Source of the DNA: Segetibacter aerophilus
GTDB taxonomy: Bacteria; Bacteroidota; Bacteroidia; Chitinophagales; Chitinophagaceae
Reading direction: 5' to 3'
Length of the DNA stretch: 64,000 bases
Assembly: GCF_007991655.1 (NCBI RefSeq)
Contig: NZ_BJYT01000006.1
Span: forward strand, 1 to 64,000
Shown here: positions 1 through 64,000 of the stretch, piece by piece
Numbering within the stretch: the first letter of the stretch is position 1
Layout: each line of letters begins with the position of its first letter
Position numbers and translations under genes: made by a program
The notes under the pieces: model-generated
Told to the model about the DNA's origin: nothing
The model's input: only the letters and a program-made list of their open reading frames with translations
Databases searched by the model: none

Positions 1-63
1 AAAAGGCAAAAGGCAAAAGGCAAAAGGCAAAAGGCAAAAGGCAAAAGGCAAAAGGCAAAAGGC
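1..63. repeat. Heptamer tandem array (AAAAGGC)x9
   Basis: Nine perfect, uninterrupted copies of the 7-mer AAAAGGC run from the window edge, so the array may extend further left. The reverse complement of its core (TTGCCTT) recurs in degenerate form downstream of guaB at about 1713-1833, so guaB is bracketed by related heptamers in opposite orientation. No coding potential is seen. Confidence 0.95.
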
Positions 64-163
64 AGCAACTTGTAACGACCAAATTGAAAACTGGTAACAG
101 ATGTCGCGCACTCCCACCTTCCACCTTCCACCCTACACCTGTCATCTTTCCCGGCAACTTTTA

Positions 164-196
164 TTTGTCTCGTATAATGTCCCAACTCTATCTTTG
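164..196 (+). promoter_or_regulatory. guaB promoter, Bacteroidota type
   Basis: TTTG at 164-167 is followed after 21 bp by TATCTTTG at 189-196, matching the Bacteroidota primary-sigma consensus TTTG-N19-21-TAnnTTTG. The -7 element ends only 3 nt before the ATG at 200, so the transcript would begin at or near the start codon. This suggests a leaderless mRNA; the assignment is by consensus only. Confidence 0.6.
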
Positions 197-199
197 CAC

Positions 200-1699
200 A
201 TGGCAACAAATCCCACTCCTTATAGCAACGATGTTATTCTTTCCAGATTTTTTGGTGAAGGATTAACCTTCGACGATGTCTTACTTGTTCCTGCCTTTAG
301 CCAGGTTTTACCCCGTGATGTAGACATTACCAGTCAGCTTACTAAGACAATACAATTAAAAGTTCCTATGCTTTCGGCTGCCATGGATACGGTGACCGAA
401 GCCAGACTTGCTATTGCCCTTGCAAGGGAAGGTGGTATCGGAATTCTTCATAAAAACATGAGTATCGAACAGCAGGCAGAACACGTTCGTAAAGTAAAAA
501 GAAGTGAGAGTGCTATGATCATCGATCCCGTTACTTTGACAGCTGATGCTACTATCGGTGATGCATTGAGGTTGATGCGGGAGAATAAGATCGGGGGAAT
601 TCCCATTGTGGATGGATCAAATACTTTAGTTGGTATCCTGACCAATCGGGATTTGCGTTTTGAGAGCAACAAGCAGCGGAAGGTGAGCGAATTAATGACC
701 AAGGAAAATCTTGTTGTTGCCCCTGAAGGAACTGATCTTAAAAAGGCAGAAATGATCCTTCGTCAACATAAGGTTGAAAAGTTACCGGTGGTAAATAACG
801 ACGGAAGATTAGTGGGATTGATTACTTACCGTGATATTTTACAACTGCGGAATTTTCCGAACGCGGGTAAAGATACTTTTGGAAGGTTGATGGTCGGTGC
901 AGCACTCGGTATAACAAGAGATATGCTTGATCGTGCTTCTGCTTTGCAAAATTTATCAGTAGATGTGGTAACACTTGATAGTGCTCATGGGCACAGTAAA
1001 GGAGTAATAGATGCATTGAAAAGTCTAAAAAGCAATTTCAAAGATTTGCAGGTAATAGCGGGAAATGTGGGTACTGCTGAAGGAGCGATCGCCCTGGCAG
1101 AAGCAGGCGCCGATGCTGTAAAAGTGGGAATAGGTCCCGGCTCTATTTGTACAACCCGCATTGTCGCGGGAATTGGCGTTCCCCAACTAACGGCCATTAT
1201 GGAAGCAGCTTACGCTCTAAAAGGCACAGGTGTTTCATTGATTGCTGATGGAGGAATTCGTTTTACCGGGGATATGGTAAAAGCGCTTGCGGCCGGCGCA
1301 AATGCTGTAATGATGGGAAGCATTTTTGCCGGAACGGAGGAAAGCCCGGGAGAAACAATTATTTACGAGGGACGGCAGTTTAAAGAATACCGTGGAATGG
1401 GATCACTTGGTGCCATGGTTGATGGAAGCGGGGACCGCTACTTCCAGGACGTTGAAGCTGACATTAAAAAATATGTCCCCGAAGGTATCGAAGGTAGAAT
1501 AGCTTATAAGGGCCGCGTTAACGAAGTTGTCTACCAGTTTGCCGGTGGCCTACGTGCGGGAATGGGTTACTGTGGAGCACAAACAATCAATGAGCTACAA
1601 CAAGCACGTTTTGTAAGAATTTCTAATGCCGGCATGCGTGAAAGCCATGTACACGATGTAGTAATTACGAAAGAAGCACCAAATTATAGTCGGGGGTAG
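200..1699 (+). CDS. guaB: Inosine-5'-monophosphate dehydrogenase
   Basis: IMP dehydrogenase oxidises IMP to XMP with NAD+, the committed step to guanine nucleotides, in the cytoplasm. The 499-residue length is typical. The N-terminal barrel start ([12 protein letters not shown]) is followed by a tandem CBS (Bateman) insert at roughly residues 95-220. The catalytic loop [11 protein letters not shown] places the active-site Cys near residue 317, and the flap motif GMGSLGAM and [10 protein letters not shown] follow. The open frame extends upstream to 101, but I chose ATG 200 because family homology begins there and a consensus promoter lies directly before it. It stands alone between heptamer repeats, and the neighbour dprA converges on it. 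Confidence 0.97.
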
Positions 1700-1712
1700 A
1701 AGGTGGTGGTTT

Positions 1713-1870
1713 GCCTTGTTGCCTTGATACCTTGTTGCCTTATTGCCTTGATGCTTCACAAAAGCTTATACATCTTACCAGGCATCGACGCTGCCTTGAT
1801 GCCTGTTGCCTTGATACCTTGTTGCCTTGATACTTCACAAAAGCTTATACATCTTGCCGGGCATCGATGC
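1713..1870. repeat. TTGCCTTG-type repeats with a duplicated dprA 3' end
   Basis: The gap after guaB contains degenerate TTGCCTT(G/A) repeats. It also contains two copies, offset by 79 bp (from about 1743 and about 1822), of a roughly 48-bp segment including TTCACAAAAGCTTATACATC. The second copy is the genuine 3' end and stop codon of dprA. The first is an extra copy encoding the same C-terminal residues (MPGKMYKLL then stop), with about four mismatches. This is a local tandem duplication seeded by the heptamer repeats. Confidence 0.8.
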
Positions 1871-2932
1871 GAGTAAGTTTTGAAATTCTAGGTTGAGCAT
1901 GGAGGCAGCTACAGTGCTGCTGGTTAGACCGCTTTTCAGGTAGATTTCATCAATGTGTACTGCTTCTTTTTGTTTTAGAATGTCCACCAATATTTGTTCG
2001 TCACTTGTTAAGGAAATAAATAATTCTGTTTGTTGACGTCGCTTCGTTTTCTTTAAACTCCAGCCCATCGTCTCGATAAGCTGTTCGCTGCCTTCCAACA
2101 AAATAGCTTTATTGTTTTTGATGAGATGATTGCATCCTGCACTTTTTGAATCTGTCACTTTCCCGGGATAGGCAAACACGTCCCGGTTGTAACCGTTGGC
2201 TAATTCTGCAGTTATCATACTTCCGCCTTTTAATGCAGTTTCGATTACGATGGTTGCGTCCGCCATCCCGGCAACAATTCTGTTTCGTCGCGGGAAATTG
2301 TGTTTGTCCGGTTTTGTTTCTTTTCTAAACTCTGTTAATAAACCTCCATTCAGTGCCATTTGCTTTGCCAGGCCAGTATGTTGAGCCGGGTAAATTGTAT
2401 CAAGGCCGTGAGCCAGCACGCCAACTGTAGGCAGGTTGTTTTGAACCGCTGCTTTATGAGCAATCGCATCTATCCCATAAGCAAGCCCGCTAACAATGAT
2501 CACTTGTTGACTTTGCAATTCATCTATCAGTTGTTCTGCAACCTGCCTTCCATAATCAGTATGGTTCCTGGTGCCGATAATATTAATTATTCTTGATGCA
2601 TTAAGGTCAGCGTTGCCGCGATAATATAGTAGAGTAGGAGAGTCATAACAATTGAGAAGGCGTCGGGGATAATCTTTGTCTTTAATGAAAAGGGTCTCGA
2701 TTTTGTACTTACTAATAAACTCGATTTCATTTTCTGCACTTCTGAAATCATCAAACTTTTTAATGACGCCTGCTTTTATACTGCCAATACCTTCGATGTT
2801 CTCAAGTTCTTTTTTCGGTGCTTTAAATATGTCTTCAGAACATTCAAAGTATTCTAAAAGTATTTTAGCCTGCACCGGTCCTACAGTAGGAATCATAGTA
2901 AGGGCAATCTGGTAAAGCAGGTCGTTTGGCAT
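1835..2932 (-). CDS. dprA: DNA-processing protein DprA
   Basis: DprA binds incoming single-stranded DNA and loads RecA during natural transformation. The 365-residue protein starts with a helix-hairpin-helix region (about 5-65). The Rossmann-like DprA core follows, with IIGTRNHTDYGRQVAE, VSGLAYGIDAIAHKAA, GVLAHGLDTIYP, FPRRNRIVAGMAD and GGSMITAELA. A C-terminal winged-helix-like segment (about 305-365) ends in MYKLL. The ATG at 2932 is the only sensible start. It is transcribed away from the PorE-like gene across a gap of about 260 bp. The last bases of the gene are duplicated downstream. Confidence 0.96.
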   Translation of the reverse strand: MPNDLLYQIALTMIPTVGPVQAKILLEYFECSEDIFKAPKKELENIEGIGSIKAGVIKKFDDFRSAENEIEFISKYKIETLFIKDKDYPRRLLNCYDSPTLLYYRGNADLNASRIINIIGTRNHTDYGRQVAEQLIDELQSQQVIIVSGLAYGIDAIAHKAAVQNNLPTVGVLAHGLDTIYPAQHTGLAKQMALNGGLLTEFRKETKPDKHNFPRRNRIVAGMADATIVIETALKGGSMITAELANGYNRDVFAYPGKVTDSKSAGCNHLIKNNKAILLEGSEQLIETMGWSLKKTKRRQQTELFISLTSDEQILVDILKQKEAVHIDEIYLKSGLTSSTVAASMLNLEFQNLLASMPGKMYKLL

Positions 2933-3076
2933 GGTGCAGATAAAAGTTGTAAAATGAAAGTAATGTATCTGAACTCTGGCAGGAATGCAACACCTTGTTG
3001 TTTTCGACTGACGTTAAATTGAAAGAGAAATGAAGGATTTATAGGATTTGGAAAAATTGCCCACGAAAGATTTAAA

Positions 3077-3098
3077 GTACAAGAGTGCGACGCAACAA
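3077..3098 (+). repeat. Dispersed palindromic repeat, copy 1
   Basis: GTACAAGAGTGCGACGCAAC with palindromic core TGCGACGCA at 3086-3094. It lies between the dprA start and the end of the PorE-like gene, in an otherwise featureless gap of about 260 bp. Confidence 0.75.
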
Positions 3099-3193
3099 AA
3101 GCTAATAGCAGCGATTTGTCGGTAACAAAAAAGAGGAAAACAGATTTTGTCGTTTTCCTCTCTAAATTATTCAAACCTGAAATAGTGTTCTTC

Positions 3194-5107
3194 TTACTGA
3201 CCGGTAATAACAAACTCCGTCCGCCTGTTTTGAGCCCGGCCGGTTTCGGTAGTATTGTCTGCAATTGGTTTCGTTTCTCCAAAACCTTTGAACGCGAGAC
3301 GAGTTAAACTAATGCCCTTACTTACCAGGTAATCAACAACAGCTTTTGCGCGGCTGGCAGACAGTTTAAGGTTATCAGCGGGTTTACCAACGTTATCTGT
3401 GTAGCCGTTTATTTGAACTTTTAACGTTGGGTTTTCAGTTAATAACTGCAGTAAGCGGTTAATTTCGATCAGGCTTATTGGGGGCAATTCGGCAGAATTG
3501 GTTTCGAATAAAATATTCTTTAAAACAAGCGAAGCGTTCAACTCGATTGGCTGAAGTGGAATATCTTTTTTATAAGTGCTGTCGGGCTGGTTCTTACTTA
3601 GCGGATATAACTGGCTATAAAACAAGTAGCCTTTCCTGTTTACCGTAAAAGTGTAGTCTTTGCCCACTGGTAGGGTAATGAAGTATTCACCTGTTTCATC
3701 AGTCTGCACATTCATAACCAGCTTTTGTGTTTGATTGTCTACCAACTCCACTGCACTAGGCAAACCCTTTTTCGTTTTTATGTCGTATACCTTGCCCTGC
3801 ACATACAAGGTTCTTGCCGGGCGCACATTAGGCCTGAGGTCGAATGTATAAATATCGAGGCCGCCACGACTATCACTTCTGTCACTGGCATAAAAAGCAG
3901 TCTTTCCATCCGCTGCGACAAACAAGCTTCCTTCATCTTCAATCGTGTTGATAGGGAAGCCTAAGTTCTCGGGCGTGCTCCACTGATTGTTTGGCCCTTT
4001 TCTGCAGATAAAAATGTCGTTGCCACCATAGCCTTGTAGCCCGTCTGATGTGAAATACAAAGTAGCATTGTCCGCATGGATAAAAGGGGCTTGCTCCTTA
4101 CCCGCCGTATTAATGGAAGGTCCCATATTGACTGCGGGAGCCCAGCGTCCATTTGGCTGACGATAACTAACATACAAATCGGTGTTGCCATAACCGCCCG
4201 GCCTGTTACTGCTGAAGTATAAAGCTCTTTTATCCGGGCTGAGACTCGGGGCGCTTTCCCAACTTTCGGTGTTGATATTTCTACCAAGATTTTCCGGCTC
4301 ACTCCAACCGGTTGGTGTATAGTATGATATGTATAGATCAAAGTCGCCAAACCCACCGCGAAAGTTATAGCCTGCAAAGATCAACCATTCTCCATCTTGC
4401 GAAATGTTGATAGCTCCTTTTGAAGGTTCAAGATTGATGTCGCCATTTATTAATCTTGATCTTGCATATTTTCTATTTCCCAATATCGTGCTTTCAAAAA
4501 AATCTTCTCTAAACCCAGAACCCCTTCTCGTAAAAACAAACATGCTGTCATTGATGGTAATAGAAGGGTAGTATTCGCTTTTCTCAGAATTTACACTGTC
4601 GCCAAGATTAACAGGCGCAAACACATAATCAGTTGCAGGATATTTGTTCATGTACTGCACTGCAAACTCGTAACTGCGTTTACGGTACTCACCGCTTTTT
4701 CTGCTTCGGTCGCTTAACTCTGCAATGTTTAAGAATTGATTAATTGCATTGAGAGCATCACTGAAACGCCCAAGTCCTGCGAGATTTATAGAATAGGGAA
4801 GGTAAAAAAAACGGAAGTAGTTAGTATCAATAGCACGTCCTTTTTCAAATTGCTCAACAGCACTTTTATAATCTTTCATTTCGCCGTAAACGCTGGCTAA
4901 TGAAAGGATGGCATCAGCATATCTGGGTTCCGTTTCGATGGCTTTTTTTAAACCTGCAATAGCTTCTTTTAGTTGGCCATCCTGCACCTTTAACAATGCC
5001 CTTTCGTATATGTCAATAGCTTTTTTATTGACCTTATCTGCATTGTATACCTGCGCATATGAGCCAATTGAAAGACTAAAAAAAATGATAAATAAAATGT
5101 TCTTCAT
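3194..5107 (-). CDS. PorE-like TPR / PD40-propeller / OmpA-C outer-membrane-associated protein
   Basis: A 637-residue exported protein with signal peptide 1-18 (ending GSYA|Q). TPR repeats (about 25-130) are followed by a PD40/WD40-type beta-propeller (about 165-405), with blades such as LYFSSNRPGGYGNTDLY. Then come a carboxypeptidase-regulatory-like beta domain (about 425-510) and an OmpA C-terminal peptidoglycan-binding domain (about 525-637) with GYTDNVGK and LSASRAKAVVDYL. This domain order and length match PorE, the peptidoglycan anchor of the type IX secretion system. Bacteroidota carry several paralogues of this architecture, so the exact orthology is inference. The presence of SprA and GldJ in the window is compatible with a T9SS role. 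Confidence 0.85.
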   Translation of the reverse strand: MKNILFIIFFSLSIGSYAQVYNADKVNKKAIDIYERALLKVQDGQLKEAIAGLKKAIETEPRYADAILSLASVYGEMKDYKSAVEQFEKGRAIDTNYFRFFYLPYSINLAGLGRFSDALNAINQFLNIAELSDRSRKSGEYRKRSYEFAVQYMNKYPATDYVFAPVNLGDSVNSEKSEYYPSITINDSMFVFTRRGSGFREDFFESTILGNRKYARSRLINGDINLEPSKGAINISQDGEWLIFAGYNFRGGFGDFDLYISYYTPTGWSEPENLGRNINTESWESAPSLSPDKRALYFSSNRPGGYGNTDLYVSYRQPNGRWAPAVNMGPSINTAGKEQAPFIHADNATLYFTSDGLQGYGGNDIFICRKGPNNQWSTPENLGFPINTIEDEGSLFVAADGKTAFYASDRSDSRGGLDIYTFDLRPNVRPARTLYVQGKVYDIKTKKGLPSAVELVDNQTQKLVMNVQTDETGEYFITLPVGKDYTFTVNRKGYLFYSQLYPLSKNQPDSTYKKDIPLQPIELNASLVLKNILFETNSAELPPISLIEINRLLQLLTENPTLKVQINGYTDNVGKPADNLKLSASRAKAVVDYLVSKGISLTRLAFKGFGETKPIADNTTETGRAQNRRTEFVITGQ

Positions 5108-5232
5108 AGTTGCCGGTCGAATAGGAATGAAGTTCGTAAAAGTTCTTTTAGAGATCCTGTTAAATTGTAAGGCGATGAAAGTGTTCTTCTTAATTAAAAC
5201 GTAAAATCGGAGGAGAAATTTTCTCCGTGTTG

Positions 5233-5856
5233 TTAGGGTACATTTATGTACTTATGAATTTGGAGACTTAATTCCCAGCGAGGATTTTCTTTTATATAAT
5301 CAATGATAGGTGGTGTCATAATAGGCGCTCTCTCCCACTCCGGTTGCAGGTATAATTTACACTCTGCACTCACATTTGCGGCGTGCTTTTCCGCCCATGC
5401 AAAATCATTTTTATTATAGATAATCACCTTCAGTTCATTCGCGTTAGCAAGTGCTTCGTCAGTTGGTGGCCTGAACTTTTTTGGCGAAACGCAGATCCAG
5501 TTCCAATGACCCGACAGAGGGAATGAGCCAGACGTTTCAATATTAGTTTCAAAACCCTCGCTTTGCAATCTGTATGTAAGTTCGTCCAGGTTGTGCATCA
5601 GAGGTTCCCCTCCTGTGATCACCGCCAGCCTTCCGGGTTCTTTACTTGCTGTCTCAACAATTTCGTCGATTGCTATTTTTGGATGCTTGTCGGCATCCCA
5701 GCTCTCTTTTACATCGCACCAGAAACAGCCGACATTACAACCGCCTAGCCTGATGAAATAAGCTGCACGCCCCTGGTGAAATCCTTCCCCCTGGATGGTA
5801 TAAAAAGCTTCCATAACCGGAAGCGTGGTGATCACAGATGTCTGAGCAAAATCCAT
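5233..5856 (-). CDS. queE: 7-carboxy-7-deazaguanine synthase (radical SAM)
   Basis: QueE converts 6-carboxytetrahydropterin to 7-carboxy-7-deazaguanine on the way to preQ0 and queuosine. The 207-residue protein has the AYFIRLGGCNVGCFWCD region, whose three cysteines (CxxxCxxC) bind the radical-SAM iron-sulfur cluster. AVITGGEPLMH and ETSGSFPL follow, as in the QueE family. MEAFYTIQGEG near the N-terminus is the usual substrate-side start. ATG at 5856 sits 4 nt after a TACTTTTG promoter element. The other pathway enzymes (folE and PTPS/QueD homologues) lie at 44.8-46.3 kb. Confidence 0.93.
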   Translation of the reverse strand: MDFAQTSVITTLPVMEAFYTIQGEGFHQGRAAYFIRLGGCNVGCFWCDVKESWDADKHPKIAIDEIVETASKEPGRLAVITGGEPLMHNLDELTYRLQSEGFETNIETSGSFPLSGHWNWICVSPKKFRPPTDEALANANELKVIIYNKNDFAWAEKHAANVSAECKLYLQPEWERAPIMTPPIIDYIKENPRWELSLQIHKYINVP

Positions 5857-5860
5857 CGTG

Positions 5861-5868
5861 CAAAAGTA
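5861..5868 (-). promoter_or_regulatory. queE -7 promoter element TACTTTTG
   Basis: On the minus strand TACTTTTG matches TAnnTTTG and ends 4 nt before the queE ATG, implying a leaderless or nearly leaderless transcript. No clear TTTG -33 element is seen. Confidence 0.45.
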
Positions 5869-5968
5869 AACATTTGCATTTAAGTGAAAGATGTTACGGG
5901 AAACATCAGGCCTGTTTGCCTTTATTTTAACGGTTTTGGCAAAACGGTAAATATTTGTTCAAACCTTT

Positions 5969-6985
5969 CTAGCCTTCGCTGAGCCACTTGCCCAGGTGCA
6001 TAGATATTTTGCCGGCTTCAATCAAAAATCCGTCGTGGCCATAAGAAGAGTCGATTTCAATATAGGTTGCGTTAGGCATATTATCAGCGATATGCTTTTG
6101 CTCATCAACGGGGCAGAGAAGGTCGCTTGTGATCCCCATGATCAAGGCCCTTTGTTCCAACGATTGAAGCACCTCCTCCTGCGTTTTATTTCTTCCCCTC
6201 GCAAGGTTATGGCTGTCCATCGCTTTCGTGAGTAGCCAGTAGCTTTGCGCATTAAATCGTTTTACCAATTTATCGCCCTGGTAAATTATATAGGAAGAAG
6301 CTTTAAAGTTGTCAGTTTTTTCCGCATCCGGATCCGTTTGTCTTTCGACTAGTATCTTGTAATTCCGATAAGTAAGAAGGCCGATGGCTCTTGCCGCTTT
6401 TAATCCGGCTTTCCCTGCCTCAAAGGTTTCGTCTTGCCACGAGCTGTCGGCTTCGATTGCCAGCCGCTGGGCGGTGTGGACAGCAATACCCCAGGCGCTT
6501 TCTGCGGCCGAAGTTGTAATCAAAAATAGGTTTTCAATTTTGTCACTTTCCATTGCGCACCATTCGAGCGCCTGGTATCCGCCCATACTTCCGGCCATTA
6601 ACAAATGAATTTTTTCAACGCCAAGATGCTGTCTCAGTATAATGTGTGCTTTAACCATATCTCGTATGGTTACCGCCGGAAACGTAGAAAAATAAGGCTT
6701 GCCTGTTGCGGGGTTAGTGCTTGTCGGCCCGGTACTGCCATAACATGAACCGATGATGTTTGCACAAACAATAAAGTATTTGTCAGGATTGATAACACAA
6801 TTTTCGCCTACCAAGCCTGGCCACCATTCTGTAACTGCCGAGTTGGAGGTAAGGGCGTGGCATACCCAAACCACATTGTTCTTCTCTTTATTCAACGTGC
6901 CGTACGTGTGATACGCGATTTTCAGGTCACTTATGTTCTCCCCGCTTTCAGTCTCAAAAGGTATGTCGCAGTTCAGATAATTCAT
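5969..6985 (-). CDS. metX: Homoserine O-acyltransferase (MetX family)
   Basis: An alpha/beta hydrolase-fold acyltransferase that activates homoserine, normally with acetyl-CoA, for direct sulfhydrylation. The 338-residue protein has the oxyanion region VCHALTSNS, the nucleophile elbow AGSMGGYQALEW, the acid residue in GITSDLLCP and the catalytic His in SSYGHDGFL. It is divergent from the OsmC-like gene across 67 bp, and metZ lies beyond that, so the three form a methionine-synthesis locus. Acetyl versus succinyl specificity cannot be read safely from the sequence. Confidence 0.94.
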   Translation of the reverse strand: MNYLNCDIPFETESGENISDLKIAYHTYGTLNKEKNNVVWVCHALTSNSAVTEWWPGLVGENCVINPDKYFIVCANIIGSCYGSTGPTSTNPATGKPYFSTFPAVTIRDMVKAHIILRQHLGVEKIHLLMAGSMGGYQALEWCAMESDKIENLFLITTSAAESAWGIAVHTAQRLAIEADSSWQDETFEAGKAGLKAARAIGLLTYRNYKILVERQTDPDAEKTDNFKASSYIIYQGDKLVKRFNAQSYWLLTKAMDSHNLARGRNKTQEEVLQSLEQRALIMGITSDLLCPVDEQKHIADNMPNATYIEIDSSYGHDGFLIEAGKISMHLGKWLSEG

Positions 6986-7030
6986 TAGTTCTTCCTATAT
7001 TCAAAATTCAAAGTAACAGCTTGCTTGAAT

Positions 7031-7046
7031 TACATTTGCAAAAATA
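7031..7046. promoter_or_regulatory. Back-to-back -7 elements, metX and osmC-like gene
   Basis: TACATTTG (7031-7038, plus strand) abuts TATTTTTG read on the minus strand (7046-7039). Both fit TAnnTTTG, giving a leader of about 10 nt for the OsmC gene and about 50 nt for metX. Clear -33 boxes are not seen. Confidence 0.4.
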
Positions 7047-7052
7047 TTTATT

Positions 7053-7499
7053 ATGGTTAATATAGAATTGACCCGGGTGGAAGGTGACTTTGGTTTCGAG
7101 GCCAAAGACTCAAATGGACATGTAGTGCGTATGGATAGTAATCCAGAGTCGGGGGGAAAGGGTTTTGGAGCACGTCCGATGCAGTTATTACTAATGGGGA
7201 TGGGTGGCTGTGCCGGCATTGATATTGTTTCGATCTTAAAAAAGCAGCGCCAGATAGTAGAGGGTTTTGATATGAAGATAGAAGGTGAGCGCGAGGCAGG
7301 AGTAGAGCCTTCGTTATGGAAAACCGTTAACATTGTTTTTGAACTAAAGGGCGATATTGATATTGATAAGGCAAAAAGAGCGTGCGCGCTTTCTATGGAT
7401 AAGTATTGCTCTGTTGCAGAAACATTACGTAAATCCGGCAGCAATATTACCTGGGATGTGAGAGTGACAACTCCGGAGCCTGCAATTAGTGCTTCCTAG
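7053..7499 (+). CDS. OsmC/Ohr family protein
   Basis: A 148-residue OsmC-fold protein with the two conserved cysteines at about 53 (MGGCAGIDI) and 119 (DKYCSVAETL), which in this family reduce hydroperoxides through a thiol. GGKGFGARPMQLLLMGMGG is typical of the YhfA/OsmC branch. It is divergent from metX and 130 bp upstream of metZ. The same neighbourhood suggests a link to sulfur amino acid metabolism, but the physiological substrate is unknown. Confidence 0.88.
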   Translation: MVNIELTRVEGDFGFEAKDSNGHVVRMDSNPESGGKGFGARPMQLLLMGMGGCAGIDIVSILKKQRQIVEGFDMKIEGEREAGVEPSLWKTVNIVFELKGDIDIDKAKRACALSMDKYCSVAETLRKSGSNITWDVRVTTPEPAISAS

Positions 7500-7530
7500 G
7501 ATTTATTTGACCAGCGGCATAAGATCACTC

Positions 7531-7556
7531 AACATCGTTGTGTCACACACTTGTAC
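7531..7556 (-). repeat. Dispersed palindromic repeat, copy 2
   Basis: AACATCGTTGTGTCACACAC followed by TTGTAC. Core TGTGTCACA at 7539-7547 has perfect ACA-N4-core-N4-TGT symmetry. It lies between the OsmC-like gene and metZ. Confidence 0.75.
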
Positions 7557-7631
7557 TTTTAATTATTCTGGCTACTTTTTTCGAATTTCCATAATCGATA
7601 AGAATTAGCCCGAACCACTAAACCAATTTTC

Positions 7632-8804
7632 ATGGAACAGCACCCGATAACAAAAGCAATTAGGATAAGAACAGATCAGACGAATGAGATGGAGCATTCA
7701 TCGCCTTTGTTTTTGACCAGTAGTTTTTGCTATGATGATGCCGAGGAAATGCGCGCAACATTTGCTGATGAAAACGACAATAATATCTACTCCCGCTTTA
7801 GCAACCCGACGGTGCAGGAGTTTACCGACCGAATGGTAGCACTCGAAGGCGCGGAAGCAGGGTTTGCTACTTCCTCAGGTATGAGCGCAGTCTTTGCTTC
7901 GTTTATGGGATTACTTAAAACCGGTGACCATCTCTTATCGTGTAATGCTGTTTTTGGAAGTACCCACACCGTTATTTCAAAGTATTTACCTAAATACGGA
8001 ATAGAATATAGCTACATCAACGCGGATGCAAGTGCTGAAGAATGGAAGGCCGCAACCAGGCCAAATACTAAAATGATCTACATCGAAACGCCTACTAATC
8101 CAGGGCTTGACATTATAGATCTTGAATTGGTATCTGCGATTGCACGGGAAAAGAACATCATTTTTAATGTAGACAATTGTTTTGCAACTCCTCTCGGCCA
8201 GCGGCCAATTGATTTTGGTGCAGACCTGGTGGTTCACTCGGCAACAAAATGGATAGATGGGCAGGGTAGGGTCCTGGGTGGAATAGTGGTAGGTAAGAAG
8301 GAACTTGTAAAGGACATCCATGCTTTCTGCAGAAGTACTGGTCCATCTATGTCGCCTTTTAATGCCTGGGTCTTAAGTCGCAGTCTTGAAACGCTCGATG
8401 TAAGAATGGAGCGGCATGCAAAAAACGCCCTGTATATTGCTAATGCGTTAGAAAATCATGCAAAAATTGCAAGCTTAAAGTATCCGTTTGTTCCAAGTCA
8501 TCCTCAATATAACATTGCCCTAAAGCAAATGAAAAATGGCGGTGGAATTGTGTGTTTTGAATTGAAAGAAGGATTGCAGGCGGGGCGGAATTTTTTGAAT
8601 AATTTAAAAATGCTCACATTAACTGCAAACCTTGGCGATACGAGAAGTATTGCGTCTCATCCCGCTAGCACCACGCACGCGAAACTGACAGAGGAAGAAA
8701 GGCTAGCTGTTAATATCACCCCTGGACTTATTAGAATTTCTGTCGGCCTCGAACACCAGGATGATATTTTAAACGACATCGTTCAGGCATTAGATAATTG
8801 TTAA
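7632..8804 (+). CDS. metZ: Cys/Met-metabolism PLP enzyme, O-succinyl/O-acetylhomoserine sulfhydrylase
   Basis: A PLP enzyme that replaces the acyl group of O-acylhomoserine with sulfide to give homocysteine. The 390-residue length and the motif SATKWIDGQGRVLGG (PLP lysine in SATK) match the MetZ branch rather than the longer MetY. SRFSNPTVQEFTDRM, YIETPTNPG and GDTRSIASHPASTTH are the usual family blocks. Neighbouring metX supplies the activated homoserine, and split metH (47.9-52.4 kb) would methylate the product. The acyl donor (acetyl or succinyl) is not determined by sequence alone. Confidence 0.9.
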   Translation: MEQHPITKAIRIRTDQTNEMEHSSPLFLTSSFCYDDAEEMRATFADENDNNIYSRFSNPTVQEFTDRMVALEGAEAGFATSSGMSAVFASFMGLLKTGDHLLSCNAVFGSTHTVISKYLPKYGIEYSYINADASAEEWKAATRPNTKMIYIETPTNPGLDIIDLELVSAIAREKNIIFNVDNCFATPLGQRPIDFGADLVVHSATKWIDGQGRVLGGIVVGKKELVKDIHAFCRSTGPSMSPFNAWVLSRSLETLDVRMERHAKNALYIANALENHAKIASLKYPFVPSHPQYNIALKQMKNGGGIVCFELKEGLQAGRNFLNNLKMLTLTANLGDTRSIASHPASTTHAKLTEEERLAVNITPGLIRISVGLEHQDDILNDIVQALDNC

Positions 8805-8891
8805 TGATTGTTCGCGCGTGAATATTTGATTATCTCAAAAACCTAAGACAATTTTTGACGGTAAGAGTAGTTTAATAATATAAAGAAGATC

Positions 8892-10598
8892 ATGGCAAGT
8901 GTGAAGTCATATGGTGGTGGTAATATTTTGATTTTTATCTTTCAACTAATTTTTTCAGTCGTATCAATTTCTTCTTCCGCTCAAACAAAACAGAGCTACA
9001 GAAACCACGAGGAAATAGATGTTGGCGGAGGGATGAAAGTGGAAATCTTAAAGTGTTACGGAGAAGGCCCAACGGAAGAATGTGACTGTATCTATTTCAA
9101 GGAGAAAAGACAGACCGGTACCAGGATGAAGCAGAATGCTAACCGCCTAAAAGAAGAGGAGCGCGCTGCGAACCTGGCTAAAGGCATTACCGAACCTGTT
9201 GCCAAAAGCTCTTCCACTGCACGAAGCGTTGAAAATAGAACCGATAAAGCTATTCCTGCATCTATAATACCTAACCCAAATGCCAAACCCACTCCCCCTG
9301 GGCCAACGTTAGAGGAAGCGGTTAAAAAGGCAGATTCAGTTGCAAGAGCTAGTTCTCAAAAAATGAAGGAGGATCTTGCAAATGCTGCTCATCCCGATGA
9401 CTCTACCGAAATGGATAAGGTGTACATTCCGAATGTGACAAAAACAGGTGAGACTCGTTTAGATGCTTCTAATTTGACAGGATCTGCTGATAAAATAAAG
9501 CGTGATACTATTGTAAGAGAAATTCATAAAGACACTGCGATAAGTGCAATTCCAGCGGTTGTTGCAAGTCAACCCATTAAGGAGAAGGCTGCAGAGTCAG
9601 AAACAGCTATTGTTAATGGTACTGCTGAAATCAAAAGTCCTGCGGCAACTATCAGTTCAGCCTCTTCCGACACTATTGTCGAGCCGAAAACAAAAAGCAC
9701 TACTAATACACCCTCCTTGCCCGTAGTTACCATCACCAACTCAAATGTTGATACTGCTGATAATTGGGTTAAACAGTATCAAAAGGTTAATCTTGTTAGT
9801 TCAGTTAAAGAAGAGTCAGTTTCAAAAACAAGCCTGGATGAAGTGAATAAAGAGAAGACACCTGATACTTTGAACATTTCAAAGGCAATTATTGACAAGG
9901 AGAAAAAAGATACTCAAATCAATACTTCCAATACAACTGCAGCTAGCAGCGATTCAATGGTTGCAAATCTTGCACTCATTAAGAATAACACTTCAACATC
10001 AAACGTAAATCTTATTGGCAAAAGCGCAGAAGTAAACACTAAGGGAGAATGGGAAAAGGCGACAATTATAGATAAGGAAACTGAATTTTTATACAAAGTT
10101 CATTACCTCGGAAGAACATCAGAACACGATGAATGGGTATCGGTAACACAAATAAGAAATATAGACACCGCTACATTTTTAGAAAATAAGCCAGTTGCAA
10201 TAAATACGGTTAAAACGCTTAAAGTAAACAATTGTTCTTTTGAGCCGCCGGCTCCTCCTGTATCAAATGCAGATAGGTTTTCAGAGAAGTTAGCAAAAAG
10301 AAAAATTTATGAGTCTTATATAGCTGCCAATAAAGGAAATACTACCAAAAGAACAGGGATCACATTTTTGTCGATGGCTACTGAAAGCCCGTACGTAAAT
10401 ACTGTTAGCGTAACAGCTGCAAATGTGTTGGAAATAAAATTTGCATTTGCGCCGGCAGGGGCTATGATCTACCCGGTCAAGACCCAATATAAAATTTGTG
10501 AGCAGGAGGGAGGTAAGACTTCCAGCACAACTGTAAGCAATTACTACGGATGTTTTAGAAATAAGACCGGAGCGTGGACGTGTGCACTTGTGGAGTAA
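8892..10598 (+). CDS. Secreted protein of unknown function with a chromo/Tudor-knot-like domain
   Basis: A 568-residue exported protein with signal peptide 1-30 (ending ISSSA|Q). The N-terminal 60 mature residues contain three cysteines (LKCYGEG, TEECDCIYF). Residues about 80-380 are a long Ser/Thr/Lys/Ala-rich, probably disordered linker. Residues about 383-428 (GEWEKATIIDKE, YKVHYLGRTSEHDEWV) resemble the knot of a chromo-barrel or Tudor-like domain. The C-terminal 130 residues form a separate region with three cysteines. I do not recognise the full-length family. It ends 9 bp before the convergent DUF983 gene. Confidence 0.8.
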   Translation: MASVKSYGGGNILIFIFQLIFSVVSISSSAQTKQSYRNHEEIDVGGGMKVEILKCYGEGPTEECDCIYFKEKRQTGTRMKQNANRLKEEERAANLAKGITEPVAKSSSTARSVENRTDKAIPASIIPNPNAKPTPPGPTLEEAVKKADSVARASSQKMKEDLANAAHPDDSTEMDKVYIPNVTKTGETRLDASNLTGSADKIKRDTIVREIHKDTAISAIPAVVASQPIKEKAAESETAIVNGTAEIKSPAATISSASSDTIVEPKTKSTTNTPSLPVVTITNSNVDTADNWVKQYQKVNLVSSVKEESVSKTSLDEVNKEKTPDTLNISKAIIDKEKKDTQINTSNTTAASSDSMVANLALIKNNTSTSNVNLIGKSAEVNTKGEWEKATIIDKETEFLYKVHYLGRTSEHDEWVSVTQIRNIDTATFLENKPVAINTVKTLKVNNCSFEPPAPPVSNADRFSEKLAKRKIYESYIAANKGNTTKRTGITFLSMATESPYVNTVSVTAANVLEIKFAFAPAGAMIYPVKTQYKICEQEGGKTSSTTVSNYYGCFRNKTGAWTCALVE

Positions 10599-10607
10599 AA
10601 ATAGCGG

Positions 10608-11063
10608 CTACCAATTATTCATTTGCTCTTTAACTACCCTTTCATATTCGCTAGCCTTTTTTTCTTTCCAGTCGGAGTCGTACTTAACAAACCAACTCAA
10701 CCACAAAGACCTGGACAATCGCATAAACGGTGGTTGCAGAAGTAGGAGGGTAACGCCATTAAAAATGATCCAGTAAACAATGCTGTTATCGAATAATTTA
10801 AAACCAAGCAAAACCCACCAGGCAACAAAAGTAGCTACGCTATAAGCAACGGTAAGCGCATAACTAACATAACTGGTTCCATAGTAAAAGCCGACTTCAA
10901 TTTCTGTAGGTTGACCACAAACAGGACACTTTTCATGCATCTTTAAATTGTTCTTGAAGTCGTACGCATTTTCAGTAACAAATATTTTTCCCTCTCGGCA
11001 TCTTGGACATCTGTTTGTAAGGACTGCCCACAAATACATCGGCCTCCTGTTTTTCTCTGTCAT
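10608..11063 (-). CDS. DUF983 membrane protein
   Basis: A 151-residue inner-membrane protein. An N-terminal zinc-ribbon-like part carries two CxxC pairs (CPRCREG near 19 and CPVCGQ near 46). Two hydrophobic helices follow (about 68-90 and 98-118), with PPFMRLSRSLWLSW after them. This is the DUF983 pattern; the function is unknown. It sits downstream of murF and thioredoxin on the same strand, with a 54-bp gap from the latter. Confidence 0.85.
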   Translation of the reverse strand: MTEKNRRPMYLWAVLTNRCPRCREGKIFVTENAYDFKNNLKMHEKCPVCGQPTEIEVGFYYGTSYVSYALTVAYSVATFVAWWVLLGFKLFDNSIVYWIIFNGVTLLLLQPPFMRLSRSLWLSWFVKYDSDWKEKKASEYERVVKEQMNNW

Positions 11064-11117
11064 AAAATAAACTTATAGGTGCAAGGTAATCATTCGCTTA
11101 CCAACCATTTTAGACCA

Positions 11118-11435
11118 TTATACCATTGCTTTTTGGTTCACAATTGATTGTAATTGTTTCGCTGATAAGACGCCTGATTGCCTCCATAAAGTTTCCCCCT
11201 GCTTAAATAACATAAGCGTCGGCACGCCGGAGATATTGAGAGAACTCGCAAGCTTAGGATTTTTATCAATATCAATTTTTAAGATCCTGATTTTGTCACC
11301 CATTATTTGCCTTAGTTCTTCTAAAACCGGTTTCATCATTTTACAGGGTCCACACCACTCAGCATGAAAATCAACTAACACGGGGGTGTTACCTTTTATA
11401 ATTTCTCCAAATGATTCTTTTGCTGCTGTATTCAT
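11118..11435 (-). CDS. trxA: Thioredoxin
   Basis: A 105-residue thioredoxin with the active site WCGPCK and the cis-proline motif SGVPTLMLF. The open frame runs back to 11558, but homology to thioredoxin starts at the ATG at 11435 ([10 protein letters not shown]), and the upstream 41 codons are unrelated and overlap murF. No signal peptide is present with this start, so it should act in the cytoplasm. It follows murF after 88 bp on the same strand. Confidence 0.92.
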
Positions 11436-11523
11436 AGTAAGAGTGATTTTTTTTATGAAAAATCTCAAGGAATGTATAACAATATTTATACCTGTAAATC
11501 TGGAAAAAGCAGCACAAAAAGAA

Positions 11524-12804
11524 TTAAAGTGCTTCCGCAATTTTTTCCATCTGAACACTTCTGCTGCCCTTAATTAATATATAACTGTCTTTAATTCCCT
11601 TTTTCTTTACCCAATCTGCCGCTGCCGCCGAGCTATCAAAGTAAATAAAGGGATGACTGATTTTAGCGAAATCACCCCCCACTAAAACTACGTGGTCCCA
11701 TTGGTTTTTCTTAATGAGGTCCAAAACATTCTCATGTTCCGCGACACTTTCCTCTCCCAGTTCCATCATCCCCCCTAACATCAATACTTTCTTGCCAGCT
11801 TTAATATTTGCTATGTTTTCGATTGCCACTTTCATACTTGAGGGGTTGGCATTGTAAGCATCAAGAATAATGTGGTTCGATCCTTTAACCTGCATCTGGC
11901 TGCGACTATTTCCCGGAGCATAATCTTCTATTGCTTTTATGATTTTTTCAATTGGAACACTAAAATGTCTTCCAACCGCAGCCGCACATAATACGTTCGG
12001 GAGATTATAGTCCCCCACAAGTTGCGTTTGAATAATAGCTTGATCATTTCCGGTCAACTCCACCCGTAGAAAAGTATCTGAGGGGATTGAACGTCCGGTA
12101 ACTTGTGCATTTGAAGTTCCGTAAGTAATAATAGAATCAACACCTGTGGCCATTTCCTGTAGATAAGGGTAGTCTTTAAAAAGAAAAGCAGATCCGTTAT
12201 GTAGGCGCAGATAATCAAAAAGTTCGCCTTTTCCTTTTTTAACTCCTTCAATTCCGCCAAATCCTTCAAGGTGTGCTTTGCCGCAATTTGTGATAATACC
12301 ATGAGTAGGTCCGGTATATCTGCAATAGCTTTCAATCTCTTTCCGGTGATTAGCACCCATCTCGATTACTGCCATCTGCGCATCCTTTCCTACTCCTAGC
12401 AAAGTAATAGGTATCCCAATGTGGTTGTTTAAATTACCCTGAGTAGTGTACGTTTTATAATGCGAGGACAAAACTACACTTACCAATTCTTTTGTAGTGG
12501 TTTTGCCGTTACTACCTGTAATAGCTATAAATGGAATGTGAAATTGTTCTCTATGATGTTTTGCAAGTAGCTGTAAACTCTCCAGTACATTGTCTACTTT
12601 AAGAATTCTTCCATCATCATTTGCTATTTCTTCGTCAACCACCGCGTAAGAAGCGCCACTCTCAATTGCTTTTAAGGCAAACTGATTACCATTGAAATTT
12701 GGTCCTGAAAGTGCGAAAAATATATCTCCTTCTTTTAATTTCCGAGTATCTGTTTGAACGGAAGGATGTTGAAGGAAAAGCTCGTATAGTTGTTCTGTAG
12801 TCAA
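11524..12804 (-). CDS. murF: UDP-N-acetylmuramoyl-tripeptide--D-alanyl-D-alanine ligase
   Basis: MurF adds D-Ala-D-Ala to UDP-MurNAc-tripeptide in cytoplasmic peptidoglycan synthesis. The 426-residue protein shows [18 protein letters not shown] at the start, the ATP loop [23 protein letters not shown] and [11 protein letters not shown], all typical of Mur ligases of the MurF branch. It lies 176 bp downstream of gldJ, separated by a strong terminator, and has its own TATTTTTG element. The gldJ-murF proximity is also known from flavobacteria. Confidence 0.96.
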
Positions 12805-12822
12805 AATGTTGATTTATAAGAG

Positions 12823-12830
12823 CAAAAATA
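12823..12830 (-). promoter_or_regulatory. murF -7 element TATTTTTG
   Basis: TATTTTTG on the minus strand, 18 nt before the murF ATG, matches TAnnTTTG. No clear -33 box is seen. The gldJ terminator lies just upstream of it, consistent with an independent murF promoter. Confidence 0.4.
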
Positions 12831-12928
12831 GAGAAGGACAATTAAAGGATCGAGGGGAATAGCCTAAGTGAAGAAAGTTATTGATAAGGAATATCAGTTT
12901 GGCTCTTTTACCTTCGATTTTTTGTAAA

Positions 12929-12960
12929 CAAAAAAACCATCCCGAATGGGATGGCTCTTT
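12929..12960 (-). terminator. Intrinsic terminator of gldJ
   Basis: A perfect 7-bp stem CCATCCC/GGGATGG (12937-12954) with a 4-nt loop. On the minus strand it is followed by seven T residues. It lies just after the gldJ stop codon. Confidence 0.88.
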
Positions 12961-12980
12961 GTTTTGTATTTACCTTTTCC

Positions 12981-14531
12981 TTATCTCTTTTGTCTGCGTT
13001 TAGGGAAGAAGTTACCAGTTTTACGGCCATTTCCTTCTGGTGAGCCAGGCGCAATCATGGCGCAACGGAAACCCACTGTACTGCTACTTTGATCTTCTTC
13101 AAGAAAACGACGTGTGCCGGGGCTAAGCCAATAGGCTCTGTCATTCCAACTACCACCTTTAATAACTCTTGATTGATCACTCACGAGAGTTGTTAGTCCA
13201 TAACCATATGAAACGTTGCTTGTACTATCTCCATCAAGGTAGTTAATTGCGTATGATCTTTGGTAGTTACGACGCATTCTAAGTGTTGAGTCGTTTTCGT
13301 CAACCATTTTAATTCTACCTAAACTATCTCTCAAGTTTCCTTCACCACCGCTTAAATCAACCTTCTGGAATCGGTTACCACGATACGGGTTAAAATCATC
13401 AGCTTCCTGGTTAGTTAAAGGACGATAGACATCAGCAACCCACTCGCTCACGTTGCCACTCATATTATAAACTCCAAAGCCATTTGGAAAGAAGGCTGTA
13501 ACCTCCGCTGGTATAGCAGAACGGTCGTTTAGACCACCAGCAACTCCCATATTATCACCACTTCCACGTTTAAAGTTTGCTAAGAAACTACCTTGCCATG
13601 CACCACGGCGAGTAGCACGAAGATTATCATATCCATCGTTCTGCCATGAATAGATCTGCCTGTTGGTATTATTCTCTTCACCACGTTTTTTCTCGCTCTT
13701 ACGAACTTGCGGGTTTTGATTGATATATCCTAAAGCAGCATATTCCCACTCGGCCTCGGTTGGCAAACGATAACCTGGTAGTAAGATACCATCATCAAAG
13801 TTTACATGTGTACGAGGACGACCTTGAGCATCCTTCAATGCATTTTTCTTCGGTTTACCAGGTACGCCTTGGTATTCGCCCATTAGGTAAGCCTTTGTAT
13901 TAAAGTTTTCCTGGCCTCCACCCGCCATTTCTGTTTTAATAGTATTTTTATTTTGATAACCCGCGTTGATCAACTCACCCTCGTTAACCCTGTCAGTACG
14001 CCAAATACTAAAATCATGAGCTTGTTTCCAACTCACACCAACAACCGGATAAAAATTGTAAGAAGGGTGGCGGAAATAATATTCTACATAAGGTTCATTG
14101 AAAGCTAATTCACTTCTCCAAACCAGCGTATCTGGTTTGGCACCTTGTACAACAGCATCATACTGAGGATCAGAGAAAACACTTTCAATCCAATGAATGT
14201 ATTCGCGATAGTGAACGTTTGCAACTTCAGTTTTATCAATAAAAAAGGAGTTCACGGTTACACGACGTGGAATGTTATTCCAGTCGCCCATAATATCCTC
14301 AGTAGTTGCGCCCATGGTAAAAGTACCACCTTGTACAAACACCAATCCCGGACCTGTCTTAACGTTTTTAGCCTTCGCAACGTTATAACCGCCCATATTT
14401 TTATCATTGTACTTCCAACCTGTCATGTCTGACTTTGGGCCCTTGTTTTTGTTGCAAGACGCCATTAACGCAACTGCTCCAAGAAGGATGGTGAAATTTT
14501 TTAGACGCAAAACTTTGTGCATTTGAAACAT
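12981..14531 (-). CDS. gldJ: Gliding motility / T9SS lipoprotein GldJ
   Basis: GldJ is an outer-membrane-associated lipoprotein needed for gliding and T9SS stability. The 516-residue protein has a lipoprotein signal ending LMASC (Cys about 26) and the GldJ-type start TGWKYNDKNMGG. A formylglycine-generating-enzyme-like (SUMF1) fold follows: GLVFVQGGTFTMG, YPVVGVSWKQAHDF, RLPTEAEWEYAA, GNVSEWVADVY, RVIKGGSWNDR and VGFRCAM. Family members are structural rather than catalytic. The TGWKYNDK block separates it from paralogue GldK. Either Met1 or Met4 could be the start. murF lies downstream, as in flavobacteria. Confidence 0.93.
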   Translation of the reverse strand: MFQMHKVLRLKNFTILLGAVALMASCNKNKGPKSDMTGWKYNDKNMGGYNVAKAKNVKTGPGLVFVQGGTFTMGATTEDIMGDWNNIPRRVTVNSFFIDKTEVANVHYREYIHWIESVFSDPQYDAVVQGAKPDTLVWRSELAFNEPYVEYYFRHPSYNFYPVVGVSWKQAHDFSIWRTDRVNEGELINAGYQNKNTIKTEMAGGGQENFNTKAYLMGEYQGVPGKPKKNALKDAQGRPRTHVNFDDGILLPGYRLPTEAEWEYAALGYINQNPQVRKSEKKRGEENNTNRQIYSWQNDGYDNLRATRRGAWQGSFLANFKRGSGDNMGVAGGLNDRSAIPAEVTAFFPNGFGVYNMSGNVSEWVADVYRPLTNQEADDFNPYRGNRFQKVDLSGGEGNLRDSLGRIKMVDENDSTLRMRRNYQRSYAINYLDGDSTSNVSYGYGLTTLVSDQSRVIKGGSWNDRAYWLSPGTRRFLEEDQSSSTVGFRCAMIAPGSPEGNGRKTGNFFPKRRQKR

Positions 14532-14749
14532 TTTAACTCGTAATAAACGTGAAGAAAAGATAATTATTGTAAAGTTTATTTCATAAGCACTGCGAATATA
14601 AAAGTTTTAAGTAGATAAACTAATTGGGATGATTTAGAAGAATGTTACTGAAATATTAATGTTATAAAAGTAAGATAACGAGTTCTAAAAATACCAATAA
14701 AACGCTAATGAAAGTATAAAGTTTAGGTTAATGTCGCTACTTTTTCAAA
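14532..14749. other. AT-rich gap between the gdh terminator and the gldJ start
   Basis: A run of about 218 bp with no open frame of note. On the minus strand TATATTCG (14600-14593) and TATCTTTT near 14560 are loose matches to the TAnnTTTG -7 element that could serve gldJ. Neither is convincing on its own. Confidence 0.3.
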
Positions 14750-14782
14750 TAAAAAAACATCCCCTTTTTGAGAGGATGTTCA
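14750..14782 (-). terminator. Intrinsic terminator of glutamate dehydrogenase gene
   Basis: Inverted repeat AACATCC/GGATGTT (14756-14780) followed on the minus strand by a run of seven T residues. It lies 20 bp after the gdh stop codon. Confidence 0.85.
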
Positions 14783-14801
14783 AATCTATTTGTGAGGATG
14801 A

Positions 14802-16220
14802 TCAAGGGAAAATTCCCAGCTCAGCATAACTGGTAGCAACTTTATTAATAGCACAAACGTAAGCGGCTGTACGCATGTCAGGAATTTCAGGATTAGCTTT
14901 CCAAACATCCATTATTTCGCGGGTTGCAGTTACCATAGTTTCTTCAAGGCCGCTGTGAACAAGATCAATTTCATCAGCACCATGCTCAATGAACGTTTTT
15001 TCTTTTGGATCAACAGTCTTCCCCGTAAGATCTTCCATCTGACCTATTATATGCTTGTTCATATTTTCGGTAAAACGCTTTTCGAGCCTTCCGTATCTAA
15101 CGTGACTTAAGTTTTTCAGCCACTCAAAGTAACTAACGGTTACCCCACCGGCATTTAGGTACATGTCAGGTACAACCAGCGTACCTTTTAGCGATAATAT
15201 TTCATCAGCCTCCGGCGTTAACGGCCCATTAGCTGCTTCTCCTATAATTTTTGCCTTGATCCTTGGTGCGTTTTGACCGTTTATTACGTTTTCTAAGGCC
15301 GCAGGAATTAAGATATCACAATCCAATTCGAGTGCATCAGACGTCAGAGGTAGGTTAGTTCCACCTGGAAAGTTTAAGATTGTACCATTTGTCTTTCTAT
15401 GTTGAAAAACTTCTTCTTCATTTAAGCCATCGGCATTATAAATAGCACCTTCCCATTCTGCAATGGCAATTACTTTTGCTCCTCCTTCTCTAAAATATTT
15501 GGCCGAGTGATAACCAACATTACCTAACCCTTGGACAACCACAGTTTTTCCCTCAACGCCCGTTGTTAAGCCAAGTTTTGACATGACGTCAACCATGTTG
15601 CACACTTCCCTTATACCAAAGAATACACCCATTCCGGTTGCTTCTGTACGACCACGAACTCCGCCTTGAGACACTGGCTTACCTGTTACGCAGCCTGCTG
15701 CATCCACTTCTCCCGGGTGCATGGCGACGTACGTATCGAGGATCCACGCCATTTCTCTTGCACCAGTTCCATAGTCAGGCGCTGGAACATCAGTGCCCGG
15801 ACCAATAAAATTTTTCTTAATTAATTCTGAAGTATAACGGCGGGTGATCTTTTCAAGTTCAAAAGCGGTGTATTTCTTAGGGTCAATCTTTATACCCCCT
15901 TTTGCCCCTCCAAAAGGCACATTTACGATTGCACATTTATACGTCATTAAAGCGGCAAGCGCCATCACTTCGTCCTGGTTTACCTCCATGCTAAATCGAA
16001 TACCGCCCTTGCACGGAGACTTGTGGTGGCTGTGCTGTACACGGTAAGCCTCAATCACTTCTATATTTTCCCCGATTCTCACCGGGAACTTCATACTGTA
16101 AATACTATTGCAGGCTTTTATTTGTTCTAAAATTCCGGGATCCCAACTAGTAAATCTTGCAGCTTTATCAAAGCTTCTTATGACGCTGTCGAAAAAGCTA
16201 TAATCAGCGGATACTATCAT
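14802..16220 (-). CDS. gdhA: Glu/Leu/Phe/Val-family dehydrogenase, probable glutamate dehydrogenase
   Basis: Catalyses reversible oxidative deamination of glutamate to 2-oxoglutarate and ammonia. The 472-residue protein has the substrate-binding lysine region SPCKGGIRF, the catalytic lysine segment [11 protein letters not shown] and [14 protein letters not shown]. The nucleotide-binding fold follows ([17 protein letters not shown]), with [15 protein letters not shown] after it. The start ATG is preceded by AAGGAGAT at an ideal distance, a strong Shine-Dalgarno sequence unusual among its neighbours. It has its own terminator and appears monocistronic. Confidence 0.93.
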
Positions 16221-16298
16221 TTTTATCTCCTTTTAAATTTTCATATTGGCAAAAAAGTTCTTCTTATTTGTCCTGACACAGGCAATCGTACTCTGTCC

Positions 16299-16324
16299 AA
16301 CATCGTTGTGTCACTCCCTTGTGC
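16299..16324 (-). repeat. Dispersed palindromic repeat, copy 3
   Basis: AACATCGTTGTGTCACTCCC followed by TTGTGC. Core TGTGTCACT at 16307-16315 has one imperfect end, with ACA and TGT at the expected distances. It lies between ccmD and gdh, in a 205-bp gap that otherwise holds only gdh upstream sequence. Confidence 0.7.
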
Positions 16325-16425
16325 AGCAAAACGTTATTGAGCTTTTTAAGAGGTATTTGGGTAAACGACAAAATTTGAATAATTGTTGTAGTCAATTTAA
16401 TGCAAGCTTTAGACAGAGGTAGTCG

Positions 16426-16656
16426 TTACACATTTCCTTTTTCTAACCTGGTTATTTTTCTATCCAACCTTACAATATAAAAGAGCAAGCCAGCAAGTAT
16501 TGTGATTACCACAGCCATTACTACATATATTTTCCCCTCGCTTCTCATAACTCCACCTTCATTTGCTGCAGTGGTTGAGGCGGAAGTTTGTGCTATGGCA
16601 AATCCATAAGCAAAAAATGAAATTGCAAACAATGCAAGCTTTTTATAGTTGGGCAT
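16426..16656 (-). CDS. ccmD: CcmD-like small membrane protein
   Basis: A 76-residue protein with a signal-like N-terminus (about 1-22, ending AIAQ) and one transmembrane helix (about 43-62), followed by a basic, coiled tail RLDRKITRLEKG. It overlaps the end of ccmC by 14 bp and completes the ccmB-ccmC-ccmD order. The position and shape match CcmD of the cytochrome c maturation heme exporter; the sequence alone is too short to prove it. Confidence 0.75.
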   Translation of the reverse strand: MPNYKKLALFAISFFAYGFAIAQTSASTTAANEGGVMRSEGKIYVVMAVVITILAGLLFYIVRLDRKITRLEKGNV

Positions 16657-17329
16657 TTACGAGTTGTTTTTCTTTTAAATGTTCAAATCTTACTCTTAAA
16701 GTAGTAATCCATACGCCTAGCAGTGTCCAGCCAATAACTGCAGGCCAGAATACAATTCGCATCGTTGCATCAAGGTCTTTTCCGCCACCCATCCCCGGGT
16801 TACCCTCAACCCCCTGTCCGCCAGGGTGCAGGCTTTCTACCATTCTTGGTATTATCCAAAGTGTAGGAAACAGCATGGCAAAAGCGAATACATTGTATAC
16901 CGCACCAAGCTTTGCTCTTTTGTCAAGGTCGGGAACGGAATTTCTTAATATAAAATAGGCTGCATAAATAAGGAGGGCAATAGCAGCAAGTATTTGTTTT
17001 GGGTCATTACTCCACGCTTCTCCCCATGTATAATTAGCCCATAGGGCACCCGTAACCAACCCCAAAACTCCAAAGACGGTACCTGCTTTTGCATATTCTT
17101 TTGAATAAATATCCGAAGTGATGGTAGGATTGCGTAGGTACTTAATGGCATAGACAACTGAGACCGTATAGAGAACCATCATACCGAACCACATCGGCAC
17201 ATGGAAGAAGAAGTTTCTTATAGAACCGTAAAGATTTCCTACGTGTGGAACTTTAATAAGAAAGCCTGCTATAAATGTATAAACCAGCAGTACTGCGGTA
17301 AGTGTTTTCCACCAGGACTTTCTAATCAT
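16643..17329 (-). CDS. ccmC: Cytochrome c biogenesis heme-handling protein CcmC/CcsA family
   Basis: A 228-residue polytopic membrane protein with about six helices. It contains the tryptophan-rich WWD-type region (GALWANYTWGEAWSNDPKQ, about 97-115) that presents heme to periplasmic chaperones, and conserved His residues in FFFHVPMW and near 170 in VESLHPGGQG. This is the CcmC pattern. It follows ccmB after 137 bp, a gap that contains a TATTTTTG promoter element, and overlaps ccmD. Confidence 0.9.
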   Translation of the reverse strand: MIRKSWWKTLTAVLLVYTFIAGFLIKVPHVGNLYGSIRNFFFHVPMWFGMMVLYTVSVVYAIKYLRNPTITSDIYSKEYAKAGTVFGVLGLVTGALWANYTWGEAWSNDPKQILAAIALLIYAAYFILRNSVPDLDKRAKLGAVYNVFAFAMLFPTLWIIPRMVESLHPGGQGVEGNPGMGGGKDLDATMRIVFWPAVIGWTLLGVWITTLRVRFEHLKEKQLVNAQL

Positions 17330-17397
17330 GGTAATTTTATTTTAAGCTGAATTATAGAGGCAACGCCCCTTTTTCAGCCTTCTCAAATTTTAAGGAG

Positions 17398-17405
17398 CAA
17401 AAATA
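17398..17405 (-). promoter_or_regulatory. ccmC -7 element TATTTTTG
   Basis: TATTTTTG on the minus strand, 68 nt before the ccmC ATG in the ccmB-ccmC gap, fits TAnnTTTG. It suggests an internal promoter for ccmC-ccmD; no -33 box is clear. Confidence 0.35.
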
Positions 17406-17466
17406 GGGGAAAGGGTTTCAATGTCAGAAATAACAATGCTAAAATTGCAGTCCGGAGAATGCCCGA

Positions 17467-18183
17467 TTAATCCTTCCAAAGAAATGGGAAAAGAATAATT
17501 GCGAGAACGATTACCATTGCATCTAGCCCTATCAATAGCAAAACCATTTGACCAAGACCTGCTTGTATAACGGACGAAAAAGCAATAGTGGCAATCTTCA
17601 TTAAGAGTAACAATTGAGGAATTATGATGGGAAAACCAAGAATTGCCATCAGCGCAGCCTGCTGTTGAGCTTTTGAAGCAATTGCTGCTAAAAAGGTAAA
17701 AACTAAGCTTAAGCTTACTCCCCCTAAAGTTGCCAACCCTACAAATTGAAAAGGTTGCCTTAAGGGATTACCCATCAACACAAGGAACAGTAAAAGACTC
17801 ATGATGCTCATAACGAGCATGAGTAATGCATTAAAGAGTAATTTAGAAAGGATAAAATCTACCGGCCCTGCTACAGAGTAGAAATACAACATTCTTCCCT
17901 TGCTTTCCTGGAGGAAGCTCTTGGCGACAGCGTTTACGCAAACAAACAATTGGATCATCCAAAACAGCCCGTTCCATACATCATCTTCGGGCTGGCCCAT
18001 CGCGAGGTATAAAACAAAGATGGTTGAGATAACATATAATAGCACACCATAAAAGCTGTACTGTTGCCTTATCTCAAGGAGTACATCTTTTTTCAACAGG
18101 GCTATTATGGTCTTAAAGCTATTCACTTTAAAAGGGCATTTTTTAGAAATGACGTAAACGAAATAATGTACAGTTTTAAACAA
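17467..18183 (-). CDS. ccmB: Heme exporter subunit CcmB
   Basis: Membrane subunit of the CcmAB transporter in cytochrome c maturation. The longest frame is 238 residues with six predicted helices. The amphipathic start LLKKDVLLEIRQQYSFYG precedes the first helix, and FPIIIPQLLL is a recognisable CcmB segment. Homology appears to begin at VNSFKTIIALLKK, a GTG codon at 18126, so the real start may be there (219 residues) rather than ATG 18183. No ccmA ATPase gene lies next to it. Confidence 0.88.
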   Translation of the reverse strand: MFKTVHYFVYVISKKCPFKVNSFKTIIALLKKDVLLEIRQQYSFYGVLLYVISTIFVLYLAMGQPEDDVWNGLFWMIQLFVCVNAVAKSFLQESKGRMLYFYSVAGPVDFILSKLLFNALLMLVMSIMSLLLFLVLMGNPLRQPFQFVGLATLGGVSLSLVFTFLAAIASKAQQQAALMAILGFPIIIPQLLLLMKIATIAFSSVIQAGLGQMVLLLIGLDAMVIVLAIILFPFLWKD

Positions 18184-18215
18184 AACATGATAAAAAGCTC
18201 AATAGTAAAACAACA

Positions 18216-18242
18216 GATGAACGTAGTGCGACGCAAGGATGT
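18216..18242 (+). repeat. Dispersed palindromic repeat, copy 4 (subtype B)
   Basis: GATGAACGTAGTGCGACGCA followed by AGGATGT. Core TGCGACGCA at 18227-18235 carries the GATGAACG left arm shared with the copies at 24538, 28161 and 43789. It lies between the tdk 3' end and the ccmB start. Confidence 0.65.
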
Positions 18243-18273
18243 AAAACCAGGGATAACAGTCCGGCACGAAAAA

Positions 18274-18870
18274 CTAATTATGTTCAGATCCTACCAGCCT
18301 CGATTGTCCTTCATTGTAACACTTTCGGCATCTTGGTTCATATACATCTTGTTCGCCTAATAACACCTGGCCTTCTTCTGCCGATTTGCGATAAGAAATG
18401 TTTGCAAGATGACCGCACCTTACACAGATCGCATGAAGCTTTGTAATAAAATCAGCAATTGCAAGCAGCTTTGGCATTTGCCCAAATGGTCGTCCTTTGA
18501 AATCCATGTCGAGACCTGCCACGATCACGCGAATGCCTTTCAACGCCAGTTTTTCGCAGACATTAATAATTTCATCGTCAAAAAATTGAGCTTCATCAAT
18601 TCCTACAATGTCAACGTCGTTTGCCAGCAATAAAATGGTTTGTGAATTATCGATTGGAGTAGAATGTATAGAATTTGAATCATGACTTACTACATCAGTT
18701 TCGTCGTAACGGACATCAATAGCAGGTTTAAAAATTTCGACTTTCAGGTTAGCAATTTTGGCTCTTTTTAATCTTCTGATGAGTTCTTCGGTTTTTCCAC
18801 TGAACATGCTGCCGCAAATTACTTCGATCCAACCACGCCGTTCACCTGAAATATTCGGTTCAATAAACAT
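18274..18870 (-). CDS. tdk: Thymidine kinase (type II)
   Basis: Phosphorylates thymidine in nucleotide salvage. The 198-residue protein has the P-loop [14 protein letters not shown], the catalytic-glutamate motif [12 protein letters not shown] and a zinc-binding domain with CVRCGH and CRKC cysteine pairs. These match the small tetrameric TK1-like enzymes. The ATG at 18870 fits the family start. It is divergent from the unknown gene at 18956 across 85 bp. Confidence 0.96.
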
Positions 18871-18955
18871 TCTTAATATAACTTGTTGTTGTACGCAAAG
18901 AGTTAGTAATTTTAAATTTTATAACTCTAACGAAACTTCAAAAGTATATTTTCCG

Positions 18956-19759
18956 ATGGAAAGAGTGGGCGTTTTGGTAAATAAATTGCAGGAGCAGCTA
19001 TCGCAGAAAGCAGATGTACAGAACATGCTTGTTACAGCCCAGTTACTACACAATGAATTGTTGATTGCCGTTAGTCAGTCTAGCGAAATTCAAAATAAAA
19101 AGGTTTCAGTGAGCGTACCTGGCGCTGCCGTTATAAACGCTGAAGCTCTTCCTAATTTATCCACTGAAGATCTATATAAGCCTGTTGCCAGGCCAGAGCC
19201 GGAACCTGAACCTGTGGCTGAACCAACGCCTGTACCTGAGTCTCCGTTGCCTGAACCAGCCCCAATGCCAACGCCAAGACCTGAACCGGAGCCCATACCG
19301 CATTTTGTAGAGCAAAAGCCATGGCACCAGGTTTTCCCATCGCAGGAAGATAAAAGAAGTCCGTGGGCTTTAGACCCTGTTTTAGAAGTGCCCACGTTAG
19401 CTCATCAACAGAAAGCTGGCTACGAGTTGAATGATACGATGGTGGCAGAAGGAACGGCCGCCTCTTTAAATGACAAACTGAAGCAGAATAAAGCAGAGAT
19501 GAGCTCAGTTTTGCAGGAAGCACCTATCCGCGATTTGAAAAAAGCTATTAGCATCAATGACAGGCATCGGTTTATCAGCGAACTTTTTAGGGGCGATGAG
19601 ACGATGTATGAGCGCTCCATTAAGACCATTAACACCTTCCACATTTTTGCCGAGGCCGAGTTTTGGATTCAGCGTGAGCTTAAGGTAAAGCTGGGCTGGG
19701 ATACCTCGCTTGAACTTGTAAAAACTTTTGATCAATTGGTTAAGAGGCGATTTTCATAA
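18956..19759 (+). CDS. Unknown protein with Pro/Glu-rich linker
   Basis: A 267-residue protein with three parts. The N-terminal segment (about 1-75) looks helical (VNKLQEQLSQKADVQNML). A strongly biased linker of Pro-Glu dipeptides follows (about 75-125, e.g. PEPEPEPVAEPTPVPE). The C-terminal domain (about 185-267) contains INDRHRFISELFRGDE and LKVKLGWD. No signal peptide or membrane helix. The open frame extends upstream to 18758, but ATG 18956 avoids overlap with tdk. The family is not recognised by name; proteins of this shape occur in Bacteroidota. Its 3' end overlaps waaA tail-to-tail by 28 bp. Confidence 0.8.
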   Translation: MERVGVLVNKLQEQLSQKADVQNMLVTAQLLHNELLIAVSQSSEIQNKKVSVSVPGAAVINAEALPNLSTEDLYKPVARPEPEPEPVAEPTPVPESPLPEPAPMPTPRPEPEPIPHFVEQKPWHQVFPSQEDKRSPWALDPVLEVPTLAHQQKAGYELNDTMVAEGTAASLNDKLKQNKAEMSSVLQEAPIRDLKKAISINDRHRFISELFRGDETMYERSIKTINTFHIFAEAEFWIQRELKVKLGWDTSLELVKTFDQLVKRRFS

Positions 19760-20985
19760 ATGAACTGAAGTATTTTTTCCGTCGACCCCTTTTTGCTATA
19801 AACATATTGCAGAGCGCTTTGAGCTTTTTCAGCATATTTTTCATTATTCTTTAAAAGGGTGTCGAGGGTTGTTTCTAGCTCCAGCCCATTTTTTATACTA
19901 ATACCGCCACCACTTTCAACCAGTTCAATTGCTTCATTAAATTTTGAGTATTCCGGTCCGTAGATAACCGGTTTTCCGTAGACTGCAGCTTCTAATACGT
20001 TGTGCACTCCATCTGCTCCAAACCCTCCGCCAACATAAGCAATGGTAGCATACTTATACAGTCGGCTAAGCATTCCAATATTATCAATGATAATAGTATT
20101 GATTTTAGTTGGAGGCAAAGTGCTGTTAAGGGCTGAGAACAATGTGGAGTTTTTGTATAGTTTCAAGCATTCCTGCAGTCGCTCTTTACTGATGTCATGA
20201 GGCGCAATAATGAATTTCAGAGCACTTTTGGAATTAACATAATGAGCTAATTCTCTATCATCTTCTGACCAAGTACTGCCAGCAACAATCACGTTCGAAC
20301 CCTGACAAAAATTTTCAACTGAAGCAATTGGTTGAAAGCTTTCTGCAATTTCAATTACCCTGTCAAATCGGGTGTCTCCCGATAAGGTTACATTTTCAGT
20401 ATAGCCTATCGTATTAAGCAAACCAATTGATTGGTTATTTTGAACAAAAAGATGCGTAAAGCAAGTCAACATGCTTCTATGAAAGCTTCCGTAGTTTAAA
20501 AAGAAAGGTTGGCTTTTTCTAAAAATAGCAGAAATAAGCAGTAAAGGAATGTTCCTTCTTTTTGCCCCGGAGAGATAATAATACCAAAACTCATATTTTA
20601 CAAAGACAATCAATTGAGGCTTTACAATATCATAGAATTGCGCGGCGTTTTTTTTACTATCAGAGGGCAGGTAAAAAATGTAATCTGCTCCTGCATAATC
20701 TTTTCTTACTTCATATCCTGACGGAGAAAAAAAGGTAAGTAGTATTTTATACGAAGGAAAGTGTGATTTGATTTTCTCTAGTAGTGGTCTTCCTTGTTCA
20801 AATTCTCCGAGAGAAGAGCAATGCATCCAAACTATCTTGTCGCTTACATTGATTGTTTCCCGCATTTTTAGCAGCACTCCTTCCCGTCCACTCACCCAAA
20901 GTCTTGCTTTCGGATTAAAAGGTGAAACAACTTTTATCACGAAAGGATAAAGCCCTGTAAAGATTTGATAGAGAAGTTTTCCCAC
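19732..20985 (-). CDS. waaA: 3-deoxy-D-manno-octulosonic acid transferase
   Basis: Transfers Kdo from CMP-Kdo to lipid A precursor at the inner membrane. The 417-residue protein has an N-terminal membrane anchor (about 1-25) and the catalytic region WMHCSSLGEFEQGRPLL with the essential glutamate. VIVAGSTWSEDD opens the C-terminal GT-B domain, and GGGFGADGVHNVLEAAVYGKPVIYG forms the donor-binding segment. The length and blocks are as expected for KdtA/WaaA. It is divergent from the nucleotide-sugar operon at 21.1 kb. Confidence 0.95.
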   Translation of the reverse strand: MGKLLYQIFTGLYPFVIKVVSPFNPKARLWVSGREGVLLKMRETINVSDKIVWMHCSSLGEFEQGRPLLEKIKSHFPSYKILLTFFSPSGYEVRKDYAGADYIFYLPSDSKKNAAQFYDIVKPQLIVFVKYEFWYYYLSGAKRRNIPLLLISAIFRKSQPFFLNYGSFHRSMLTCFTHLFVQNNQSIGLLNTIGYTENVTLSGDTRFDRVIEIAESFQPIASVENFCQGSNVIVAGSTWSEDDRELAHYVNSKSALKFIIAPHDISKERLQECLKLYKNSTLFSALNSTLPPTKINTIIIDNIGMLSRLYKYATIAYVGGGFGADGVHNVLEAAVYGKPVIYGPEYSKFNEAIELVESGGGISIKNGLELETTLDTLLKNNEKYAEKAQSALQYVYSKKGSTEKILQFIYENRLLTN

Positions 20986-21065
20986 TGTTCACTGGATGGT
21001 TTCCAGCAAAAATAAACCTTCCCCCACCGAATATTCGGGCAAGTGTGCTAAAAGGCTTTTTAATG

Positions 21066-21073
21066 TAGCTTTG
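21066..21073 (+). promoter_or_regulatory. -7 element TAGCTTTG upstream of DegT gene
   Basis: TAGCTTTG matches TAnnTTTG and lies 21 nt before ATG 21095. It supports that start over the longer open frame beginning at 20996. No clear -33 box is seen. Confidence 0.4.
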
Positions 21074-21094
21074 CCCGCATCCAAAAAACGAGAT

Positions 21095-22225
21095 ATGAGG
21101 CCAATACAAATGGTGGATACTAAGACTCAATACCAAAAAATTAAAGACCAGGTAGACACGGGTATTCACAAAGTTCTCGATAGCGCCGCATATATCAACG
21201 GCACTCCAGTTCGTGAGTTTGCAAAAAATCTTTCTCTATATCTTAACGTCAACCATACCATCACTTGTGCCAATGGAACAGATGCATTGCAGATAGCAAT
21301 GATGGCGCTGGGGCTGGAGGCTGGTGACGAAGTAATTACTCCTTCTTTCACTTATGTCGCCACCACCGAAGTGGTAGCTTTGCTTAAATTAAAGCCGGTT
21401 TTTGTTGAAGTAGATAAGGCAACTTTTAATATTGATCCTGTTGCCATAGAGGCGGCTATCACGCCAAGAACAAAAGCGATTGTGCCGGTACATTTATATG
21501 GACAGGCAGCGAACATGGAAGAAATTATGGCAATAGCATCGAGGCATAATTTGTTCGTTATAGAAGACAATGCGCAGGCGATCGGATGTAATTATACGCT
21601 GTCTAATGGTACAGTAAAAAAGACCGGAACCATGGGCACGATTGGAACGACCTCGTTCTATCCTTCTAAAAATTTAGGCGCTTACGGAGACGGCGGAGCC
21701 ATTTTCACTAACGATGATGTGCTTGCAGAAAAATTACAGATGATTGCAAATCATGGCCAAAAAGTTCGATACTACCACGAGATGGTCGGCTGTAATTCAA
21801 GACTTGATTCGATGCAGGCGGCAGTGTTGAATGTGAAGTTGAAATACCTTGACGAATACATTACAGCAAGGCAAAAAGCGGCTGCATTTTATGATAACGC
21901 CTTTGCTTCCGTTGAAAACATTACGGTACCTAAAACTGCTCATTTCACTAATCACGTTTATCACCAGTATACAATATTGGTAGAAGGTGTGGACAGGGAT
22001 GAGTTAAGCAAATACCTTTCTTCGGTACAAATTCCTTCGATGATTTACTACCCGGTGCCCGCACACCGGCAAAAGATGTTTGCTGCTTTTGGAGGAAGCG
22101 ATTACAATCTCCCAGTGACCGACTGGCTAACAGAAAGGGTCATTTCTTTACCTATGCATACTGAGTTGGATGAGGAGCAGTTGCAGTATGTAGCCGATCA
22201 TGTGCTTAAGTTTATAAACAAATAA
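21095..22225 (+). CDS. DegT/DnrJ/EryC1/StrS family sugar aminotransferase
   Basis: A 376-residue PLP-dependent enzyme that normally aminates a keto-sugar nucleotide. The PLP lysine is near 192 in SFYPSKNLGAYGDGG. ANGTDALQIAMMALGL, TPSFTYVATTEVV, VHLYGQAANM and IEDNAQAIG are standard family blocks. ATG 21095 was chosen because homology (IQMVDTKTQYQKIKDQ) starts there and a promoter element lies just before. It is followed by a UDP-sugar dehydrogenase and rfbD in the same direction. Substrate unknown; a UDP-linked 3-keto sugar is plausible from context. Confidence 0.92.
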   Translation: MRPIQMVDTKTQYQKIKDQVDTGIHKVLDSAAYINGTPVREFAKNLSLYLNVNHTITCANGTDALQIAMMALGLEAGDEVITPSFTYVATTEVVALLKLKPVFVEVDKATFNIDPVAIEAAITPRTKAIVPVHLYGQAANMEEIMAIASRHNLFVIEDNAQAIGCNYTLSNGTVKKTGTMGTIGTTSFYPSKNLGAYGDGGAIFTNDDVLAEKLQMIANHGQKVRYYHEMVGCNSRLDSMQAAVLNVKLKYLDEYITARQKAAAFYDNAFASVENITVPKTAHFTNHVYHQYTILVEGVDRDELSKYLSSVQIPSMIYYPVPAHRQKMFAAFGGSDYNLPVTDWLTERVISLPMHTELDEEQLQYVADHVLKFINK

Positions 22226-22295
22226 TAACAGGCTTTTAAAACCGTTTGATTGTAGTTATGACTTATAGAAATGCTCTTAATCTCTCTAAATAGAA

Positions 22296-23591
22296 ATGAA
22301 AATTTATTCATCCCTTGTAAATAAGGATGCAAAACTAGCTGTGATTGGGTTGGGGTATGTGGGTCTGCCAATAGCATTGGAGTTTGCGAAAAAGTTATCT
22401 GTAATTGGCTTCGACATAAATGAAGCACGTGTGCAGCAGATGCGCCAGGGCATCGACCCTAGTGGAGAAATGCAGGCAAAGAATTTCGAAAACACTGATA
22501 TTGTTTTTACCAGTTCTATCTCGGTGCTAAAGGAAGCGAGCTTTTTTATTGTGGCAGTACCAACGCCCGTTGACTCCCATAATGTTCCCGATCTCAGGCC
22601 TGTGCAAAAGGCTTCTGAGACAATTGGAAAAGTGATCAAAAAAGGAGATTATGTTGTTTATGAATTTACAGTTTACCCCGGTTGCACAGAAGAAGATTGT
22701 TTGCCCATAATACAGGAGCAAAGCGGACTGAAGATTTGCGAGGATTTCAAAATTGGCTATTCGCCTGAGAGAATAAATCCGGGGGATAAGAAAAATACTT
22801 TGTCCACGATTATAAAAGTTGTGTCAGGGTGCGATGAAGAGTCGAGGGAAGAGATCGCTAAACTATATGAACTGATCGTAAAAGTTGGAGTGCATCGCGC
22901 TTCTTCCATTAAGGTGGCCGAAGCTGCAAAAATTATTGAGAATACACAGCGCGATGTAAACATTGCTTTGATGAATGAGCTTTCTATCATTTTTGATAGA
23001 ATGGGCATAAATACCTTCGAAGTACTGGAGGCTGCAGGAACAAAATGGAATTTTTTAAAATTCTTTCCAGGCCTTGTTGGCGGACACTGCATTGGAGTCG
23101 ATCCTTATTACCTCACTTACAAAGCAGCGGAACTAGGTTTTAATTCAAGAGTCATTTTATCCGGCAGGTACATCAATGACAATATGGGAAATTACGTTTC
23201 TAAGAAAGTTATTCAACATGTAATAGCTCATTCAGATAATGTAAAGGAAGCAAAGGTGCTGGTGATGGGTGCTACTTTCAAGGAAAACGTAAGTGATATC
23301 CGAAATTCAAAAGTGATCGACGTGATTAAGACTTTAAAGTCATACTATTTGAATGTTTTTGTACACGATCCATCCGCAAACTCAGCTGAACTTGAAGAGG
23401 AATACGGCATTCATTTGACGAAAGAGTTAGACAACGATTACGATGTGGTGATGGTCAGCGTTCCGCACAATTCGTACGCTGATTACGACGATGCTTACTT
23501 TTCCTCCATTACAAAACATCACGCTTTAATTGCCGATTTAAAAGGTACTTACCGGAATAAAATAACGAGCAGAAAATACTGGAGTTTATAA
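22296..23591 (+). CDS. UDP-N-acetylhexosamine 6-dehydrogenase-like nucleotide-sugar dehydrogenase
   Basis: A 431-residue NAD-dependent enzyme oxidising C6 of a UDP-sugar to the uronate. The Rossmann start VIGLGYVGLPIALEFAKK, the central EFTVYPGCTEE and GYSPERINPGD blocks, and the catalytic Cys near 265 in GGHCIGVDPYYLTY match the TviB/WbpO-type branch, which acts on N-acetylhexosamines. The C-terminal KENVSDIRNSKVIDV domain closes the active site. It lies 70 bp after the aminotransferase and 9 bp before rfbD. The exact sugar cannot be read from the sequence. Confidence 0.9.
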   Translation: MKIYSSLVNKDAKLAVIGLGYVGLPIALEFAKKLSVIGFDINEARVQQMRQGIDPSGEMQAKNFENTDIVFTSSISVLKEASFFIVAVPTPVDSHNVPDLRPVQKASETIGKVIKKGDYVVYEFTVYPGCTEEDCLPIIQEQSGLKICEDFKIGYSPERINPGDKKNTLSTIIKVVSGCDEESREEIAKLYELIVKVGVHRASSIKVAEAAKIIENTQRDVNIALMNELSIIFDRMGINTFEVLEAAGTKWNFLKFFPGLVGGHCIGVDPYYLTYKAAELGFNSRVILSGRYINDNMGNYVSKKVIQHVIAHSDNVKEAKVLVMGATFKENVSDIRNSKVIDVIKTLKSYYLNVFVHDPSANSAELEEEYGIHLTKELDNDYDVVMVSVPHNSYADYDDAYFSSITKHHALIADLKGTYRNKITSRKYWSL

Positions 23592-23600
23592 TATAACAAT

Positions 23601-24461
23601 ATGGCAAAACCAATAGTGCTGGTAACCGGGCAAAACGGGCAGCTTGGAAATGAATTGAAGATTTTAGCGAAAAAGTATGATCAGTTCGATTATGTTTTTA
23701 CCGACGTAGCGGAGTTGGATATTACGGATGCAAAAAAAGTGAATGAGTTTTTCGACGAGTATAAACCTGTTTTATGCATTAACGCGGCGGCGTACACTGC
23801 TGTGGACAAAGCTGAAACCGAAAAAGAGTTGGCCTTGAAAATAAATGCCGAAGCCGTTGGCAACCTCGCTGAAAATTGTGCAAGAGTCAATACTCGCTTT
23901 ATACATGTATCCACTGACTATGTTTTCGATGGCACCGCAAACACTCCATACAAAGAAGATCATCCTGTGAGTCCGGTTAACTTTTATGGTGAAAGCAAAC
24001 TGAGAGGAGAGGAGGTTGCTTTGGAAAAATTGCCTTCAACCATCATCATTAGAACTTCGTGGGTCTACAGCTTCTTTGGAAACAACTTTGTGAAAACAAT
24101 GCTTCGCCTGATGAAAGAGCGCGACAGCATAAATGTAATTAACGACCAGTTTGGTTCTCCGACTTACGCTGCTGATCTTGCTGCTGCTATTATGAAACTT
24201 GCTTTAAATAAAGAAGTAGCCGGCGGAATTTACAATTTTTCAAATGAGGGAATTATTAGCTGGTACGATTTCGCGACAGCGATCCGGGATATGTCTGGGT
24301 TAGAGTGCAACGTGCAGCCTACTGATACTTCAGGTTATCCGACTCCTGCCAAAAGGCCTGGGTATTCTGCTATGAACAAAGAAAAGATTAAAGCGGTCGG
24401 CATCGAGTTAAAAGACTGGAAAGAAAGTTTAAAGGATTGTATCACCCTTTTGCAGAAATAG
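23601..24461 (+). CDS. rfbD: dTDP-4-dehydrorhamnose reductase
   Basis: The last enzyme of dTDP-L-rhamnose synthesis. The 286-residue SDR protein has VTGQNGQLGNELK (NADPH loop), DITDAKKVNEFFDEYKP, NAAAYTAVDKAE, HVSTDYVFDG and the YGESK catalytic tyrosine/lysine pair. It starts 9 bp after the UDP-sugar dehydrogenase stop and ends the operon before a strong terminator. rfbA, rfbB and rfbC are not in the window, so the rest of the pathway must be elsewhere. Confidence 0.94.
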   Translation: MAKPIVLVTGQNGQLGNELKILAKKYDQFDYVFTDVAELDITDAKKVNEFFDEYKPVLCINAAAYTAVDKAETEKELALKINAEAVGNLAENCARVNTRFIHVSTDYVFDGTANTPYKEDHPVSPVNFYGESKLRGEEVALEKLPSTIIIRTSWVYSFFGNNFVKTMLRLMKERDSINVINDQFGSPTYAADLAAAIMKLALNKEVAGGIYNFSNEGIISWYDFATAIRDMSGLECNVQPTDTSGYPTPAKRPGYSAMNKEKIKAVGIELKDWKESLKDCITLLQK

Positions 24462-24487
24462 CAAATGGGGTATAGACTTTAATATAG

Positions 24488-24523
24488 ATGCCGATACTTT
24501 TTTGAGTACCGGCATTTGTTTTT
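24488..24523 (+). terminator. Intrinsic terminator after rfbD
   Basis: Stem ATGCCGATAC/GTACCGGCAT (nine of ten paired), 8-nt loop, then TTTGTTTTT on the plus strand. Confidence 0.88.
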
Positions 24524-24530
24524 CATCGCG

Positions 24531-24557
24531 TCAGCGTTGCGTCGCAATCCGTTCATC
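24531..24557 (-). repeat. Dispersed palindromic repeat, copy 5 (subtype B)
   Basis: Core TGCGTCGCA at 24538-24546 with the arm ATCCGTTCATC, the reverse complement of the GATGAACG arm. It sits between the rfbD terminator and the convergent hom gene. Confidence 0.7.
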
Positions 24558-24570
24558 TATGGTACTTCTA

Positions 24571-25827
24571 TTACACTATGCCTGCAAGTTCTAAACTTCT
24601 TTTCTTCAGCTTTATCACCTCAAAATCTTCGATAATAGGCTCTGTTGCCAACACAAGAGAAGTTTTGTTTTCCTTCCACCAACTATTATTTCGCAGTTCA
24701 CCAACATGCAATACACCTACTAAATATTTTCTTTCAGCTTCCGCATGCCATTCTTCAATCCATTCAAATTTTTCTCTTGGTATGTAAGCCCAATCATCAA
24801 AGCTTACATACACCTTCACGTAAAAGTCGTTGGTTAGCTCGTTTGGCTGGTGATGATACAGCTTCTTGTATTCGTACTTGTAATCGTAGCGCAAAGCAGA
24901 AAGGTCACTCAGCACGGCCGAGGCCGTAGGAAAACTTCCTGCTCCTTTACCGTAGAAAAACTGCTTATCGGCAAAACCGCTTTCAATTACCACCCCGTTG
25001 TATTGGTATTTGACGAAAGAAAGCGCATCGTCGTGTTTTACAAATTGCGGTAATACAAAGGCAGCCACCTTACCGTTTTTCAATTTCTTAGCCTGCGCGA
25101 CCAACTTAATATCTACCTGTTTTTCTTTCGCAACAATAGCATCGCCAAGTTGAATATTTTGAATACCACTAAATAAGATGTTGTTAGGATGTTCGACAAT
25201 TCCATAAGCATGGTTTAATAAGATACTCCACTTGTTTACCGCGTCGTAACCCTCGACATCTAAAGCAGGATTGCTTTCCGCAAAACCCAATTGTTGGGCC
25301 AGCATAAGGGCTTCTTTAAAATCAAGCCTGTCCTCGAACATCTTCGAAAGAATGAAGTTGGTGGAACCGTTTATAATTCCTTTTATAGAGTGTAAAAGAT
25401 CGTTATCGTAATATTCCTCCAGGTTACGAATAACAGGAATACTTGCACAAGCGGCGGCCTCATAAAGGAAAGGTAAACCGGTCTGTTGTTGTAACTCAAG
25501 TATTTGGGGCAGGTGGTCGGCAATCATTTTTTTGCTTGCGCTAACCACTGCTTTCCCATTCCGCAACGCAGTTGATACAATTTCAAAAGCTGCTTCAGGA
25601 TCGTCGATAACTTCTACAATCACGTTTATATCTTCATCAAAAAGCAGGTCTTCTTTATTCGACGTGAACAATTCACTCGGCGCATTTCTTTTTTTTCCGG
25701 GGTGCTTAATACAAACCTTCTTTATTTGAGCTTTTAATGAGGGAGTTTGGTTTAAAACTTTATACAACCCTTCTCCAACAACACCAAATCCAAAAATTCC
25801 AATAGTAAGACTTTTGTGAGCTTCCAT
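24571..25827 (-). CDS. hom: Homoserine dehydrogenase
   Basis: NAD(P)-dependent reduction of aspartate semialdehyde to homoserine. The 418-residue protein has the Rossmann start IGIFGFGVVGEGLYKVL, SASKKMIADHLPQILEL, the substrate block GIINGSTNFILSKMFE and FAESNPALDVEGYDAVNKW with the catalytic lysine. YGKGAGSFPTASAVLSDL completes the fold. A C-terminal region of about 100 residues follows; I cannot assign it with certainty as an ACT domain. Upstream on its mRNA are a SAM-I riboswitch and a terminator, so its expression should fall when S-adenosylmethionine is abundant. This ties it to methionine rather than threonine supply. Confidence 0.93.
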   Translation of the reverse strand: MEAHKSLTIGIFGFGVVGEGLYKVLNQTPSLKAQIKKVCIKHPGKKRNAPSELFTSNKEDLLFDEDINVIVEVIDDPEAAFEIVSTALRNGKAVVSASKKMIADHLPQILELQQQTGLPFLYEAAACASIPVIRNLEEYYDNDLLHSIKGIINGSTNFILSKMFEDRLDFKEALMLAQQLGFAESNPALDVEGYDAVNKWSILLNHAYGIVEHPNNILFSGIQNIQLGDAIVAKEKQVDIKLVAQAKKLKNGKVAAFVLPQFVKHDDALSFVKYQYNGVVIESGFADKQFFYGKGAGSFPTASAVLSDLSALRYDYKYEYKKLYHHQPNELTNDFYVKVYVSFDDWAYIPREKFEWIEEWHAEAERKYLVGVLHVGELRNNSWWKENKTSLVLATEPIIEDFEVIKLKKRSLELAGIV

Positions 25828-25899
25828 GCTTGCTTAAATTTTTACTTTTTTCGCTATTAACACCTAGAAAGAGACAAAGAAGGCCAGGTAAGGCTAAAC

Positions 25900-25930
25900 A
25901 AAAAAAGCCCTCCGTAAACGATGAGCTTTA
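25900..25930 (-). terminator. Riboswitch-controlled intrinsic terminator in hom leader
   Basis: On the minus strand AAAGCTC pairs with GGGCTTT across a loop and is followed by a run of seven T residues. It lies about 40 nt after the SAM-I aptamer and about 70 nt before the hom ATG, the position of an expression platform. The segment AUGAGU just after the aptamer could pair with GCUCAU in the 5' arm as an antiterminator; that pairing is inferred and short. Confidence 0.85.
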
Positions 25931-25967
25931 TATATTTTAATACCGTAGATTATTAAAACTTACTCAT

Positions 25968-26078
25968 GCTTATCTCTCCCGTTTGCGGGATGGAGTTGGC
26001 ACCTTCTTACAAATAGAGTGAGATGTAAGGGTTGCCAAGGCTTCAAAGGGCCATCACCCTCTGCCTTTCTTGATAAGT
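25968..26078 (-). promoter_or_regulatory. SAM-I (S-box) riboswitch aptamer
   Basis: Read on the minus strand, the closing helix P1 pairs CTTATCA with GATAAG. The S-box conserved core is intact: AAGGCAGAGGGTGATGGCCC (k-turn region), TGAAGCC, TGGCAACC, and AAGGTGCCAACTCC later in the fold, ending GGGAGAGATAAGC. Spacing and order match the SAM-I class that binds S-adenosylmethionine. With the terminator at 25900-25930 it should switch off hom transcription when SAM is high. Confidence 0.96.
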
Positions 26079-26400
26079 GTTTTTAAGAACTGCTGCAAAA
26101 GTAAGAGGGGCGAAAGCAAAAAACAAATAAATAAGCGAAGTTGAAGTACGCCTAAACTTGGAACCGTTTTTCTAGACTCTCTAAAAATGACTTCTTTTGG
26201 TTTCTTTATAACTCGTTTTGATTCAAGCCACTATACTACTGTTAACAGGCTTTAACAATGCGAGGAATTTTTTCTACTATTTACTTTATCAAGTGCTTCT
26301 TATCTGGTTAGAAGTAGTCCTAATGCTCCTTTTCCATTGAAAATCAAAATGGTATTAAAATTGAAATTCTTATTGATACTAATACAGCGTACAAAAAATT
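26079..26400. other. AT-rich upstream region between hom leader and GT4 operon
   Basis: This divergent gap holds the hom promoter and the promoter of the 26401/GT4 transcript. I find no clean TTTG...TAnnTTTG pair and no dispersed-repeat copy. Base composition is visibly more AT-rich than the flanking genes. Confidence 0.3.
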
Positions 26401-26832
26401 ATGACAATTGAGTTAATGGAGGAAACAAAAATTAAAAGATCCGGGTGCAACAATGATAACTGGTTTTTTGTAAACTCTTTTAGCTTAAATAGTAACAAGA
26501 ATAATTCCCATCCAACCCTAGAATCAATATCTTCTTCGGGTGCTTCGTCAACTCCAATTTCCTTTAAAAGAATAAGGAGAGAACAAAAGTTAAAAAACCT
26601 GGTTTTGAGAAAAATAGAATGCTACGTCTATTCTATTTACAAACAGTTTAAGTCTGTTTTTGGGCTGGTAAATTACTTTCTAACTTTCTCATTATCATTA
26701 TTTAAACTAATATATCCCCAAGCATGGAAAACTATTTTTGTTCACTATATTGAAAAAAGTAATTTGTTGGTAAGATCGGATAATAATACAGTGTTTTCTT
26801 CATCGAAAAGACTGCAAACAACTACTATATGA
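26401..26832 (+). CDS. Unknown AT-rich ORF coupled to a glycosyltransferase
   Basis: An open frame of 143 codons, rich in Ser, Asn and Lys, with no recognised domain. A moderately hydrophobic stretch lies at about 85-105 (FGLVNYFLTFSLSLFKLIY). It overlaps the next gene in an ATGA, so translation could be coupled. A frame this long is unlikely by chance in such AT-rich sequence, but composition is unlike its neighbours and I cannot name a family. It may be a real small protein, a degraded gene, or a leader. Confidence 0.4.
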   Translation: MTIELMEETKIKRSGCNNDNWFFVNSFSLNSNKNNSHPTLESISSSGASSTPISFKRIRREQKLKNLVLRKIECYVYSIYKQFKSVFGLVNYFLTFSLSLFKLIYPQAWKTIFVHYIEKSNLLVRSDNNTVFSSSKRLQTTTI

Positions 26833-28118
26833 AAAGAAAGATTGCATTTATCAGCGAGCATGCATCACCCCTGGCATCACTTGGCGGAGTTGATAGTGGA
26901 GGTCAAAATGTTTATGTAGCAGAACTTGCGAAGCACCTTGCATCAGCAGGGCACCACGTCGATATATTCACACGGTGGGAAGATCCAAAACTTCCCAAAG
27001 TGATTGATTGGGAAAACAACATTCGTGTAATACATGTAAAGGCAGGACCGGTTGGTTTACTTCCCAAGGAGGAATTGCTTCCATTTATGCCTGAGTTTAA
27101 AGAAGATATGATAGAGTTTATAACGTCTGAAAAGATTAATTATAACCTAATCCATGCGAACTTTTTTATGTCAGGGTTGGTGGCTATGTGGATAAAAGAA
27201 GCATTAGACATCCCATTTGTAATTACATTTCATGCATTAGGGTATGTTCGCCAGATCCACCAGGGCAAAAGCGATAAATTTCCGGCTGAAAGAATTGAAA
27301 TTGAAAAACAAATCGTGCAATACGCTGATGCTGTTATAGCAGAATGTCCGCAGGATAAAAGTGATTTGATTGAATATTACGACACGCCAGTAGATAAAAT
27401 AACCATTATTCCTTGCGGCTTTAGTTCGAAGGAGTTTTACCCGATGAACAAAGAGATCGCTTGCACTTTGGTAGGACTAAAGACTGATGAGAAAATTCTC
27501 TTGCAATTGGGACGCATGGTACCAAGAAAAGGGGTAGATAATGTAGTTCGTTCTCTTGGAAAACTTAAAAACTCCGGAGTTCCTTATAGGCTGGTTGTTG
27601 TGGGCGGCGAGACTGACGATCCCAACCCAATGGCCTGCCCCGAGATTGCAAGGTTGTTACAAATAGCACGGGCAGAGGGTGTTGAAGATATGGTCACTTT
27701 CGTAGGAAGAAAGAATCGTGAGATGCTGAAGTACTACTACTGTGCTGCCGATATCTTTATTTCCACCCCATGGTATGAGCCGTTTGGTATCACGCCTTTG
27801 GAATCTATGGCCTGCGGTACTCCCGTTATTGGATCGAATGTAGGCGGTATAAAATATAGCGTGGTCGATGGTAAGACCGGTTTTCTCGTTCCTGCAAATG
27901 ATCCTGAAGCTTTGGCTTCAAAAGTTCATTTACTTGTTTCCAATCCGGCTTTGCATCAGCAAATGAAAAAGGCATCTATTCAAAGAGTCAAAGAAAATTT
28001 CACTTGGCAAAAAGTAGCTGTTTCAGTTGCGGAGTTATACAAACAGATACAAGTTCCTGCTTTGGTTTCTAAGTCAAGAACACAGGAAACAATTAATAAA
28101 AAGAGCCAGGCTGCGTAA
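26829..28118 (+). CDS. GT4-family glycosyltransferase
   Basis: A 429-residue GT-B retaining glycosyltransferase. N-terminal GGVDSGGQNVYVAELAKHL is the signature seen in the MshA/sucrose-synthase-like branch of GT4. The C-terminal domain has LLQLGRMVPRKGVDNVV and the donor-site E-x7-E motif in PWYEPFGITPLESMACGTP. No membrane helix, so it should act in the cytoplasm. It is the first recognised gene of the glycan cluster and is followed after 141 bp by the GmhB-like phosphatase. Donor and acceptor are unknown. Confidence 0.9.
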   Translation: MKRKIAFISEHASPLASLGGVDSGGQNVYVAELAKHLASAGHHVDIFTRWEDPKLPKVIDWENNIRVIHVKAGPVGLLPKEELLPFMPEFKEDMIEFITSEKINYNLIHANFFMSGLVAMWIKEALDIPFVITFHALGYVRQIHQGKSDKFPAERIEIEKQIVQYADAVIAECPQDKSDLIEYYDTPVDKITIIPCGFSSKEFYPMNKEIACTLVGLKTDEKILLQLGRMVPRKGVDNVVRSLGKLKNSGVPYRLVVVGGETDDPNPMACPEIARLLQIARAEGVEDMVTFVGRKNREMLKYYYCAADIFISTPWYEPFGITPLESMACGTPVIGSNVGGIKYSVVDGKTGFLVPANDPEALASKVHLLVSNPALHQQMKKASIQRVKENFTWQKVAVSVAELYKQIQVPALVSKSRTQETINKKSQAA

Positions 28119-28153
28119 TAATTTGTTCTGTACCAGCATTTGTTTCCATTGCT

Positions 28154-28180
28154 ACATTGTTGCGTCGCAATACGTTTATC
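28154..28180 (-). repeat. Dispersed palindromic repeat, copy 6 (subtype B)
   Basis: ACATTGTTGCGTCGCAATAC followed by GTTTATC. Core TGCGTCGCA at 28161-28169. It lies between the GT4 gene and the gmhB-like gene. Confidence 0.72.
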
Positions 28181-28259
28181 GATAAACCAGTGTGGAGCTG
28201 AAGTCTTCAATGCTTGACCCTTCCAACTTCAAGCCAACCCTTAATTGTACATTTACCTA

Positions 28260-28865
28260 ATGGCAGAAAGAAAAGCTGTATTTCTTGATAAAGATGGCAC
28301 CCTGATACCTGACGTACCTTATAATGTAAACCCGGACCTAATATCACTTGAAGCAGGTGTGATCGAAGGCCTACAATTATTGAAGAAAGCTGGATACGTC
28401 TTTGTCGTTATTTCTAACCAGGCCGGTGTAGCAAGAGGATATTTTCAAATAGATGAATTGGAGCAGGTCAAGCAAAAAATCGATTTGCTTTTACAGAAAG
28501 AAGGAATTGAAATCGAAAAGTTTTATTTCTGTCCTCACCATACTCAAGGAAAAATACCAGAATTTTCAAAAGACTGTGAGTGTCGAAAGCCAAAGCCGGG
28601 GATGATTTTGCAAGCTGTGAGAGACCTGCAACTTGCTGTTGAAAAATCCTGGATGATTGGCGATATTTTAAATGATGCAGAAGCTGGTAACCGTGCCGGC
28701 TGTAGAACCATTTTAATCAACAATGGAAACGAGACAGAATGGGTAGAAGGCCCTTTTCGTACTCCCACTTATATAGCTGAAAACTTCCTTAAAGCAGCTC
28801 AGTACATCTGCGATAATGAGTATGAAACCAAAGAGTTAAATGACAAAAAGTTGGCAGCACTGTAA
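28260..28865 (+). CDS. gmhB: HAD phosphatase, D-glycero-D-manno-heptose-1,7-bisphosphate 7-phosphatase-like
   Basis: A 201-residue HisB/GmhB-type HAD phosphatase. The catalytic DxD is in FLDKDGTLI (Asp10, Asp12). VISNQAGVARGYF follows, then the zinc-binding segment FYFCPHH...CECRKPKPGM and WMIGDILNDAEAGNRAGC. The zinc loop and length match GmhB, which removes the 7-phosphate in ADP-heptose synthesis. ATG 28260 is preferred over an in-frame TTG at 28245. The next GT9 gene overlaps it by 26 bp. gmhA and hldE are not in the window. Confidence 0.88.
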   Translation: MAERKAVFLDKDGTLIPDVPYNVNPDLISLEAGVIEGLQLLKKAGYVFVVISNQAGVARGYFQIDELEQVKQKIDLLLQKEGIEIEKFYFCPHHTQGKIPEFSKDCECRKPKPGMILQAVRDLQLAVEKSWMIGDILNDAEAGNRAGCRTILINNGNETEWVEGPFRTPTYIAENFLKAAQYICDNEYETKELNDKKLAAL

Positions 28866-29940
28866 GAACATTCTCATTATTAGGGCAGACAACATGGGCG
28901 ATCTTATCATGTCTGTTCCTGCCATCCGGGCTATAAAAGAAAGCTTCTCTCCTAAAATCACGGTTCTTACTTCTTCGATGGCTGCAGGCATTGTTCCTGC
29001 TATTTCGGAGATAGATGATGTTATTGTTTTTGATCTTCCCTGGGTAAAGGCTAAGGAGACAATTGCAAGTGAAGAAATTTTTACGCTTGTACAAGAACTA
29101 AGGCAAAAAAGCTTTGATGCTGCCGTGATTTTCACTGTCTTTAGTCAAAATCCACTTCCCGCAGCCATGATTGCCTATCTGGCCGGCATTTCCTTAAGAC
29201 TTGCTTATTGCCGCGAGAACCCTTACGAATTACTTACCAATTGGGTTACCGACAGAGAACCTTATTCTTTTATTCAGCACCAGGTTAGCCGGGACCTGCA
29301 ATTAGTCAATTCCATTGGCGCCACTACTACAAATACTCATTTGCATCTATCAGTTTCAGAATTGACCGATGAAGTAGTAATTGGTAAATTAGAAAATGCA
29401 GGCATAAATCCTTCAAAGCCCTGGTTGATTTTTCATGCCGGGGTGAGTGAAAAAAAGCGGGAGTATCCAAAGGAAAGATGGGTGGCAGCGGCAAAGACTT
29501 TGATCGGGCAAATGGGATTTCAAATTTTATTTACAGGTGCTGGATCAGAAAAACATTCTTGCAATGAACTGGCTGAATTAACAGGCAAAGGTGCAATTTC
29601 GGTTGCAGGATTATTTTCATTGCAGGAGTTTATAGCTCTTATCAAACAGGCTCCACTAGTAGTTTCCGTTAATACCGGAACCGTTCATATTGCAGCCGCG
29701 GTGAATACTCCTGTGGTTGTTTTGTACGCTCAAACCAATCCTCAACATACACCGTGGGAAGTACCAAACAAGGTGTTAGAATACAGTATAGATGTAGATA
29801 CTCGAAGCCGCAACGAGGTTATTCAACATTTATATAAAGACGTGTACAAAGAACCTTCCCCCGTTCCCCTCGCAGAGGATATTGTAAACGCTGTAACTCA
29901 GTTGTTAGCAGAGACTAGCGGAGATAAAAAGATTTCTTAG
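28840..29940 (+). CDS. GT9 family (ADP-heptosyltransferase-like) glycosyltransferase A
   Basis: A 366-residue GT9 enzyme. The N-terminal motif ILIIRADNMGDLIMSVPAIRAI is characteristic. The nucleotide-binding half contains FHAGVSEKKREYPKERW, FTGAGSEKHSC and SVNTGTVHIAAAVNTPVVVLYA. The start overlaps gmhB by 26 bp, suggesting coupled expression. It ends 4 bp into the convergent second GT9 gene. A role in adding heptose to a surface glycan is inferred from family and neighbours. Confidence 0.9.
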   Translation: MTKSWQHCKNILIIRADNMGDLIMSVPAIRAIKESFSPKITVLTSSMAAGIVPAISEIDDVIVFDLPWVKAKETIASEEIFTLVQELRQKSFDAAVIFTVFSQNPLPAAMIAYLAGISLRLAYCRENPYELLTNWVTDREPYSFIQHQVSRDLQLVNSIGATTTNTHLHLSVSELTDEVVIGKLENAGINPSKPWLIFHAGVSEKKREYPKERWVAAAKTLIGQMGFQILFTGAGSEKHSCNELAELTGKGAISVAGLFSLQEFIALIKQAPLVVSVNTGTVHIAAAVNTPVVVLYAQTNPQHTPWEVPNKVLEYSIDVDTRSRNEVIQHLYKDVYKEPSPVPLAEDIVNAVTQLLAETSGDKKIS

Positions 29941-30932
29941 ACTTCAAGTCCGCTCAATAATAATAATCCTCCCAACTTTTCTTTTACCAATTCAAGATCA
30001 GATGTCACCGTCCAATCAATTGTTTTATGTAATTCTTTGTTTAAGGGACCCCAGCGAAACGGCTCGCCATCAAGACTGATTACAATGCTTTTAGTTTTAA
30101 GTGCGGCAGCAATGTGAGAGACGCCGGTACAATTTGAAATCAAAGCAGCAGCATTTTTTATTAGGACCGCCACTGCTCCAAGCGATGTTTTGCCTGCTGC
30201 GTTTATTGGCTTATGCTCCATCAGTTGTATTACGCTTTCTACAATGTCGAGTTCGTCTGTTGTACCTGTCACTACCACTTGTAAACCATTTTTAGCACAA
30301 TAATCTCCGATCGCTGCGAAATACGCGGGCTCCCATTGTCTATTGGTTCCTCTTGCGCCTGGATGAAGAATTACATACTCCTGTTCTTGAACCGGTAACG
30401 CTGCATTCGCAAAATCCTCAAGATCTTTTTGTGTTATCGGAAATTCCATTTCGGTTGAAGCTTCGGTAATTCCCAGCTTTTTTATTAGTTCAAGATGACG
30501 ATTTACTTCGTGAAGGTTTGAAGGATATTCGGCAAATAATTCTTTATCAGGACAATAATTTCCCGGAGTATAAAAACCGCCAATTCGTTTAGCAAAAAAT
30601 AAATCGACGAGTGGATTTGAAATAACGCCACTACCCTGCATTTGCAACGCTAGGTCAAACTGCTCTTGCTGAACCTGCTTCAAAAAATCAGGAAATGCAA
30701 CACGATCAACGGGTTGTTCAGGAAAACCAGGATACCCGGGGAAAGTAAGCAGTGAATGAAAATAACCCGGAAACCTCTCTATCAACATTTTCGCCCACGG
30801 TAATCCTACCAATGTAATTTCAGCCTCAGGATACGCTTGCTTCAATGCTCTTATTGCAGGTATAGAACAAAGCATGTCTCCGATTTGCAATGCCCGAAAA
30901 ACAACAATCTTTTTGATTCCTTCAAGCTTCAT
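29937..30932 (-). CDS. GT9 family (ADP-heptosyltransferase-like) glycosyltransferase B
   Basis: A 331-residue GT9 enzyme with VVFRALQIGDMLCSIPAIRAL at the N-terminus. ALQMQGSGVISNPLVDL, VILHPGARGTNRQW and SNCTGVSHIAAALKTKSI form the donor-side blocks. It is the last gene of the minus-strand carbamoyltransferase-GT2-GT9 unit (53-bp gap from GT2) and meets the other GT9 gene tail-to-tail with a 4-bp overlap. It is only distantly similar to GT9 A, so recent duplication is unlikely. Confidence 0.9.
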   Translation of the reverse strand: MKLEGIKKIVVFRALQIGDMLCSIPAIRALKQAYPEAEITLVGLPWAKMLIERFPGYFHSLLTFPGYPGFPEQPVDRVAFPDFLKQVQQEQFDLALQMQGSGVISNPLVDLFFAKRIGGFYTPGNYCPDKELFAEYPSNLHEVNRHLELIKKLGITEASTEMEFPITQKDLEDFANAALPVQEQEYVILHPGARGTNRQWEPAYFAAIGDYCAKNGLQVVVTGTTDELDIVESVIQLMEHKPINAAGKTSLGAVAVLIKNAAALISNCTGVSHIAAALKTKSIVISLDGEPFRWGPLNKELHKTIDWTVTSDLELVKEKLGGLLLLSGLEV

Positions 30933-30985
30933 TAATCAAGATTTTCTTTTATTAGACTTTAAATTTCTTTTCAATTGACTGTTAT

Positions 30986-31960
30986 TTAAAAAAATAATAC
31001 CCTGTATTTTACTGCGCCACGGAGTGTCCAATAGACAGATAAAAAAGGGATGATAATGGAAGTAACAATCATTTCAAAAATATGACTGACTGTTTTGCGG
31101 CTTACTCTTAATCTTTTGAAGGCAAAAGCTGTAGATAGCAAAAACCAACCGCTCAATCCAATCGACATCAACCAGCTAATTTCTAACAATGATCCAAGAA
31201 GCAACACTACAAAAAAAAGGATGATGAAGTAGTAGTTCCAAGAGGGGCTACTCTTTATTCGTTGCCTATACAAGGATGGATGTTTTTTGTAAAGCAAAGC
31301 ATTAAACTGCGTTTTCTTTTGTTCTCGAAGGCTGATGGCCCACGGCGCTTTTCTAACGGGGTGAACTACTATTGCTTCATCCAGTTTTTCTATAGCTATA
31401 CCCCACTCAATTAGTTTGAAATGCAGGTCGCTATCTTCTCTCCATGCTGCTTTGAACGCTTCATCAAAACCGCCGACAGTTTGCAGTGTCGCTTTGGTTA
31501 CCGCACAATTAGCCGTTACAAATTCACCCGTTTCAAGTCCTTTTGTATTTAGCTCAAAATCTGTAGGTTGCTTGCTTACAGGCACAATTACCCTTCCGGT
31601 AAAAGCGATTTCTTTCTGGCCGTTGTACCTGCTAACAATGTTTTTAAGCCAGTTTTTGTCCGGCAAGCAATCGTCATCTGTAAATGCAATGATGGTTCCC
31701 GAAGCACTTTTCCAACCAAGGTTTCGGGCGGCAGCAGGGCCGCTTTTATTTGGCAAAGAAAGAAAGCGAATAGCCGGAGCACCTTCCTTCAACTCTTGCA
31801 CAACTACTTTTTCACTCTCCTCGTCCGGTCCATCACTTACAATAATAATCTCAAACTGATGCTTTTCTAATGTTTGATTTACCACGCTTTTTAGACAAGC
31901 TTTTAAAAGCACAGGTCTTTTATATGTTGGAACTACCACGGAAATTTGGATGTCTTCCAT
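30986..31960 (-). CDS. GT2 family glycosyltransferase with C-terminal membrane helices
   Basis: A 324-residue GT-A inverting glycosyltransferase. ISVVVPTYKRPVLLKACLKS opens the domain, and the metal-binding aspartates lie near 95-97 in IAFTDDDCLPD. VGGFDEAFKAAWREDSDLHFK contains the acceptor-side ED pair. Two to three hydrophobic helices follow (about 240-280 and 295-320), placing the enzyme at the inner membrane. Its ATG shares one base with the carbamoyltransferase stop (TAATG), indicating tight coupling. Confidence 0.92.
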   Translation of the reverse strand: MEDIQISVVVPTYKRPVLLKACLKSVVNQTLEKHQFEIIIVSDGPDEESEKVVVQELKEGAPAIRFLSLPNKSGPAAARNLGWKSASGTIIAFTDDDCLPDKNWLKNIVSRYNGQKEIAFTGRVIVPVSKQPTDFELNTKGLETGEFVTANCAVTKATLQTVGGFDEAFKAAWREDSDLHFKLIEWGIAIEKLDEAIVVHPVRKAPWAISLREQKKTQFNALLYKKHPSLYRQRIKSSPSWNYYFIILFFVVLLLGSLLEISWLMSIGLSGWFLLSTAFAFKRLRVSRKTVSHIFEMIVTSIIIPFLSVYWTLRGAVKYRVLFF

Positions 31961-33675
31961 TACTTCTCCAATAAAAATGAACCTATAACCAAGGCATCAA
32001 AAGGTGAACTATAAAAACATTCAACGGCATCGCGGGGAGTACAGACAATGGGTTTGCCTAAAGTATTAAAAGATGTATTCACCAACACAGGAACACCCGT
32101 TTTCTTTTTAAAGGCTTTTAGTAGGTTGTAGTATAACGGGTGTTGGTTTTCGTTAATTGTTTGTATTCGGGCCGTTCCATCCACATGTCTAACGGCTGGT
32201 ATTTTGTCGGCTTTTTCAGGTTTTACATTATAAACGAATAACATGAAAGGGGAGTAGTTCGCTTCCACAAACCAGTCTGCTGCGTCCTCTTCTAAAACCA
32301 CTGGCGCCACCGGTCTAAAGTCTTCGCGGTCTTTTACTTCGTTTAATTTGCTCTGCATTTCTGCATGTATCGGTGAAGCTAAAATTGACCTGCTTCCCAA
32401 AGAGCGGGGACCAAACTCCATCCTCCCTTGAAACCAACCTATAATTTTATCTTCTGCCAACACCTCTGCAGTTTCTTCAGCTATATTTTTAAGCTTTCGA
32501 TATTTTGCCTTCGTCCATTTCAAAAACTGTTCGATCTCGTCATCACTGTATTCCGGTCCCCAGTAAGTGTGAGACATTTTAAATGTTTTTGAAAGGTTTT
32601 TCCTGTTTTGCAAATCTATCCAAAGTGCTGCGCCTAAAGCTGTTCCGGAGTCTCCCGCTGCGGGTTGTACCCAAACATGTTTAAAAGAACATTTTTCTTT
32701 TATCCGTGCATTCATCACACAGTTTAAAGCGACCCCTCCAGCCATGCAAAGGGTTTCTTCTTTTATTTCATTATAAAGCCAGTTACAAAGTTCTATAGAC
32801 GTTTCTTCAAGTACTAATTGCAACGAGTGGGCAATGTTGAAATGATGCGCCGTAAATGGTTCGTGTCTTAACCTGGCAGGACCAAATCTTTCAGCGAGCG
32901 TTTCATTCGATATAGTATACTGTCCGTTTGGTCTTAATTGAATCATCTCCCGGAAATCCCTTACAAATTCAGGCTTACCATAAGATGCAAGCGCCATCAC
33001 TTTGTATTCATCTGAACTTCTCAGAAAACCAAGATAAGATGCGACGTCTTCATATAATAACCCAAGGGAGGAAGGCATGTTTACCTGACCAATCCTGGTT
33101 AAATTGTTCCCGTTGCCAACATTGTAAGTTGTGGTTGCAATCTCGCCCCTTCCATCTAAAGTAATAACTGCGGCATGATCAAACGGGGACGGAAAATATG
33201 CGCTAGCTGCATGGGCAATGTGATGTTCTACAAAGTGCCATTTACTATCATCAATATGTGCTCCTTTAAATCTTTTTTCGAGATGATGAGGATAGCCACC
33301 TGTCAGTTGCAACCGTGCATTAACTATATAAGACAGGAACAAAGGATCCCATGGAGAAAGCCATTCCTTACTTTTAGGTGCCTTACTTGGTTGTAGTGGT
33401 AAACGTATTTCCCCATCGTTTGCATGTTCACCAAGAAGTAAATAAGGATCAAATGAATAAGCAAAATGATCGACGTCGTTTAAGTGAATACCGGCAGCCT
33501 CAAGACAATAATTAATGGCGTGATAGGGAAGTTCGTACGTACTAAAAGGTATGGGCCTTTTTCCATGCTTGATATGGGTGAATCGTTCCTCTTCGGCAGC
33601 AGCTAATAACTCTCCGTCTTTCAAAATACAAGCAGCAGAATCATGAAAAACGGCGTTAATACCAAGCGTGTACAT
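31960..33675 (-). CDS. NodU/TobZ-type carbamoyltransferase
   Basis: A 571-residue enzyme of the NodU/CmcH/TobZ family, which transfers a carbamoyl group from carbamoyl phosphate to a sugar hydroxyl through a carbamoyl-adenylate. The Kae1-like N-terminal domain has GINAVFHDSAACI, EHHIAHAASAYFPSPF with the metal-binding histidines, VITLDGRGE and CMAGGVALNCVMNARI. The C-terminal domain carries MEFGPRSLGSRSILASP and LVNTSFNTLGKPIV. It heads a unit with GT2 and GT9, so the expected product is a carbamoylated sugar in a surface glycan; that product is inference. Confidence 0.93.
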   Translation of the reverse strand: MYTLGINAVFHDSAACILKDGELLAAAEEERFTHIKHGKRPIPFSTYELPYHAINYCLEAAGIHLNDVDHFAYSFDPYLLLGEHANDGEIRLPLQPSKAPKSKEWLSPWDPLFLSYIVNARLQLTGGYPHHLEKRFKGAHIDDSKWHFVEHHIAHAASAYFPSPFDHAAVITLDGRGEIATTTYNVGNGNNLTRIGQVNMPSSLGLLYEDVASYLGFLRSSDEYKVMALASYGKPEFVRDFREMIQLRPNGQYTISNETLAERFGPARLRHEPFTAHHFNIAHSLQLVLEETSIELCNWLYNEIKEETLCMAGGVALNCVMNARIKEKCSFKHVWVQPAAGDSGTALGAALWIDLQNRKNLSKTFKMSHTYWGPEYSDDEIEQFLKWTKAKYRKLKNIAEETAEVLAEDKIIGWFQGRMEFGPRSLGSRSILASPIHAEMQSKLNEVKDREDFRPVAPVVLEEDAADWFVEANYSPFMLFVYNVKPEKADKIPAVRHVDGTARIQTINENQHPLYYNLLKAFKKKTGVPVLVNTSFNTLGKPIVCTPRDAVECFYSSPFDALVIGSFLLEK

Positions 33676-33796
33676 CTTTTATATTTAGTCGAATGTCAAC
33701 TTAAAAAATTATTCCATTGTTTGTAGCATGCGTGCAGGAAAGATGTTGATTTTCGCCGCCTAGGGATCTTTTTGTTATGAGCTACAAAACCACAGT

Positions 33797-33822
33797 CAAC
33801 ATCGTTGTGTCACTCCGTTTTA
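33797..33822 (-). repeat. Dispersed palindromic repeat, copy 7
   Basis: CAACATCGTTGTGTCACTCC followed by GTTTTAC. Core TGTGTCACT at 33806-33814. It lies between the sprA terminator and the carbamoyltransferase start. Confidence 0.7.
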
Positions 33823-33859
33823 CTTTTAATCTTTATTCGGCTCTTTTGTAAATGGTCAT

Positions 33860-33892
33860 AAAAAAGCCCCGGCAAAAAAGGCCGGGGCTTTC
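33860..33892 (-). terminator. Intrinsic terminator of sprA
   Basis: A perfect 10-bp stem AAGCCCCGGC/GCCGGGGCTT (33864-33890) with a 7-nt loop, followed by a T run on the minus strand. It lies 24 bp after the sprA stop. Confidence 0.93.
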
Positions 33893-33915
33893 GATAATTA
33901 AAATTCTTTATGCTT

Positions 33916-36900
33916 TTATTGTGCTAACGAGATTCTTATTTGAACTCCCGCCCGCGTGTTAGTAATCGGCGCTGATGTTGAAATGTAAGGGACTACCTTT
34001 CGCTGGTCGAAATACAGTTTTATGTTCACCCTGTTATTCAATACATAATCAATGGAAGGTTGTAAGGTCACTACCTTTTGACCACCGGTGCTAAATGCAT
34101 TGTCCTGGTCCAAACGACTATTACTGGTGGCATCATCCCTGATACTTAAATCAAGCCGGAAGTTTACATCATTTTGAAGCTTTTTACCTTTTGTACCCGG
34201 AATTTTGAAAGGCAGGTTGAAACCTCTTTTCCTGAAACTACCACCCAATGTTATCTCGGTACTGTTTACTTCACTTAACTGGTAGTCTACAAGGCTCAGA
34301 CTTAGCTGCCTCGTTTTCCTGTACTGTAAGCTAGCCGTTAGCTGGCTAACTGTAGTCACATCAATACCAAGCAAAGGACTAAAGGACTCCTGTATGGTGA
34401 TATTAGGAACAAGGAAGAAAGGAACAAAATTTCCTGAGATCGTATCTATGAAACCCGGAGCACTGTAAGCAAATGGGTCAGTGAAATTTAGAGCGCTATT
34501 GAAACTGTTCATACCCAAACTTCCATTATAAGCATGCGTAATGCTGATGGCGCTGAAAGTCTTAGCCAGGGCTGGAAGCCTGGTAAGGCCGGTATAAGTA
34601 ACCCGCCAGTTTGGTTTAGGTTTAATACTGGCAAACGGGTTCGACTTAATATTTGGATTTGATTGCTGAATAAGTCCAACATTCTTTGGATCCTGCCCTG
34701 AATAAGCAGCAATGAACGCAGGTATCAAAACGTCTTGCGCATAACGATTATAGCCTTTATAGAAACCATCCGGATTATTGCCCAAACCTTTCTGATACGG
34801 ATTCGCCAGGGCTAAACGTTCAGACAGAATAAGACGATAGGCTTCAAATTGTCTAAATGTTTGAGAAATCTCTGTGGGTTTGTTTTTAGTAAACAGCGTT
34901 TTGAAAGCGATATAAGAAACATTGAATCCACCGGTAGCTAAGGGACTTAAGTGCTCAAATTTTCCATTTTGAGAAACTGTCTTAAACAGTTCAGAATAGT
35001 CCTTAGTATAAGTTTTCTCCATATTCAAATCAACCAGGAACTCCCTGATTGGTTCCAACTGTGCTGTAACATTTATCTTTTGATCGATGCTTTGGCGGAA
35101 CATAAAGTTGAGCGTTGTGTCTCGCGTTATTAAACCCCTTGCTGCTTTCTGATTAAGCCAGTTAGAATCTGGTTGACGACCAAATACAAAGTCAAGGCCC
35201 GGAGCCATTGTGTTCCAGTTCTGACCTAGTATTTTGGTACTGTCAGTGTAACCGGGGATACGGCTGCGATAACTTTCGCCAAAGTTTACTGTGGCGTGTT
35301 TAACCATAGTAAGTAATTGTCCGCCAGCCCTGGCTATTCCCGGCATTTCAACCGGTTGAGCTGCTTTCAGCAGACGTGCTGCTTTTCGCTCTTCCCGTCT
35401 TTGTTTCCTCCATTTGCGTAAGGCTACTCTTTTTTCTTTTCCTGATAATCCTTTTATCACTTCTTCGCGTGTTGGCAAAGTAGATACAGCTGCAGGTGGA
35501 TTAGCGGGGTTTGCGTTTTGAGGTGTCCTTTTATTTCGGCCCGGTGCATTTGGATCCTGGGGATTTCCTTGCTGAGGAGCAGGGGCCTGGTCTAAAGCAC
35601 GCAACCACCTGCTTTTCGCATATAACCTGGTAAAATCCAACTCGCCGGTAATATTATTTTCCTGGCTATTCTCTATAGTATTGCCCAAGCTAATTGCCAG
35701 GCGACTTGCTCCAATCCAATTATAAGTGGTTGTGTAACTGTACCGGGCGTTCATCCAATTTGTAAGAGGTAGTTTGGTAAGTGGGAAAGTATAACTGGCT
35801 ATAGCTCTTTGCTGATACAAAGTATTCCTTCCTCCCTTCATAAAGTTGGTGCGAACAGTATCTTTTTTTGCCCTGGTATCAATTGAACCAATCGGTTCGT
35901 CGATACGCGCATTATTGACAGCAGAGAAGTCGATGTTCAATGACTTCGTTAAATCCCAACGTAAATTATAATACCGATCGAAAGTGAAAAATTTATCGAA
36001 AGTAGTATCCACCCTATCTACCTTATTGTCGAAGCTATTAACAATTCTAGGCACAAATGTTCCAAACTGGCGGTTTACATCTGCCCTAAAACTTAAAAGA
36101 GAAGGCTGAGGATTTACATTGAAATCACGCACCAAAGCAAACCATGGAGATTTCGATTTGATAATCCTTTTAAATGGTTCGAAATACTTTGGCTGTTTAT
36201 TGAAGGTATATCCCAAACCGCCGCGATGTTTAACTACATCGTTTTTAAGAATCAGCGGATTGGTTTGTTCGTATTTTATATAAGAATAGCTAAAGTCAAA
36301 ATTACTAATGCTCCAGATCTTTGTTTTACCTGTGGGCATCACCCGCATATTAGTAAAGTTGACGGTCTTAATAGTTGTCTTGTCTATTGCAGCATTTTTA
36401 GAATTGGTTCTATCTTTTCCTGAAAGCCCATTGAGTTTGTCTTTCAGTTTAATATCCAAGTCATATGGGTCATACTCAGGTGTTGTTATAGTCTGATTGA
36501 TGCTTGCATAAAGAGGAATAGAGATGCCCAGTTTCTTTGGTAACAATCGTCCCATTTCAAGGTTAGTTGCAATATCGTATTGCATAAAGTTTTCCCTGGC
36601 TCTTTCATTTACTCTTTGCTCGAGGGAACCAAAACCGGTTGTATGTGTACTTCCGGAAACAGCGATTGTTCCAAGGTCAGCAAGGGCAATGTCTACACGA
36701 CCGGTAGCGGCATAGCCTCCTTTCTCGTCTAGTTTTGATAAACGAAGTTCATTTACCCAAACCTCAGCCGACGCAGGGATACCATTGGAAGACTGCGAAT
36801 TTTCTACGCCTATTAAAAATGCCTGTACTTCGCCCAGGTTCGGATTTCCCTTGATCGCATACGTTTTATTACCAACTATTTCCTGGTAGTAGTTGGTGAT

Positions 36901-39900
36901 ATTGATCGATCTGCTATTGCGTCTCATTTTTAACTGAACAAGGTCTTGGATATCAAAATCAAGATTGTTGCTGTCGGGCCAAACTCTTCGCTGTCCCGCG
37001 TCAGTATTTGGATAATTGCCGGGAGGTGTAACAGTAAGCGGAATTTTTATCTCGTAATAGTTATTTAGGAAATCACTTCCGATACGAATGACAGCATTTA
37101 ACTGGTTGTTTTTGATAGGTTGCGCTATAGTAGAAGGTGTACTTTCTGCGTGAACAAACATGTGGAGCGAACCGTATTGACGCATGTCTAAGTTCATTGT
37201 TTTAAATACGGCTCTCACATCGTTTGTAGCAAGGTTGCGAATTTGAAAACTCATTGCTTGTTCGTTCTGCAATAAATTAATCCCGTTATTACTCAGCTGC
37301 TGAACCCTTTCGATGCCGGGAGGAATCAGGTAATTGACCGGTTGTCTTTTACTGTTTTCTTCGACATTTACTGCTAAAACATTGAAAGTAGTATTGCCTC
37401 CTCTTGGCTGCTGAACATAGTTGCCTGCGGTATCTAATTTAAAGGCGAAGTTTCTCCACTGGTTACGAACAAGGTCGAGGCGGGCAAAACGAAGCACCAC
37501 AGAGTCCTCGAAGTCAGTAAGAAACATGCGGACAAAACGAATAGATTTAAAGTCCGGAATGTTTCCAACTTTTTTCTCATAGTCTGCAATGGGAACCCTG
37601 AACAAATACCAGTTTTCATTCTTAGAAGAGCCATCTGCGTACCGAACCGGTATCACCTGGCGGTCTGTAATGTATTTAGTGTTACCGACGTCCATTCCCG
37701 GCTTCAGGTCTATTGCGTATTGATAGTATTCTTCCGTTTCGTTGAGCGTATTGTCGCGGTTCAAATCCTCGTTATCGGGATATAAGGTAGCCGCCGGACT
37801 GAACTGCGAGTTACCAGTTGCAATGGGGGAGTTCCCTTGGGGGTTATTGAAATTCTTATATCTTCCTAATATACCCGTGTTAGTCGCGTCATAAGAATTA
37901 TCGCGATACCATTTGTAGTTATCGTTGGATGGATCTTGTTGAGCCCTCGCATACAAGGCAGAACCAGGACCAAAGTTGGCCCGAATGCTATTTAAATAGC
38001 CCGCTCTTTTTCCAGCTTCACCAGCATCATCCAATCCATCAAATCCAACATCCTGGAAAGGACGATCTGCCGGATCATTGCTAAACGCCTGTGTAACCTG
38101 GATTGGGTTAACAGGTGTTCTACCCCACGTTGAACTATTGTCTACAGCGGAAGGTTGATTTGGCGAGTTTAAACCATTTTCGTAAAAACGGCGGCTATCC
38201 TTTAAAACATCTTCGCTAATCGAACCCAGGTTCAGGTATAATTTACCTCCTGTGCTATTTGGCTTTTTAATGAATGGATCCTGTACCCAAAACTCGACAA
38301 ATTCAACGTTACTTGTTTCGAAGTCGGTTTGGTCAATCGACCTCATAATACCGCCCCAGCGCTGACGAGGATTTTTTAATTTACCACTTGCATCTACCTG
38401 TGCCTGGTCGCTCACAAAGTTATAAGGGCCAATGTCTGTTGGGTAATAGGCAAGGTCGAAAGTAACCAGCTGGTTTTCGCCAAGGTTATTTGTACGTTGT
38501 GGGTATAGCTCCTGGTTGTACACCGCTCTAACCCTTGGATCACTTAACTCAGCTACGTTCCTCCTAAGCGGGTTATTTACACTATTTCTGTCTTGCAGGA
38601 TCGGTTCAATATTATACCACGCCAACTTTGCCCTATTGAAGTTATAAGGAAGTGAATCGGCCAGAGTTGCCTCCGGAAACAAGCCGTTGCCTTGTGGCGT
38701 ACTAGCGAGGGCCCACGAGATGAAAGGGAAACGGAGGTCAATGTTGTTTCGAGTTCCTTCGAAATCATCTACATAAATTAACCCGTTGCTACCGGAACCA
38801 ATTTGAGGCGGATGACCGGGTTTTAAGAAAGCCGCCTCGCCATAAGCATTGATGGTAGACATTACGTTGCTTTGGTAAAACGGCAGTTTATTTAACAAGC
38901 GCGTAAGGCTGGGAGATTCTGTGCGATAGTTGAAATCGACACCATACATCGTGTTCCTGATTGGATCTTCACCATAATTCATTTTTGTGAAAAATGGTCG
39001 CTCAGAAAGACGAGCCATGGTAGCACCTAGAGCGAGTTTCCTATTTGCCAGGTAGTCGGCTCTTAGTCCTAAGAAACTTCTCTGCTGCATACCGAAGCCG
39101 GCATTATTTTCAAATTGAACATTCACCGGAATGCCACTGTTTAAGATAGCGCCGTTCAATATTTTTACTGTTCCAAGATTGTAATCAATGCTGTAGTCGA
39201 AACCTTCTCTTAATATTTGCCCTCCCGCAGTTACGGTAACAGAACCGGGCGGCACGTTGAAAGCGCCGAGGTAAATTTCAGAAGTTGAATTGCCCCTTCC
39301 TGCTCCCTGCATCACATACCGATTTAGGTTAGCATAAGTTTGAGCAATTGCTTTTATAGAGTCATACAACTGTCGATAAACGTACTTATTTCTTAAGGTA
39401 TCTGAAGTACCGGTGAAAGCAAGCCTTTCAAGATCGCGTCCAAAAGGCTCTAGGACAGGAAATATTATTTTTCCTTGTTGGGACAGTACAGTGAAACCTT
39501 CTACATAATCAAATACGCCATCCGGCAGAGGATCGTTTTGATTGTTTAACCGGTCAAGATTTAAAATACGAAGCAGCGTTCTTCCTTCTACCGAATTAGC
39601 AGATTCTGGCAAAAATCTCTTCAAACCTCCACTTGGCTCCTGGTATAAAATATTCAATTTAAAATCCTGTCTTTGAATGCCTGGAAGATCTAATGAGTAA
39701 ACATTCTTCATCATCCATTTCCAGATAGGTAGAGCAGGACGTTGTGAGGTTGCTTTTAGTAGCTTCAACAACAAAACTTTTTGAACGCCTTGTGTTGAGT
39801 CCAAAGCCACGTCTTGTGAAAATTCACCCACCTGGTAAACACGACCATTGTAGGTATACTGGTAAGCAACCCCTAATACTTCGTCTGACTGCAACTGTTG

Positions 39901-41250
39901 GTTTAATGAAACGAAGCCAATCTGCGGATTGAAGTAATATTCGTTAGGACTTAATTTTCGTGCAAACGTTTTTTCATAATCTTCGACCGGTCGCAAACCA
40001 ATTCCCATCAAGTTCGCATTGATGGTGACGGGGTTCCTAATGCCTGGTTGGTTAATGAGGGTAGTGTATAAATTATTGGCCCCATTTGCAGGAAGGCCCC
40101 CGTTACCCTGGAAACGAGTATTAAAAGGAGTGCCTTCTCCTAAATCCATTAAACCAACTACATCTCTCGTCTCTGTAGTCGCACCGGTACGATTTGTTAC
40201 CCAGACCTCCATTCTTTGAATTTGCACCTGCGTATTCACAACAGGCAAATTTTCCATCGCCTTGTTATAATTGGCCCTGAAATAGTCTCCTAAAAGAAAG
40301 TGTCTGTTTTCTTCGTAATCATCCAGCTTTTTATTGAAAGTTGAGGTGGCCGCGCCGCCTTGCAAAGCAAGTGATTGTCGTTGTGCCTTCTGAGTTGCTA
40401 TAACCCCTGACAAAAACAACTTACCAAATTGAAGTTGTGTTTTCAATCCAAACAGACTTTGTGCGCTTGGGATAAGTGTTCCTTTCGAGGTAAAAGACAC
40501 GTTTCCTGCTTCGATCGATTTAATGATCTCGTCGTCCATTCCTTTGTAATCCAGTTTCAGCTGGTTTTCAAAGTCAAAATTTGCAAGGGTATTATAGTTA
40601 ATGGGCAGTTTTAGCTTGTCTCCAATGTTTGCAATGACGTTAATATTTGAGTTCATATTAAAGTCAAAACCGCCGTTTTTCCTCGCGCTTTCTGGCAGCG
40701 TAGGATTTTTAATATTCTGTCCTTCATAGCCTGCAGTAATATCGACATTTCCCTGGGGACGAATATCTACTTTCAAACCATTAGGTCCTACTCCAAAAAT
40801 TCTATCGAAAAGCTTGTCGTAGGTTTTTAATTTGGGCCGCTCAACTTTCCTGTTTAAAACACTTAAAGTATTGGCTCTTTTTCTAAAGTATTCGCTTTCC
40901 GATTGACGTGCTTTGAAACGCATCATCTCCTCGAAAGTCATGTAAGTAGGTGTGCGATAATAAGAATTGCCTATTTTTTCTACGATGTAATATTGCTTTG
41001 TTTTAGGGTCGTATTGAATATCCCTTTTTATGTAAGCTGTATCGGAAAGATTAAAAGGATTATTTGAATTGTAGGTAAAAGGATCTCCAACTCTGTCGCT
41101 GATGGGAAAGCGGGTTGTATCTCTTGAAGCACGACGACTTGTATCTTGTGCATAAGAACAGGTTGCCCCGAAAGCTGATAGAATAATGGAAACTATTAAA
41201 GAAAATTTGTAATAATAACGTATCGACACCGAAGGCTGTTTAAAGTACAA
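33916..41250 (-). CDS. sprA: Cell-surface protein SprA, T9SS outer-membrane translocon
   Basis: SprA forms the very large single-chain beta-barrel through which T9SS cargo crosses the outer membrane. This copy has 2444 residues, the expected size, with an N-terminal signal peptide (about 1-34, ending SYAQ). SprA blocks include FDRIFGVGPNGLKVDIRPQG, ADYLANRKLALGATMARLSE and PEVWVNELRLSKLDEKGGYA-like segments. The C-terminus alternates beta strands and ends RAGVQIRISLAQ. Residues about 1887-1967 form a Pro/Asn-rich then Lys/Arg-rich insert. It follows ruvA by 13 bp, the same neighbour as in flavobacteria, and shares its promoter. Confidence 0.97.
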   Translation of the reverse strand: MYFKQPSVSIRYYYKFSLIVSIILSAFGATCSYAQDTSRRASRDTTRFPISDRVGDPFTYNSNNPFNLSDTAYIKRDIQYDPKTKQYYIVEKIGNSYYRTPTYMTFEEMMRFKARQSESEYFRKRANTLSVLNRKVERPKLKTYDKLFDRIFGVGPNGLKVDIRPQGNVDITAGYEGQNIKNPTLPESARKNGGFDFNMNSNINVIANIGDKLKLPINYNTLANFDFENQLKLDYKGMDDEIIKSIEAGNVSFTSKGTLIPSAQSLFGLKTQLQFGKLFLSGVIATQKAQRQSLALQGGAATSTFNKKLDDYEENRHFLLGDYFRANYNKAMENLPVVNTQVQIQRMEVWVTNRTGATTETRDVVGLMDLGEGTPFNTRFQGNGGLPANGANNLYTTLINQPGIRNPVTINANLMGIGLRPVEDYEKTFARKLSPNEYYFNPQIGFVSLNQQLQSDEVLGVAYQYTYNGRVYQVGEFSQDVALDSTQGVQKVLLLKLLKATSQRPALPIWKWMMKNVYSLDLPGIQRQDFKLNILYQEPSGGLKRFLPESANSVEGRTLLRILNLDRLNNQNDPLPDGVFDYVEGFTVLSQQGKIIFPVLEPFGRDLERLAFTGTSDTLRNKYVYRQLYDSIKAIAQTYANLNRYVMQGAGRGNSTSEIYLGAFNVPPGSVTVTAGGQILREGFDYSIDYNLGTVKILNGAILNSGIPVNVQFENNAGFGMQQRSFLGLRADYLANRKLALGATMARLSERPFFTKMNYGEDPIRNTMYGVDFNYRTESPSLTRLLNKLPFYQSNVMSTINAYGEAAFLKPGHPPQIGSGSNGLIYVDDFEGTRNNIDLRFPFISWALASTPQGNGLFPEATLADSLPYNFNRAKLAWYNIEPILQDRNSVNNPLRRNVAELSDPRVRAVYNQELYPQRTNNLGENQLVTFDLAYYPTDIGPYNFVSDQAQVDASGKLKNPRQRWGGIMRSIDQTDFETSNVEFVEFWVQDPFIKKPNSTGGKLYLNLGSISEDVLKDSRRFYENGLNSPNQPSAVDNSSTWGRTPVNPIQVTQAFSNDPADRPFQDVGFDGLDDAGEAGKRAGYLNSIRANFGPGSALYARAQQDPSNDNYKWYRDNSYDATNTGILGRYKNFNNPQGNSPIATGNSQFSPAATLYPDNEDLNRDNTLNETEEYYQYAIDLKPGMDVGNTKYITDRQVIPVRYADGSSKNENWYLFRVPIADYEKKVGNIPDFKSIRFVRMFLTDFEDSVVLRFARLDLVRNQWRNFAFKLDTAGNYVQQPRGGNTTFNVLAVNVEENSKRQPVNYLIPPGIERVQQLSNNGINLLQNEQAMSFQIRNLATNDVRAVFKTMNLDMRQYGSLHMFVHAESTPSTIAQPIKNNQLNAVIRIGSDFLNNYYEIKIPLTVTPPGNYPNTDAGQRRVWPDSNNLDFDIQDLVQLKMRRNSRSINITNYYQEIVGNKTYAIKGNPNLGEVQAFLIGVENSQSSNGIPASAEVWVNELRLSKLDEKGGYAATGRVDIALADLGTIAVSGSTHTTGFGSLEQRVNERARENFMQYDIATNLEMGRLLPKKLGISIPLYASINQTITTPEYDPYDLDIKLKDKLNGLSGKDRTNSKNAAIDKTTIKTVNFTNMRVMPTGKTKIWSISNFDFSYSYIKYEQTNPLILKNDVVKHRGGLGYTFNKQPKYFEPFKRIIKSKSPWFALVRDFNVNPQPSLLSFRADVNRQFGTFVPRIVNSFDNKVDRVDTTFDKFFTFDRYYNLRWDLTKSLNIDFSAVNNARIDEPIGSIDTRAKKDTVRTNFMKGGRNTLYQQRAIASYTFPLTKLPLTNWMNARYSYTTTYNWIGASRLAISLGNTIENSQENNITGELDFTRLYAKSRWLRALDQAPAPQQGNPQDPNAPGRNKRTPQNANPANPPAAVSTLPTREEVIKGLSGKEKRVALRKWRKQRREERKAARLLKAAQPVEMPGIARAGGQLLTMVKHATVNFGESYRSRIPGYTDSTKILGQNWNTMAPGLDFVFGRQPDSNWLNQKAARGLITRDTTLNFMFRQSIDQKINVTAQLEPIREFLVDLNMEKTYTKDYSELFKTVSQNGKFEHLSPLATGGFNVSYIAFKTLFTKNKPTEISQTFRQFEAYRLILSERLALANPYQKGLGNNPDGFYKGYNRYAQDVLIPAFIAAYSGQDPKNVGLIQQSNPNIKSNPFASIKPKPNWRVTYTGLTRLPALAKTFSAISITHAYNGSLGMNSFNSALNFTDPFAYSAPGFIDTISGNFVPFFLVPNITIQESFSPLLGIDVTTVSQLTASLQYRKTRQLSLSLVDYQLSEVNSTEITLGGSFRKRGFNLPFKIPGTKGKKLQNDVNFRLDLSIRDDATSNSRLDQDNAFSTGGQKVVTLQPSIDYVLNNRVNIKLYFDQRKVVPYISTSAPITNTRAGVQIRISLAQ

Positions 41251-41263
41251 TTCTCTCTATAGG

Positions 41264-41848
41264 CTATATATTTTTCAGGGCTTTTTTTATCAGGTCTTCT
41301 AATTGAATGCTGGTGCCATTTGCTTCAATAACGTTTTTTAATGCCTTTTCTGCGTTCGGCTTGGGAATTCCTAAAGAAATCAATGCATTCAAGGCATCCA
41401 TTTCGACTTTATTTGATCCGGAAGAAGTAAGAATAATATCATTCAGGTTCTTACTCAATTTGTCTTTCAACTCTAAACACAGCCTTTCTGCTGTTTTTCT
41501 GCCTATTCCTTTTATGCTTTCCAGTAGTCTGGCGTTGCTTTGAACGATTGCTTTTATAATTTCGTCGGGCTTCATTCCAGACAACATCATTCTTGCCGTT
41601 GCTGCACCAACTCCCGAAACACTTATCAGTTGGGTGAAAAGTTCTTTTTCAGATAGGTCGGCAAACCCATAGAGAGTCTGGTTGTTTTCAGTAATATGAA
41701 CATAGGTAAACAACTGGCCGCTATCCTGGTTGCTGATAGCAGAGTAAGTATTTAAACTAACCTGGCATTCGTAGCCGACACCATTTACATCAACAATAAC
41801 CTGGGCAGGATTCTTCACCGCAAACTTTCCCCTAACGAACGCAATCAC
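41264..41848 (-). CDS. ruvA: Holliday junction branch migration protein RuvA
   Basis: DNA-binding subunit of the RuvAB motor that moves Holliday junctions. The 194-residue protein has the OB-fold start (VRGKFAVKNPAQVIVDVNGVGYE), two helix-hairpin-helix motifs (VSGVGAATARMMLSG and IKGIGRKTAERLCLELKD) and the C-terminal RuvB-binding domain (about 147-194). Translation starts at GTG 41848; the adjacent ATG is out of frame. The consensus promoter at 41871-41901 serves ruvA and sprA. Confidence 0.95.
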   Translation of the reverse strand: MIAFVRGKFAVKNPAQVIVDVNGVGYECQVSLNTYSAISNQDSGQLFTYVHITENNQTLYGFADLSEKELFTQLISVSGVGAATARMMLSGMKPDEIIKAIVQSNARLLESIKGIGRKTAERLCLELKDKLSKNLNDIILTSSGSNKVEMDALNALISLGIPKPNAEKALKNVIEANGTSIQLEDLIKKALKNI

Positions 41849-41870
41849 ATGAAATTATTTAACCGGGTTT

Positions 41871-41901
41871 CAAAAATATAAGATGAATGGCGAAGTACAA
41901 A
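41871..41901 (-). promoter_or_regulatory. ruvA-sprA promoter, full Bacteroidota consensus
   Basis: On the minus strand TTTG (41901-41898), a 19-bp spacer and TATTTTTG (41878-41871) match the Bacteroidota consensus in both boxes. The -7 element lies 22 nt before the ruvA GTG, giving a short leader. Confidence 0.65.
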
Positions 41902-42012
41902 TATTATTTTAAGTAGGTTTTGGCCATCAAAAGCTTCAAACTATGCAGCTTTTACTATTCAAGAATAAACAATTACTTTTATCCCCAGAATTAAATAATA
42001 CTAAAGCAATAA

Positions 42013-43017
42013 ATGGCACAGAAAATTAGCGCAGCAATTACTGGTGTGGGTGGATATGTTCCGGAATACAGATTAACAAACAAGGAGTTAGAAACGCTGG
42101 TAGAAACAAACGACGAGTGGATTAAAACCCGAACAGGTGTTGAGGAAAGGAGAATACTAAAAGGCGAAGGAAAGGCAACTTCAGATCTTGGTGCACCTGC
42201 TGTTCTTAATTTATGTGAAAAGAGAGGTATTGATCCCCTTGAAATTGAAGTTATCATTTGCTGTACTGTCACTGCCGACATGCTTTTTCCGGCCACGGCA
42301 AATATCATCAGCGAGAAAATAGGTGCTAAAAATGCTTTTAGCTTTGACCTGGGTGCTGCATGCTCAGGGTTTTTATTCGGACTAACAATGGGTGCCTCAC
42401 TTATTGAAAGCGGGCGATACAAAAAAGTAGTTGTTGTTGGGGCTGATAAAATGAGTGCAATTGTAGATTACAGCGACAGAACAACATGTATACTTTTTGG
42501 AGATGGTGCCGGTGCGGTATTGCTTGAGCCGGGTGAAGAAGGTTACGGGGTTTTAGATAGCAACCTTAAAACAGACGGAAGCGGAGAAAAATACCTAAAC
42601 ATGAAAGCCGGCGGATCACGGAAACCAGCTTCTGCAGAAACGCTTGCCGCAAAAGAGCATTATATCTACCAGGAGGGCCAATCAGTTTTTAAGTTTGCTG
42701 TCGTGGGAATGGCGGATGTCGCTTACGAACTTCTTCAAAGGAATAACCTTACGGGTGAAGACATAGCGTGGTTAGTTCCGCACCAGGCCAATAAAAGAAT
42801 TATAGATGCTACTGCCAATCGTATGGGCATTCCGTCAGAAAAGGTGATGCTGAATATTATGCGCTACGGTAACACAACTTCAGGAACTATCCCCTTGTGT
42901 TTGTGGGAATGGGAAAAACAATTGAAAAAAGGTGATAACCTCGTATTAGCTGCTTTTGGTGGTGGTTTTACCTGGGGCGCTACCTTGGTGAAGTGGGCTT
43001 ACGATGGCAAGAGTTAA
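42013..43017 (+). CDS. fabH: 3-oxoacyl-ACP synthase III
   Basis: KAS III condenses an acyl-CoA with malonyl-ACP to start fatty acid synthesis. The 334-residue protein has the catalytic Cys near 117 in [12 protein letters not shown], the His in [13 protein letters not shown] and the Asn in [31 protein letters not shown] and [14 protein letters not shown] are typical N-terminal blocks. It is divergent from ruvA-sprA and followed by a terminator. Bacteroidota often carry more than one KAS III, so this may be one of several. Confidence 0.95.
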
Positions 43018-43051
43018 GTGACAGTTCCTTCTTTAGTGCGACAAAATAATC

Positions 43052-43084
43052 AGCCGTAAGAATTTTTCTTGCGGCTTTTTTATT
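43052..43084 (+). terminator. Intrinsic terminator of fabH
   Basis: Stem AGCCGTAAGAA/TTCTTGCGGCT (ten of eleven paired), then a T run on the plus strand. Confidence 0.87.
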
Positions 43085-43133
43085 AAAGCTTACCTGATTT
43101 TATGGGTTCCAACTTCGGTAGTTACTTTAAGCA

Positions 43134-43155
43134 CTGTTGTGTCACACTCTTGTAC
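43134..43155 (-). repeat. Dispersed palindromic repeat, copy 8
   Basis: CTGTTGTGTCACACTCTTGT followed by AC. Core TGTGTCACA at 43138-43146 with CTCT then TGT on the right. It lies between fabH and the GNAT gene. Confidence 0.72.
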
Positions 43156-43228
43156 CACAAATCTTTTTGGGGCAACCCGCCCTCTCACCATTCGTCTAAA
43201 ATGGCAAGCCTCGATTGACACAAAAAGC

Positions 43229-43236
43229 TACTTTTG
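43229..43236 (+). promoter_or_regulatory. GNAT gene -7 element TACTTTTG
   Basis: TACTTTTG fits TAnnTTTG and lies 39 nt before ATG 43276. It overlaps the TTG at which a longer frame could start, which argues for the ATG. Confidence 0.4.
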
Positions 43237-43275
43237 CCCAAAACAAAAAAGAGTTTAAAATCTATAAAAACCTCC

Positions 43276-43737
43276 ATGGAGAACATTTTAATAAGGAGAG
43301 CGGTAAAAGAGGATTGCTCAAGAATATTGGAACTGGTACGGGAATTAGCGGTGTTTGAAAAAGCACCCGATGAAGTGACTGTCTCATTGAAGCATTTTGA
43401 GGAAAGCGGGTTTGGAGAAGCGCAGGTATGGTGGGCATTTGTTGCAGAATTAAACGAGGTCGTTCAAGCCTTTGCACTCTACTACATCCGGTTCAGCACG
43501 TGGAAGGGACAGCGCATGTATTTGGAGGACCTACTAGTAACAGAAGAGTTGAGAGGTAGAGGAATAGGAAGCTTATTGTTTGACGAATTGTTTAAAGAAG
43601 CTAAGAAAAAGAAGTTAAATGGAATAGTGTGGCAGGTGTTGGAATGGAATGAACCGGCAATTAAGTTCTACAAAAAATTAAACGCTTCCTTTGATGCTGA
43701 ATGGGTGAACTGTAGTGTAAGTGTTCCCATCAGCTAA
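43276..43737 (+). CDS. GNAT family N-acetyltransferase (SSAT-like)
   Basis: A 153-residue acetyl-CoA-dependent acetyltransferase. The acetyl-CoA loop is VTEELRGRGIGSLLFDEL. FALYYIRFSTWKGQRMYLEDL and NEPAIKFYKKLNA resemble diamine/thialysine acetyltransferases of the spermidine/spermine type. ATG 43276 gives the family start MENILIRRAVKEDC; the open frame begins earlier, at a TTG inside the promoter element. Substrate specificity is inferred only. Confidence 0.9.
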   Translation: MENILIRRAVKEDCSRILELVRELAVFEKAPDEVTVSLKHFEESGFGEAQVWWAFVAELNEVVQAFALYYIRFSTWKGQRMYLEDLLVTEELRGRGIGSLLFDELFKEAKKKKLNGIVWQVLEWNEPAIKFYKKLNASFDAEWVNCSVSVPIS

Positions 43738-43777
43738 CAATAGCAAAACATAAAAAAAGCAAAACGGAATTAATGTT

Positions 43778-43797
43778 GATGAACGAAATGCGTCGCC
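43778..43797 (+). repeat. Dispersed palindromic repeat, degenerate copy 9 (subtype B)
   Basis: GATGAACGAAATGCGTCGCC. The core at 43789-43797 has one imperfect end and the subtype-B left arm. It lies in the convergent gap between the GNAT gene and fabD. Confidence 0.5.
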
Positions 43798-43865
43798 ACT
43801 AATGTCGATAGAAGTTTTTGTGCTTGTACCAAAAAGCATCGAAAAAGCCTCTAACCTTCAAGACT

Positions 43866-44756
43866 TTAGCTTACTCCACTCACCACCGCTTCCTTAAAAA
43901 TTTTACTTACCAGCCCTTGCAGTACTTTGCCCGGGCCAACTTCTGTAAAGTGTGTTGCACCGTCCGCTACCATTGCCTGTACTAACTGTGTCCAGCGAAC
44001 GGCACCTGTTAGTTGATTTATGAGGTTTGTTTTTATTTCTTCCGGGCTAGTGATTGCTTTAGCAACCACGTTTTGGTAAACAGGACAAATAGGTTCTGAA
44101 AACTTTGTTGCTTCTATTGCAGCCGCAAGTTCTTCTTTGGCTGGCTTCATCAACGGGCTGTGAAACGCACCACCTACAGGTAAAACCAACGCACGCTTAG
44201 CGCCCGCTGCTTTCATTTTTTCGATGGCAATCTCAATTCCCTTTTTACTACCGCTTATTACCAGTTGACGCGGACAATTGAAGTTGGCAGGCACTACTAC
44301 TTCGCCCGTGTCTTCCATAATCTCTTTACAAATAGCTTCGACTTTTGCATCATCCAAAGCCAATACCGCAGCCATGGTAGAAGGATTGATCTCACATGCT
44401 TTTTGCATAGCACTCGCACGAATACTTACCAGTTTTAGTGCATCTTCAAATTGGAGTGTTTTGTTTGCCACCAGTGCAGAAAATTCTCCCAGGGAATGAC
44501 CGGCAACCATGTCAGGCCTAGCATCGGGAATGGTTGCGTAAGCGATCGCTGAATGCAAAAAAACAGCGGGCTGGGTCACGTTGGTTTGCTTGAGATCTTC
44601 ATCGGTTCCGGTAAAAAGAAGGTCAGAAATTCTGAAACCAAGAATATCGTTTGCCCTTTCAAAAAGGTCTTTGGCTTCCGGGTTTTTCTCGTACAGGTTT
44701 TTACCCATACCGGAGAACTGGCTTCCCTGCCCGGGAAAAATATAAGCGTGTTTCAT
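43866..44756 (-). CDS. fabD: Malonyl-CoA:ACP transacylase
   Basis: Loads malonyl groups onto acyl carrier protein for fatty acid elongation. The 296-residue protein has FPGQGSQFSGMG, the nucleophile Ser88 in AGHSLGEFSAL, the RASAMQKA arginine region, GGAFHSPLM with the catalytic His, and EVGPGKVLQGLV. It follows folE by 19 bp at the end of the PTPS-folE operon, an unusual but tight placement. Confidence 0.96.
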   Translation of the reverse strand: MKHAYIFPGQGSQFSGMGKNLYEKNPEAKDLFERANDILGFRISDLLFTGTDEDLKQTNVTQPAVFLHSAIAYATIPDARPDMVAGHSLGEFSALVANKTLQFEDALKLVSIRASAMQKACEINPSTMAAVLALDDAKVEAICKEIMEDTGEVVVPANFNCPRQLVISGSKKGIEIAIEKMKAAGAKRALVLPVGGAFHSPLMKPAKEELAAAIEATKFSEPICPVYQNVVAKAITSPEEIKTNLINQLTGAVRWTQLVQAMVADGATHFTEVGPGKVLQGLVSKIFKEAVVSGVS

Positions 44757-44775
44757 TGACGGATCTTTAGAAAAA

Positions 44776-45372
44776 TTAATGAAGTTTTGAAGAGATCAAC
44801 TTCAGGAATTCATTTCTTGTTGGATACTTCTCAAACTCTCCAAAAAATGCAGAAGTGGTTGTAACAGAGTTTTGCTTTGATACTCCGCGCATCATCATGC
44901 ACAGATGCGATGCTTCAATAACGACTGCCGCACCAAGTGGTTGAAGCGACTCAACGATAGCATCTAATATTTGAGTGGTCAGCCTTTCCTGCACCTGTAA
45001 TCTTCTTGAATAAACGTCTACCACCCGGGCCATTTTACTTAGCCCTGTGATCCAGCCGTTAGGAATGTAGGCAATATGAGCCTTCCCGTAAAACGGCAGC
45101 ATATGATGCTCGCACATGCTATACAATTCAATGTCCTTAACAACAACCATTTCACTTACATCTTCATGAAATTTTGCCGAATTAAGAATTGCCTGTGCAT
45201 CTTGTTGATACCCCTGGGTAATAAACTGCATTGCTTTGGCCATTCTTTCCGGCGTCTTTAGCAACCCTTCCCGGTCCGGGTCTTCGCCAAGTAACGCAAT
45301 ACTTTCCCGGTAATTTTTCATCAAGCCTTGTGTCACCGCCTCATCGTACTCTTCTTTTTTATTATATGCCAT
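44776..45372 (-). CDS. folE: GTP cyclohydrolase I
   Basis: Converts GTP to 7,8-dihydroneopterin triphosphate, precursor of folate, deazapurines and biopterin. The 198-residue protein has the zinc and active-site region [39 protein letters not shown] and the second zinc cysteine in [10 protein letters not shown]. It lies 31 bp after one PTPS/QueD homologue and 19 bp before fabD. The adjacent PTPS genes use its product directly. Confidence 0.96.
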
Positions 45373-45403
45373 AACTTACTTTTCTGTCTTTTATGTTTTT
45401 TCT

Positions 45404-45817
45404 TTATGCCGGATATTCCACAAAATTTCTTTCAGTTTCGTACAAGCGTACCTGCAAATCTAGTTTTGGATCTAATTTTTCTCTTAAGATCCGATAGATC
45501 ACAATTGTAATGTTTTCTGCAGTGGGGTTCAAATGCTCAAACTCTTTACAATCCATGTTGAGGTTTTTATGATCGAAACGATTCAACACATTTTCTTCAA
45601 TCAGCTGGCTGAGCCCGCCGAGATCAATTACAAAGCCTGTATCAGCAGCAGGTTCACCAACCACTTTTACTATCAGCTCGTAATTGTGTCCATGGTAATT
45701 TGGGTTGTTGCATTTACCAAAGACCGACGCGTTTTTGTCTCCGTCCCAAGAAGGGTTGTTAAGCCGATGGGCTGCATTAAAATGTTCTTTTCTATATACC
45801 GCTACTTTATTACTCAT
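45404..45817 (-). CDS. 6-pyruvoyltetrahydropterin synthase / QueD family protein, paralogue 2
   Basis: A 137-residue PTPS-fold enzyme acting on dihydroneopterin triphosphate. Zinc ligands are His17 (FNAAHRL) and His42/His44 (YHGHNYEL), with the catalytic Cys36 in GKCNNPNYHGHNY. That spacing is the PTPS (CxxxxxHGH) type rather than the short QueD CxxxHGH type. DHKNLN and LYETERNFVEY complete the site. ATG 45817 fits the family start; the open frame extends to 45898 over the previous gene. Whether it makes 6-carboxy- or 6-pyruvoyl-tetrahydropterin is not determined. Confidence 0.88.
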   Translation of the reverse strand: MSNKVAVYRKEHFNAAHRLNNPSWDGDKNASVFGKCNNPNYHGHNYELIVKVVGEPAADTGFVIDLGGLSQLIEENVLNRFDHKNLNMDCKEFEHLNPTAENITIVIYRILREKLDPKLDLQVRLYETERNFVEYPA

Positions 45818-45857
45818 GTAGAATTTTGAAAAATTATTTGATTCGATTTTTCCGTTG

Positions 45858-46268
45858 CTAATCACCAAAATACTCGACATAAATCCTTGGCGTCTCATAC
45901 AGCTTAATGCAGTGCAACTTTACGTGCATCGGCAAATGGCGCTGCAATTGTTTCCAGATTTCCATTGCTAATATTTCTGTGCTACACATTTTGTCTTGCA
46001 AAAAATCAACATCCAAATTCAGGTTTTTGTGATCGAGCTTTTTTATCACGTGCTCCTGTATTAGTTTGCTCAATTTTTTTACGTCGAACAAAAAACCAGT
46101 TTCAGGATTGATGTGTCCCTTGATTGTTACATATAGATCAAAATTGTGCCCATGCCAGTTTTCATTCGCACAAACCCCAAAAAGCTCTTCATTTTTCTCC
46201 TTACTCCACGCCGGGTTGTATAACTTATGCGCTGCATTAAAATGTTCCAATCTTGTGAGGTAAACCAT
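45858..46268 (-). CDS. 6-pyruvoyltetrahydropterin synthase / QueD family protein, paralogue 1
   Basis: A 136-residue PTPS-fold protein. His14 (FNAAHKL), Cys33 in FGVCANENWHGHNF and His39/His41 are the zinc and catalytic residues, with LDHKNLNLD and LYETPRIYVEYF near the end. It is the first gene of the PTPS-PTPS-folE-fabD operon and 40 bp before its paralogue. One of the pair probably serves queuosine (with queE at 5.2 kb). The second may have a different product. Confidence 0.88.
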   Translation of the reverse strand: MVYLTRLEHFNAAHKLYNPAWSKEKNEELFGVCANENWHGHNFDLYVTIKGHINPETGFLFDVKKLSKLIQEHVIKKLDHKNLNLDVDFLQDKMCSTEILAMEIWKQLQRHLPMHVKLHCIKLYETPRIYVEYFGD

Positions 46269-46285
46269 TCTGCACTAAATTTTGC

Positions 46286-46293
46286 CAAAGGTA
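46286..46293 (-). promoter_or_regulatory. PTPS-folE-fabD operon -7 element TACCTTTG
   Basis: TACCTTTG on the minus strand fits TAnnTTTG, 17 nt before the first PTPS start. No matching -33 box is visible. Confidence 0.4.
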
Positions 46294-46346
46294 ATATTTG
46301 AAATGTAAACGCTTGTCCACTTCCTTCTATAAACGACCTTCGCAAA

Positions 46347-47018
46347 ATGAATGTCGTCATCACATCTGCAACGCAGAAAGAAACGGACCAAGTAAGACAG
46401 AGTCTTACTTCAGCACCTCCCTTGGAAAACCAGGAGCTCGACCTTTCTTTTCACGTAAGTGGTGTGGGCTTATTGTCATCATGCTTCTCCATCTCCCAAC
46501 TCATTTTTGAACAACATCCCGACTTAATTATCCAGGCGGGAATTGCAGGGACCTTCGATAACAACTTTGAACTTGGAAAAGTTGTTGTCGTAAAAGATGA
46601 GTTGTTGGGTGATCTTGGCGTAGAAGAGTATGGAGCTTTTAAGGACCTTTTTGATTTAAACCTTCAAACAGAAAATTTGTTTCCTTTTACCGGAAGAGCG
46701 CTTCACAACAGGTTTCTTCCTGAGTACAACCTTGGAGGATTAGCAGAAGTGACGGCCATCACAATAAATGAAATAACAACAAGACCCACGAGAATAGAAG
46801 TACTGAAAGCTAAATATGAACCTGCAATAGAGTCTATGGAAGGTGCTTCGCTTCACTATTGTTGCCTGCAGACTTCGACGCCTTTTATTCAGATAAGGGC
46901 CATTAGTAACTATGTTGGAGAACGCGATAAATCGAAATGGAACTTTAAGGATGCTCTCGATAATTTGACTAACGCTATTATAGAATATCTTAAACAATTG
47001 GATAAAAAGAAGAAATAA
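46347..47018 (+). CDS. mqnB: Futalosine hydrolase
   Basis: Hydrolyses futalosine to dehypoxanthine futalosine and hypoxanthine in the alternative menaquinone pathway. The 223-residue nucleoside-phosphorylase-fold protein has LIIQAGIAGTF, VVVKDELLGDLGVEE and ESMEGASLHYCCL with the active-site glutamates. IRAISNYVGERDKSKWN is the typical C-terminal block. Its stop shares a base with the mqnD start (TAATG). Confidence 0.92.
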   Translation: MNVVITSATQKETDQVRQSLTSAPPLENQELDLSFHVSGVGLLSSCFSISQLIFEQHPDLIIQAGIAGTFDNNFELGKVVVVKDELLGDLGVEEYGAFKDLFDLNLQTENLFPFTGRALHNRFLPEYNLGGLAEVTAITINEITTRPTRIEVLKAKYEPAIESMEGASLHYCCLQTSTPFIQIRAISNYVGERDKSKWNFKDALDNLTNAIIEYLKQLDKKKK

Positions 47019-47857
47019 TGAAATTTACGATAGGCTTTAGTCCCTGCCCAAATGATACTTTCATTTTTGACGCCCTGGTAAATAAAAAGATAGATACTGA
47101 AGGTTTTGAATTTGAGCCGTTGCTTGAAGATGTACAAACTTTGAACAAATGGGCGATCGAAAAAAGATTGGATATAAGTAAGATTAGTTACGGCGTTCTG
47201 CCTTTGGTAGTTAAAGATTATGTGGTGCTTAATAGTGGTGGAGCTTTAGGTAAAGGTGTGGGTCCGTTGCTGATTTCAAAAAATGAAGTTGAAAATCTTA
47301 CCGATAAAATTGAGAACATTACAGTTGCTATACCAGGAGTAAATACCACTGCTCATATGCTGTTTTCGTATGCCTTTCCTTTTGCTAAAAACAAACAGTT
47401 TTTTGTTTTTAACGAAATCGAAAATGCAGTGTTAACGGGACAAGTAGGTGCCGGAGTCATTATACATGAAAATCGGTTTACCTACCAGGACAAAGGCTTA
47501 GTGAAGCTGATGGATTTGGGAGAATATTGGGAGCAGTCTACCGGGTCACCGATACCGCTTGGTGGAATAATAGTAAAGAAAGATATTGATAAAGAGGTGC
47601 AGCGAAGACTTGATAGACTCATTAAGAGGAGTGTAGAATATTCTTTTAAAAGTTATCCTGCCATCTCTTCATATATCAGCAGTCATTCCCAAGAAATGAG
47701 TGAAGACGTAATGCGGAAACATATTGATTTATACGTCAATAATTTTTCAATTGGTTTAGGCGAAGAAGGTAAAGAAGCGGTAAATAAGTTTTTAAAGGTG
47801 TATTCAGAAATTCATCAGACAAATGTTATCTCCGACGAAATTTTTGTGGAAGGATAA
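47018..47857 (+). CDS. mqnD: 1,4-dihydroxy-6-naphthoate synthase
   Basis: MqnD cleaves cyclic dehypoxanthine futalosine to 1,4-dihydroxy-6-naphthoate. The 279-residue periplasmic-binding-like protein has the signature start IGFSPCPNDTFIFDALV, DISKISYGVLPLV, GKGVGPLLIS and STGSPIPLGGI. It overlaps mqnB by one base, so the two enzymes are made together. mqnA and mqnC are outside the window. Confidence 0.95.
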   Translation: MKFTIGFSPCPNDTFIFDALVNKKIDTEGFEFEPLLEDVQTLNKWAIEKRLDISKISYGVLPLVVKDYVVLNSGGALGKGVGPLLISKNEVENLTDKIENITVAIPGVNTTAHMLFSYAFPFAKNKQFFVFNEIENAVLTGQVGAGVIIHENRFTYQDKGLVKLMDLGEYWEQSTGSPIPLGGIIVKKDIDKEVQRRLDRLIKRSVEYSFKSYPAISSYISSHSQEMSEDVMRKHIDLYVNNFSIGLGEEGKEAVNKFLKVYSEIHQTNVISDEIFVEG

Positions 47858-47944
47858 ACGACTTTTATAAACACACTCGCTTTCATTTGCATAGTCCATT
47901 CATTACTTTCACCTATTAAGTAGTTTCCACCTAACAATTAACCT

Positions 47945-50674
47945 CTAGGCATCATATTCCAACACTGGTCTTAACCATCTTTCAACTTCTTCCAGATCCA
48001 TATTTTTTCGTTTAGCGTAATTTGTAACCTGGTCCTTTTCTATTTTACCTATTCCAAAATATTTGCTTTCCGGGTTTGCAAAATACCATCCACAAACTGA
48101 TGACGCAGGATACATTGCAAGACTCTCTGTAAGCTGGATACCGGTAGCATTCGTTGCATCTAAAAGGGCAAACAATTTATACTTTTCTGTATGATCGGGA
48201 CAGGCGGGATAGCCGGGAGCTGGTCGAATTCCTTGGTATTTTTCTTTGATAAAATCTTCGTTGCTTAGGTTCTCATCTTTTACATAACCCCAATATTCAG
48301 TCCTGGTCTTATGGTGTAATAACTCTGCAAAGGCTTCAGCTAAACGATCGGCCAATGCTTGTAATGAGATTTTGTTGTAATCATCGTGCTGCTCGTTGAA
48401 ACGCTTTAAATGCGGTTCAATTCCATCTATGGTAACAGCAAAAGCTCCAAGGTAATCTTGCAAACCTGTTTCTTTAGGAGCGATGAAATCGGTTAAAGAC
48501 ATGTTAGGCTGGCCTGCAGCTTTTTTTACCTGCTGCCGTAAAGATTCAAGTTCTACTACAGTTGACAATTCATCTGTAACTGTAATTGTATCTTTTGCGT
48601 TTGAGTTAGCTGGCCAAAATCCTATCACGCCTTTTGCTGTCAGCCATTTTTCATCTATAATCTTCTTAAGCAGGGCTTGGGCGTCTTTGTATAGCTTCGT
48701 TGCTTCCGCGCCAACTTTTTCATCAGTTAAAATTTGAGGGAACTTACCGTGCAACTCCCAGGCGATAAAGAATGGCTGCCAATCTATATAAGCTGCAATT
48801 TCTTTTAGATCGTGTTCAACAAAACTCTTGGTTCCGATGAAAGAAGGCTTCACCGGCTGGAAGTTCTGCCAATCTAACTTTACCCTGTTCTCTACCGCTT
48901 GCTCGTACGACAAGTAGGCCTTTGTTACTTTCTTGTTTGCAAAATCTTCCTTCAGCTTCCTGTACTCTTCTTTGATACCTTTCAAAAAGTCAGGCTTTTG
49001 TTCTTTGCTTAGTAAAGAACCGGCAACAGTAACACTTCTTGACGCATCGAGTACATGCACTACTCCCTCATCATACTCTTGGGCAATTTTCACGGCCGTA
49101 TGCATGCGGCTGGTGGTTGCTCCACCGATCATCAGCGGCAGGTCCATTTGTCTGCGTTTCATTTCACGGGCTATATGAACCATTTCGTCTAGTGAGGGAG
49201 TGATTAAACCGCTTAATCCAATGATATCAACGTTTTCTCTTTTGGCAGTTTCCAGAATTTTATCTGTGGGAACCATCACACCAAGATCGATGATATCATA
49301 ACCATTACAACCCAGCACAACTCCAACTATATTTTTACCAATGTCGTGCACATCGCCTTTTACTGTAGCTAACAAGATTTTAGCTGCTCCGGCGCCTTCC
49401 TCGTTTACGGTACCGGCAGCCAGGTGAGCCTGGCGGCGCTCTTCTTTTTCAGCCTCAATAAATGGAAACAAGTACGCAACACTTTTCTTCATTACACGAG
49501 CACTCTTTACAACCTGCGGTAAAAACATTTTACCTGCTCCAAAAAGATCACCTACTATATTCATCCCATCCATCAAAGGACCTTCAATTACATCTAAAGG
49601 CTTGGGATATTTTTGTCGCGCTTCTTCGGTGTCAGCTTCTACATAATCTGTAATTCCATTTACAAGCGAATGTGCTAAACGTTTCTCTACCGGGTCATTT
49701 CTCCATGCCTCGTCTTTGACGATTTCTTTACCTTTTGCTTTTACTGTTTCTGCGAAATTGATGAGGGCTTCCGTTGCTTCGTTGTTCTCATTATTACGGT
49801 TTAGCAAAACATCTTCACAAAGCCTTCGAAGCTCCGGTTCGATTTCGTCGTATACCACCAACTGGCCCGCGTTGACTATTCCCATGTCCATTCCTGCTTT
49901 TATCGCATAGTATAAAAAGACCGAATGAATGGCCTCACGAACATGATCATTGCCACGAAAAGAAAAGGATACATTACTGACTCCACCACTTACTTTCGTC
50001 AGGGGCATCTTTTGTTTGATTTCCCTGGTTGCCTCAATAAAGTCGACAGCGTAGTTGTTGTGCTCCTCTATACCAGTAGCTACCGCAAAAATGTTTGGAT
50101 CAAAAATGATGTCTTGTGGATCAAAGCCTACTTGTTCAGTCAGTATTTTATAAGCCCGCTCGCAAATTTCTACTTTTCGTTGTTTTGTATCAGCTTGCCC
50201 TTTTTCGTCGAAAGCCATCACGATCACAGACGCTCCATAGCTTTTGCAGGTGAAGGCTTGCTCTATAAACTTTTCTTCACCTTCTTTCATGCTGATCGAG
50301 TTCACAATGCATTTGCCCTGTACGCACTTTAATCCTGCTTCAATGATCTCAAACTTCGAGCTGTCAATCATTATAGGAATCTTGGCAATGTCTGGCTCTG
50401 CTTGCAAAAGGTTGAGAAACGTAGTCATTGCACTCACGCCTTCAAGCAAGGCATCATCCATATTTACGTCCAGTATTTGGGCACCGTTTTCAACTTGTTG
50501 GCGTGCAACTGAAAGTGCCTCTTCATATTTGTTATCACGAATAAGGCGTGCAAATTTTTTGGAACCGGTAACGTTTGTACGTTCTCCGATATTGACGAAA
50601 TTCATTTCAGGTCTAACGACTAAAGGTTCCAATCCTGAAAGACGTAAGTAAGGTTTTATAACTGTAGAGCTCAT
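47945..50674 (-). CDS. metH: Methionine synthase, C-terminal module (pterin, cobalamin and activation domains)
   Basis: The 909-residue protein carries the three C-terminal modules of cobalamin-dependent methionine synthase. The pterin-binding barrel (about 20-290) starts with [16 protein letters not shown]. The cobalamin cap and Rossmann domains (about 300-530) have the lower-ligand His near 442 in [12 protein letters not shown]. The SAM-binding activation domain (about 580-909) has [14 protein letters not shown] near 821. The homocysteine-binding module is a separate gene (51423-52445). Its ATG overlaps the ORF6N stop (ATGA), so its translation is probably coupled to that gene. Confidence 0.96.
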
Positions 50675-51216
50675 TTCTTTTTTTCTTTTCTATTTGCAAG
50701 AAAGCCTATTTCAGTGCGCGGCTTTTCTTCCTGGATTAATAAAGCCTTTAGAGTATTAAAAATCAATTTCACTTCTTCATCTTTTTTAAAGAGTGCTTGT
50801 TCTATTTTCTCCAGCTTTATCCATAATTCTTTATTGTCAAATAATATTTGTTTCATTCTTGTATACACCCGAACGATTTGTATGTTAACCTGGATAGCTC
50901 TTTCTGACCTTAGCACTGATGAGAGCATAGCAACACCTTGTTCGGTAAACGCAAATGGTAATTTTCGAATGCCACCATAACCTGAAGTCACAAATTGCGA
51001 CTTCAGGTTATTCCATTCTTCATCTTTTAATTGAAACATAAAATCTTCAGGAAATCTTGTAATGTTTCTCTTAACTGCTTCATTTAATCGCCCGGTAGAG
51101 ACGCCATACATTTCCGCCAGATCTCGATCAAGCATTATTTTTACTCCTCTAACAACATAAATCTTTTCACTTATTATTTGTTCTGAAATTTGTTGTTGGG
51201 GTAATGACTTTGCCAT
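50671..51216 (-). CDS. ORF6N-domain DNA-binding protein
   Basis: A 181-residue protein with an N-terminal ORF6N domain (about 10-100): [36 protein letters not shown], and [16 protein letters not shown] helical C-terminal part (about 105-181, with [20 protein letters not shown]) follows. ORF6N and the related KilA-N domain are common in phage and mobile elements but also occur widely in Bacteroidota chromosomes. ATG 51216 is preferred; the open frame begins at a TTG inside an upstream palindrome. It lies between the two metH genes, has its own promoter flanked by two palindromes, and overlaps metH-C by ATGA. Confidence 0.88.
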
Positions 51217-51230
51217 GATAACCTTTCTGG

Positions 51231-51257
51231 TTTGATATCGCAATTTGCGATATCAAG
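51231..51257. promoter_or_regulatory. Palindromic operator-like site O1 of ORF6N gene
   Basis: A perfect 12-bp inverted repeat TTGATATCGCAA/TTGCGATATCAA with a 1-bp centre (51232-51256). It lies at about +3 to +29 relative to the predicted start site and ends 15 bp before the preferred ATG. A second, related 27-bp site lies at 51287-51313. Confidence 0.75.
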
Positions 51258-51266
51258 TTTTTTTGC

Positions 51267-51274
51267 CAAACATA
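51267..51274 (-). promoter_or_regulatory. ORF6N gene -7 element TATGTTTG
   Basis: TATGTTTG on the minus strand fits TAnnTTTG. It lies between palindromes O1 and O2, and an ATTG (51300-51297) in O2 could serve as the -33 box, 22 bp away. This layout would let a repressor cover both sides of the promoter. Confidence 0.5.
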
Positions 51275-51286
51275 TTTCCTCGTCTG

Positions 51287-51313
51287 TTTGATGTCCCAAT
51301 CTGTGATATCAAA
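51287..51313. promoter_or_regulatory. Palindromic operator-like site O2 of ORF6N gene
   Basis: A second 27-bp imperfect palindrome, TTTGATGTCCCAAT then CTGTGATATCAAA, identical to O1 at 22 of 27 positions and 56 bp from it. It covers the predicted -33 region of the ORF6N promoter. Confidence 0.65.
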
Positions 51314-51359
51314 CGCTTTTTTTGAAGTCTTTATGTACCGCACCAATTCACACTATTCA

Positions 51360-51384
51360 ACATTGTTGCGTCGCACCCTTGTAC
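51360..51384 (-). repeat. Dispersed palindromic repeat, copy 10
   Basis: ACATTGTTGCGTCGCACCCT followed by TGTAC. Core TGCGTCGCA at 51367-51375 with the complete ACA-N4-core-N4-TGT form. It lies between the metH-N 3' end and the ORF6N operators. Confidence 0.78.
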
Positions 51385-51422
51385 TTTTCTTCGGTGCGCA
51401 ACAACCAGAGGTTGTCCTATTC

Positions 51423-52445
51423 TTACACCAAAGCATCTTCCACCACTGGCAAGGGCCGCGGCTTAAAATTTCTCACGTAATCAGCAATATGCTTGATATG
51501 GTCAGGCGTTGTACCACAACAGCCGCCTACAATATTTACAAAACCTTCCTGTGCCCACTCCTCTATTATGTGTGCAGTCTCATGTGGCTGCTCGTCGTAT
51601 TGGCCAAATGCGTTAGGTAAACCTGCATTAGGATAGGCCGATGTATAACATTCCGCTATTTGGCTTAACTCTTCTATATGTGGTCGCATTTGGGTTGCAC
51701 CCAACGCGCAATTCAAACCAACGCTTAAAGGTCTTGCGTGACGGATAGATGTATAAAAAGCTTCCAGTGTTTGTCCGCTTAGCGTTCTGCCTGAGGCGTC
51801 AGTAATTGTTCCGCTAATCATAATCGGTAGTTCCTCCAATTTGTTGTCGCGGAAGAACTTTTTAGCGGCATATATAGCTGCTTTCGCATTTAACGTATCA
51901 AAAATTGTTTCGATTAATAAAACGTCCACTCCGCCGTCAACCAAACCTTTGATTTGTTCGGTATAAGCTATTGCTACCTCATCAAAAGTAACTGCACGAT
52001 AACCCGGATTATTTACGTCTGGAGACAAGCTCAACGTTTTATTAAGCGGACCTATTGCACCTGCAACCCATGCACCTGATCTATCTTTTCCTTCGGGAGA
52101 TGCAAGAAATTTCTCAATTGCATTTCTTGCGCATTTTGCTGAGGCAACATTAAGCTCATAGGCCAGCGACTGCATATCATAATCTGCCTGTGCAATGGTT
52201 GTACTACTGAAAGTATTTGTTTCAATAATATCAGCCCCGGCCGCCAGGTACTGCAGATGGATCTCTTCAATAATTTTTGGCTGAGTAATACTAAGCAGAT
52301 CGTTGTTTCCCTTTACATCGGTGTGCCAATCTTTGAAACGTTCGCCGCGGTAATCTTCCTCCTCGAGTTTGTAGCGCTGTATCATGGTACCCATCGCACC
52401 GTCGATGATAAGTATTCGTTTTTCCAGTTCTTTCCTGATATCCAT
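51423..52445 (-). CDS. metH: Methionine synthase, N-terminal homocysteine-binding module
   Basis: A 340-residue homocysteine S-methyltransferase barrel, equal to the first module of Met[21 protein letters not shown] is the standard start. The zinc-binding cysteines are in VGLNCALGA (near 243) and [11 protein letters not shown] (near 311). It is complete and in frame, with its own promoter and long leader, so it is a split gene rather than a broken one. The pterin/cobalamin modules are encoded 750 bp downstream, after an ORF6N gene. The two proteins must associate for catalysis. Confidence 0.94.
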
Positions 52446-52682
52446 AGTTTCGATTTTTTTATGACTGTTTTACAAACAAGCATAAACGATGAATAGTATT
52501 GTTATAGTTGAAGTGTGCGACGCAACAATGTAAAAAAGAAGTTGTGAAGCCGACTTCAAAAAAATCTCTAAACTAGAAACGAGGACAATCTGGAAATAAA
52601 GCAGAGTGAGATCGTTTATTAGTTCAGTTAAAACCCTACCGCAGCAGGTTGAACAATAAACAAATCCGCCTGCTGAGCGGCG
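52446..52682 (-). other. Long leader of metH-N
   Basis: A leader of about 235 nt between the TATTTTTG element and the ATG. At its 5' end CAGCAGG pairs with CCTGCTG, extended by CCG/CGG around a bulge (52635-52682). GAAGTCGGCTTC forms a small hairpin near 52548-52559, and a dispersed repeat sits at 52511-52531. No cobalamin-box or S-box core is present. Whether it is a regulatory RNA is unknown. Confidence 0.45.
52511..52531 (+). repeat. Dispersed palindromic repeat, copy 11
   Basis: AAGTGTGCGACGCAACAATG followed by T. Core TGCGACGCA at 52516-52524 with ACAA then TGT on the right. It lies inside the metH-N leader, between the end of yceI and the metH-N start. Confidence 0.72.
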
Positions 52683-52690
52683 CAAAAATA
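52683..52690 (-). promoter_or_regulatory. metH-N -7 element TATTTTTG
   Basis: TATTTTTG on the minus strand fits TAnnTTTG and lies about 238 nt before the metH-N ATG, predicting a long leader. No strong -33 box is visible. Confidence 0.4.
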
Positions 52691-52742
52691 TGACAAAAAT
52701 ATTAAACGATGAAAGGCAGGAAGACTTGGAGTCTCGCGGAAT

Positions 52743-53288
52743 CTAATCGTAGGTGCAGTCAATTGTAATCTCAACAGTGTCAGAAATCATCTTGCTGGCG
52801 AGAGAGCCGCCAATGTTATAGTCTTTACGTTGAACTTTGAACTTGCTTCTTGCAATAGCCTTTCCTCCTCTTATCTCAATGGTGCCGTTTTGTACTATTT
52901 CCCTGGTCACTCCATGAATTGTAAGACTGCCTTTTACACTCGCGTTGTAAACCCCGTCTTTGGCGAAATTGATATCCCTGAGATTAGTGATCGTTCCTTT
53001 AAAATATGCTTTAGGAATTTTATCGCTGTGCAGGTAATCTTCGTTGAAGTGCTCTTCCATCAGGTCATTCTCAAAATGAAAGTCTTTGATGTTCATCTCG
53101 AAATTATACTGGCCGTTTGCAGTAAAAAGCTGGCTGGTTACTGCATTGTTTTTGGCTTCAATATCTTCCAAAGGCGCACTGGAGAAAAAGGTGATTTTGC
53201 CTGTCCTGGTATTAAAAACTTTTTGCGAAAAAGTCGTTGTACCAATAGTGGCCGCTAATATAAAAAGGAGAATATTTTTCATGTTCAT
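52743..53288 (-). CDS. YceI-like family secreted protein
   Basis: A 181-residue exported lipocalin-like protein with signal peptide (about 1-21, ending TTFSQ). ITFFSSAPLEDIEAKN, DLMEEHFNEDYLHSDKIPKA, GSLTIHGVTREI and the C-terminal DTVEITIDCTYD are YceI blocks. The family binds isoprenoid or other amphipathic ligands in the periplasm. Met1 or Met3 may be the start. recR ends 16 bp upstream on the same strand. Confidence 0.9.
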   Translation of the reverse strand: MNMKNILLFILAATIGTTTFSQKVFNTRTGKITFFSSAPLEDIEAKNNAVTSQLFTANGQYNFEMNIKDFHFENDLMEEHFNEDYLHSDKIPKAYFKGTITNLRDINFAKDGVYNASVKGSLTIHGVTREIVQNGTIEIRGGKAIARSKFKVQRKDYNIGGSLASKMISDTVEITIDCTYD

Positions 53289-53304
53289 TTTCTTATAGTT
53301 GGGT

Positions 53305-53919
53305 TTACTTCACGTATTGACCAATAGGTAAACGGTTAGTTATACTTCGGGCAAGTGTCATTTCATCTGCATATTCAAGCTCTCCGCCAAAGGCTATGCC
53401 CCGTGCTATGGTTGTTACTTTGCAACTAAATTGTTGGATTTTCTTCTGTATGTAATAAATGGTAGTATCGCCCTGGATGTTAGGATTTAGGGCAAACATT
53501 AGCTCTTCAGTTTCCTCTTTTTGTATGCGACTAATAAGTGGTTCAATGCTTAATTGGTCCGGGCCTACACCATCTAAAGGAGATATAATACCACCGAGCA
53601 CATGATACGTTCCATTATACTGTTGAGTGCTTTCTATAGCTATTACATCACGAATATTCTCTACTACGCAAATGAGATGCTGGTTACGAGAACTGTTTGC
53701 GCAAATAGAGCAAATGTCAGCGTCGCTAATATTTAAACACCTTTGGCAAAACTTAATATCCTGGCGCATTCGCGAGATGGTATCACCAAATTGCAGCACC
53801 TCTGAAACATCTTGTTTTAGTAAATGCAACACCAGACGCAACGCAGTTTTCTTTCCAATACCCGGAAGCCTTGAAAACTCATTTACCGCATTTTCTAATA
53901 GAGAAGAAGGAAGTTGCAT
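53305..53919 (-). CDS. recR: Recombination protein RecR
   Basis: RecR, with RecO and RecF, loads RecA at gaps. The 204-residue protein has a helix-hairpin-helix start (FSRLPGIGKKTALRLVLHLL), the zinc finger CQRCLNISDADICSIC and the Toprim domain from ICVVENIRDVIAIE. HVLGGIISPLDGVGPDQL is the conserved RecR block. Length and start are typical. yceI follows 16 bp downstream. Confidence 0.96.
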   Translation of the reverse strand: MQLPSSLLENAVNEFSRLPGIGKKTALRLVLHLLKQDVSEVLQFGDTISRMRQDIKFCQRCLNISDADICSICANSSRNQHLICVVENIRDVIAIESTQQYNGTYHVLGGIISPLDGVGPDQLSIEPLISRIQKEETEELMFALNPNIQGDTTIYYIQKKIQQFSCKVTTIARGIAFGGELEYADEMTLARSITNRLPIGQYVK

Positions 53920-54105
53920 CTTGTAAAAATACTTATGGCTCTTGACAGATTAACGCCGCTGCTAAGACTTTAATACTTTATGAAAGTTAAAATTGCTTTG
54001 CTGGAGAATTACGTTAATTATATTAAAACCTGCTCTTTATCGGTGGACTAAATCCTTTTTAAAAACAGAGATTAACACGGCTCTTTTTAGAACAGATAAT
54101 ACGCG

Positions 54106-55518
54106 TTATAGTGTAATCTCTGGCTGACTATCTGAGTTTGCCCTGATTGATAATTTTGTATTCACCATGATCACTATTTCCGGCTGTTCGTGCTTGCCGA
54201 AGAACTTGCCCGGGTCCCACTTGCCATTCTTATTGTTATCGTATAAGATCCGTATTTCGTACTCACCGGGTTCATAGAGTTTGCGCGACCATTCAGACGA
54301 AGTAAGAGCAACGGAGTCAACCACCTGGTCTGTCTTCACAATTTGTAACACTGGGTTTTTTGTAAGATCAAGGTTTTTAAAGCGCAATCTTACCGTACCA
54401 TAATCTCCTGTTCTTTTTGTACTAAACCTGATTGTATCATTTTTCGTGAGTGTAGTGCCGGCTGAGTCGGCAAAAGCATCTTTACGAAGTATTAACCGGT
54501 AAGCAGTATTTTCAGGCCATTTATACAGAATGGTAAACTTCGTTCTACTCGTATCGCGACCAATTGAATAATTAGCTACAACATTAGAGTCCGGACCGAG
54601 CAGGGTAATTTTGGAACTATCAAAAGAGGTTATTTTTTTGTTGAAAGTAAGCACGAAGTTGTTTAGCAGGCTTTGCTTTCCATCCTCAAAATTTGTTTGA
54701 AACCTCAATAGTTTGTCTTCTTTTGCCTTTCCTGTAGCAGGTGCTGAACGTGACTTTACTGTACCGGTGTCAATCTTTTCGAGCTGGTAAGCGTACAGGG
54801 TAACAGGACTGTTATTAGAACTATTGATGGCAGCATCAGCAAAAGCAAATGGTTTAGTTGTGTCATCGTATCGTTTCGAATAATCGTTAGGAAGAGCGTA
54901 CATGGCAAAAGTTCCCGCCGCTATATTTTTAAATTGAAAGTTACCCTTCCCGTCAAGTTTTGCTACATATCTTGGACGTTCTTTTACCACAGCACTATCA
55001 TCCAGGTTTCTATGCAGCACGACGATTAAGGTCGTATCTATTTTTCCTGTCTGGGCCAATATCACTTTTCCTGAAATGGAGTTTGTATCTAACCTTGGCC
55101 CTGTTGAAAACAGGTAGGTGAAATTAGGCGCGACATTTCCTTCGTTGATGTCTCTTAAGGCGTTTCCGAAATTTATAGAGTAGGTGGTATTAGGTTCAAG
55201 CGTGTCTTTAATTCGAATGGTCACTGTTCTAAAACGGGCATTAATAATTGGCGGACTAACAGGATTTGGAGAGACGAGAACATTCTCATACGCATTTTGA
55301 ATTTCAACAAATTCATCAAAGTTCAGTGTGATACGATTGCCGGTAAAGTTGGTCATCGAGTCTCGCGGAGTTGCCTCAACAAGAACAGGCGGAAGTGAGT
55401 CCATTGGCCCTCCACCTGGAGGTATCATGTTAGCGCAGCCCGGCAATCCCACTACTATAAAAGCCGATATGAAAAGAGCAAGTAAGTAAGCATATACAGG
55501 CGTAGTCTTTATCATCAT
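54106..55518 (-). CDS. Ig-like (Big_5-type) domain lipoprotein
   Basis: A 470-residue predicted lipoprotein, with lipobox VGLPGC followed by ANMIPPGGGPMDSLPPVL. The next segment (about 35-135) has the Big_5-type Ig pattern: NRITLNFDEFVEIQNAYENV, TTYSINFGNALRDINEG. A carboxypeptidase-regulatory-like beta segment follows (ISGKVILAQTGKIDTTL), then further Ig-like strands. DNNKNGKWDPGKF resembles a calcium-binding loop. Such lipoproteins are common in Bacteroidota; their role is unknown. Start chosen at MMIKTT (55518). Confidence 0.85.
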   Translation of the reverse strand: MMIKTTPVYAYLLALFISAFIVVGLPGCANMIPPGGGPMDSLPPVLVEATPRDSMTNFTGNRITLNFDEFVEIQNAYENVLVSPNPVSPPIINARFRTVTIRIKDTLEPNTTYSINFGNALRDINEGNVAPNFTYLFSTGPRLDTNSISGKVILAQTGKIDTTLIVVLHRNLDDSAVVKERPRYVAKLDGKGNFQFKNIAAGTFAMYALPNDYSKRYDDTTKPFAFADAAINSSNNSPVTLYAYQLEKIDTGTVKSRSAPATGKAKEDKLLRFQTNFEDGKQSLLNNFVLTFNKKITSFDSSKITLLGPDSNVVANYSIGRDTSRTKFTILYKWPENTAYRLILRKDAFADSAGTTLTKNDTIRFSTKRTGDYGTVRLRFKNLDLTKNPVLQIVKTDQVVDSVALTSSEWSRKLYEPGEYEIRILYDNNKNGKWDPGKFFGKHEQPEIVIMVNTKLSIRANSDSQPEITL

Positions 55519-55533
55519 AATTTTTGTTCGATG

Positions 55534-55541
55534 CAAACTTA
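55534..55541 (-). promoter_or_regulatory. Ig-like lipoprotein -7 element TAAGTTTG
   Basis: TAAGTTTG on the minus strand fits TAnnTTTG and lies 15 nt before the MMIKTT start. Confidence 0.4.
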
Positions 55542-55732
55542 GCTGCAATTCTTTGTTACGGTGTTGTATTTAAGTGATTTATATGATTTTTAGGAAATGT
55601 GCGAAAACAAAATTTGCAGAAGGCAGAACTGCATGAATGATCGCTCTACGGATAATTAGAGGTATTATTAAATTGCTTAAAAAAACATCTAAAGTGCTAG
55701 CATTGATAGCATTTGCTATCGAATTAATTTTA

Positions 55733-55762
55733 TTTTGTTATTGTCGTTAAGTACTATTTTTG
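55733..55762 (+). promoter_or_regulatory. sucD promoter
   Basis: TATTTTTG at 55755-55762 fits TAnnTTTG, with TTTTG at 55733-55737 as a possible -33 box at a short 17-bp spacing. The predicted leader is about 30 nt. Confidence 0.4.
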
Positions 55763-55796
55763 CCCTTCATTAAAAAAACTACATCAAACGTTTGCT

Positions 55797-56669
55797 ATGA
55801 GTGTATTAGTAAATAAAAACTCCAAGGTAATTGTACAGGGTTTTACCGGTACAGAAGGAACTTTTCATGCTACTCAGATGATCGAATACGGTACTAATGT
55901 AGTTGGTGGAGTTACTCCCGGCAAAGGCGGATCAACCCATTTAGATAAGCCGGTATTTAATACCGTAGCAGACGCTGTAGAGAAAACAGGCGCTGATGTA
56001 AGTATCATTTTTGTTCCGCCGGCATTCGCTGCCGATGCTATTATGGAGTCTGCTGACGCAGGTATATCCCTTGTTGTTTGTATCACCGAAGGAATTCCTG
56101 TTCAGGATATGGTGAAGGTTAAGAATTATTTACAAACTAAAACTACCCGCCTGATTGGTCCAAACTGCCCCGGTGTAATTACCGCCGATGAAGCCAAAGT
56201 AGGTATTATGCCAGGTTTCATTTTTAAGCCAGGCAAGATAGGAATTGTATCTAAATCAGGTACGCTAACATACGAAGCTGCAGACCAGGCAGTCAAAGCG
56301 GGGTTGGGAATTTCGACCGCGATAGGTATAGGTGGTGACCCAATCATTGGTACTACGACAAAAGAAGCAGTGGAACTTTTAATGAATGATCCTGAAACCG
56401 AGGGTATCATTATGATCGGAGAAATCGGTGGCGGAATGGAAGCTGAAGCCGCAAGATGGATAAAGGAAAACGGAACCAAGCCTGTGGTTGGATTTATTGC
56501 AGGTCAAACCGCACCTCCGGGTCGTCGTATGGGACACGCCGGTGCCATTATCGGTGGTGCTGATGATACAGCTGCTGCTAAGATGAAAATTCTTGCAGAG
56601 TGCGGAGTGAGCGTGGTAGACAGTCCTGCAGACATCGGAAAAACGATGGCTGAAGCATTAAAGAAATAA
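55797..56669 (+). CDS. sucD: Succinyl-CoA synthetase alpha subunit
   Basis: The alpha subunit of the TCA-cycle enzyme that makes ATP or GTP from succinyl-CoA. The 290-residue protein has the CoA-binding start [39 protein letters not shown] and [14 protein letters not shown]. The phosphohistidine near 247 is in [12 protein letters not shown]. It stands alone here; sucC is not in the window, a common split arrangement in Bacteroidota. A strong terminator follows. Confidence 0.96.
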
Positions 56670-56685
56670 ATTGATATAAAACTGA

Positions 56686-56719
56686 AAAGGCCCTGCATAC
56701 AAAATATGCGGGCCTTTTT
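56686..56719 (+). terminator. Intrinsic terminator of sucD
   Basis: A long stem AAAGGCCCTGCATA/TATGCGGGCCTTT with a short loop, followed by a T run on the plus strand, 16 bp after the sucD stop. Confidence 0.92.
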
Positions 56720-56781
56720 AATTTGAAGCTTTGCAGGGTTCCGCAGCCTTTTTTTGGACCAATGCAGACTGCTACTATTTT

Positions 56782-56803
56782 ACATCGTTGCGTCGCACGT
56801 TTC
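56782..56803 (-). repeat. Dispersed palindromic repeat, copy 12
   Basis: ACATCGTTGCGTCGCACGTT followed by TC. Core TGCGTCGCA at 56789-56797 with ACA-N4 on the left. It lies between the sucD terminator and the FAD oxidoreductase gene. Confidence 0.74.
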
Positions 56804-56860
56804 AGCGTTTTTTCTACTATTTACCCAAATAGCCATAATCATAGTTAACCCGAAGAATCA

Positions 56861-57973
56861 ATGGACGACCTAACTCCCAACGCCAACTTCAAAAGCCCTG
56901 ACCCAACAGGTGGTGAAATTGATTTTCTAATTATCGGCCACGGAATTTGCGGTACATTTTTAAGTTATTACTTGCTCGAAGCAGGTAAGCGTGTTTTAGT
57001 AATTGATGATAACAGACCTTTCTCAGCAAGCAAAGTTGCAAGCGGTGTTATCAACCCGGTTACAGGAAGACGCATTGTACGAACGTGGATGATTGAAGAA
57101 TTGCTTCCTTTTGCGTTACGCGAGTATGGCGCTTTGGGCAAGCAACTAGGGGTACGTCTGGTGAAAGAATGCAGCGTGCTCGATTTTCATCCAAGCCTCC
57201 AAATGAAGGATGCGTTTGAAAAAAGATTGGAAGAAGAAACGGAATACTTGCATCAACGGGCTGAAGCAGACTGGCGAGAAATTTTTAATTTTCATTTCGG
57301 GGTGGGAGAGATCAGTCCCTGCCTGCTGATTGACATTAATACATTGCTGTGCGTTTGGCGACAGCAGTTGCAGAAGAAACACGTGTTAGTGGAAGAAACG
57401 TTTTTGCCAGAACACCTTACCGTCACGGACAATAGCATTACCTACAAAAATTTTACAGCCGATAAGATTATTTTTTGCGACGGTGTGAACGGGATTGATA
57501 ATACTTTCTTTCGAAATCTTCCTTATTCGCCTAATAAAGGGGAAGCCATTATTGCCCAAATACCTAATCTCGATACAAACTTTATTTATAAACAAGGTCT
57601 AAGTATTGTTCCCTGGAAAGATGATCTTTTTTGGATCGGTTCTACCTACGAATGGAATTTTACTGACGCTTTACCTACCGCAATTTTTAAAGACAGGGTA
57701 AAGAATTTTCTAACCTATTTTTTAAAAACACCTTTTGAAATTGTTGATCATATAGCATCTGTAAGGCCTGCAAATATGGAGAGGCGTCCTTTTGTTGGTC
57801 TTCATCCTACACATTCAACAGTGGGTATCCTAAATGGAATGGGAACAAAAGGATGCTCGCTTGCTCCGTTTTTTGCAAAGCAGCTTGCCGATTTATTGGC
57901 TGGCGGAAAACCGATTGCTCCCGAGGCTGATGTAAAGCGGTTTGAAAAGATTTTAGCCAGGAAAATGAATTAG
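56861..57973 (+). CDS. FAD-dependent oxidoreductase (DAO family)
   Basis: A 370-residue D-amino-acid-oxidase-fold flavoprotein. The FAD loop FLIIGHGICGTFLSYYLLEAGKR lies at about 22-44. SKVASGVINPVTGRRIVRTW and SVRPANMERRPFVG near the C-terminus, with GILNGMGTKGCSLAPFFAKQL, are the family blocks. The substrate is probably an amine or amino acid but cannot be named. A small membrane protein gene follows after 29 bp. Confidence 0.87.
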   Translation: MDDLTPNANFKSPDPTGGEIDFLIIGHGICGTFLSYYLLEAGKRVLVIDDNRPFSASKVASGVINPVTGRRIVRTWMIEELLPFALREYGALGKQLGVRLVKECSVLDFHPSLQMKDAFEKRLEEETEYLHQRAEADWREIFNFHFGVGEISPCLLIDINTLLCVWRQQLQKKHVLVEETFLPEHLTVTDNSITYKNFTADKIIFCDGVNGIDNTFFRNLPYSPNKGEAIIAQIPNLDTNFIYKQGLSIVPWKDDLFWIGSTYEWNFTDALPTAIFKDRVKNFLTYFLKTPFEIVDHIASVRPANMERRPFVGLHPTHSTVGILNGMGTKGCSLAPFFAKQLADLLAGGKPIAPEADVKRFEKILARKMN

Positions 57974-58002
57974 TCCGCAATACCTATTTTTGATTCAAAT
58001 AC

Positions 58003-58392
58003 ATGCAAATGTCCAATTCCCAGGAGACCTACTCAATCCCATCCAAGTTTAGAAGAATCGAAAACCTTCACATCGTTTTTTGGTTATTAAAAGATCTTAG
58101 CTGGGCCATGCTTTGGAAACCTATGGGTTTAATTATGATCATTCCCACAATAGGCGCCGCATTATTAATTACATGGCAAACACGGGCAATAAAAAGCGAG
58201 TTGCTGCACAACCTTGCAGTAGACTTTTGGATAATAGCCAACGCATATTGGATGCTTACAGAATTTTATTCTAAAAATGACAGCCTTCGCTTTTACACCA
58301 TTATCCCGTTTTCCATTGGCCTTATCATCATTGCCTACTACTATATATTCATAAAGCCGAAGGAGAAAAAGGTAACGGAGTTAGCAAATTGA
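58003..58392 (+). CDS. Unknown small membrane protein
   Basis: A 129-residue protein with three to four hydrophobic helices (about 25-60, 70-88 and 98-115) and a basic tail IKPKEKKVTELAN. FWLLKDLSWAMLWKPMG is its most distinctive segment. I do not recognise the family by name. It lies 29 bp after the FAD oxidoreductase in the same direction and may be cotranscribed. Confidence 0.7.
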   Translation: MQMSNSQETYSIPSKFRRIENLHIVFWLLKDLSWAMLWKPMGLIMIIPTIGAALLITWQTRAIKSELLHNLAVDFWIIANAYWMLTEFYSKNDSLRFYTIIPFSIGLIIIAYYYIFIKPKEKKVTELAN

Positions 58393-58467
58393 TTGCAACA
58401 AGGCTTGGGAGAATCTCCAACAACTGCTACGCTTCGATAAAATGCTCTATAAAGATTTGCCGTTGAA

Positions 58468-58486
58468 GGGAGTGACACAACAATGC
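58468..58486 (+). repeat. Dispersed palindromic repeat, copy 13
   Basis: GGGAGTGACACAACAATGC. Core AGTGACACA at 58471-58479 has one imperfect end, followed by ACAA. It lies between the small membrane protein gene and the deoxyhypusine-synthase-like gene. Confidence 0.62.
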
Positions 58487-58596
58487 AACATAGCAGTACT
58501 GAAGTGGGTAAAACTATACCTTCTTACTTGTCAAAACCCCCGATCAAAAGACGAGTGTTTTTTAATTTATTAACCTGCTATTATGTTTCTAAGTTT

Positions 58597-58604
58597 TACT
58601 TTTG
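58597..58604 (+). promoter_or_regulatory. DHS-like gene -7 element TACTTTTG
   Basis: TACTTTTG fits TAnnTTTG and lies 18 nt before ATG 58623. No clear -33 box. Confidence 0.4.
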
Positions 58605-58622
58605 CCGCCCAAATAATTTAAT

Positions 58623-59597
58623 ATGAATAAAGGTCCTGTTTCACAATTTATACAGCATCATTACCGTCACTTCAATGCTGCTGCTTTGGTTGATGCAGCT
58701 AAAGGTTACGAGACTCATTTGCTCGAAGGCGGCAAGATGATGGTAACGCTGGCTGGTGCTATGAGTACTGCAGAACTTGGTATCTCGCTGGCTCAAATGA
58801 TACGGGAAGATAAGATCCAGATTATTAGTTGCACAGGTGCTAACCTGGAGGAAGACGTAATGAACCTTGTGGCGCATACCCATTATAAAAGAGTTCCTAA
58901 CTACCGCGAATTAAGCCCGAAGGAGGAATGGGAACTGCTTGAAAACGGGTATAACCGCGTGACTGATACCTGCATTCCCGAGGAGGAAGCATTCAGGCGC
59001 ATCCAAAAGCATATCCATAAAATTTGGAAAGATGCAGAAGACAAAGGCGAACGATATTTTCCGCACGAGTATATGTACAAATTGTTGCTTAGCGGCGTAA
59101 TGAAAGAGCATTATGAAATACCGGTAGAGCATAGCTGGATGATTGCCGCGGCCGAAAAAAATCTCCCCATTATCGTTCCGGGATGGGAAGACAGCACGAT
59201 GGGAAACATCTTTGCCAGCTACGTTGTGAAAGGCGAGCTGAAGGCAAGCACAATGAAAAGCGGTATTGAATACATGGTTTGGTTAAGCGACTGGTATCGT
59301 CATAATAGCGCTGGTAAAGGGATTGGATTTTTTCAAATTGGTGGTGGTATTGCTGGAGACTTTCCGATTTGCGTTGTGCCGATGTTGTACCAGGATCTTG
59401 AAATGCACGAGGTGCCTTTTTGGAGTTATTTCTGCCAGATCAGCGATAGTACAACCAGCTATGGAAGCTATAGCGGAGCTGTTCCAAATGAAAAGATTAC
59501 CTGGGGTAAGCTGGACATCCATACGCCTAAATTCATTGTAGAAAGTGATGCTACAATTGTAGCTCCCTTGATCTTCGCTTACATTTTGGGATTGTAG
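58623..59597 (+). CDS. Deoxyhypusine-synthase-like protein
   Basis: A 324-residue protein of the deoxyhypusine synthase family. GGKMMVTLAGAMSTAELGISL forms the NAD-binding start, and ISCTGANLEEDVMN, PIIVPGWEDSTMG and QIGGGIAGDFPICVVPM follow. The catalytic lysine of the family is kept near 296 in ITWGKLDIHTP. Bacteria lack eIF5A, the substrate of the eukaryotic enzyme. Bacterial homologues are thought to act on small polyamines, for example to form homospermidine, but the substrate here is unknown. Confidence 0.9.
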   Translation: MNKGPVSQFIQHHYRHFNAAALVDAAKGYETHLLEGGKMMVTLAGAMSTAELGISLAQMIREDKIQIISCTGANLEEDVMNLVAHTHYKRVPNYRELSPKEEWELLENGYNRVTDTCIPEEEAFRRIQKHIHKIWKDAEDKGERYFPHEYMYKLLLSGVMKEHYEIPVEHSWMIAAAEKNLPIIVPGWEDSTMGNIFASYVVKGELKASTMKSGIEYMVWLSDWYRHNSAGKGIGFFQIGGGIAGDFPICVVPMLYQDLEMHEVPFWSYFCQISDSTTSYGSYSGAVPNEKITWGKLDIHTPKFIVESDATIVAPLIFAYILGL

Positions 59598-59627
59598 TTT
59601 TTGTTACCGGCGAATGGTCTTAATTGA

Positions 59628-59650
59628 TCATGGTTGCGACGCTCCGTTCG
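59628..59650 (-). repeat. Dispersed palindromic repeat, degenerate copy 14
   Basis: CATGGTTGCGACGCTCCGTT aligns with the copy at 33797-33822 (CATCGTTGTGTCACTCCGTT). Core TGCGACGCT at 59635-59643. It lies between the DHS-like gene and its terminator. Confidence 0.48.
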
Positions 59651-59674
59651 AGATTAGTTATTCTATAATACATT

Positions 59675-59712
59675 TTAAAACCCTCTTTCATCGGAGGGTT
59701 TTAGTTTTTTGC
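59675..59712. terminator. Intrinsic terminator between DHS-like gene and 59786-60253
   Basis: A perfect stem AAAACCCTC/GAGGGTTTT (59677-59702) with an 8-nt loop, followed on the plus strand by TAGTTTTTTG. The A-rich left side gives a T run on the minus strand too, so it may serve both convergent genes. Confidence 0.87.
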
Positions 59713-59785
59713 AATTAGGAATTTAAGGGCTACTGTAAGTTTGGAAAAAGCCTGCAGAATTCAATTAACAGCAAGATAATTTCTG

Positions 59786-60253
59786 TCAATTTGTTGCAGT
59801 TCTATTAAGCGTATAGCTAAAATCTCTGTTTCCTACCATCAGGTTTTTCTGAGGGTCTAAAAAAAAGAAAACGTTGTCGTTTGCTTTCAGAAAAAATACA
59901 GCACCGCGGCCAGCAGGGTTTAACTGGTAAACAAGCGCTTCAGGATTTGCCGCGGTTCCTACTGTTGCATGCCACTTGCCCTTCAATACATCTGCACCCT
60001 TAAATACAAATCCCTCTAATTGAAATGTGCCCTCGTCATTTTTTGCCGGGCCTTTGTAGAGCTTTAACCTCCATTTTATTTTTATGCATTCGGGCGTTGT
60101 TGTTTGGTTAAACTGTTTTGCCAATTCCTGGCAAGGTGTTCTTCCGTCAAAAACTCCAACAAGATCACTTGCCTTTTCTGCTGTCTGGGCTGTGCAATTG
60201 TTTATGTAAAAAAAGGAGCTAAATAGTAAGAAGGGTAGAATGAAGTTTTTCAT
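59786..60253 (-). CDS. Small secreted protein, NlpE-like paralogue B
   Basis: A 155-residue exported protein with signal peptide about 1-22 (ending CTAQ). Conserved with its upstream neighbour are VFDGRTPCQ, a second Cys before IKWRLKLY, GTFQLEGF, and NVFFFLDPQKNLMVGN...FSYTLNR. The pattern of a short beta-barrel with an early TPC motif and a DN-LxxLD strand vaguely resembles NlpE N-terminal domains, but the similarity is weak. It is 21 bp after paralogue A. Confidence 0.7.
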   Translation of the reverse strand: MKNFILPFLLFSSFFYINNCTAQTAEKASDLVGVFDGRTPCQELAKQFNQTTTPECIKIKWRLKLYKGPAKNDEGTFQLEGFVFKGADVLKGKWHATVGTAANPEALVYQLNPAGRGAVFFLKANDNVFFFLDPQKNLMVGNRDFSYTLNRTATN

Positions 60254-60274
60254 AGCAATTCATTTTTTAATGAC

Positions 60275-60775
60275 TCATTTTTCAATCCTGTTTACGGCAT
60301 AACTAAAACCTGCGTTACCTGTTATAAAATCATGATTGTTATCAGCAAAATGAAGCACATTATTATCCATCTGAATTAATAAAAGTTCCGGCTTCAGATG
60401 GTTGCCGCTAAAATGATACAATCTGTGTTTTTCGTTCGGCTTAGTCTCACCAACGATTTTGTAAGTTCCGGAGATTTCGATTTTCTTTCCGCCGCCCTTA
60501 AACCCATTTGTATTCGGTTGAGACTCGCCGTACAGAGCTGATAATTGAAAGTGACCGGAAGGGTTATCTAATAGTCTTATTTCCCACTTGATAAACTCAC
60601 AGGTTTCAACGGAGGGTATTTCTAATGAAGCTTTAATAAATGAGTCGCAGGGAGTACTTCCTACAAAAACTCCTGCCGTAATTGCCGATGTTGTGCCGGT
60701 GGTGTTTTGTGGATGGGCCTTCATTACCAGAATACAAGTAAGAACTATGGCAAGGAAAATCTTAATTGTCATCAT
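60275..60775 (-). CDS. Small secreted protein, NlpE-like paralogue A
   Basis: A 166-residue exported protein with signal peptide about 1-22 (ending AHPQ). VFVGSTPCD, CEFIKWEIRLLD, GHFQLSALYGES, NNVLHFADNNHDFITGNAGFSYAVNR line up with the adjacent paralogue at 59786-60253, showing an old tandem duplication. The function is unknown. Confidence 0.72.
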   Translation of the reverse strand: MMTIKIFLAIVLTCILVMKAHPQNTTGTTSAITAGVFVGSTPCDSFIKASLEIPSVETCEFIKWEIRLLDNPSGHFQLSALYGESQPNTNGFKGGGKKIEISGTYKIVGETKPNEKHRLYHFSGNHLKPELLLIQMDNNVLHFADNNHDFITGNAGFSYAVNRIEK

Positions 60776-61059
60776 GAGCTTCTGAATTTAAAATTATAAC
60801 CTGGAGAAAAAATTCGACAATTACAAAGACCGGTGCAACCAGCAAATAGAATTTTAAGTGAATTGAAAAATGAAAGCTATTTGCCGTTTACTAAATATAA
60901 TCATTAAAGGGGAAATATGGGATACAGGAACTGCTATAATAGAAGCTGTAAAAGACGGGATGCCCTAAAATGACTATCTAGAAAATTGCAGGGATTGGTT
61001 TTAAAGATGTCTTCGCATTACATACATAGAACACATCTTTTTAAGGTCGTTTTTAATTT
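60776..61059. other. Intergenic region between paralogue A and the Uma2 gene
   Basis: About 284 bp with no accepted gene. A 32-codon frame (60870-60968) starting MKAICRLLN and containing IWDTGTAIIEAVKDGMP has some protein-like character and may be a gene remnant. No terminator, promoter or dispersed-repeat copy is clear. Confidence 0.35.
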
Positions 61060-61608
61060 TTACCAAATTTCCTTAAATAAGATTTTCGCAGTACAGCCCG
61101 TTTCAAAAGAGAAGTCATAGCTAAGATCTCTTCCTGATTGCTTTAGTTGGTAGATTCCATTTTCTATAGCGTAAACTTCCACCTCTTCCTCGTCGGGGTT
61201 GACAATCAAATAGTATTTTATCTGTTGTTGTTCGTATATGGCAAACTTGCTGTGCCTGTCCTTTAAAGCAGTAGATGGAGACAAAATTTCGACAACTAAG
61301 TCCGGGGGGAAATCAAGATATTTTTTATTGATTTCAGCATAAACAATTAGCAAATCGGGTTGTACAATAATATCTTCCGCAACCTTGTAATCTAATGGCT
61401 GAACCACCTTACAGGCTTTGCATTTTTTTAATTCGTTGCCGAATTCTATTGTAAGGTTACTCGCTATTATCTGGTGTTTTGGTACTGGCATCGGGCTCAT
61501 GGCGTAGGGGATGCCATCGATCAACTCCCATTGACCTTTCCAATTGAGCCAATCCTCGTAAGTGTAATGGGGTAATATTTTAACTGCGCTTGCCATTTCT
61601 TGTATCAA
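61060..61608 (-). CDS. Uma2 family (DUF820) putative restriction-endonuclease-fold protein
   Basis: A 182-residue PD-(D/E)xK-fold protein. YTYEDWLNWKGQWELIDGIP is the typical Uma2 start. The nuclease-like site is VQPDLLIVY followed by PDLVVEILSPSTALKDR and IKYYLIVNPDEEEVEVY. The family is abundant in cyanobacteria and scattered in Bacteroidota; nuclease activity is inferred from fold and its role is unknown. The start may be Met5 (61596). Confidence 0.85.
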   Translation of the reverse strand: MIQEMASAVKILPHYTYEDWLNWKGQWELIDGIPYAMSPMPVPKHQIIASNLTIEFGNELKKCKACKVVQPLDYKVAEDIIVQPDLLIVYAEINKKYLDFPPDLVVEILSPSTALKDRHSKFAIYEQQQIKYYLIVNPDEEEVEVYAIENGIYQLKQSGRDLSYDFSFETGCTAKILFKEIW

Positions 61609-61698
61609 ATTTAAATCATCCGATTTGGTAATAGCTAAAATTATTCCTGTTCACTTTTCTTATTGAGGATTTGTAAAAAAGGAGATAAAAGCTTTAAA

Positions 61699-61723
61699 GT
61701 ACAAGTGTGCGACGCAACGGCTG
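61699..61723 (+). repeat. Dispersed palindromic repeat, copy 15
   Basis: GTACAAGTGTGCGACGCAAC followed by GGCTG. Core TGCGACGCA at 61708-61716 with ACA-N4 on the left. It lies between the Uma2 gene start and the CPBP gene end. Confidence 0.75.
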
Positions 61724-61762
61724 CTCGATGAAAAACCTTCAGAACGGCTACTAAAAATAACT

Positions 61763-62530
61763 TCAAAATAATTCGCCCTGCCTGTATAAGTCGAACATGC
61801 AGGCAGTAAGATTGAACACGAAATGAAAGATAACGCCATACCAAAGGGTATTATACTTGCGGCGCAAATTGCCAATAAAAAAGGCAAAAGGGATCAGCCA
61901 GATAAGCGACATCAGGTTGAGGTGCATAATGGCAAATAGAAAGGCTGTAAGCGCTACGACAAGGCGCTCGTTTAAAAAGTTAGAACAGTAGTTATACATG
62001 ACACCTCTAAAAGTCAGCTCCTCAAAAAGAGCGGGCATAAGGGCAATTGAATAAACCATCACGAGCGTGGGATAATTGTACAACCTATAAGCCTGGTAGT
62101 AGCTGATGTCGGTATGAAAAAAAGTAACATTCAACTCTCTTACACTAATAGTAACAAGTAAAGAGCCCACTGCGGCAATCAAGATCACCCCAGAAAGGAT
62201 ATACCAGTTGAAGTTGTTGAACCTGAGAATGGGTTTTATCATCGGCCAATTAAGCCACGTAAACCTTAACGTAATAGCAGCGAGTACTAACTCAACCCAA
62301 AAAAGCTCATCGTAGTTGTTGAACCAGGAGCTGTGTTTTATTAAAAGACAGATAAAGAGGTAAATAAAGTAGAAAGTAAAAACCCTTCTTAAATCTGAGT
62401 TATTAAATATGTTGATCGTGACTGCCTCCGCACCCAGGTAGTTGCCGCAGTTGTGACAGTACCGTTGCTCCTCGAGGACCACAATGTCGCACTCTTGGCA
62501 AGTTGGAGTTATGGTATATTCTTCTGTCAC
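61763..62530 (-). CDS. CPBP-family intramembrane protease with N-terminal zinc ribbon
   Basis: A 255-residue membrane protein. An N-terminal zinc ribbon (CQECDIV...RYCHNCGNYLG, about 10-33) precedes about seven hydrophobic helices. The CPBP (Abi) protease motifs are LFEELTFRGVMYNY (EExxxR), then the histidines in FAIMHLNL and GVIFHFVFN. These would form a zinc-dependent glutamyl protease inside the membrane. The adjacent 62534-63142 gene also has a zinc ribbon plus helices and ends 3 bp upstream, so they probably form one transcript. Confidence 0.88.
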   Translation of the reverse strand: MTEEYTITPTCQECDIVVLEEQRYCHNCGNYLGAEAVTINIFNNSDLRRVFTFYFIYLFICLLIKHSSWFNNYDELFWVELVLAAITLRFTWLNWPMIKPILRFNNFNWYILSGVILIAAVGSLLVTISVRELNVTFFHTDISYYQAYRLYNYPTLVMVYSIALMPALFEELTFRGVMYNYCSNFLNERLVVALTAFLFAIMHLNLMSLIWLIPFAFFIGNLRRKYNTLWYGVIFHFVFNLTACMFDLYRQGELF

Positions 62531-62533
62531 TGA

Positions 62534-63142
62534 CTACAATTTAAATTCTTCTTCTAAAATATCTGCATGAAATGCTCCCTTAACTCCCCTTAACAAAAAA
62601 TGAATTAATATGATCTGTACGATCAACAGGTAAACGCCTGCTGCCGTAGTGAAGGACGACGATAGTTCTGCCCAGGTATTTATGGCAGCAAACGTCAACA
62701 TGATAATCAGGCTGATTAGTAATGCTGTAAAAGGTTTTTGTAGAGACCATCGTCCCAACCCTGCATAAATGAATCCTAAAACAACCATCACAAAGCCAGT
62801 CATTGCTTTGTGTTTTATTTCTGAAAACATGTAAAAAATGCCAAGCATACTAAAGGCTGCAAGTACATACAAGGCATTGCGGGCATGTTCGATCTTGTTT
62901 GTACATACTCTTTGAAGCTCTTTTCGCTTTTGTAACCGAAAGTGATATATGGTCAACCTGTCCTGATTGCGGTAAATGGGGTAACCGCAATTTGTACAAA
63001 AATTATATTCTTTACGGTTGATGAAACTGCAATTGCTACAGGTTAGGGGGTGATCATTTATCTGCGTTCTTACCGGCAACAGCCTACTCTTTTGTATAGC
63101 CGCCGAAGCATTGAAGGCAGAAGAGATATTGGTCAATTGCAT
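62534..63142 (-). CDS. Zinc-ribbon membrane protein of unknown function
   Basis: A 202-residue protein with an N-terminal zinc ribbon (CSNCSFINRKEYNFCTNCGYP, two CxxC pairs) followed by a basic helix and four hydrophobic helices (about 85-200). The open frame extends to a GTG at 63199, but that segment runs through the terminator hairpin of the next gene, so ATG 63142 is preferred. It directly precedes the CPBP protease gene (3-bp gap). The family is not recognised. Confidence 0.75.
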   Translation of the reverse strand: MQLTNISSAFNASAAIQKSRLLPVRTQINDHPLTCSNCSFINRKEYNFCTNCGYPIYRNQDRLTIYHFRLQKRKELQRVCTNKIEHARNALYVLAAFSMLGIFYMFSEIKHKAMTGFVMVVLGFIYAGLGRWSLQKPFTALLISLIIMLTFAAINTWAELSSSFTTAAGVYLLIVQIILIHFLLRGVKGAFHADILEEEFKL

Positions 63143-63173
63143 GTATTGCAACTTAAGAAATAATCTACATAAA

Positions 63174-63198
63174 AAAAGCCTCCCGAAAGGAGGCTTCA
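63174..63198 (-). terminator. Intrinsic terminator of M28 peptidase gene
   Basis: A perfect 8-bp stem AAGCCTCC/GGAGGCTT (63176-63196) with a 5-nt loop, followed by a T run on the minus strand, just after the peptidase stop codon. Confidence 0.9.
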
Positions 63199-63207
63199 CA
63201 AAAGTTT

Positions 63208-64000
63208 CTATAATCTTTGGAGCGGAATATTTCTTTTAACCATGTCATTTCGATTAGCCATTTCCCAGGCAGTATAAAAGACGAGTTTTACCCTTTTCGC
63301 CATCAGATCGAAGTTTATCTTATCCACCGTGTCGGTAGGTCTGTGGTAATCAGCATGTGTTCCATTAAAGTAAAAAATAACCGGAACGCCGCTTTTGGCG
63401 AAGTTGTAATGGTCTGAGCGGTAATAATAGCGATTAGGATCTTTTAGATCATTGAACCTTCTGTCGAGCTGCATCTTCACATATGCGGTATTGACTGAGT
63501 CTGTGATAGGGGCAAGGTCAGAACTCAATTTGTCGTCACCTATAATATAAACGTAGTTCAAGGAGTCGCCCTTATAATTAGGATCAATGCGACCAACCAT
63601 ATCTATGTTTAAATCTACAGACACTTTATTTAAAGGAAAGACAGGATTTTCGCTATAAAACTCAGAACCTAACAACCCTTTTTCTTCCCCGGAAACTGTC
63701 ATAAAAACAATACTTCTCCTTGGGCCATGGCCTTCATTTTTTGCTTTTGCAAAAGCTTCGGCTATTTCAATCACGCTGGTAGTTCCGGAGCCATCGTCAT
63801 CGGCGCCATAAAAAATATCTTTACCGCGCGTGCCAAGGTGGTCGTAGTGTCCGGTAATAAGAACATATTCGTCAGCTTTATCAGTTCCGGGCAAAACCCC
63901 TATCACGTTACTGCTTTGCAGCAAAAGGGTTCTTTTATTGGTGACAAACTGGGCATCAGCACTATACGAACCGACAGGAATGTTTTTGATGCTCTGTAAT
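63208..64000 (-). CDS. M28 family zinc aminopeptidase, N-terminus outside window
   Basis: The open frame continues to the window edge (upstream residues read SIKNIPVGSYSADAQFVTN), so the true start lies beyond 64000. The visible 264 residues hold the catalytic part of an M28 peptidase: GHYDHLGTRG and ADDDGSGT (zinc ligands), GEEKGLLGSEFY with the catalytic Glu, NIDMVGRID, SDHYNFAKSGVPVIFYF and HADYHRPTDTVDKI. Bacteroidota M28 enzymes are usually exported. No T9SS sorting domain follows the peptidase domain; it ends RNIPLQRL. Confidence 0.92.
   Translation of the reverse strand, partial: LQSIKNIPVGSYSADAQFVTNKRTLLLQSSNVIGVLPGTDKADEYVLITGHYDHLGTRGKDIFYGADDDGSGTTSVIEIAEAFAKAKNEGHGPRRSIVFMTVSGEEKGLLGSEFYSENPVFPLNKVSVDLNIDMVGRIDPNYKGDSLNYVYIIGDDKLSSDLAPITDSVNTAYVKMQLDRRFNDLKDPNRYYYRSDHYNFAKSGVPVIFYFNGTHADYHRPTDTVDKINFDLMAKRVKLVFYTAWEMANRNDMVKRNIPLQRL

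Follow-up and report, generated by a model that had tools for sequence, protein, structure and literature searches.

What is the repeat that recurs between the genes along the first 64,000 nucleotides of a Segetibacter aerophilus contig (NZ_BJYT01000006.1; this whole stretch is referred to here as the window), and what could have placed it there and kept it? The original prediction described about 15 copies of a short, palindromic motif, all outside coding sequence and all in gaps with at least one gene 3′ end, and likened it to REP-type elements, with a 3′-UTR role, a DNA-binding site or a mobile relic as candidate explanations.

Form, abundance and placement of the repeat

We found that the repeating unit is an oriented element of 77 bp, composed of a left box (GCYGAATA), a core (GTACAAGNGWGYGACRCAACRATG) and a right box (GCYGGNNCAAAAA), with the boxes positioned roughly three helical turns either side of the core. 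The predicted palindrome is present as a 9-bp dyad at the center of the core (TGYGACRCA); the whole unit, however, is longer than described and is not palindromic. Core columns 41 and 45 hold a C-G or T-A pair in 246/253 copies, and folding of 60 copies gave no conserved hairpin (z of −0.04 forward and 0.18 reverse). A copy-specific helix between the boxes, prompted by the copies at 51361 and 24532, was rejected, as same-copy pairing was no better than cross-copy pairing (69 copies, permutation p=0.16). On our best reading, the repeat is an oriented recognition site in double-stranded DNA, a directional tag whose dyad would be bound by a protein.

Scanning the window with a matrix of the full element (threshold of 6.2 set on the reversed sequence; genes called by a custom script) returned 14 copies, every one at a predicted place, and the best score away from the predicted sites was 3.5; a 25-mer with up to three mismatches matched six times in the window vs. 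0 in 100 shuffles. The fifteenth predicted copy (43761..43837, +) scored 1.8, under the control threshold, and is possibly degenerate. Core type B (GTGCGACGC) was found at 3058..3134 (+, matrix score 49.9), 51327..51403 (−, 50.6), 52488..52564 (+, 50.6) and 61680..61756 (+, 37.5), while type A (GAGTGACAC) occupies 16267..16343 (−, 48.4), 33766..33842 (−, 51.7) and 58443..58519 (+, 45.9), the last of these being type A in genome G197 as well and type B at the same place in G198. The core TGTGACACA is carried by 43098..43174 (−, 50.9) and by 7499..7575 (−, 44.9), whose right box adjoins the stop of the gene called as ending at 7499. Variants lie at 18199..18275 (GATGAACGTAGTGCGACGC; +, 31.9), 24498..24574 (GATGAACGGATTGCGACGC; −, 34.3, in a convergent gap), 59595..59671 (GAACGGAGCGTCGC; −, 34.8) and 28121..28197 (−, 26.6, the lowest score among the 14). 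Alignment places the copy at 56749..56825 (−, 42.1) in both G197 and G198; visual inspection of the same alignment showed a terminator-like hairpin that separates this copy from the upstream gene. The copy at 51327..51403 is also in G198 and was not seen in G197, G200 or G172, and six further members of the genus have a counterpart of the copy at 52488..52564, identical in gap and orientation (seven-genome alignment, G199 left out), none being found in G172 or G098.

The predicted dispersed family, present in both orientations far above chance, was borne out genome-wide, as the S. aerophilus genome holds 298 exact 16-mer cores (153/145 on the two strands) vs. 0 for the reversed control, and this bacterium and many relatives carry hundreds to thousands of copies of the element between genes. 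In the genome G141, 480 kb hold 263 copies (138/125 on the two strands, no strand bias), about one per 3.5–4 kb on each strand. Avoidance of coding sequence holds for the window (0/14 in a called CDS) and largely beyond it: 257/263 copies in G141 are intergenic, with six centers inside called genes, and in a 464-kb sample of the window's own genome 6/76 matches center in a called CDS, four of them low-scoring (14.5–17.1) and two strong. The predicted association with gene 3′ ends applies to all 14 window copies, but is not strict elsewhere. In the 464-kb sample, gaps of at least 100 bp were occupied in 10/25 convergent, 47/139 tandem and 7/46 divergent cases, and in G141, with gaps of at least 80 bp, in 36/42 convergent and 27/54 divergent cases; divergent gaps are avoided, yet some copies use them.

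This placement raises the possibility of a transcript signal in 3′ UTRs, i.e. a terminator, a stabilizer or a processing site, and both the under-use of divergent gaps and the closeness of copies to gene 3′ ends (of 103 copies with their right end towards such an end, 67 lie within 80 nt of it) would fit such a role. However, copies in tandem gaps lie in both orientations to the genes (28 antisense, 18 sense), their RNA folds no better than shuffles, and the orientation rule described below follows distance and not gene count. At gathering scores, Rfam returned a SAM riboswitch in the window and no family at the element copies, and in two further 20-kb loci searched at a permissive threshold the best E was 0.79. 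The 3′-UTR role raised in the original prediction therefore fits badly, and we regard a transcript-level function as very improbable.

Spacing and orientation of neighboring copies

Neighboring copies obey a rule that combines orientation and distance. Across 13 sampled genomes, neighbors 300–3000 bp apart (pairs present in 11 of the genomes) were opposite in 83/87 cases and the same in four, and neighbors at least 3 kb apart were opposite in 73/126 cases and the same in 53. All 44 pairs closer than 300 bp in these genomes were inverted (39 ‘-+’ and 5 ‘+-’), and the window's own genome has 22 opposite and 0 same-orientation neighbors under 3 kb. Opposite orientation was also favored at 4.5–7 kb (24 to 10, p=0.024). 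The solo copies of G149 comprise three alternating and four same-orientation cases, yet 13/13 of its pairs under 3 kb are opposite; solo copies do not alternate in every genome.

The even-spacing tests were run on G141 (263 copies, 480 kb). Spacing on the same strand was regular, with coefficients of variation (CV) of 0.435/0.429 vs. 0.83/0.85 for a random-gap null (null minimum of 0.62 of 5000), and of 0.43/0.41 once a tandem gene array was left out. With the array included, same-strand pair density was 0.06–0.55 of the null at 0.5–2.5 kb and 0.92–1.41 thereafter, and opposite-strand pair density beyond 1 kb was 0.56–1.48 of the null, i.e. the strands are weakly coupled. A sharp peak at 2.5–2.75 kb proved to be a product of the tandem array and was taken out; outside the array, 43/220 same-strand neighbors lie less than 2.5 kb apart. 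Among crowded same-strand pairs, the weaker copy showed a trend in the direction predicted by the drive model set out below (minimum score 40.1 vs. 44.1, p=0.06).

The alternation had prompted the idea of mobile gene cassettes bracketed ‘+ gene -’, which we dropped in favor of a distance rule for two reasons. First, G122 has no elements (seven G122/G191 stretches gave 0 matches over 12 bits) and yet is colinear with G025; second, the number of intervening genes proved irrelevant, the rule tracking distance in nine genomes.

Exclusion extends across core types: at 300–2500 bp, A and B neighbors were opposite in 58 cases and the same in 4 (G141 tandem array included), and without G141 the counts were 27 opposite and 0 same for cross types, and 27 opposite and 1 same for like types. 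Since the two types exclude each other, a single machine probably reads both.

Deletion between close direct repeats would likewise yield a distance-limited, orientation-specific exclusion, leaving the elements with another role or none. We consider such a by-product very improbable. Identity between copies is just 49%, the longest stretches they share are about 11 bp, and similarity within close same-strand pairs is not significantly lower than within distant ones (p=0.40 for identity, p=0.32 for shared runs); A-B exclusion, moreover, is as strong as that between like types.

Gain, conservation and comparison with mobile repeats

Three solo sites in G025 are longer than those in G122 by 71–80 bp, and doublets of G141 recur elsewhere in that genome at 72–90% identity; whole units have therefore been gained, lost or copied. 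In low-copy genomes, where ORFs were listed by position at 20 loci, a source gene is conceivable. The G025 and G122 sites are too diverged for a target-site duplication to be read. These differences, a patchy copy number, the intergenic placement (257/263) and the inversion of all 44 close pairs are what a REP/REPIN-like or MITE-like miniature mobile element, moved by a transposase in trans and now partly domesticated, would leave behind. The element further resembles REP, BIME and REPIN sequences with RAYT (GTAG and CGTC families), which are dispersed, intergenic, often in inverted pairs and favor convergent and unidirectional gaps (PMC3733652); the reverse strand of our core has CGTC or TGTC. 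The element differs from them, however, in having no 8–9 bp stem-loop, fold or cognate Y1 transposase, and in its regular spacing: CGTC/TGTC occurs inside the dyad and not as a tag at a stem end, and the 9-bp dyad stands in place of a hairpin-forming palindrome of 20–40 bp. No terminal inverted repeats were seen within a unit, and the two halves of a doublet resemble each other no more than randomly chosen copies do (0.474 across 45 doublets vs. 0.492, p=0.12).

As predicted, the window shows no transposase. The search for a partner covered one transposase family, Y1_Tnp, in 16 genomes including that of the window, and revealed no association with the element; Y1_Tnp is absent from the complete, element-dense genome G141, and of 28 Y1 loci (L136-L163) six contain an element copy, two of the six overlapping. 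In the window's genome, the RAYT-like gene is surrounded by a different repeat, with one weak element copy nearby, and the single reverse transcriptase gene (PF00078) of that genome has no element copy within its 1.5-kb flanks.

Conservation also sits poorly with a mobile relic. In 20 orthologous pairs, core identity was 0.82 vs. 0.69 in unrelated pairs, and that of the outer flanks 0.55/0.59 vs. 0.44. The median best match between copies in the 480 kb of G141 is 0.72, and for just 12/262 copies does an ungapped match exceed 80%. With core retention at orthologous sites and regular, strand-specific spacing added to the missing fold and Y1 partner gene, we judge a mobile element unlikely, and the REP-type comparison of the original prediction is not upheld.

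A possible tag for DNA uptake

We reasoned that the spacing rule could reflect a process that would start at the element and work one way over roughly 2.5–3 kb. Under sequence-biased uptake, tag-bearing fragments would be taken up preferentially and a tract of a few kb would be converted on one side of the tag, so that biased conversion (molecular drive) might let tags spread and persist. A second tag of the same orientation inside the tract would add no uptake and would not be maintained, while a tag pointing the opposite way would serve the other side and be maintained. Our preferred reading, to which we give somewhat less than an even chance, is that the 77-bp element is a directional recognition tag resembling DNA uptake sequences, with recombination.

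We know of no uptake sequence with orientation-specific exclusion, a feature in which the element differs from them, as it does in its 77 bp and three boxes, its nearly exclusively intergenic placement, its occurrence in another phylum and its presence in some phage contigs. It resembles the DUS of Neisseria and the USS of Haemophilus in being a non-palindromic word with hundreds to thousands of oriented copies, equal on both strands. According to three papers (PMC2397512, PMC1939737, PMC7811141), known uptake sequences share with it even spacing, close inverted pairs and a frequent origin as inserts and not point mutations; their spacing is near the recombination-tract length and they are scarce in recently acquired DNA, both of which may hold for the element too. 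They are 10–31 bp long, with many inside genes. Karlin et al., as cited in PMC1939737, found USS spaced evenly round the genome, as our oriented elements are in the sampled part of G141, and that passage is silent on orientation classes such as those behind the exclusion of about 3 kb seen here.

The distribution of the element bears on uptake in both directions. A 62-kb stretch with a low-GC polysaccharide cluster has 0/22 gaps occupied vs. 50/157 elsewhere on the sampled contig (p of 6e-4, descriptive only, as the stretch was chosen for being empty). ComEC (PF03772) is present in 8/8 genomes with elements, which counts for uptake, but it also occurs in 7/8 genomes without the exact core and therefore does not discriminate. 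To these we add, in favor, the number of exact cores with its even split between strands, core conservation, the spacing rule, the mutual exclusion of types A and B and the pairing of core columns; against uptake we count the solo units resembling insertions, the close same-strand neighbors outside the array and the bias at 4.5–7 kb, beyond the proposed range. The 20-mer core also turned up in ten viral contigs, and of six viral loci examined four have an intergenic copy and two a copy in an ORF, one copy lying by phage recombination genes and one among head genes. Phage-borne copies are not predicted by a pure transformation tag.

Chi sites, which are read by RecBCD or AddAB, are oriented and occur genome-wide every few kb, as does our element; Chi is, however, a short word that lies mostly in coding DNA and is strand-biased with replication, whereas the element is long, intergenic and without strand bias. 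The main alternative is a Chi-like or chromosome-maintenance site, oriented and read by a translocating helicase-nuclease, a topoisomerase or a nucleoid protein within the cell. Selection would maintain such sites in both orientations at intervals of a few kb, so that a reader entering the DNA from either side would quickly reach a correctly oriented copy. Even spacing within strands that are weakly coupled, an equal use of strands, conserved cores and the spacing of some phage copies, which lie a few kb apart, would all agree with it. The exact core is absent from 135/195 genomes of the family, which would be odd for an essential maintenance site; moreover, the gain of 77-bp units requires a supply mechanism. 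We consider this alternative rather unlikely, but a serious one.

It is possible, though doubtful, that a Bacteroidota lineage marks its whole genome with directional tags in a previously undescribed kind of system, in which a tripartite 77-bp site and strong same-strand exclusion over about 2.5–3 kb would be the footprint of a process (uptake, particle packaging or break repair) that runs one way along a tract of that length. No published description of the 77-bp repeat was found among the matches listed in the open-access literature. If such a system exists, its footprint would span the whole chromosome and be measurable from sequence alone, and the exclusion distance would indicate how far the DNA-processing step reaches and which way it runs. 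To our knowledge, only two groups of Proteobacteria have well-established uptake tags throughout the genome, and a tag system in Chitinophagaceae would represent a further origin in another phylum. It would also permit a comparison of molecular drive with selection among species in which tags are present, absent or thinned out. The element looks more like a reading mark for a DNA-translocating machine, possibly with a part in DNA import or repair, than like a junk repeat.

Copies and anatomy of the element

A scan of the 5.89-Mb draft genome of Segetibacter aerophilus found the 16-mer core GWGYGACRCAACRATG 298 times (153/145 by strand; 0 in the reversed control), bearing out the original prediction of a dispersed repeat family. 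Within the window, the 25-mer first used to describe it had 6 matches with at most three mismatches (vs. 0 in 100 shuffles), and 14 of the 15 copies first listed were recovered by a matrix of the whole element, but the copy at 43789 scored 1.8 against a threshold of 6.2 derived from reversed sequence. The window and 400 kb of contig C1 held 76 copies above this threshold (~164 per Mb), and by extrapolation the whole genome would therefore hold roughly a thousand. With genes called throughout by our own script, without annotation, 70 of the 76 centres lay outside called genes and 6 inside (4 of these weak), so that copies are mostly, but not always, outside coding sequence. Divergent gaps, seven of which in the window had been reported as empty, were indeed the least-used class in this genome, yet 7/46 were occupied. 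Elements occurred in every gap class, and tandem gaps held 28 antisense and 18 sense copies. In G141, an element-dense genome sampled over 480 kb of one 5.5-Mb contig, 257/263 copies were intergenic and 178/269 gaps of at least 80 bp were occupied. Across five genomes, 67 of the 103 copies whose right end faced a gene 3' end lay at most 80 nt from that end.

Aligning 253 copies drawn from 23 genomes (77 columns) resolved three parts whose spacing hardly varies: the left box (GCYGAATA), the core (GTACAAGNGTGCGACGCAACRATG; type A cores carry GAGTGACAC) and the right box (GCYGGNNCAAAAA). The strongest covariation joined the two sides of a 9-bp dyad, TGYGACRCA (C-G 180, T-A 66, C-A 4, T-G 3), and was tied to the A/T alternative two positions before that dyad. 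Counts of paired bases, together with a centre at which A or T is allowed, suggest that a putative protein reads the dyad in DNA, because an RNA stem of three bases would be too short to be of use. Sixty copies folded as RNA no better than their dinucleotide shuffles, and no pairing between the left and right boxes of one copy was found.

The window also carries a SAM riboswitch (25967-26079, minus strand) upstream of the gene at 24571-25827, and short tandem repeats at 1-71 (AAAAGGC heptamers) and at 1714-1870 (CCTTGTTGCCTTGATAC-type units, adjoining a 67-bp near-duplicate).

Distribution, upkeep and turnover

At least one exact 16-mer was present in 60 of 195 genomes of the family, at 1 to 330 copies and with copy number differing strongly within genera. 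A narrower pattern, GTGCGACGCAACRATG, occurred in 5 of 394 genomes sampled phylum-wide, every one of them from this family (5/14 family members drawn vs. 0/380 other genomes; the reversed control matched once, in one genome). In a separate scan of named genomes, the matches listed included Segetibacter, Foetidibacter, Pinibacter and Ferruginibacter, alongside Bacteroidota or Chitinophagaceae bins.

Between the window's genome and two genus members (G197 and G198), 20 orthologous pairs were 82% identical in the core, 63-64% in the boxes and 55-59% in the outer flanks, against 69%, 47-52% and 44%, respectively, in unrelated pairs; the pairs were chosen by common place and orientation among matrix-found copies, which leaves lost copies uncounted and somewhat favours the core figure, and two of them (C1 242542 and 242636) may be non-orthologous. 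Seven members of the genus had copy 52515 in the same gap, six with an unaltered 12-base core and the seventh with a single changed base; it was not found in G172 or G098 (G199 was left out of this comparison). In the G141 sample, a copy's best ungapped match to another copy had a median of 72%, with 12/262 exceeding 80%. Taken together, these figures point to an old family that maintains its core.

At three of four sites compared, G025 carried 71-80 bp more than its colinear partner G122, in which the matrix found no copy at the compared sites; the fourth was too diverged to be read. Close inverted pairs (doublets) in G141 recurred elsewhere in the same genome at 72-90% identity. These extra segments and recurring doublets suggest gain or loss of entire units. 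Within a doublet, the two halves were no more similar to each other than random copies, which is evidence against a transposon with inverted ends. A search for the associated Y1 or RAYT-like transposase, suggested as a check in the first place, gave no Y1 match in G141. The window's genome does encode a RAYT-like Y1 protein (contig C4, locus 1-3102, at 1105-1683, minus strand), amid seeming copies, by eye, of another palindromic repeat (CTCCGTAGTCGTCCTTCGGAACACTACGGAG-like), which would make a second family in this genome. The stretch holding the ORF at 50671-51243, adjoining copy 51361, aligns with G198; G200 and G172 have neither the stretch nor the copy.

Orientation and spacing of neighbouring copies

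Across 13 genomes, 11 of which contributed at least one pair, neighbouring copies lay in opposite orientation in 44/44 cases below 300 bp and 83/87 at 300-3000 bp; opposite-to-same counts were 35:24 at 3-4.5 kb, 24:10 at 4.5-7 kb (p=0.024), 12:12 at 7-12 kb and 2:7 beyond. The window's genome alone gave 22 opposite and 0 same below 3 kb (25:21 above), and the window itself 5 and 0 (3:5 above). For copies one or two genes apart, 68/71 were opposite if closer than 3 kb and 11/25 if farther; the rule thus tracks distance rather than the number of intervening genes. Types A and B, which differ at three linked core positions, excluded each other at 300-2500 bp in nine genomes (58 opposite/4 same) as strongly as like types did (73/10), and type can switch at an orthologous place (58470 is of type A in G197, as in the window's genome, and of type B in G198), so one putative reader probably sees both.

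Same-strand spacing in G141 averaged 3.5 and 3.8 kb on the two strands (CV 0.43), against a CV of 0.83-0.85 (minimum 0.62 in 5000 draws) for equal numbers of gaps drawn at random. At about 249-302 kb, contig C1 of G141 has some 20 genes of ~2.4 kb arrayed in tandem on one strand, and an inverted element pair sits in most of the gaps between them; core-to-core spacings of 51 and 58 bp are recurrent in G141 pairs. This array creates a false peak in the spacing; its removal left CVs of 0.43 and 0.41. With the array included, same-strand pair density relative to the null was 0.06 at 0.5-1 kb, ~0.3 at 1-2 kb, 0.55 at 2-2.5 kb and 0.92-1.41 beyond, with no deficit at 250-500 bp (4 pairs vs. 2.9). 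Convergent pairs fell to 0.19 of the null at 0.5-1 kb; divergent pairs showed a mild deficit at 0.5-2.5 kb (0.61-0.80) and a large excess below 500 bp. Exceptions exist: with the array left out, 43/220 same-strand neighbours lay within 2.5 kb.

Candidate directional processes

Because the rule depends on orientation and a distance of a few kb, not on genes, we reasoned that a process may start at the element and run one way along the DNA for a few kb. Deletion between direct repeats, likewise dependent on orientation and distance, could also remove same-strand neighbours; however, shared runs between copies are only ~11 bases, and same-strand pairs that lie close together show no significant drop in similarity relative to distant pairs.

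The directional process with the widest explanatory reach is sequence-biased DNA uptake with recombination, which would account for elements spreading with no transposase, gain of units that resembles insertion, regular spacing close to the length of a tract, maintenance of the core, disappearance from entire lineages and an element-free 62-kb stretch with a low-GC polysaccharide cluster (0/22 gaps occupied vs. 50/157, the stretch having been chosen because it is empty). Published work on uptake sequences (PMC2397512, PMC1939737, PMC7811141) describes counterparts of the even spacing, the insert-like gain, the inverted pairs and the scarcity in acquired DNA. The cluster at 123-160 kb of C1 in the window's genome (GC 0.36-0.39) has 31 same-strand ORFs and no element; 5 of 10 scanned proteins are glycosyltransferases.

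We therefore tentatively favour, at less than even odds, the reading of the elements as DNA-uptake-like tags, a possibility weakened by their length and intergenic restriction, which differ from uptake sequences, by a competence gene that does not discriminate genomes with and without elements, and by copies in ten viral contigs, both of the two checked having phage genes beside the copy. A Chi-like site, or another self-mark recognized within the cell, would accommodate the viral copies more easily, and we consider an intracellular directional site somewhat less likely overall than uptake. Three IMG/VR contigs (L335, L336, L339) have one intergenic copy in common between ORFs of equal sizes; those of L336, which alone of the three was scanned, are recombination genes of NinB/Orf- and NinG/Rap-like type. 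Another (IMGVR_UViG_3300006805_000180; L342 and L345), with phage head genes, has four matrix matches and a fifth exact core near its end, the copies alternating in orientation 2-6.5 kb apart.

Among the papers listed in searches of the open-access literature, including 8 of the 23 that contain the core word, none seemed to report the repeat or an orientation-specific exclusion distance. The nearest known kind is the uptake sequence, of which the element would be a clear variant; if its reader is something other than uptake machinery, the element would be new in kind.
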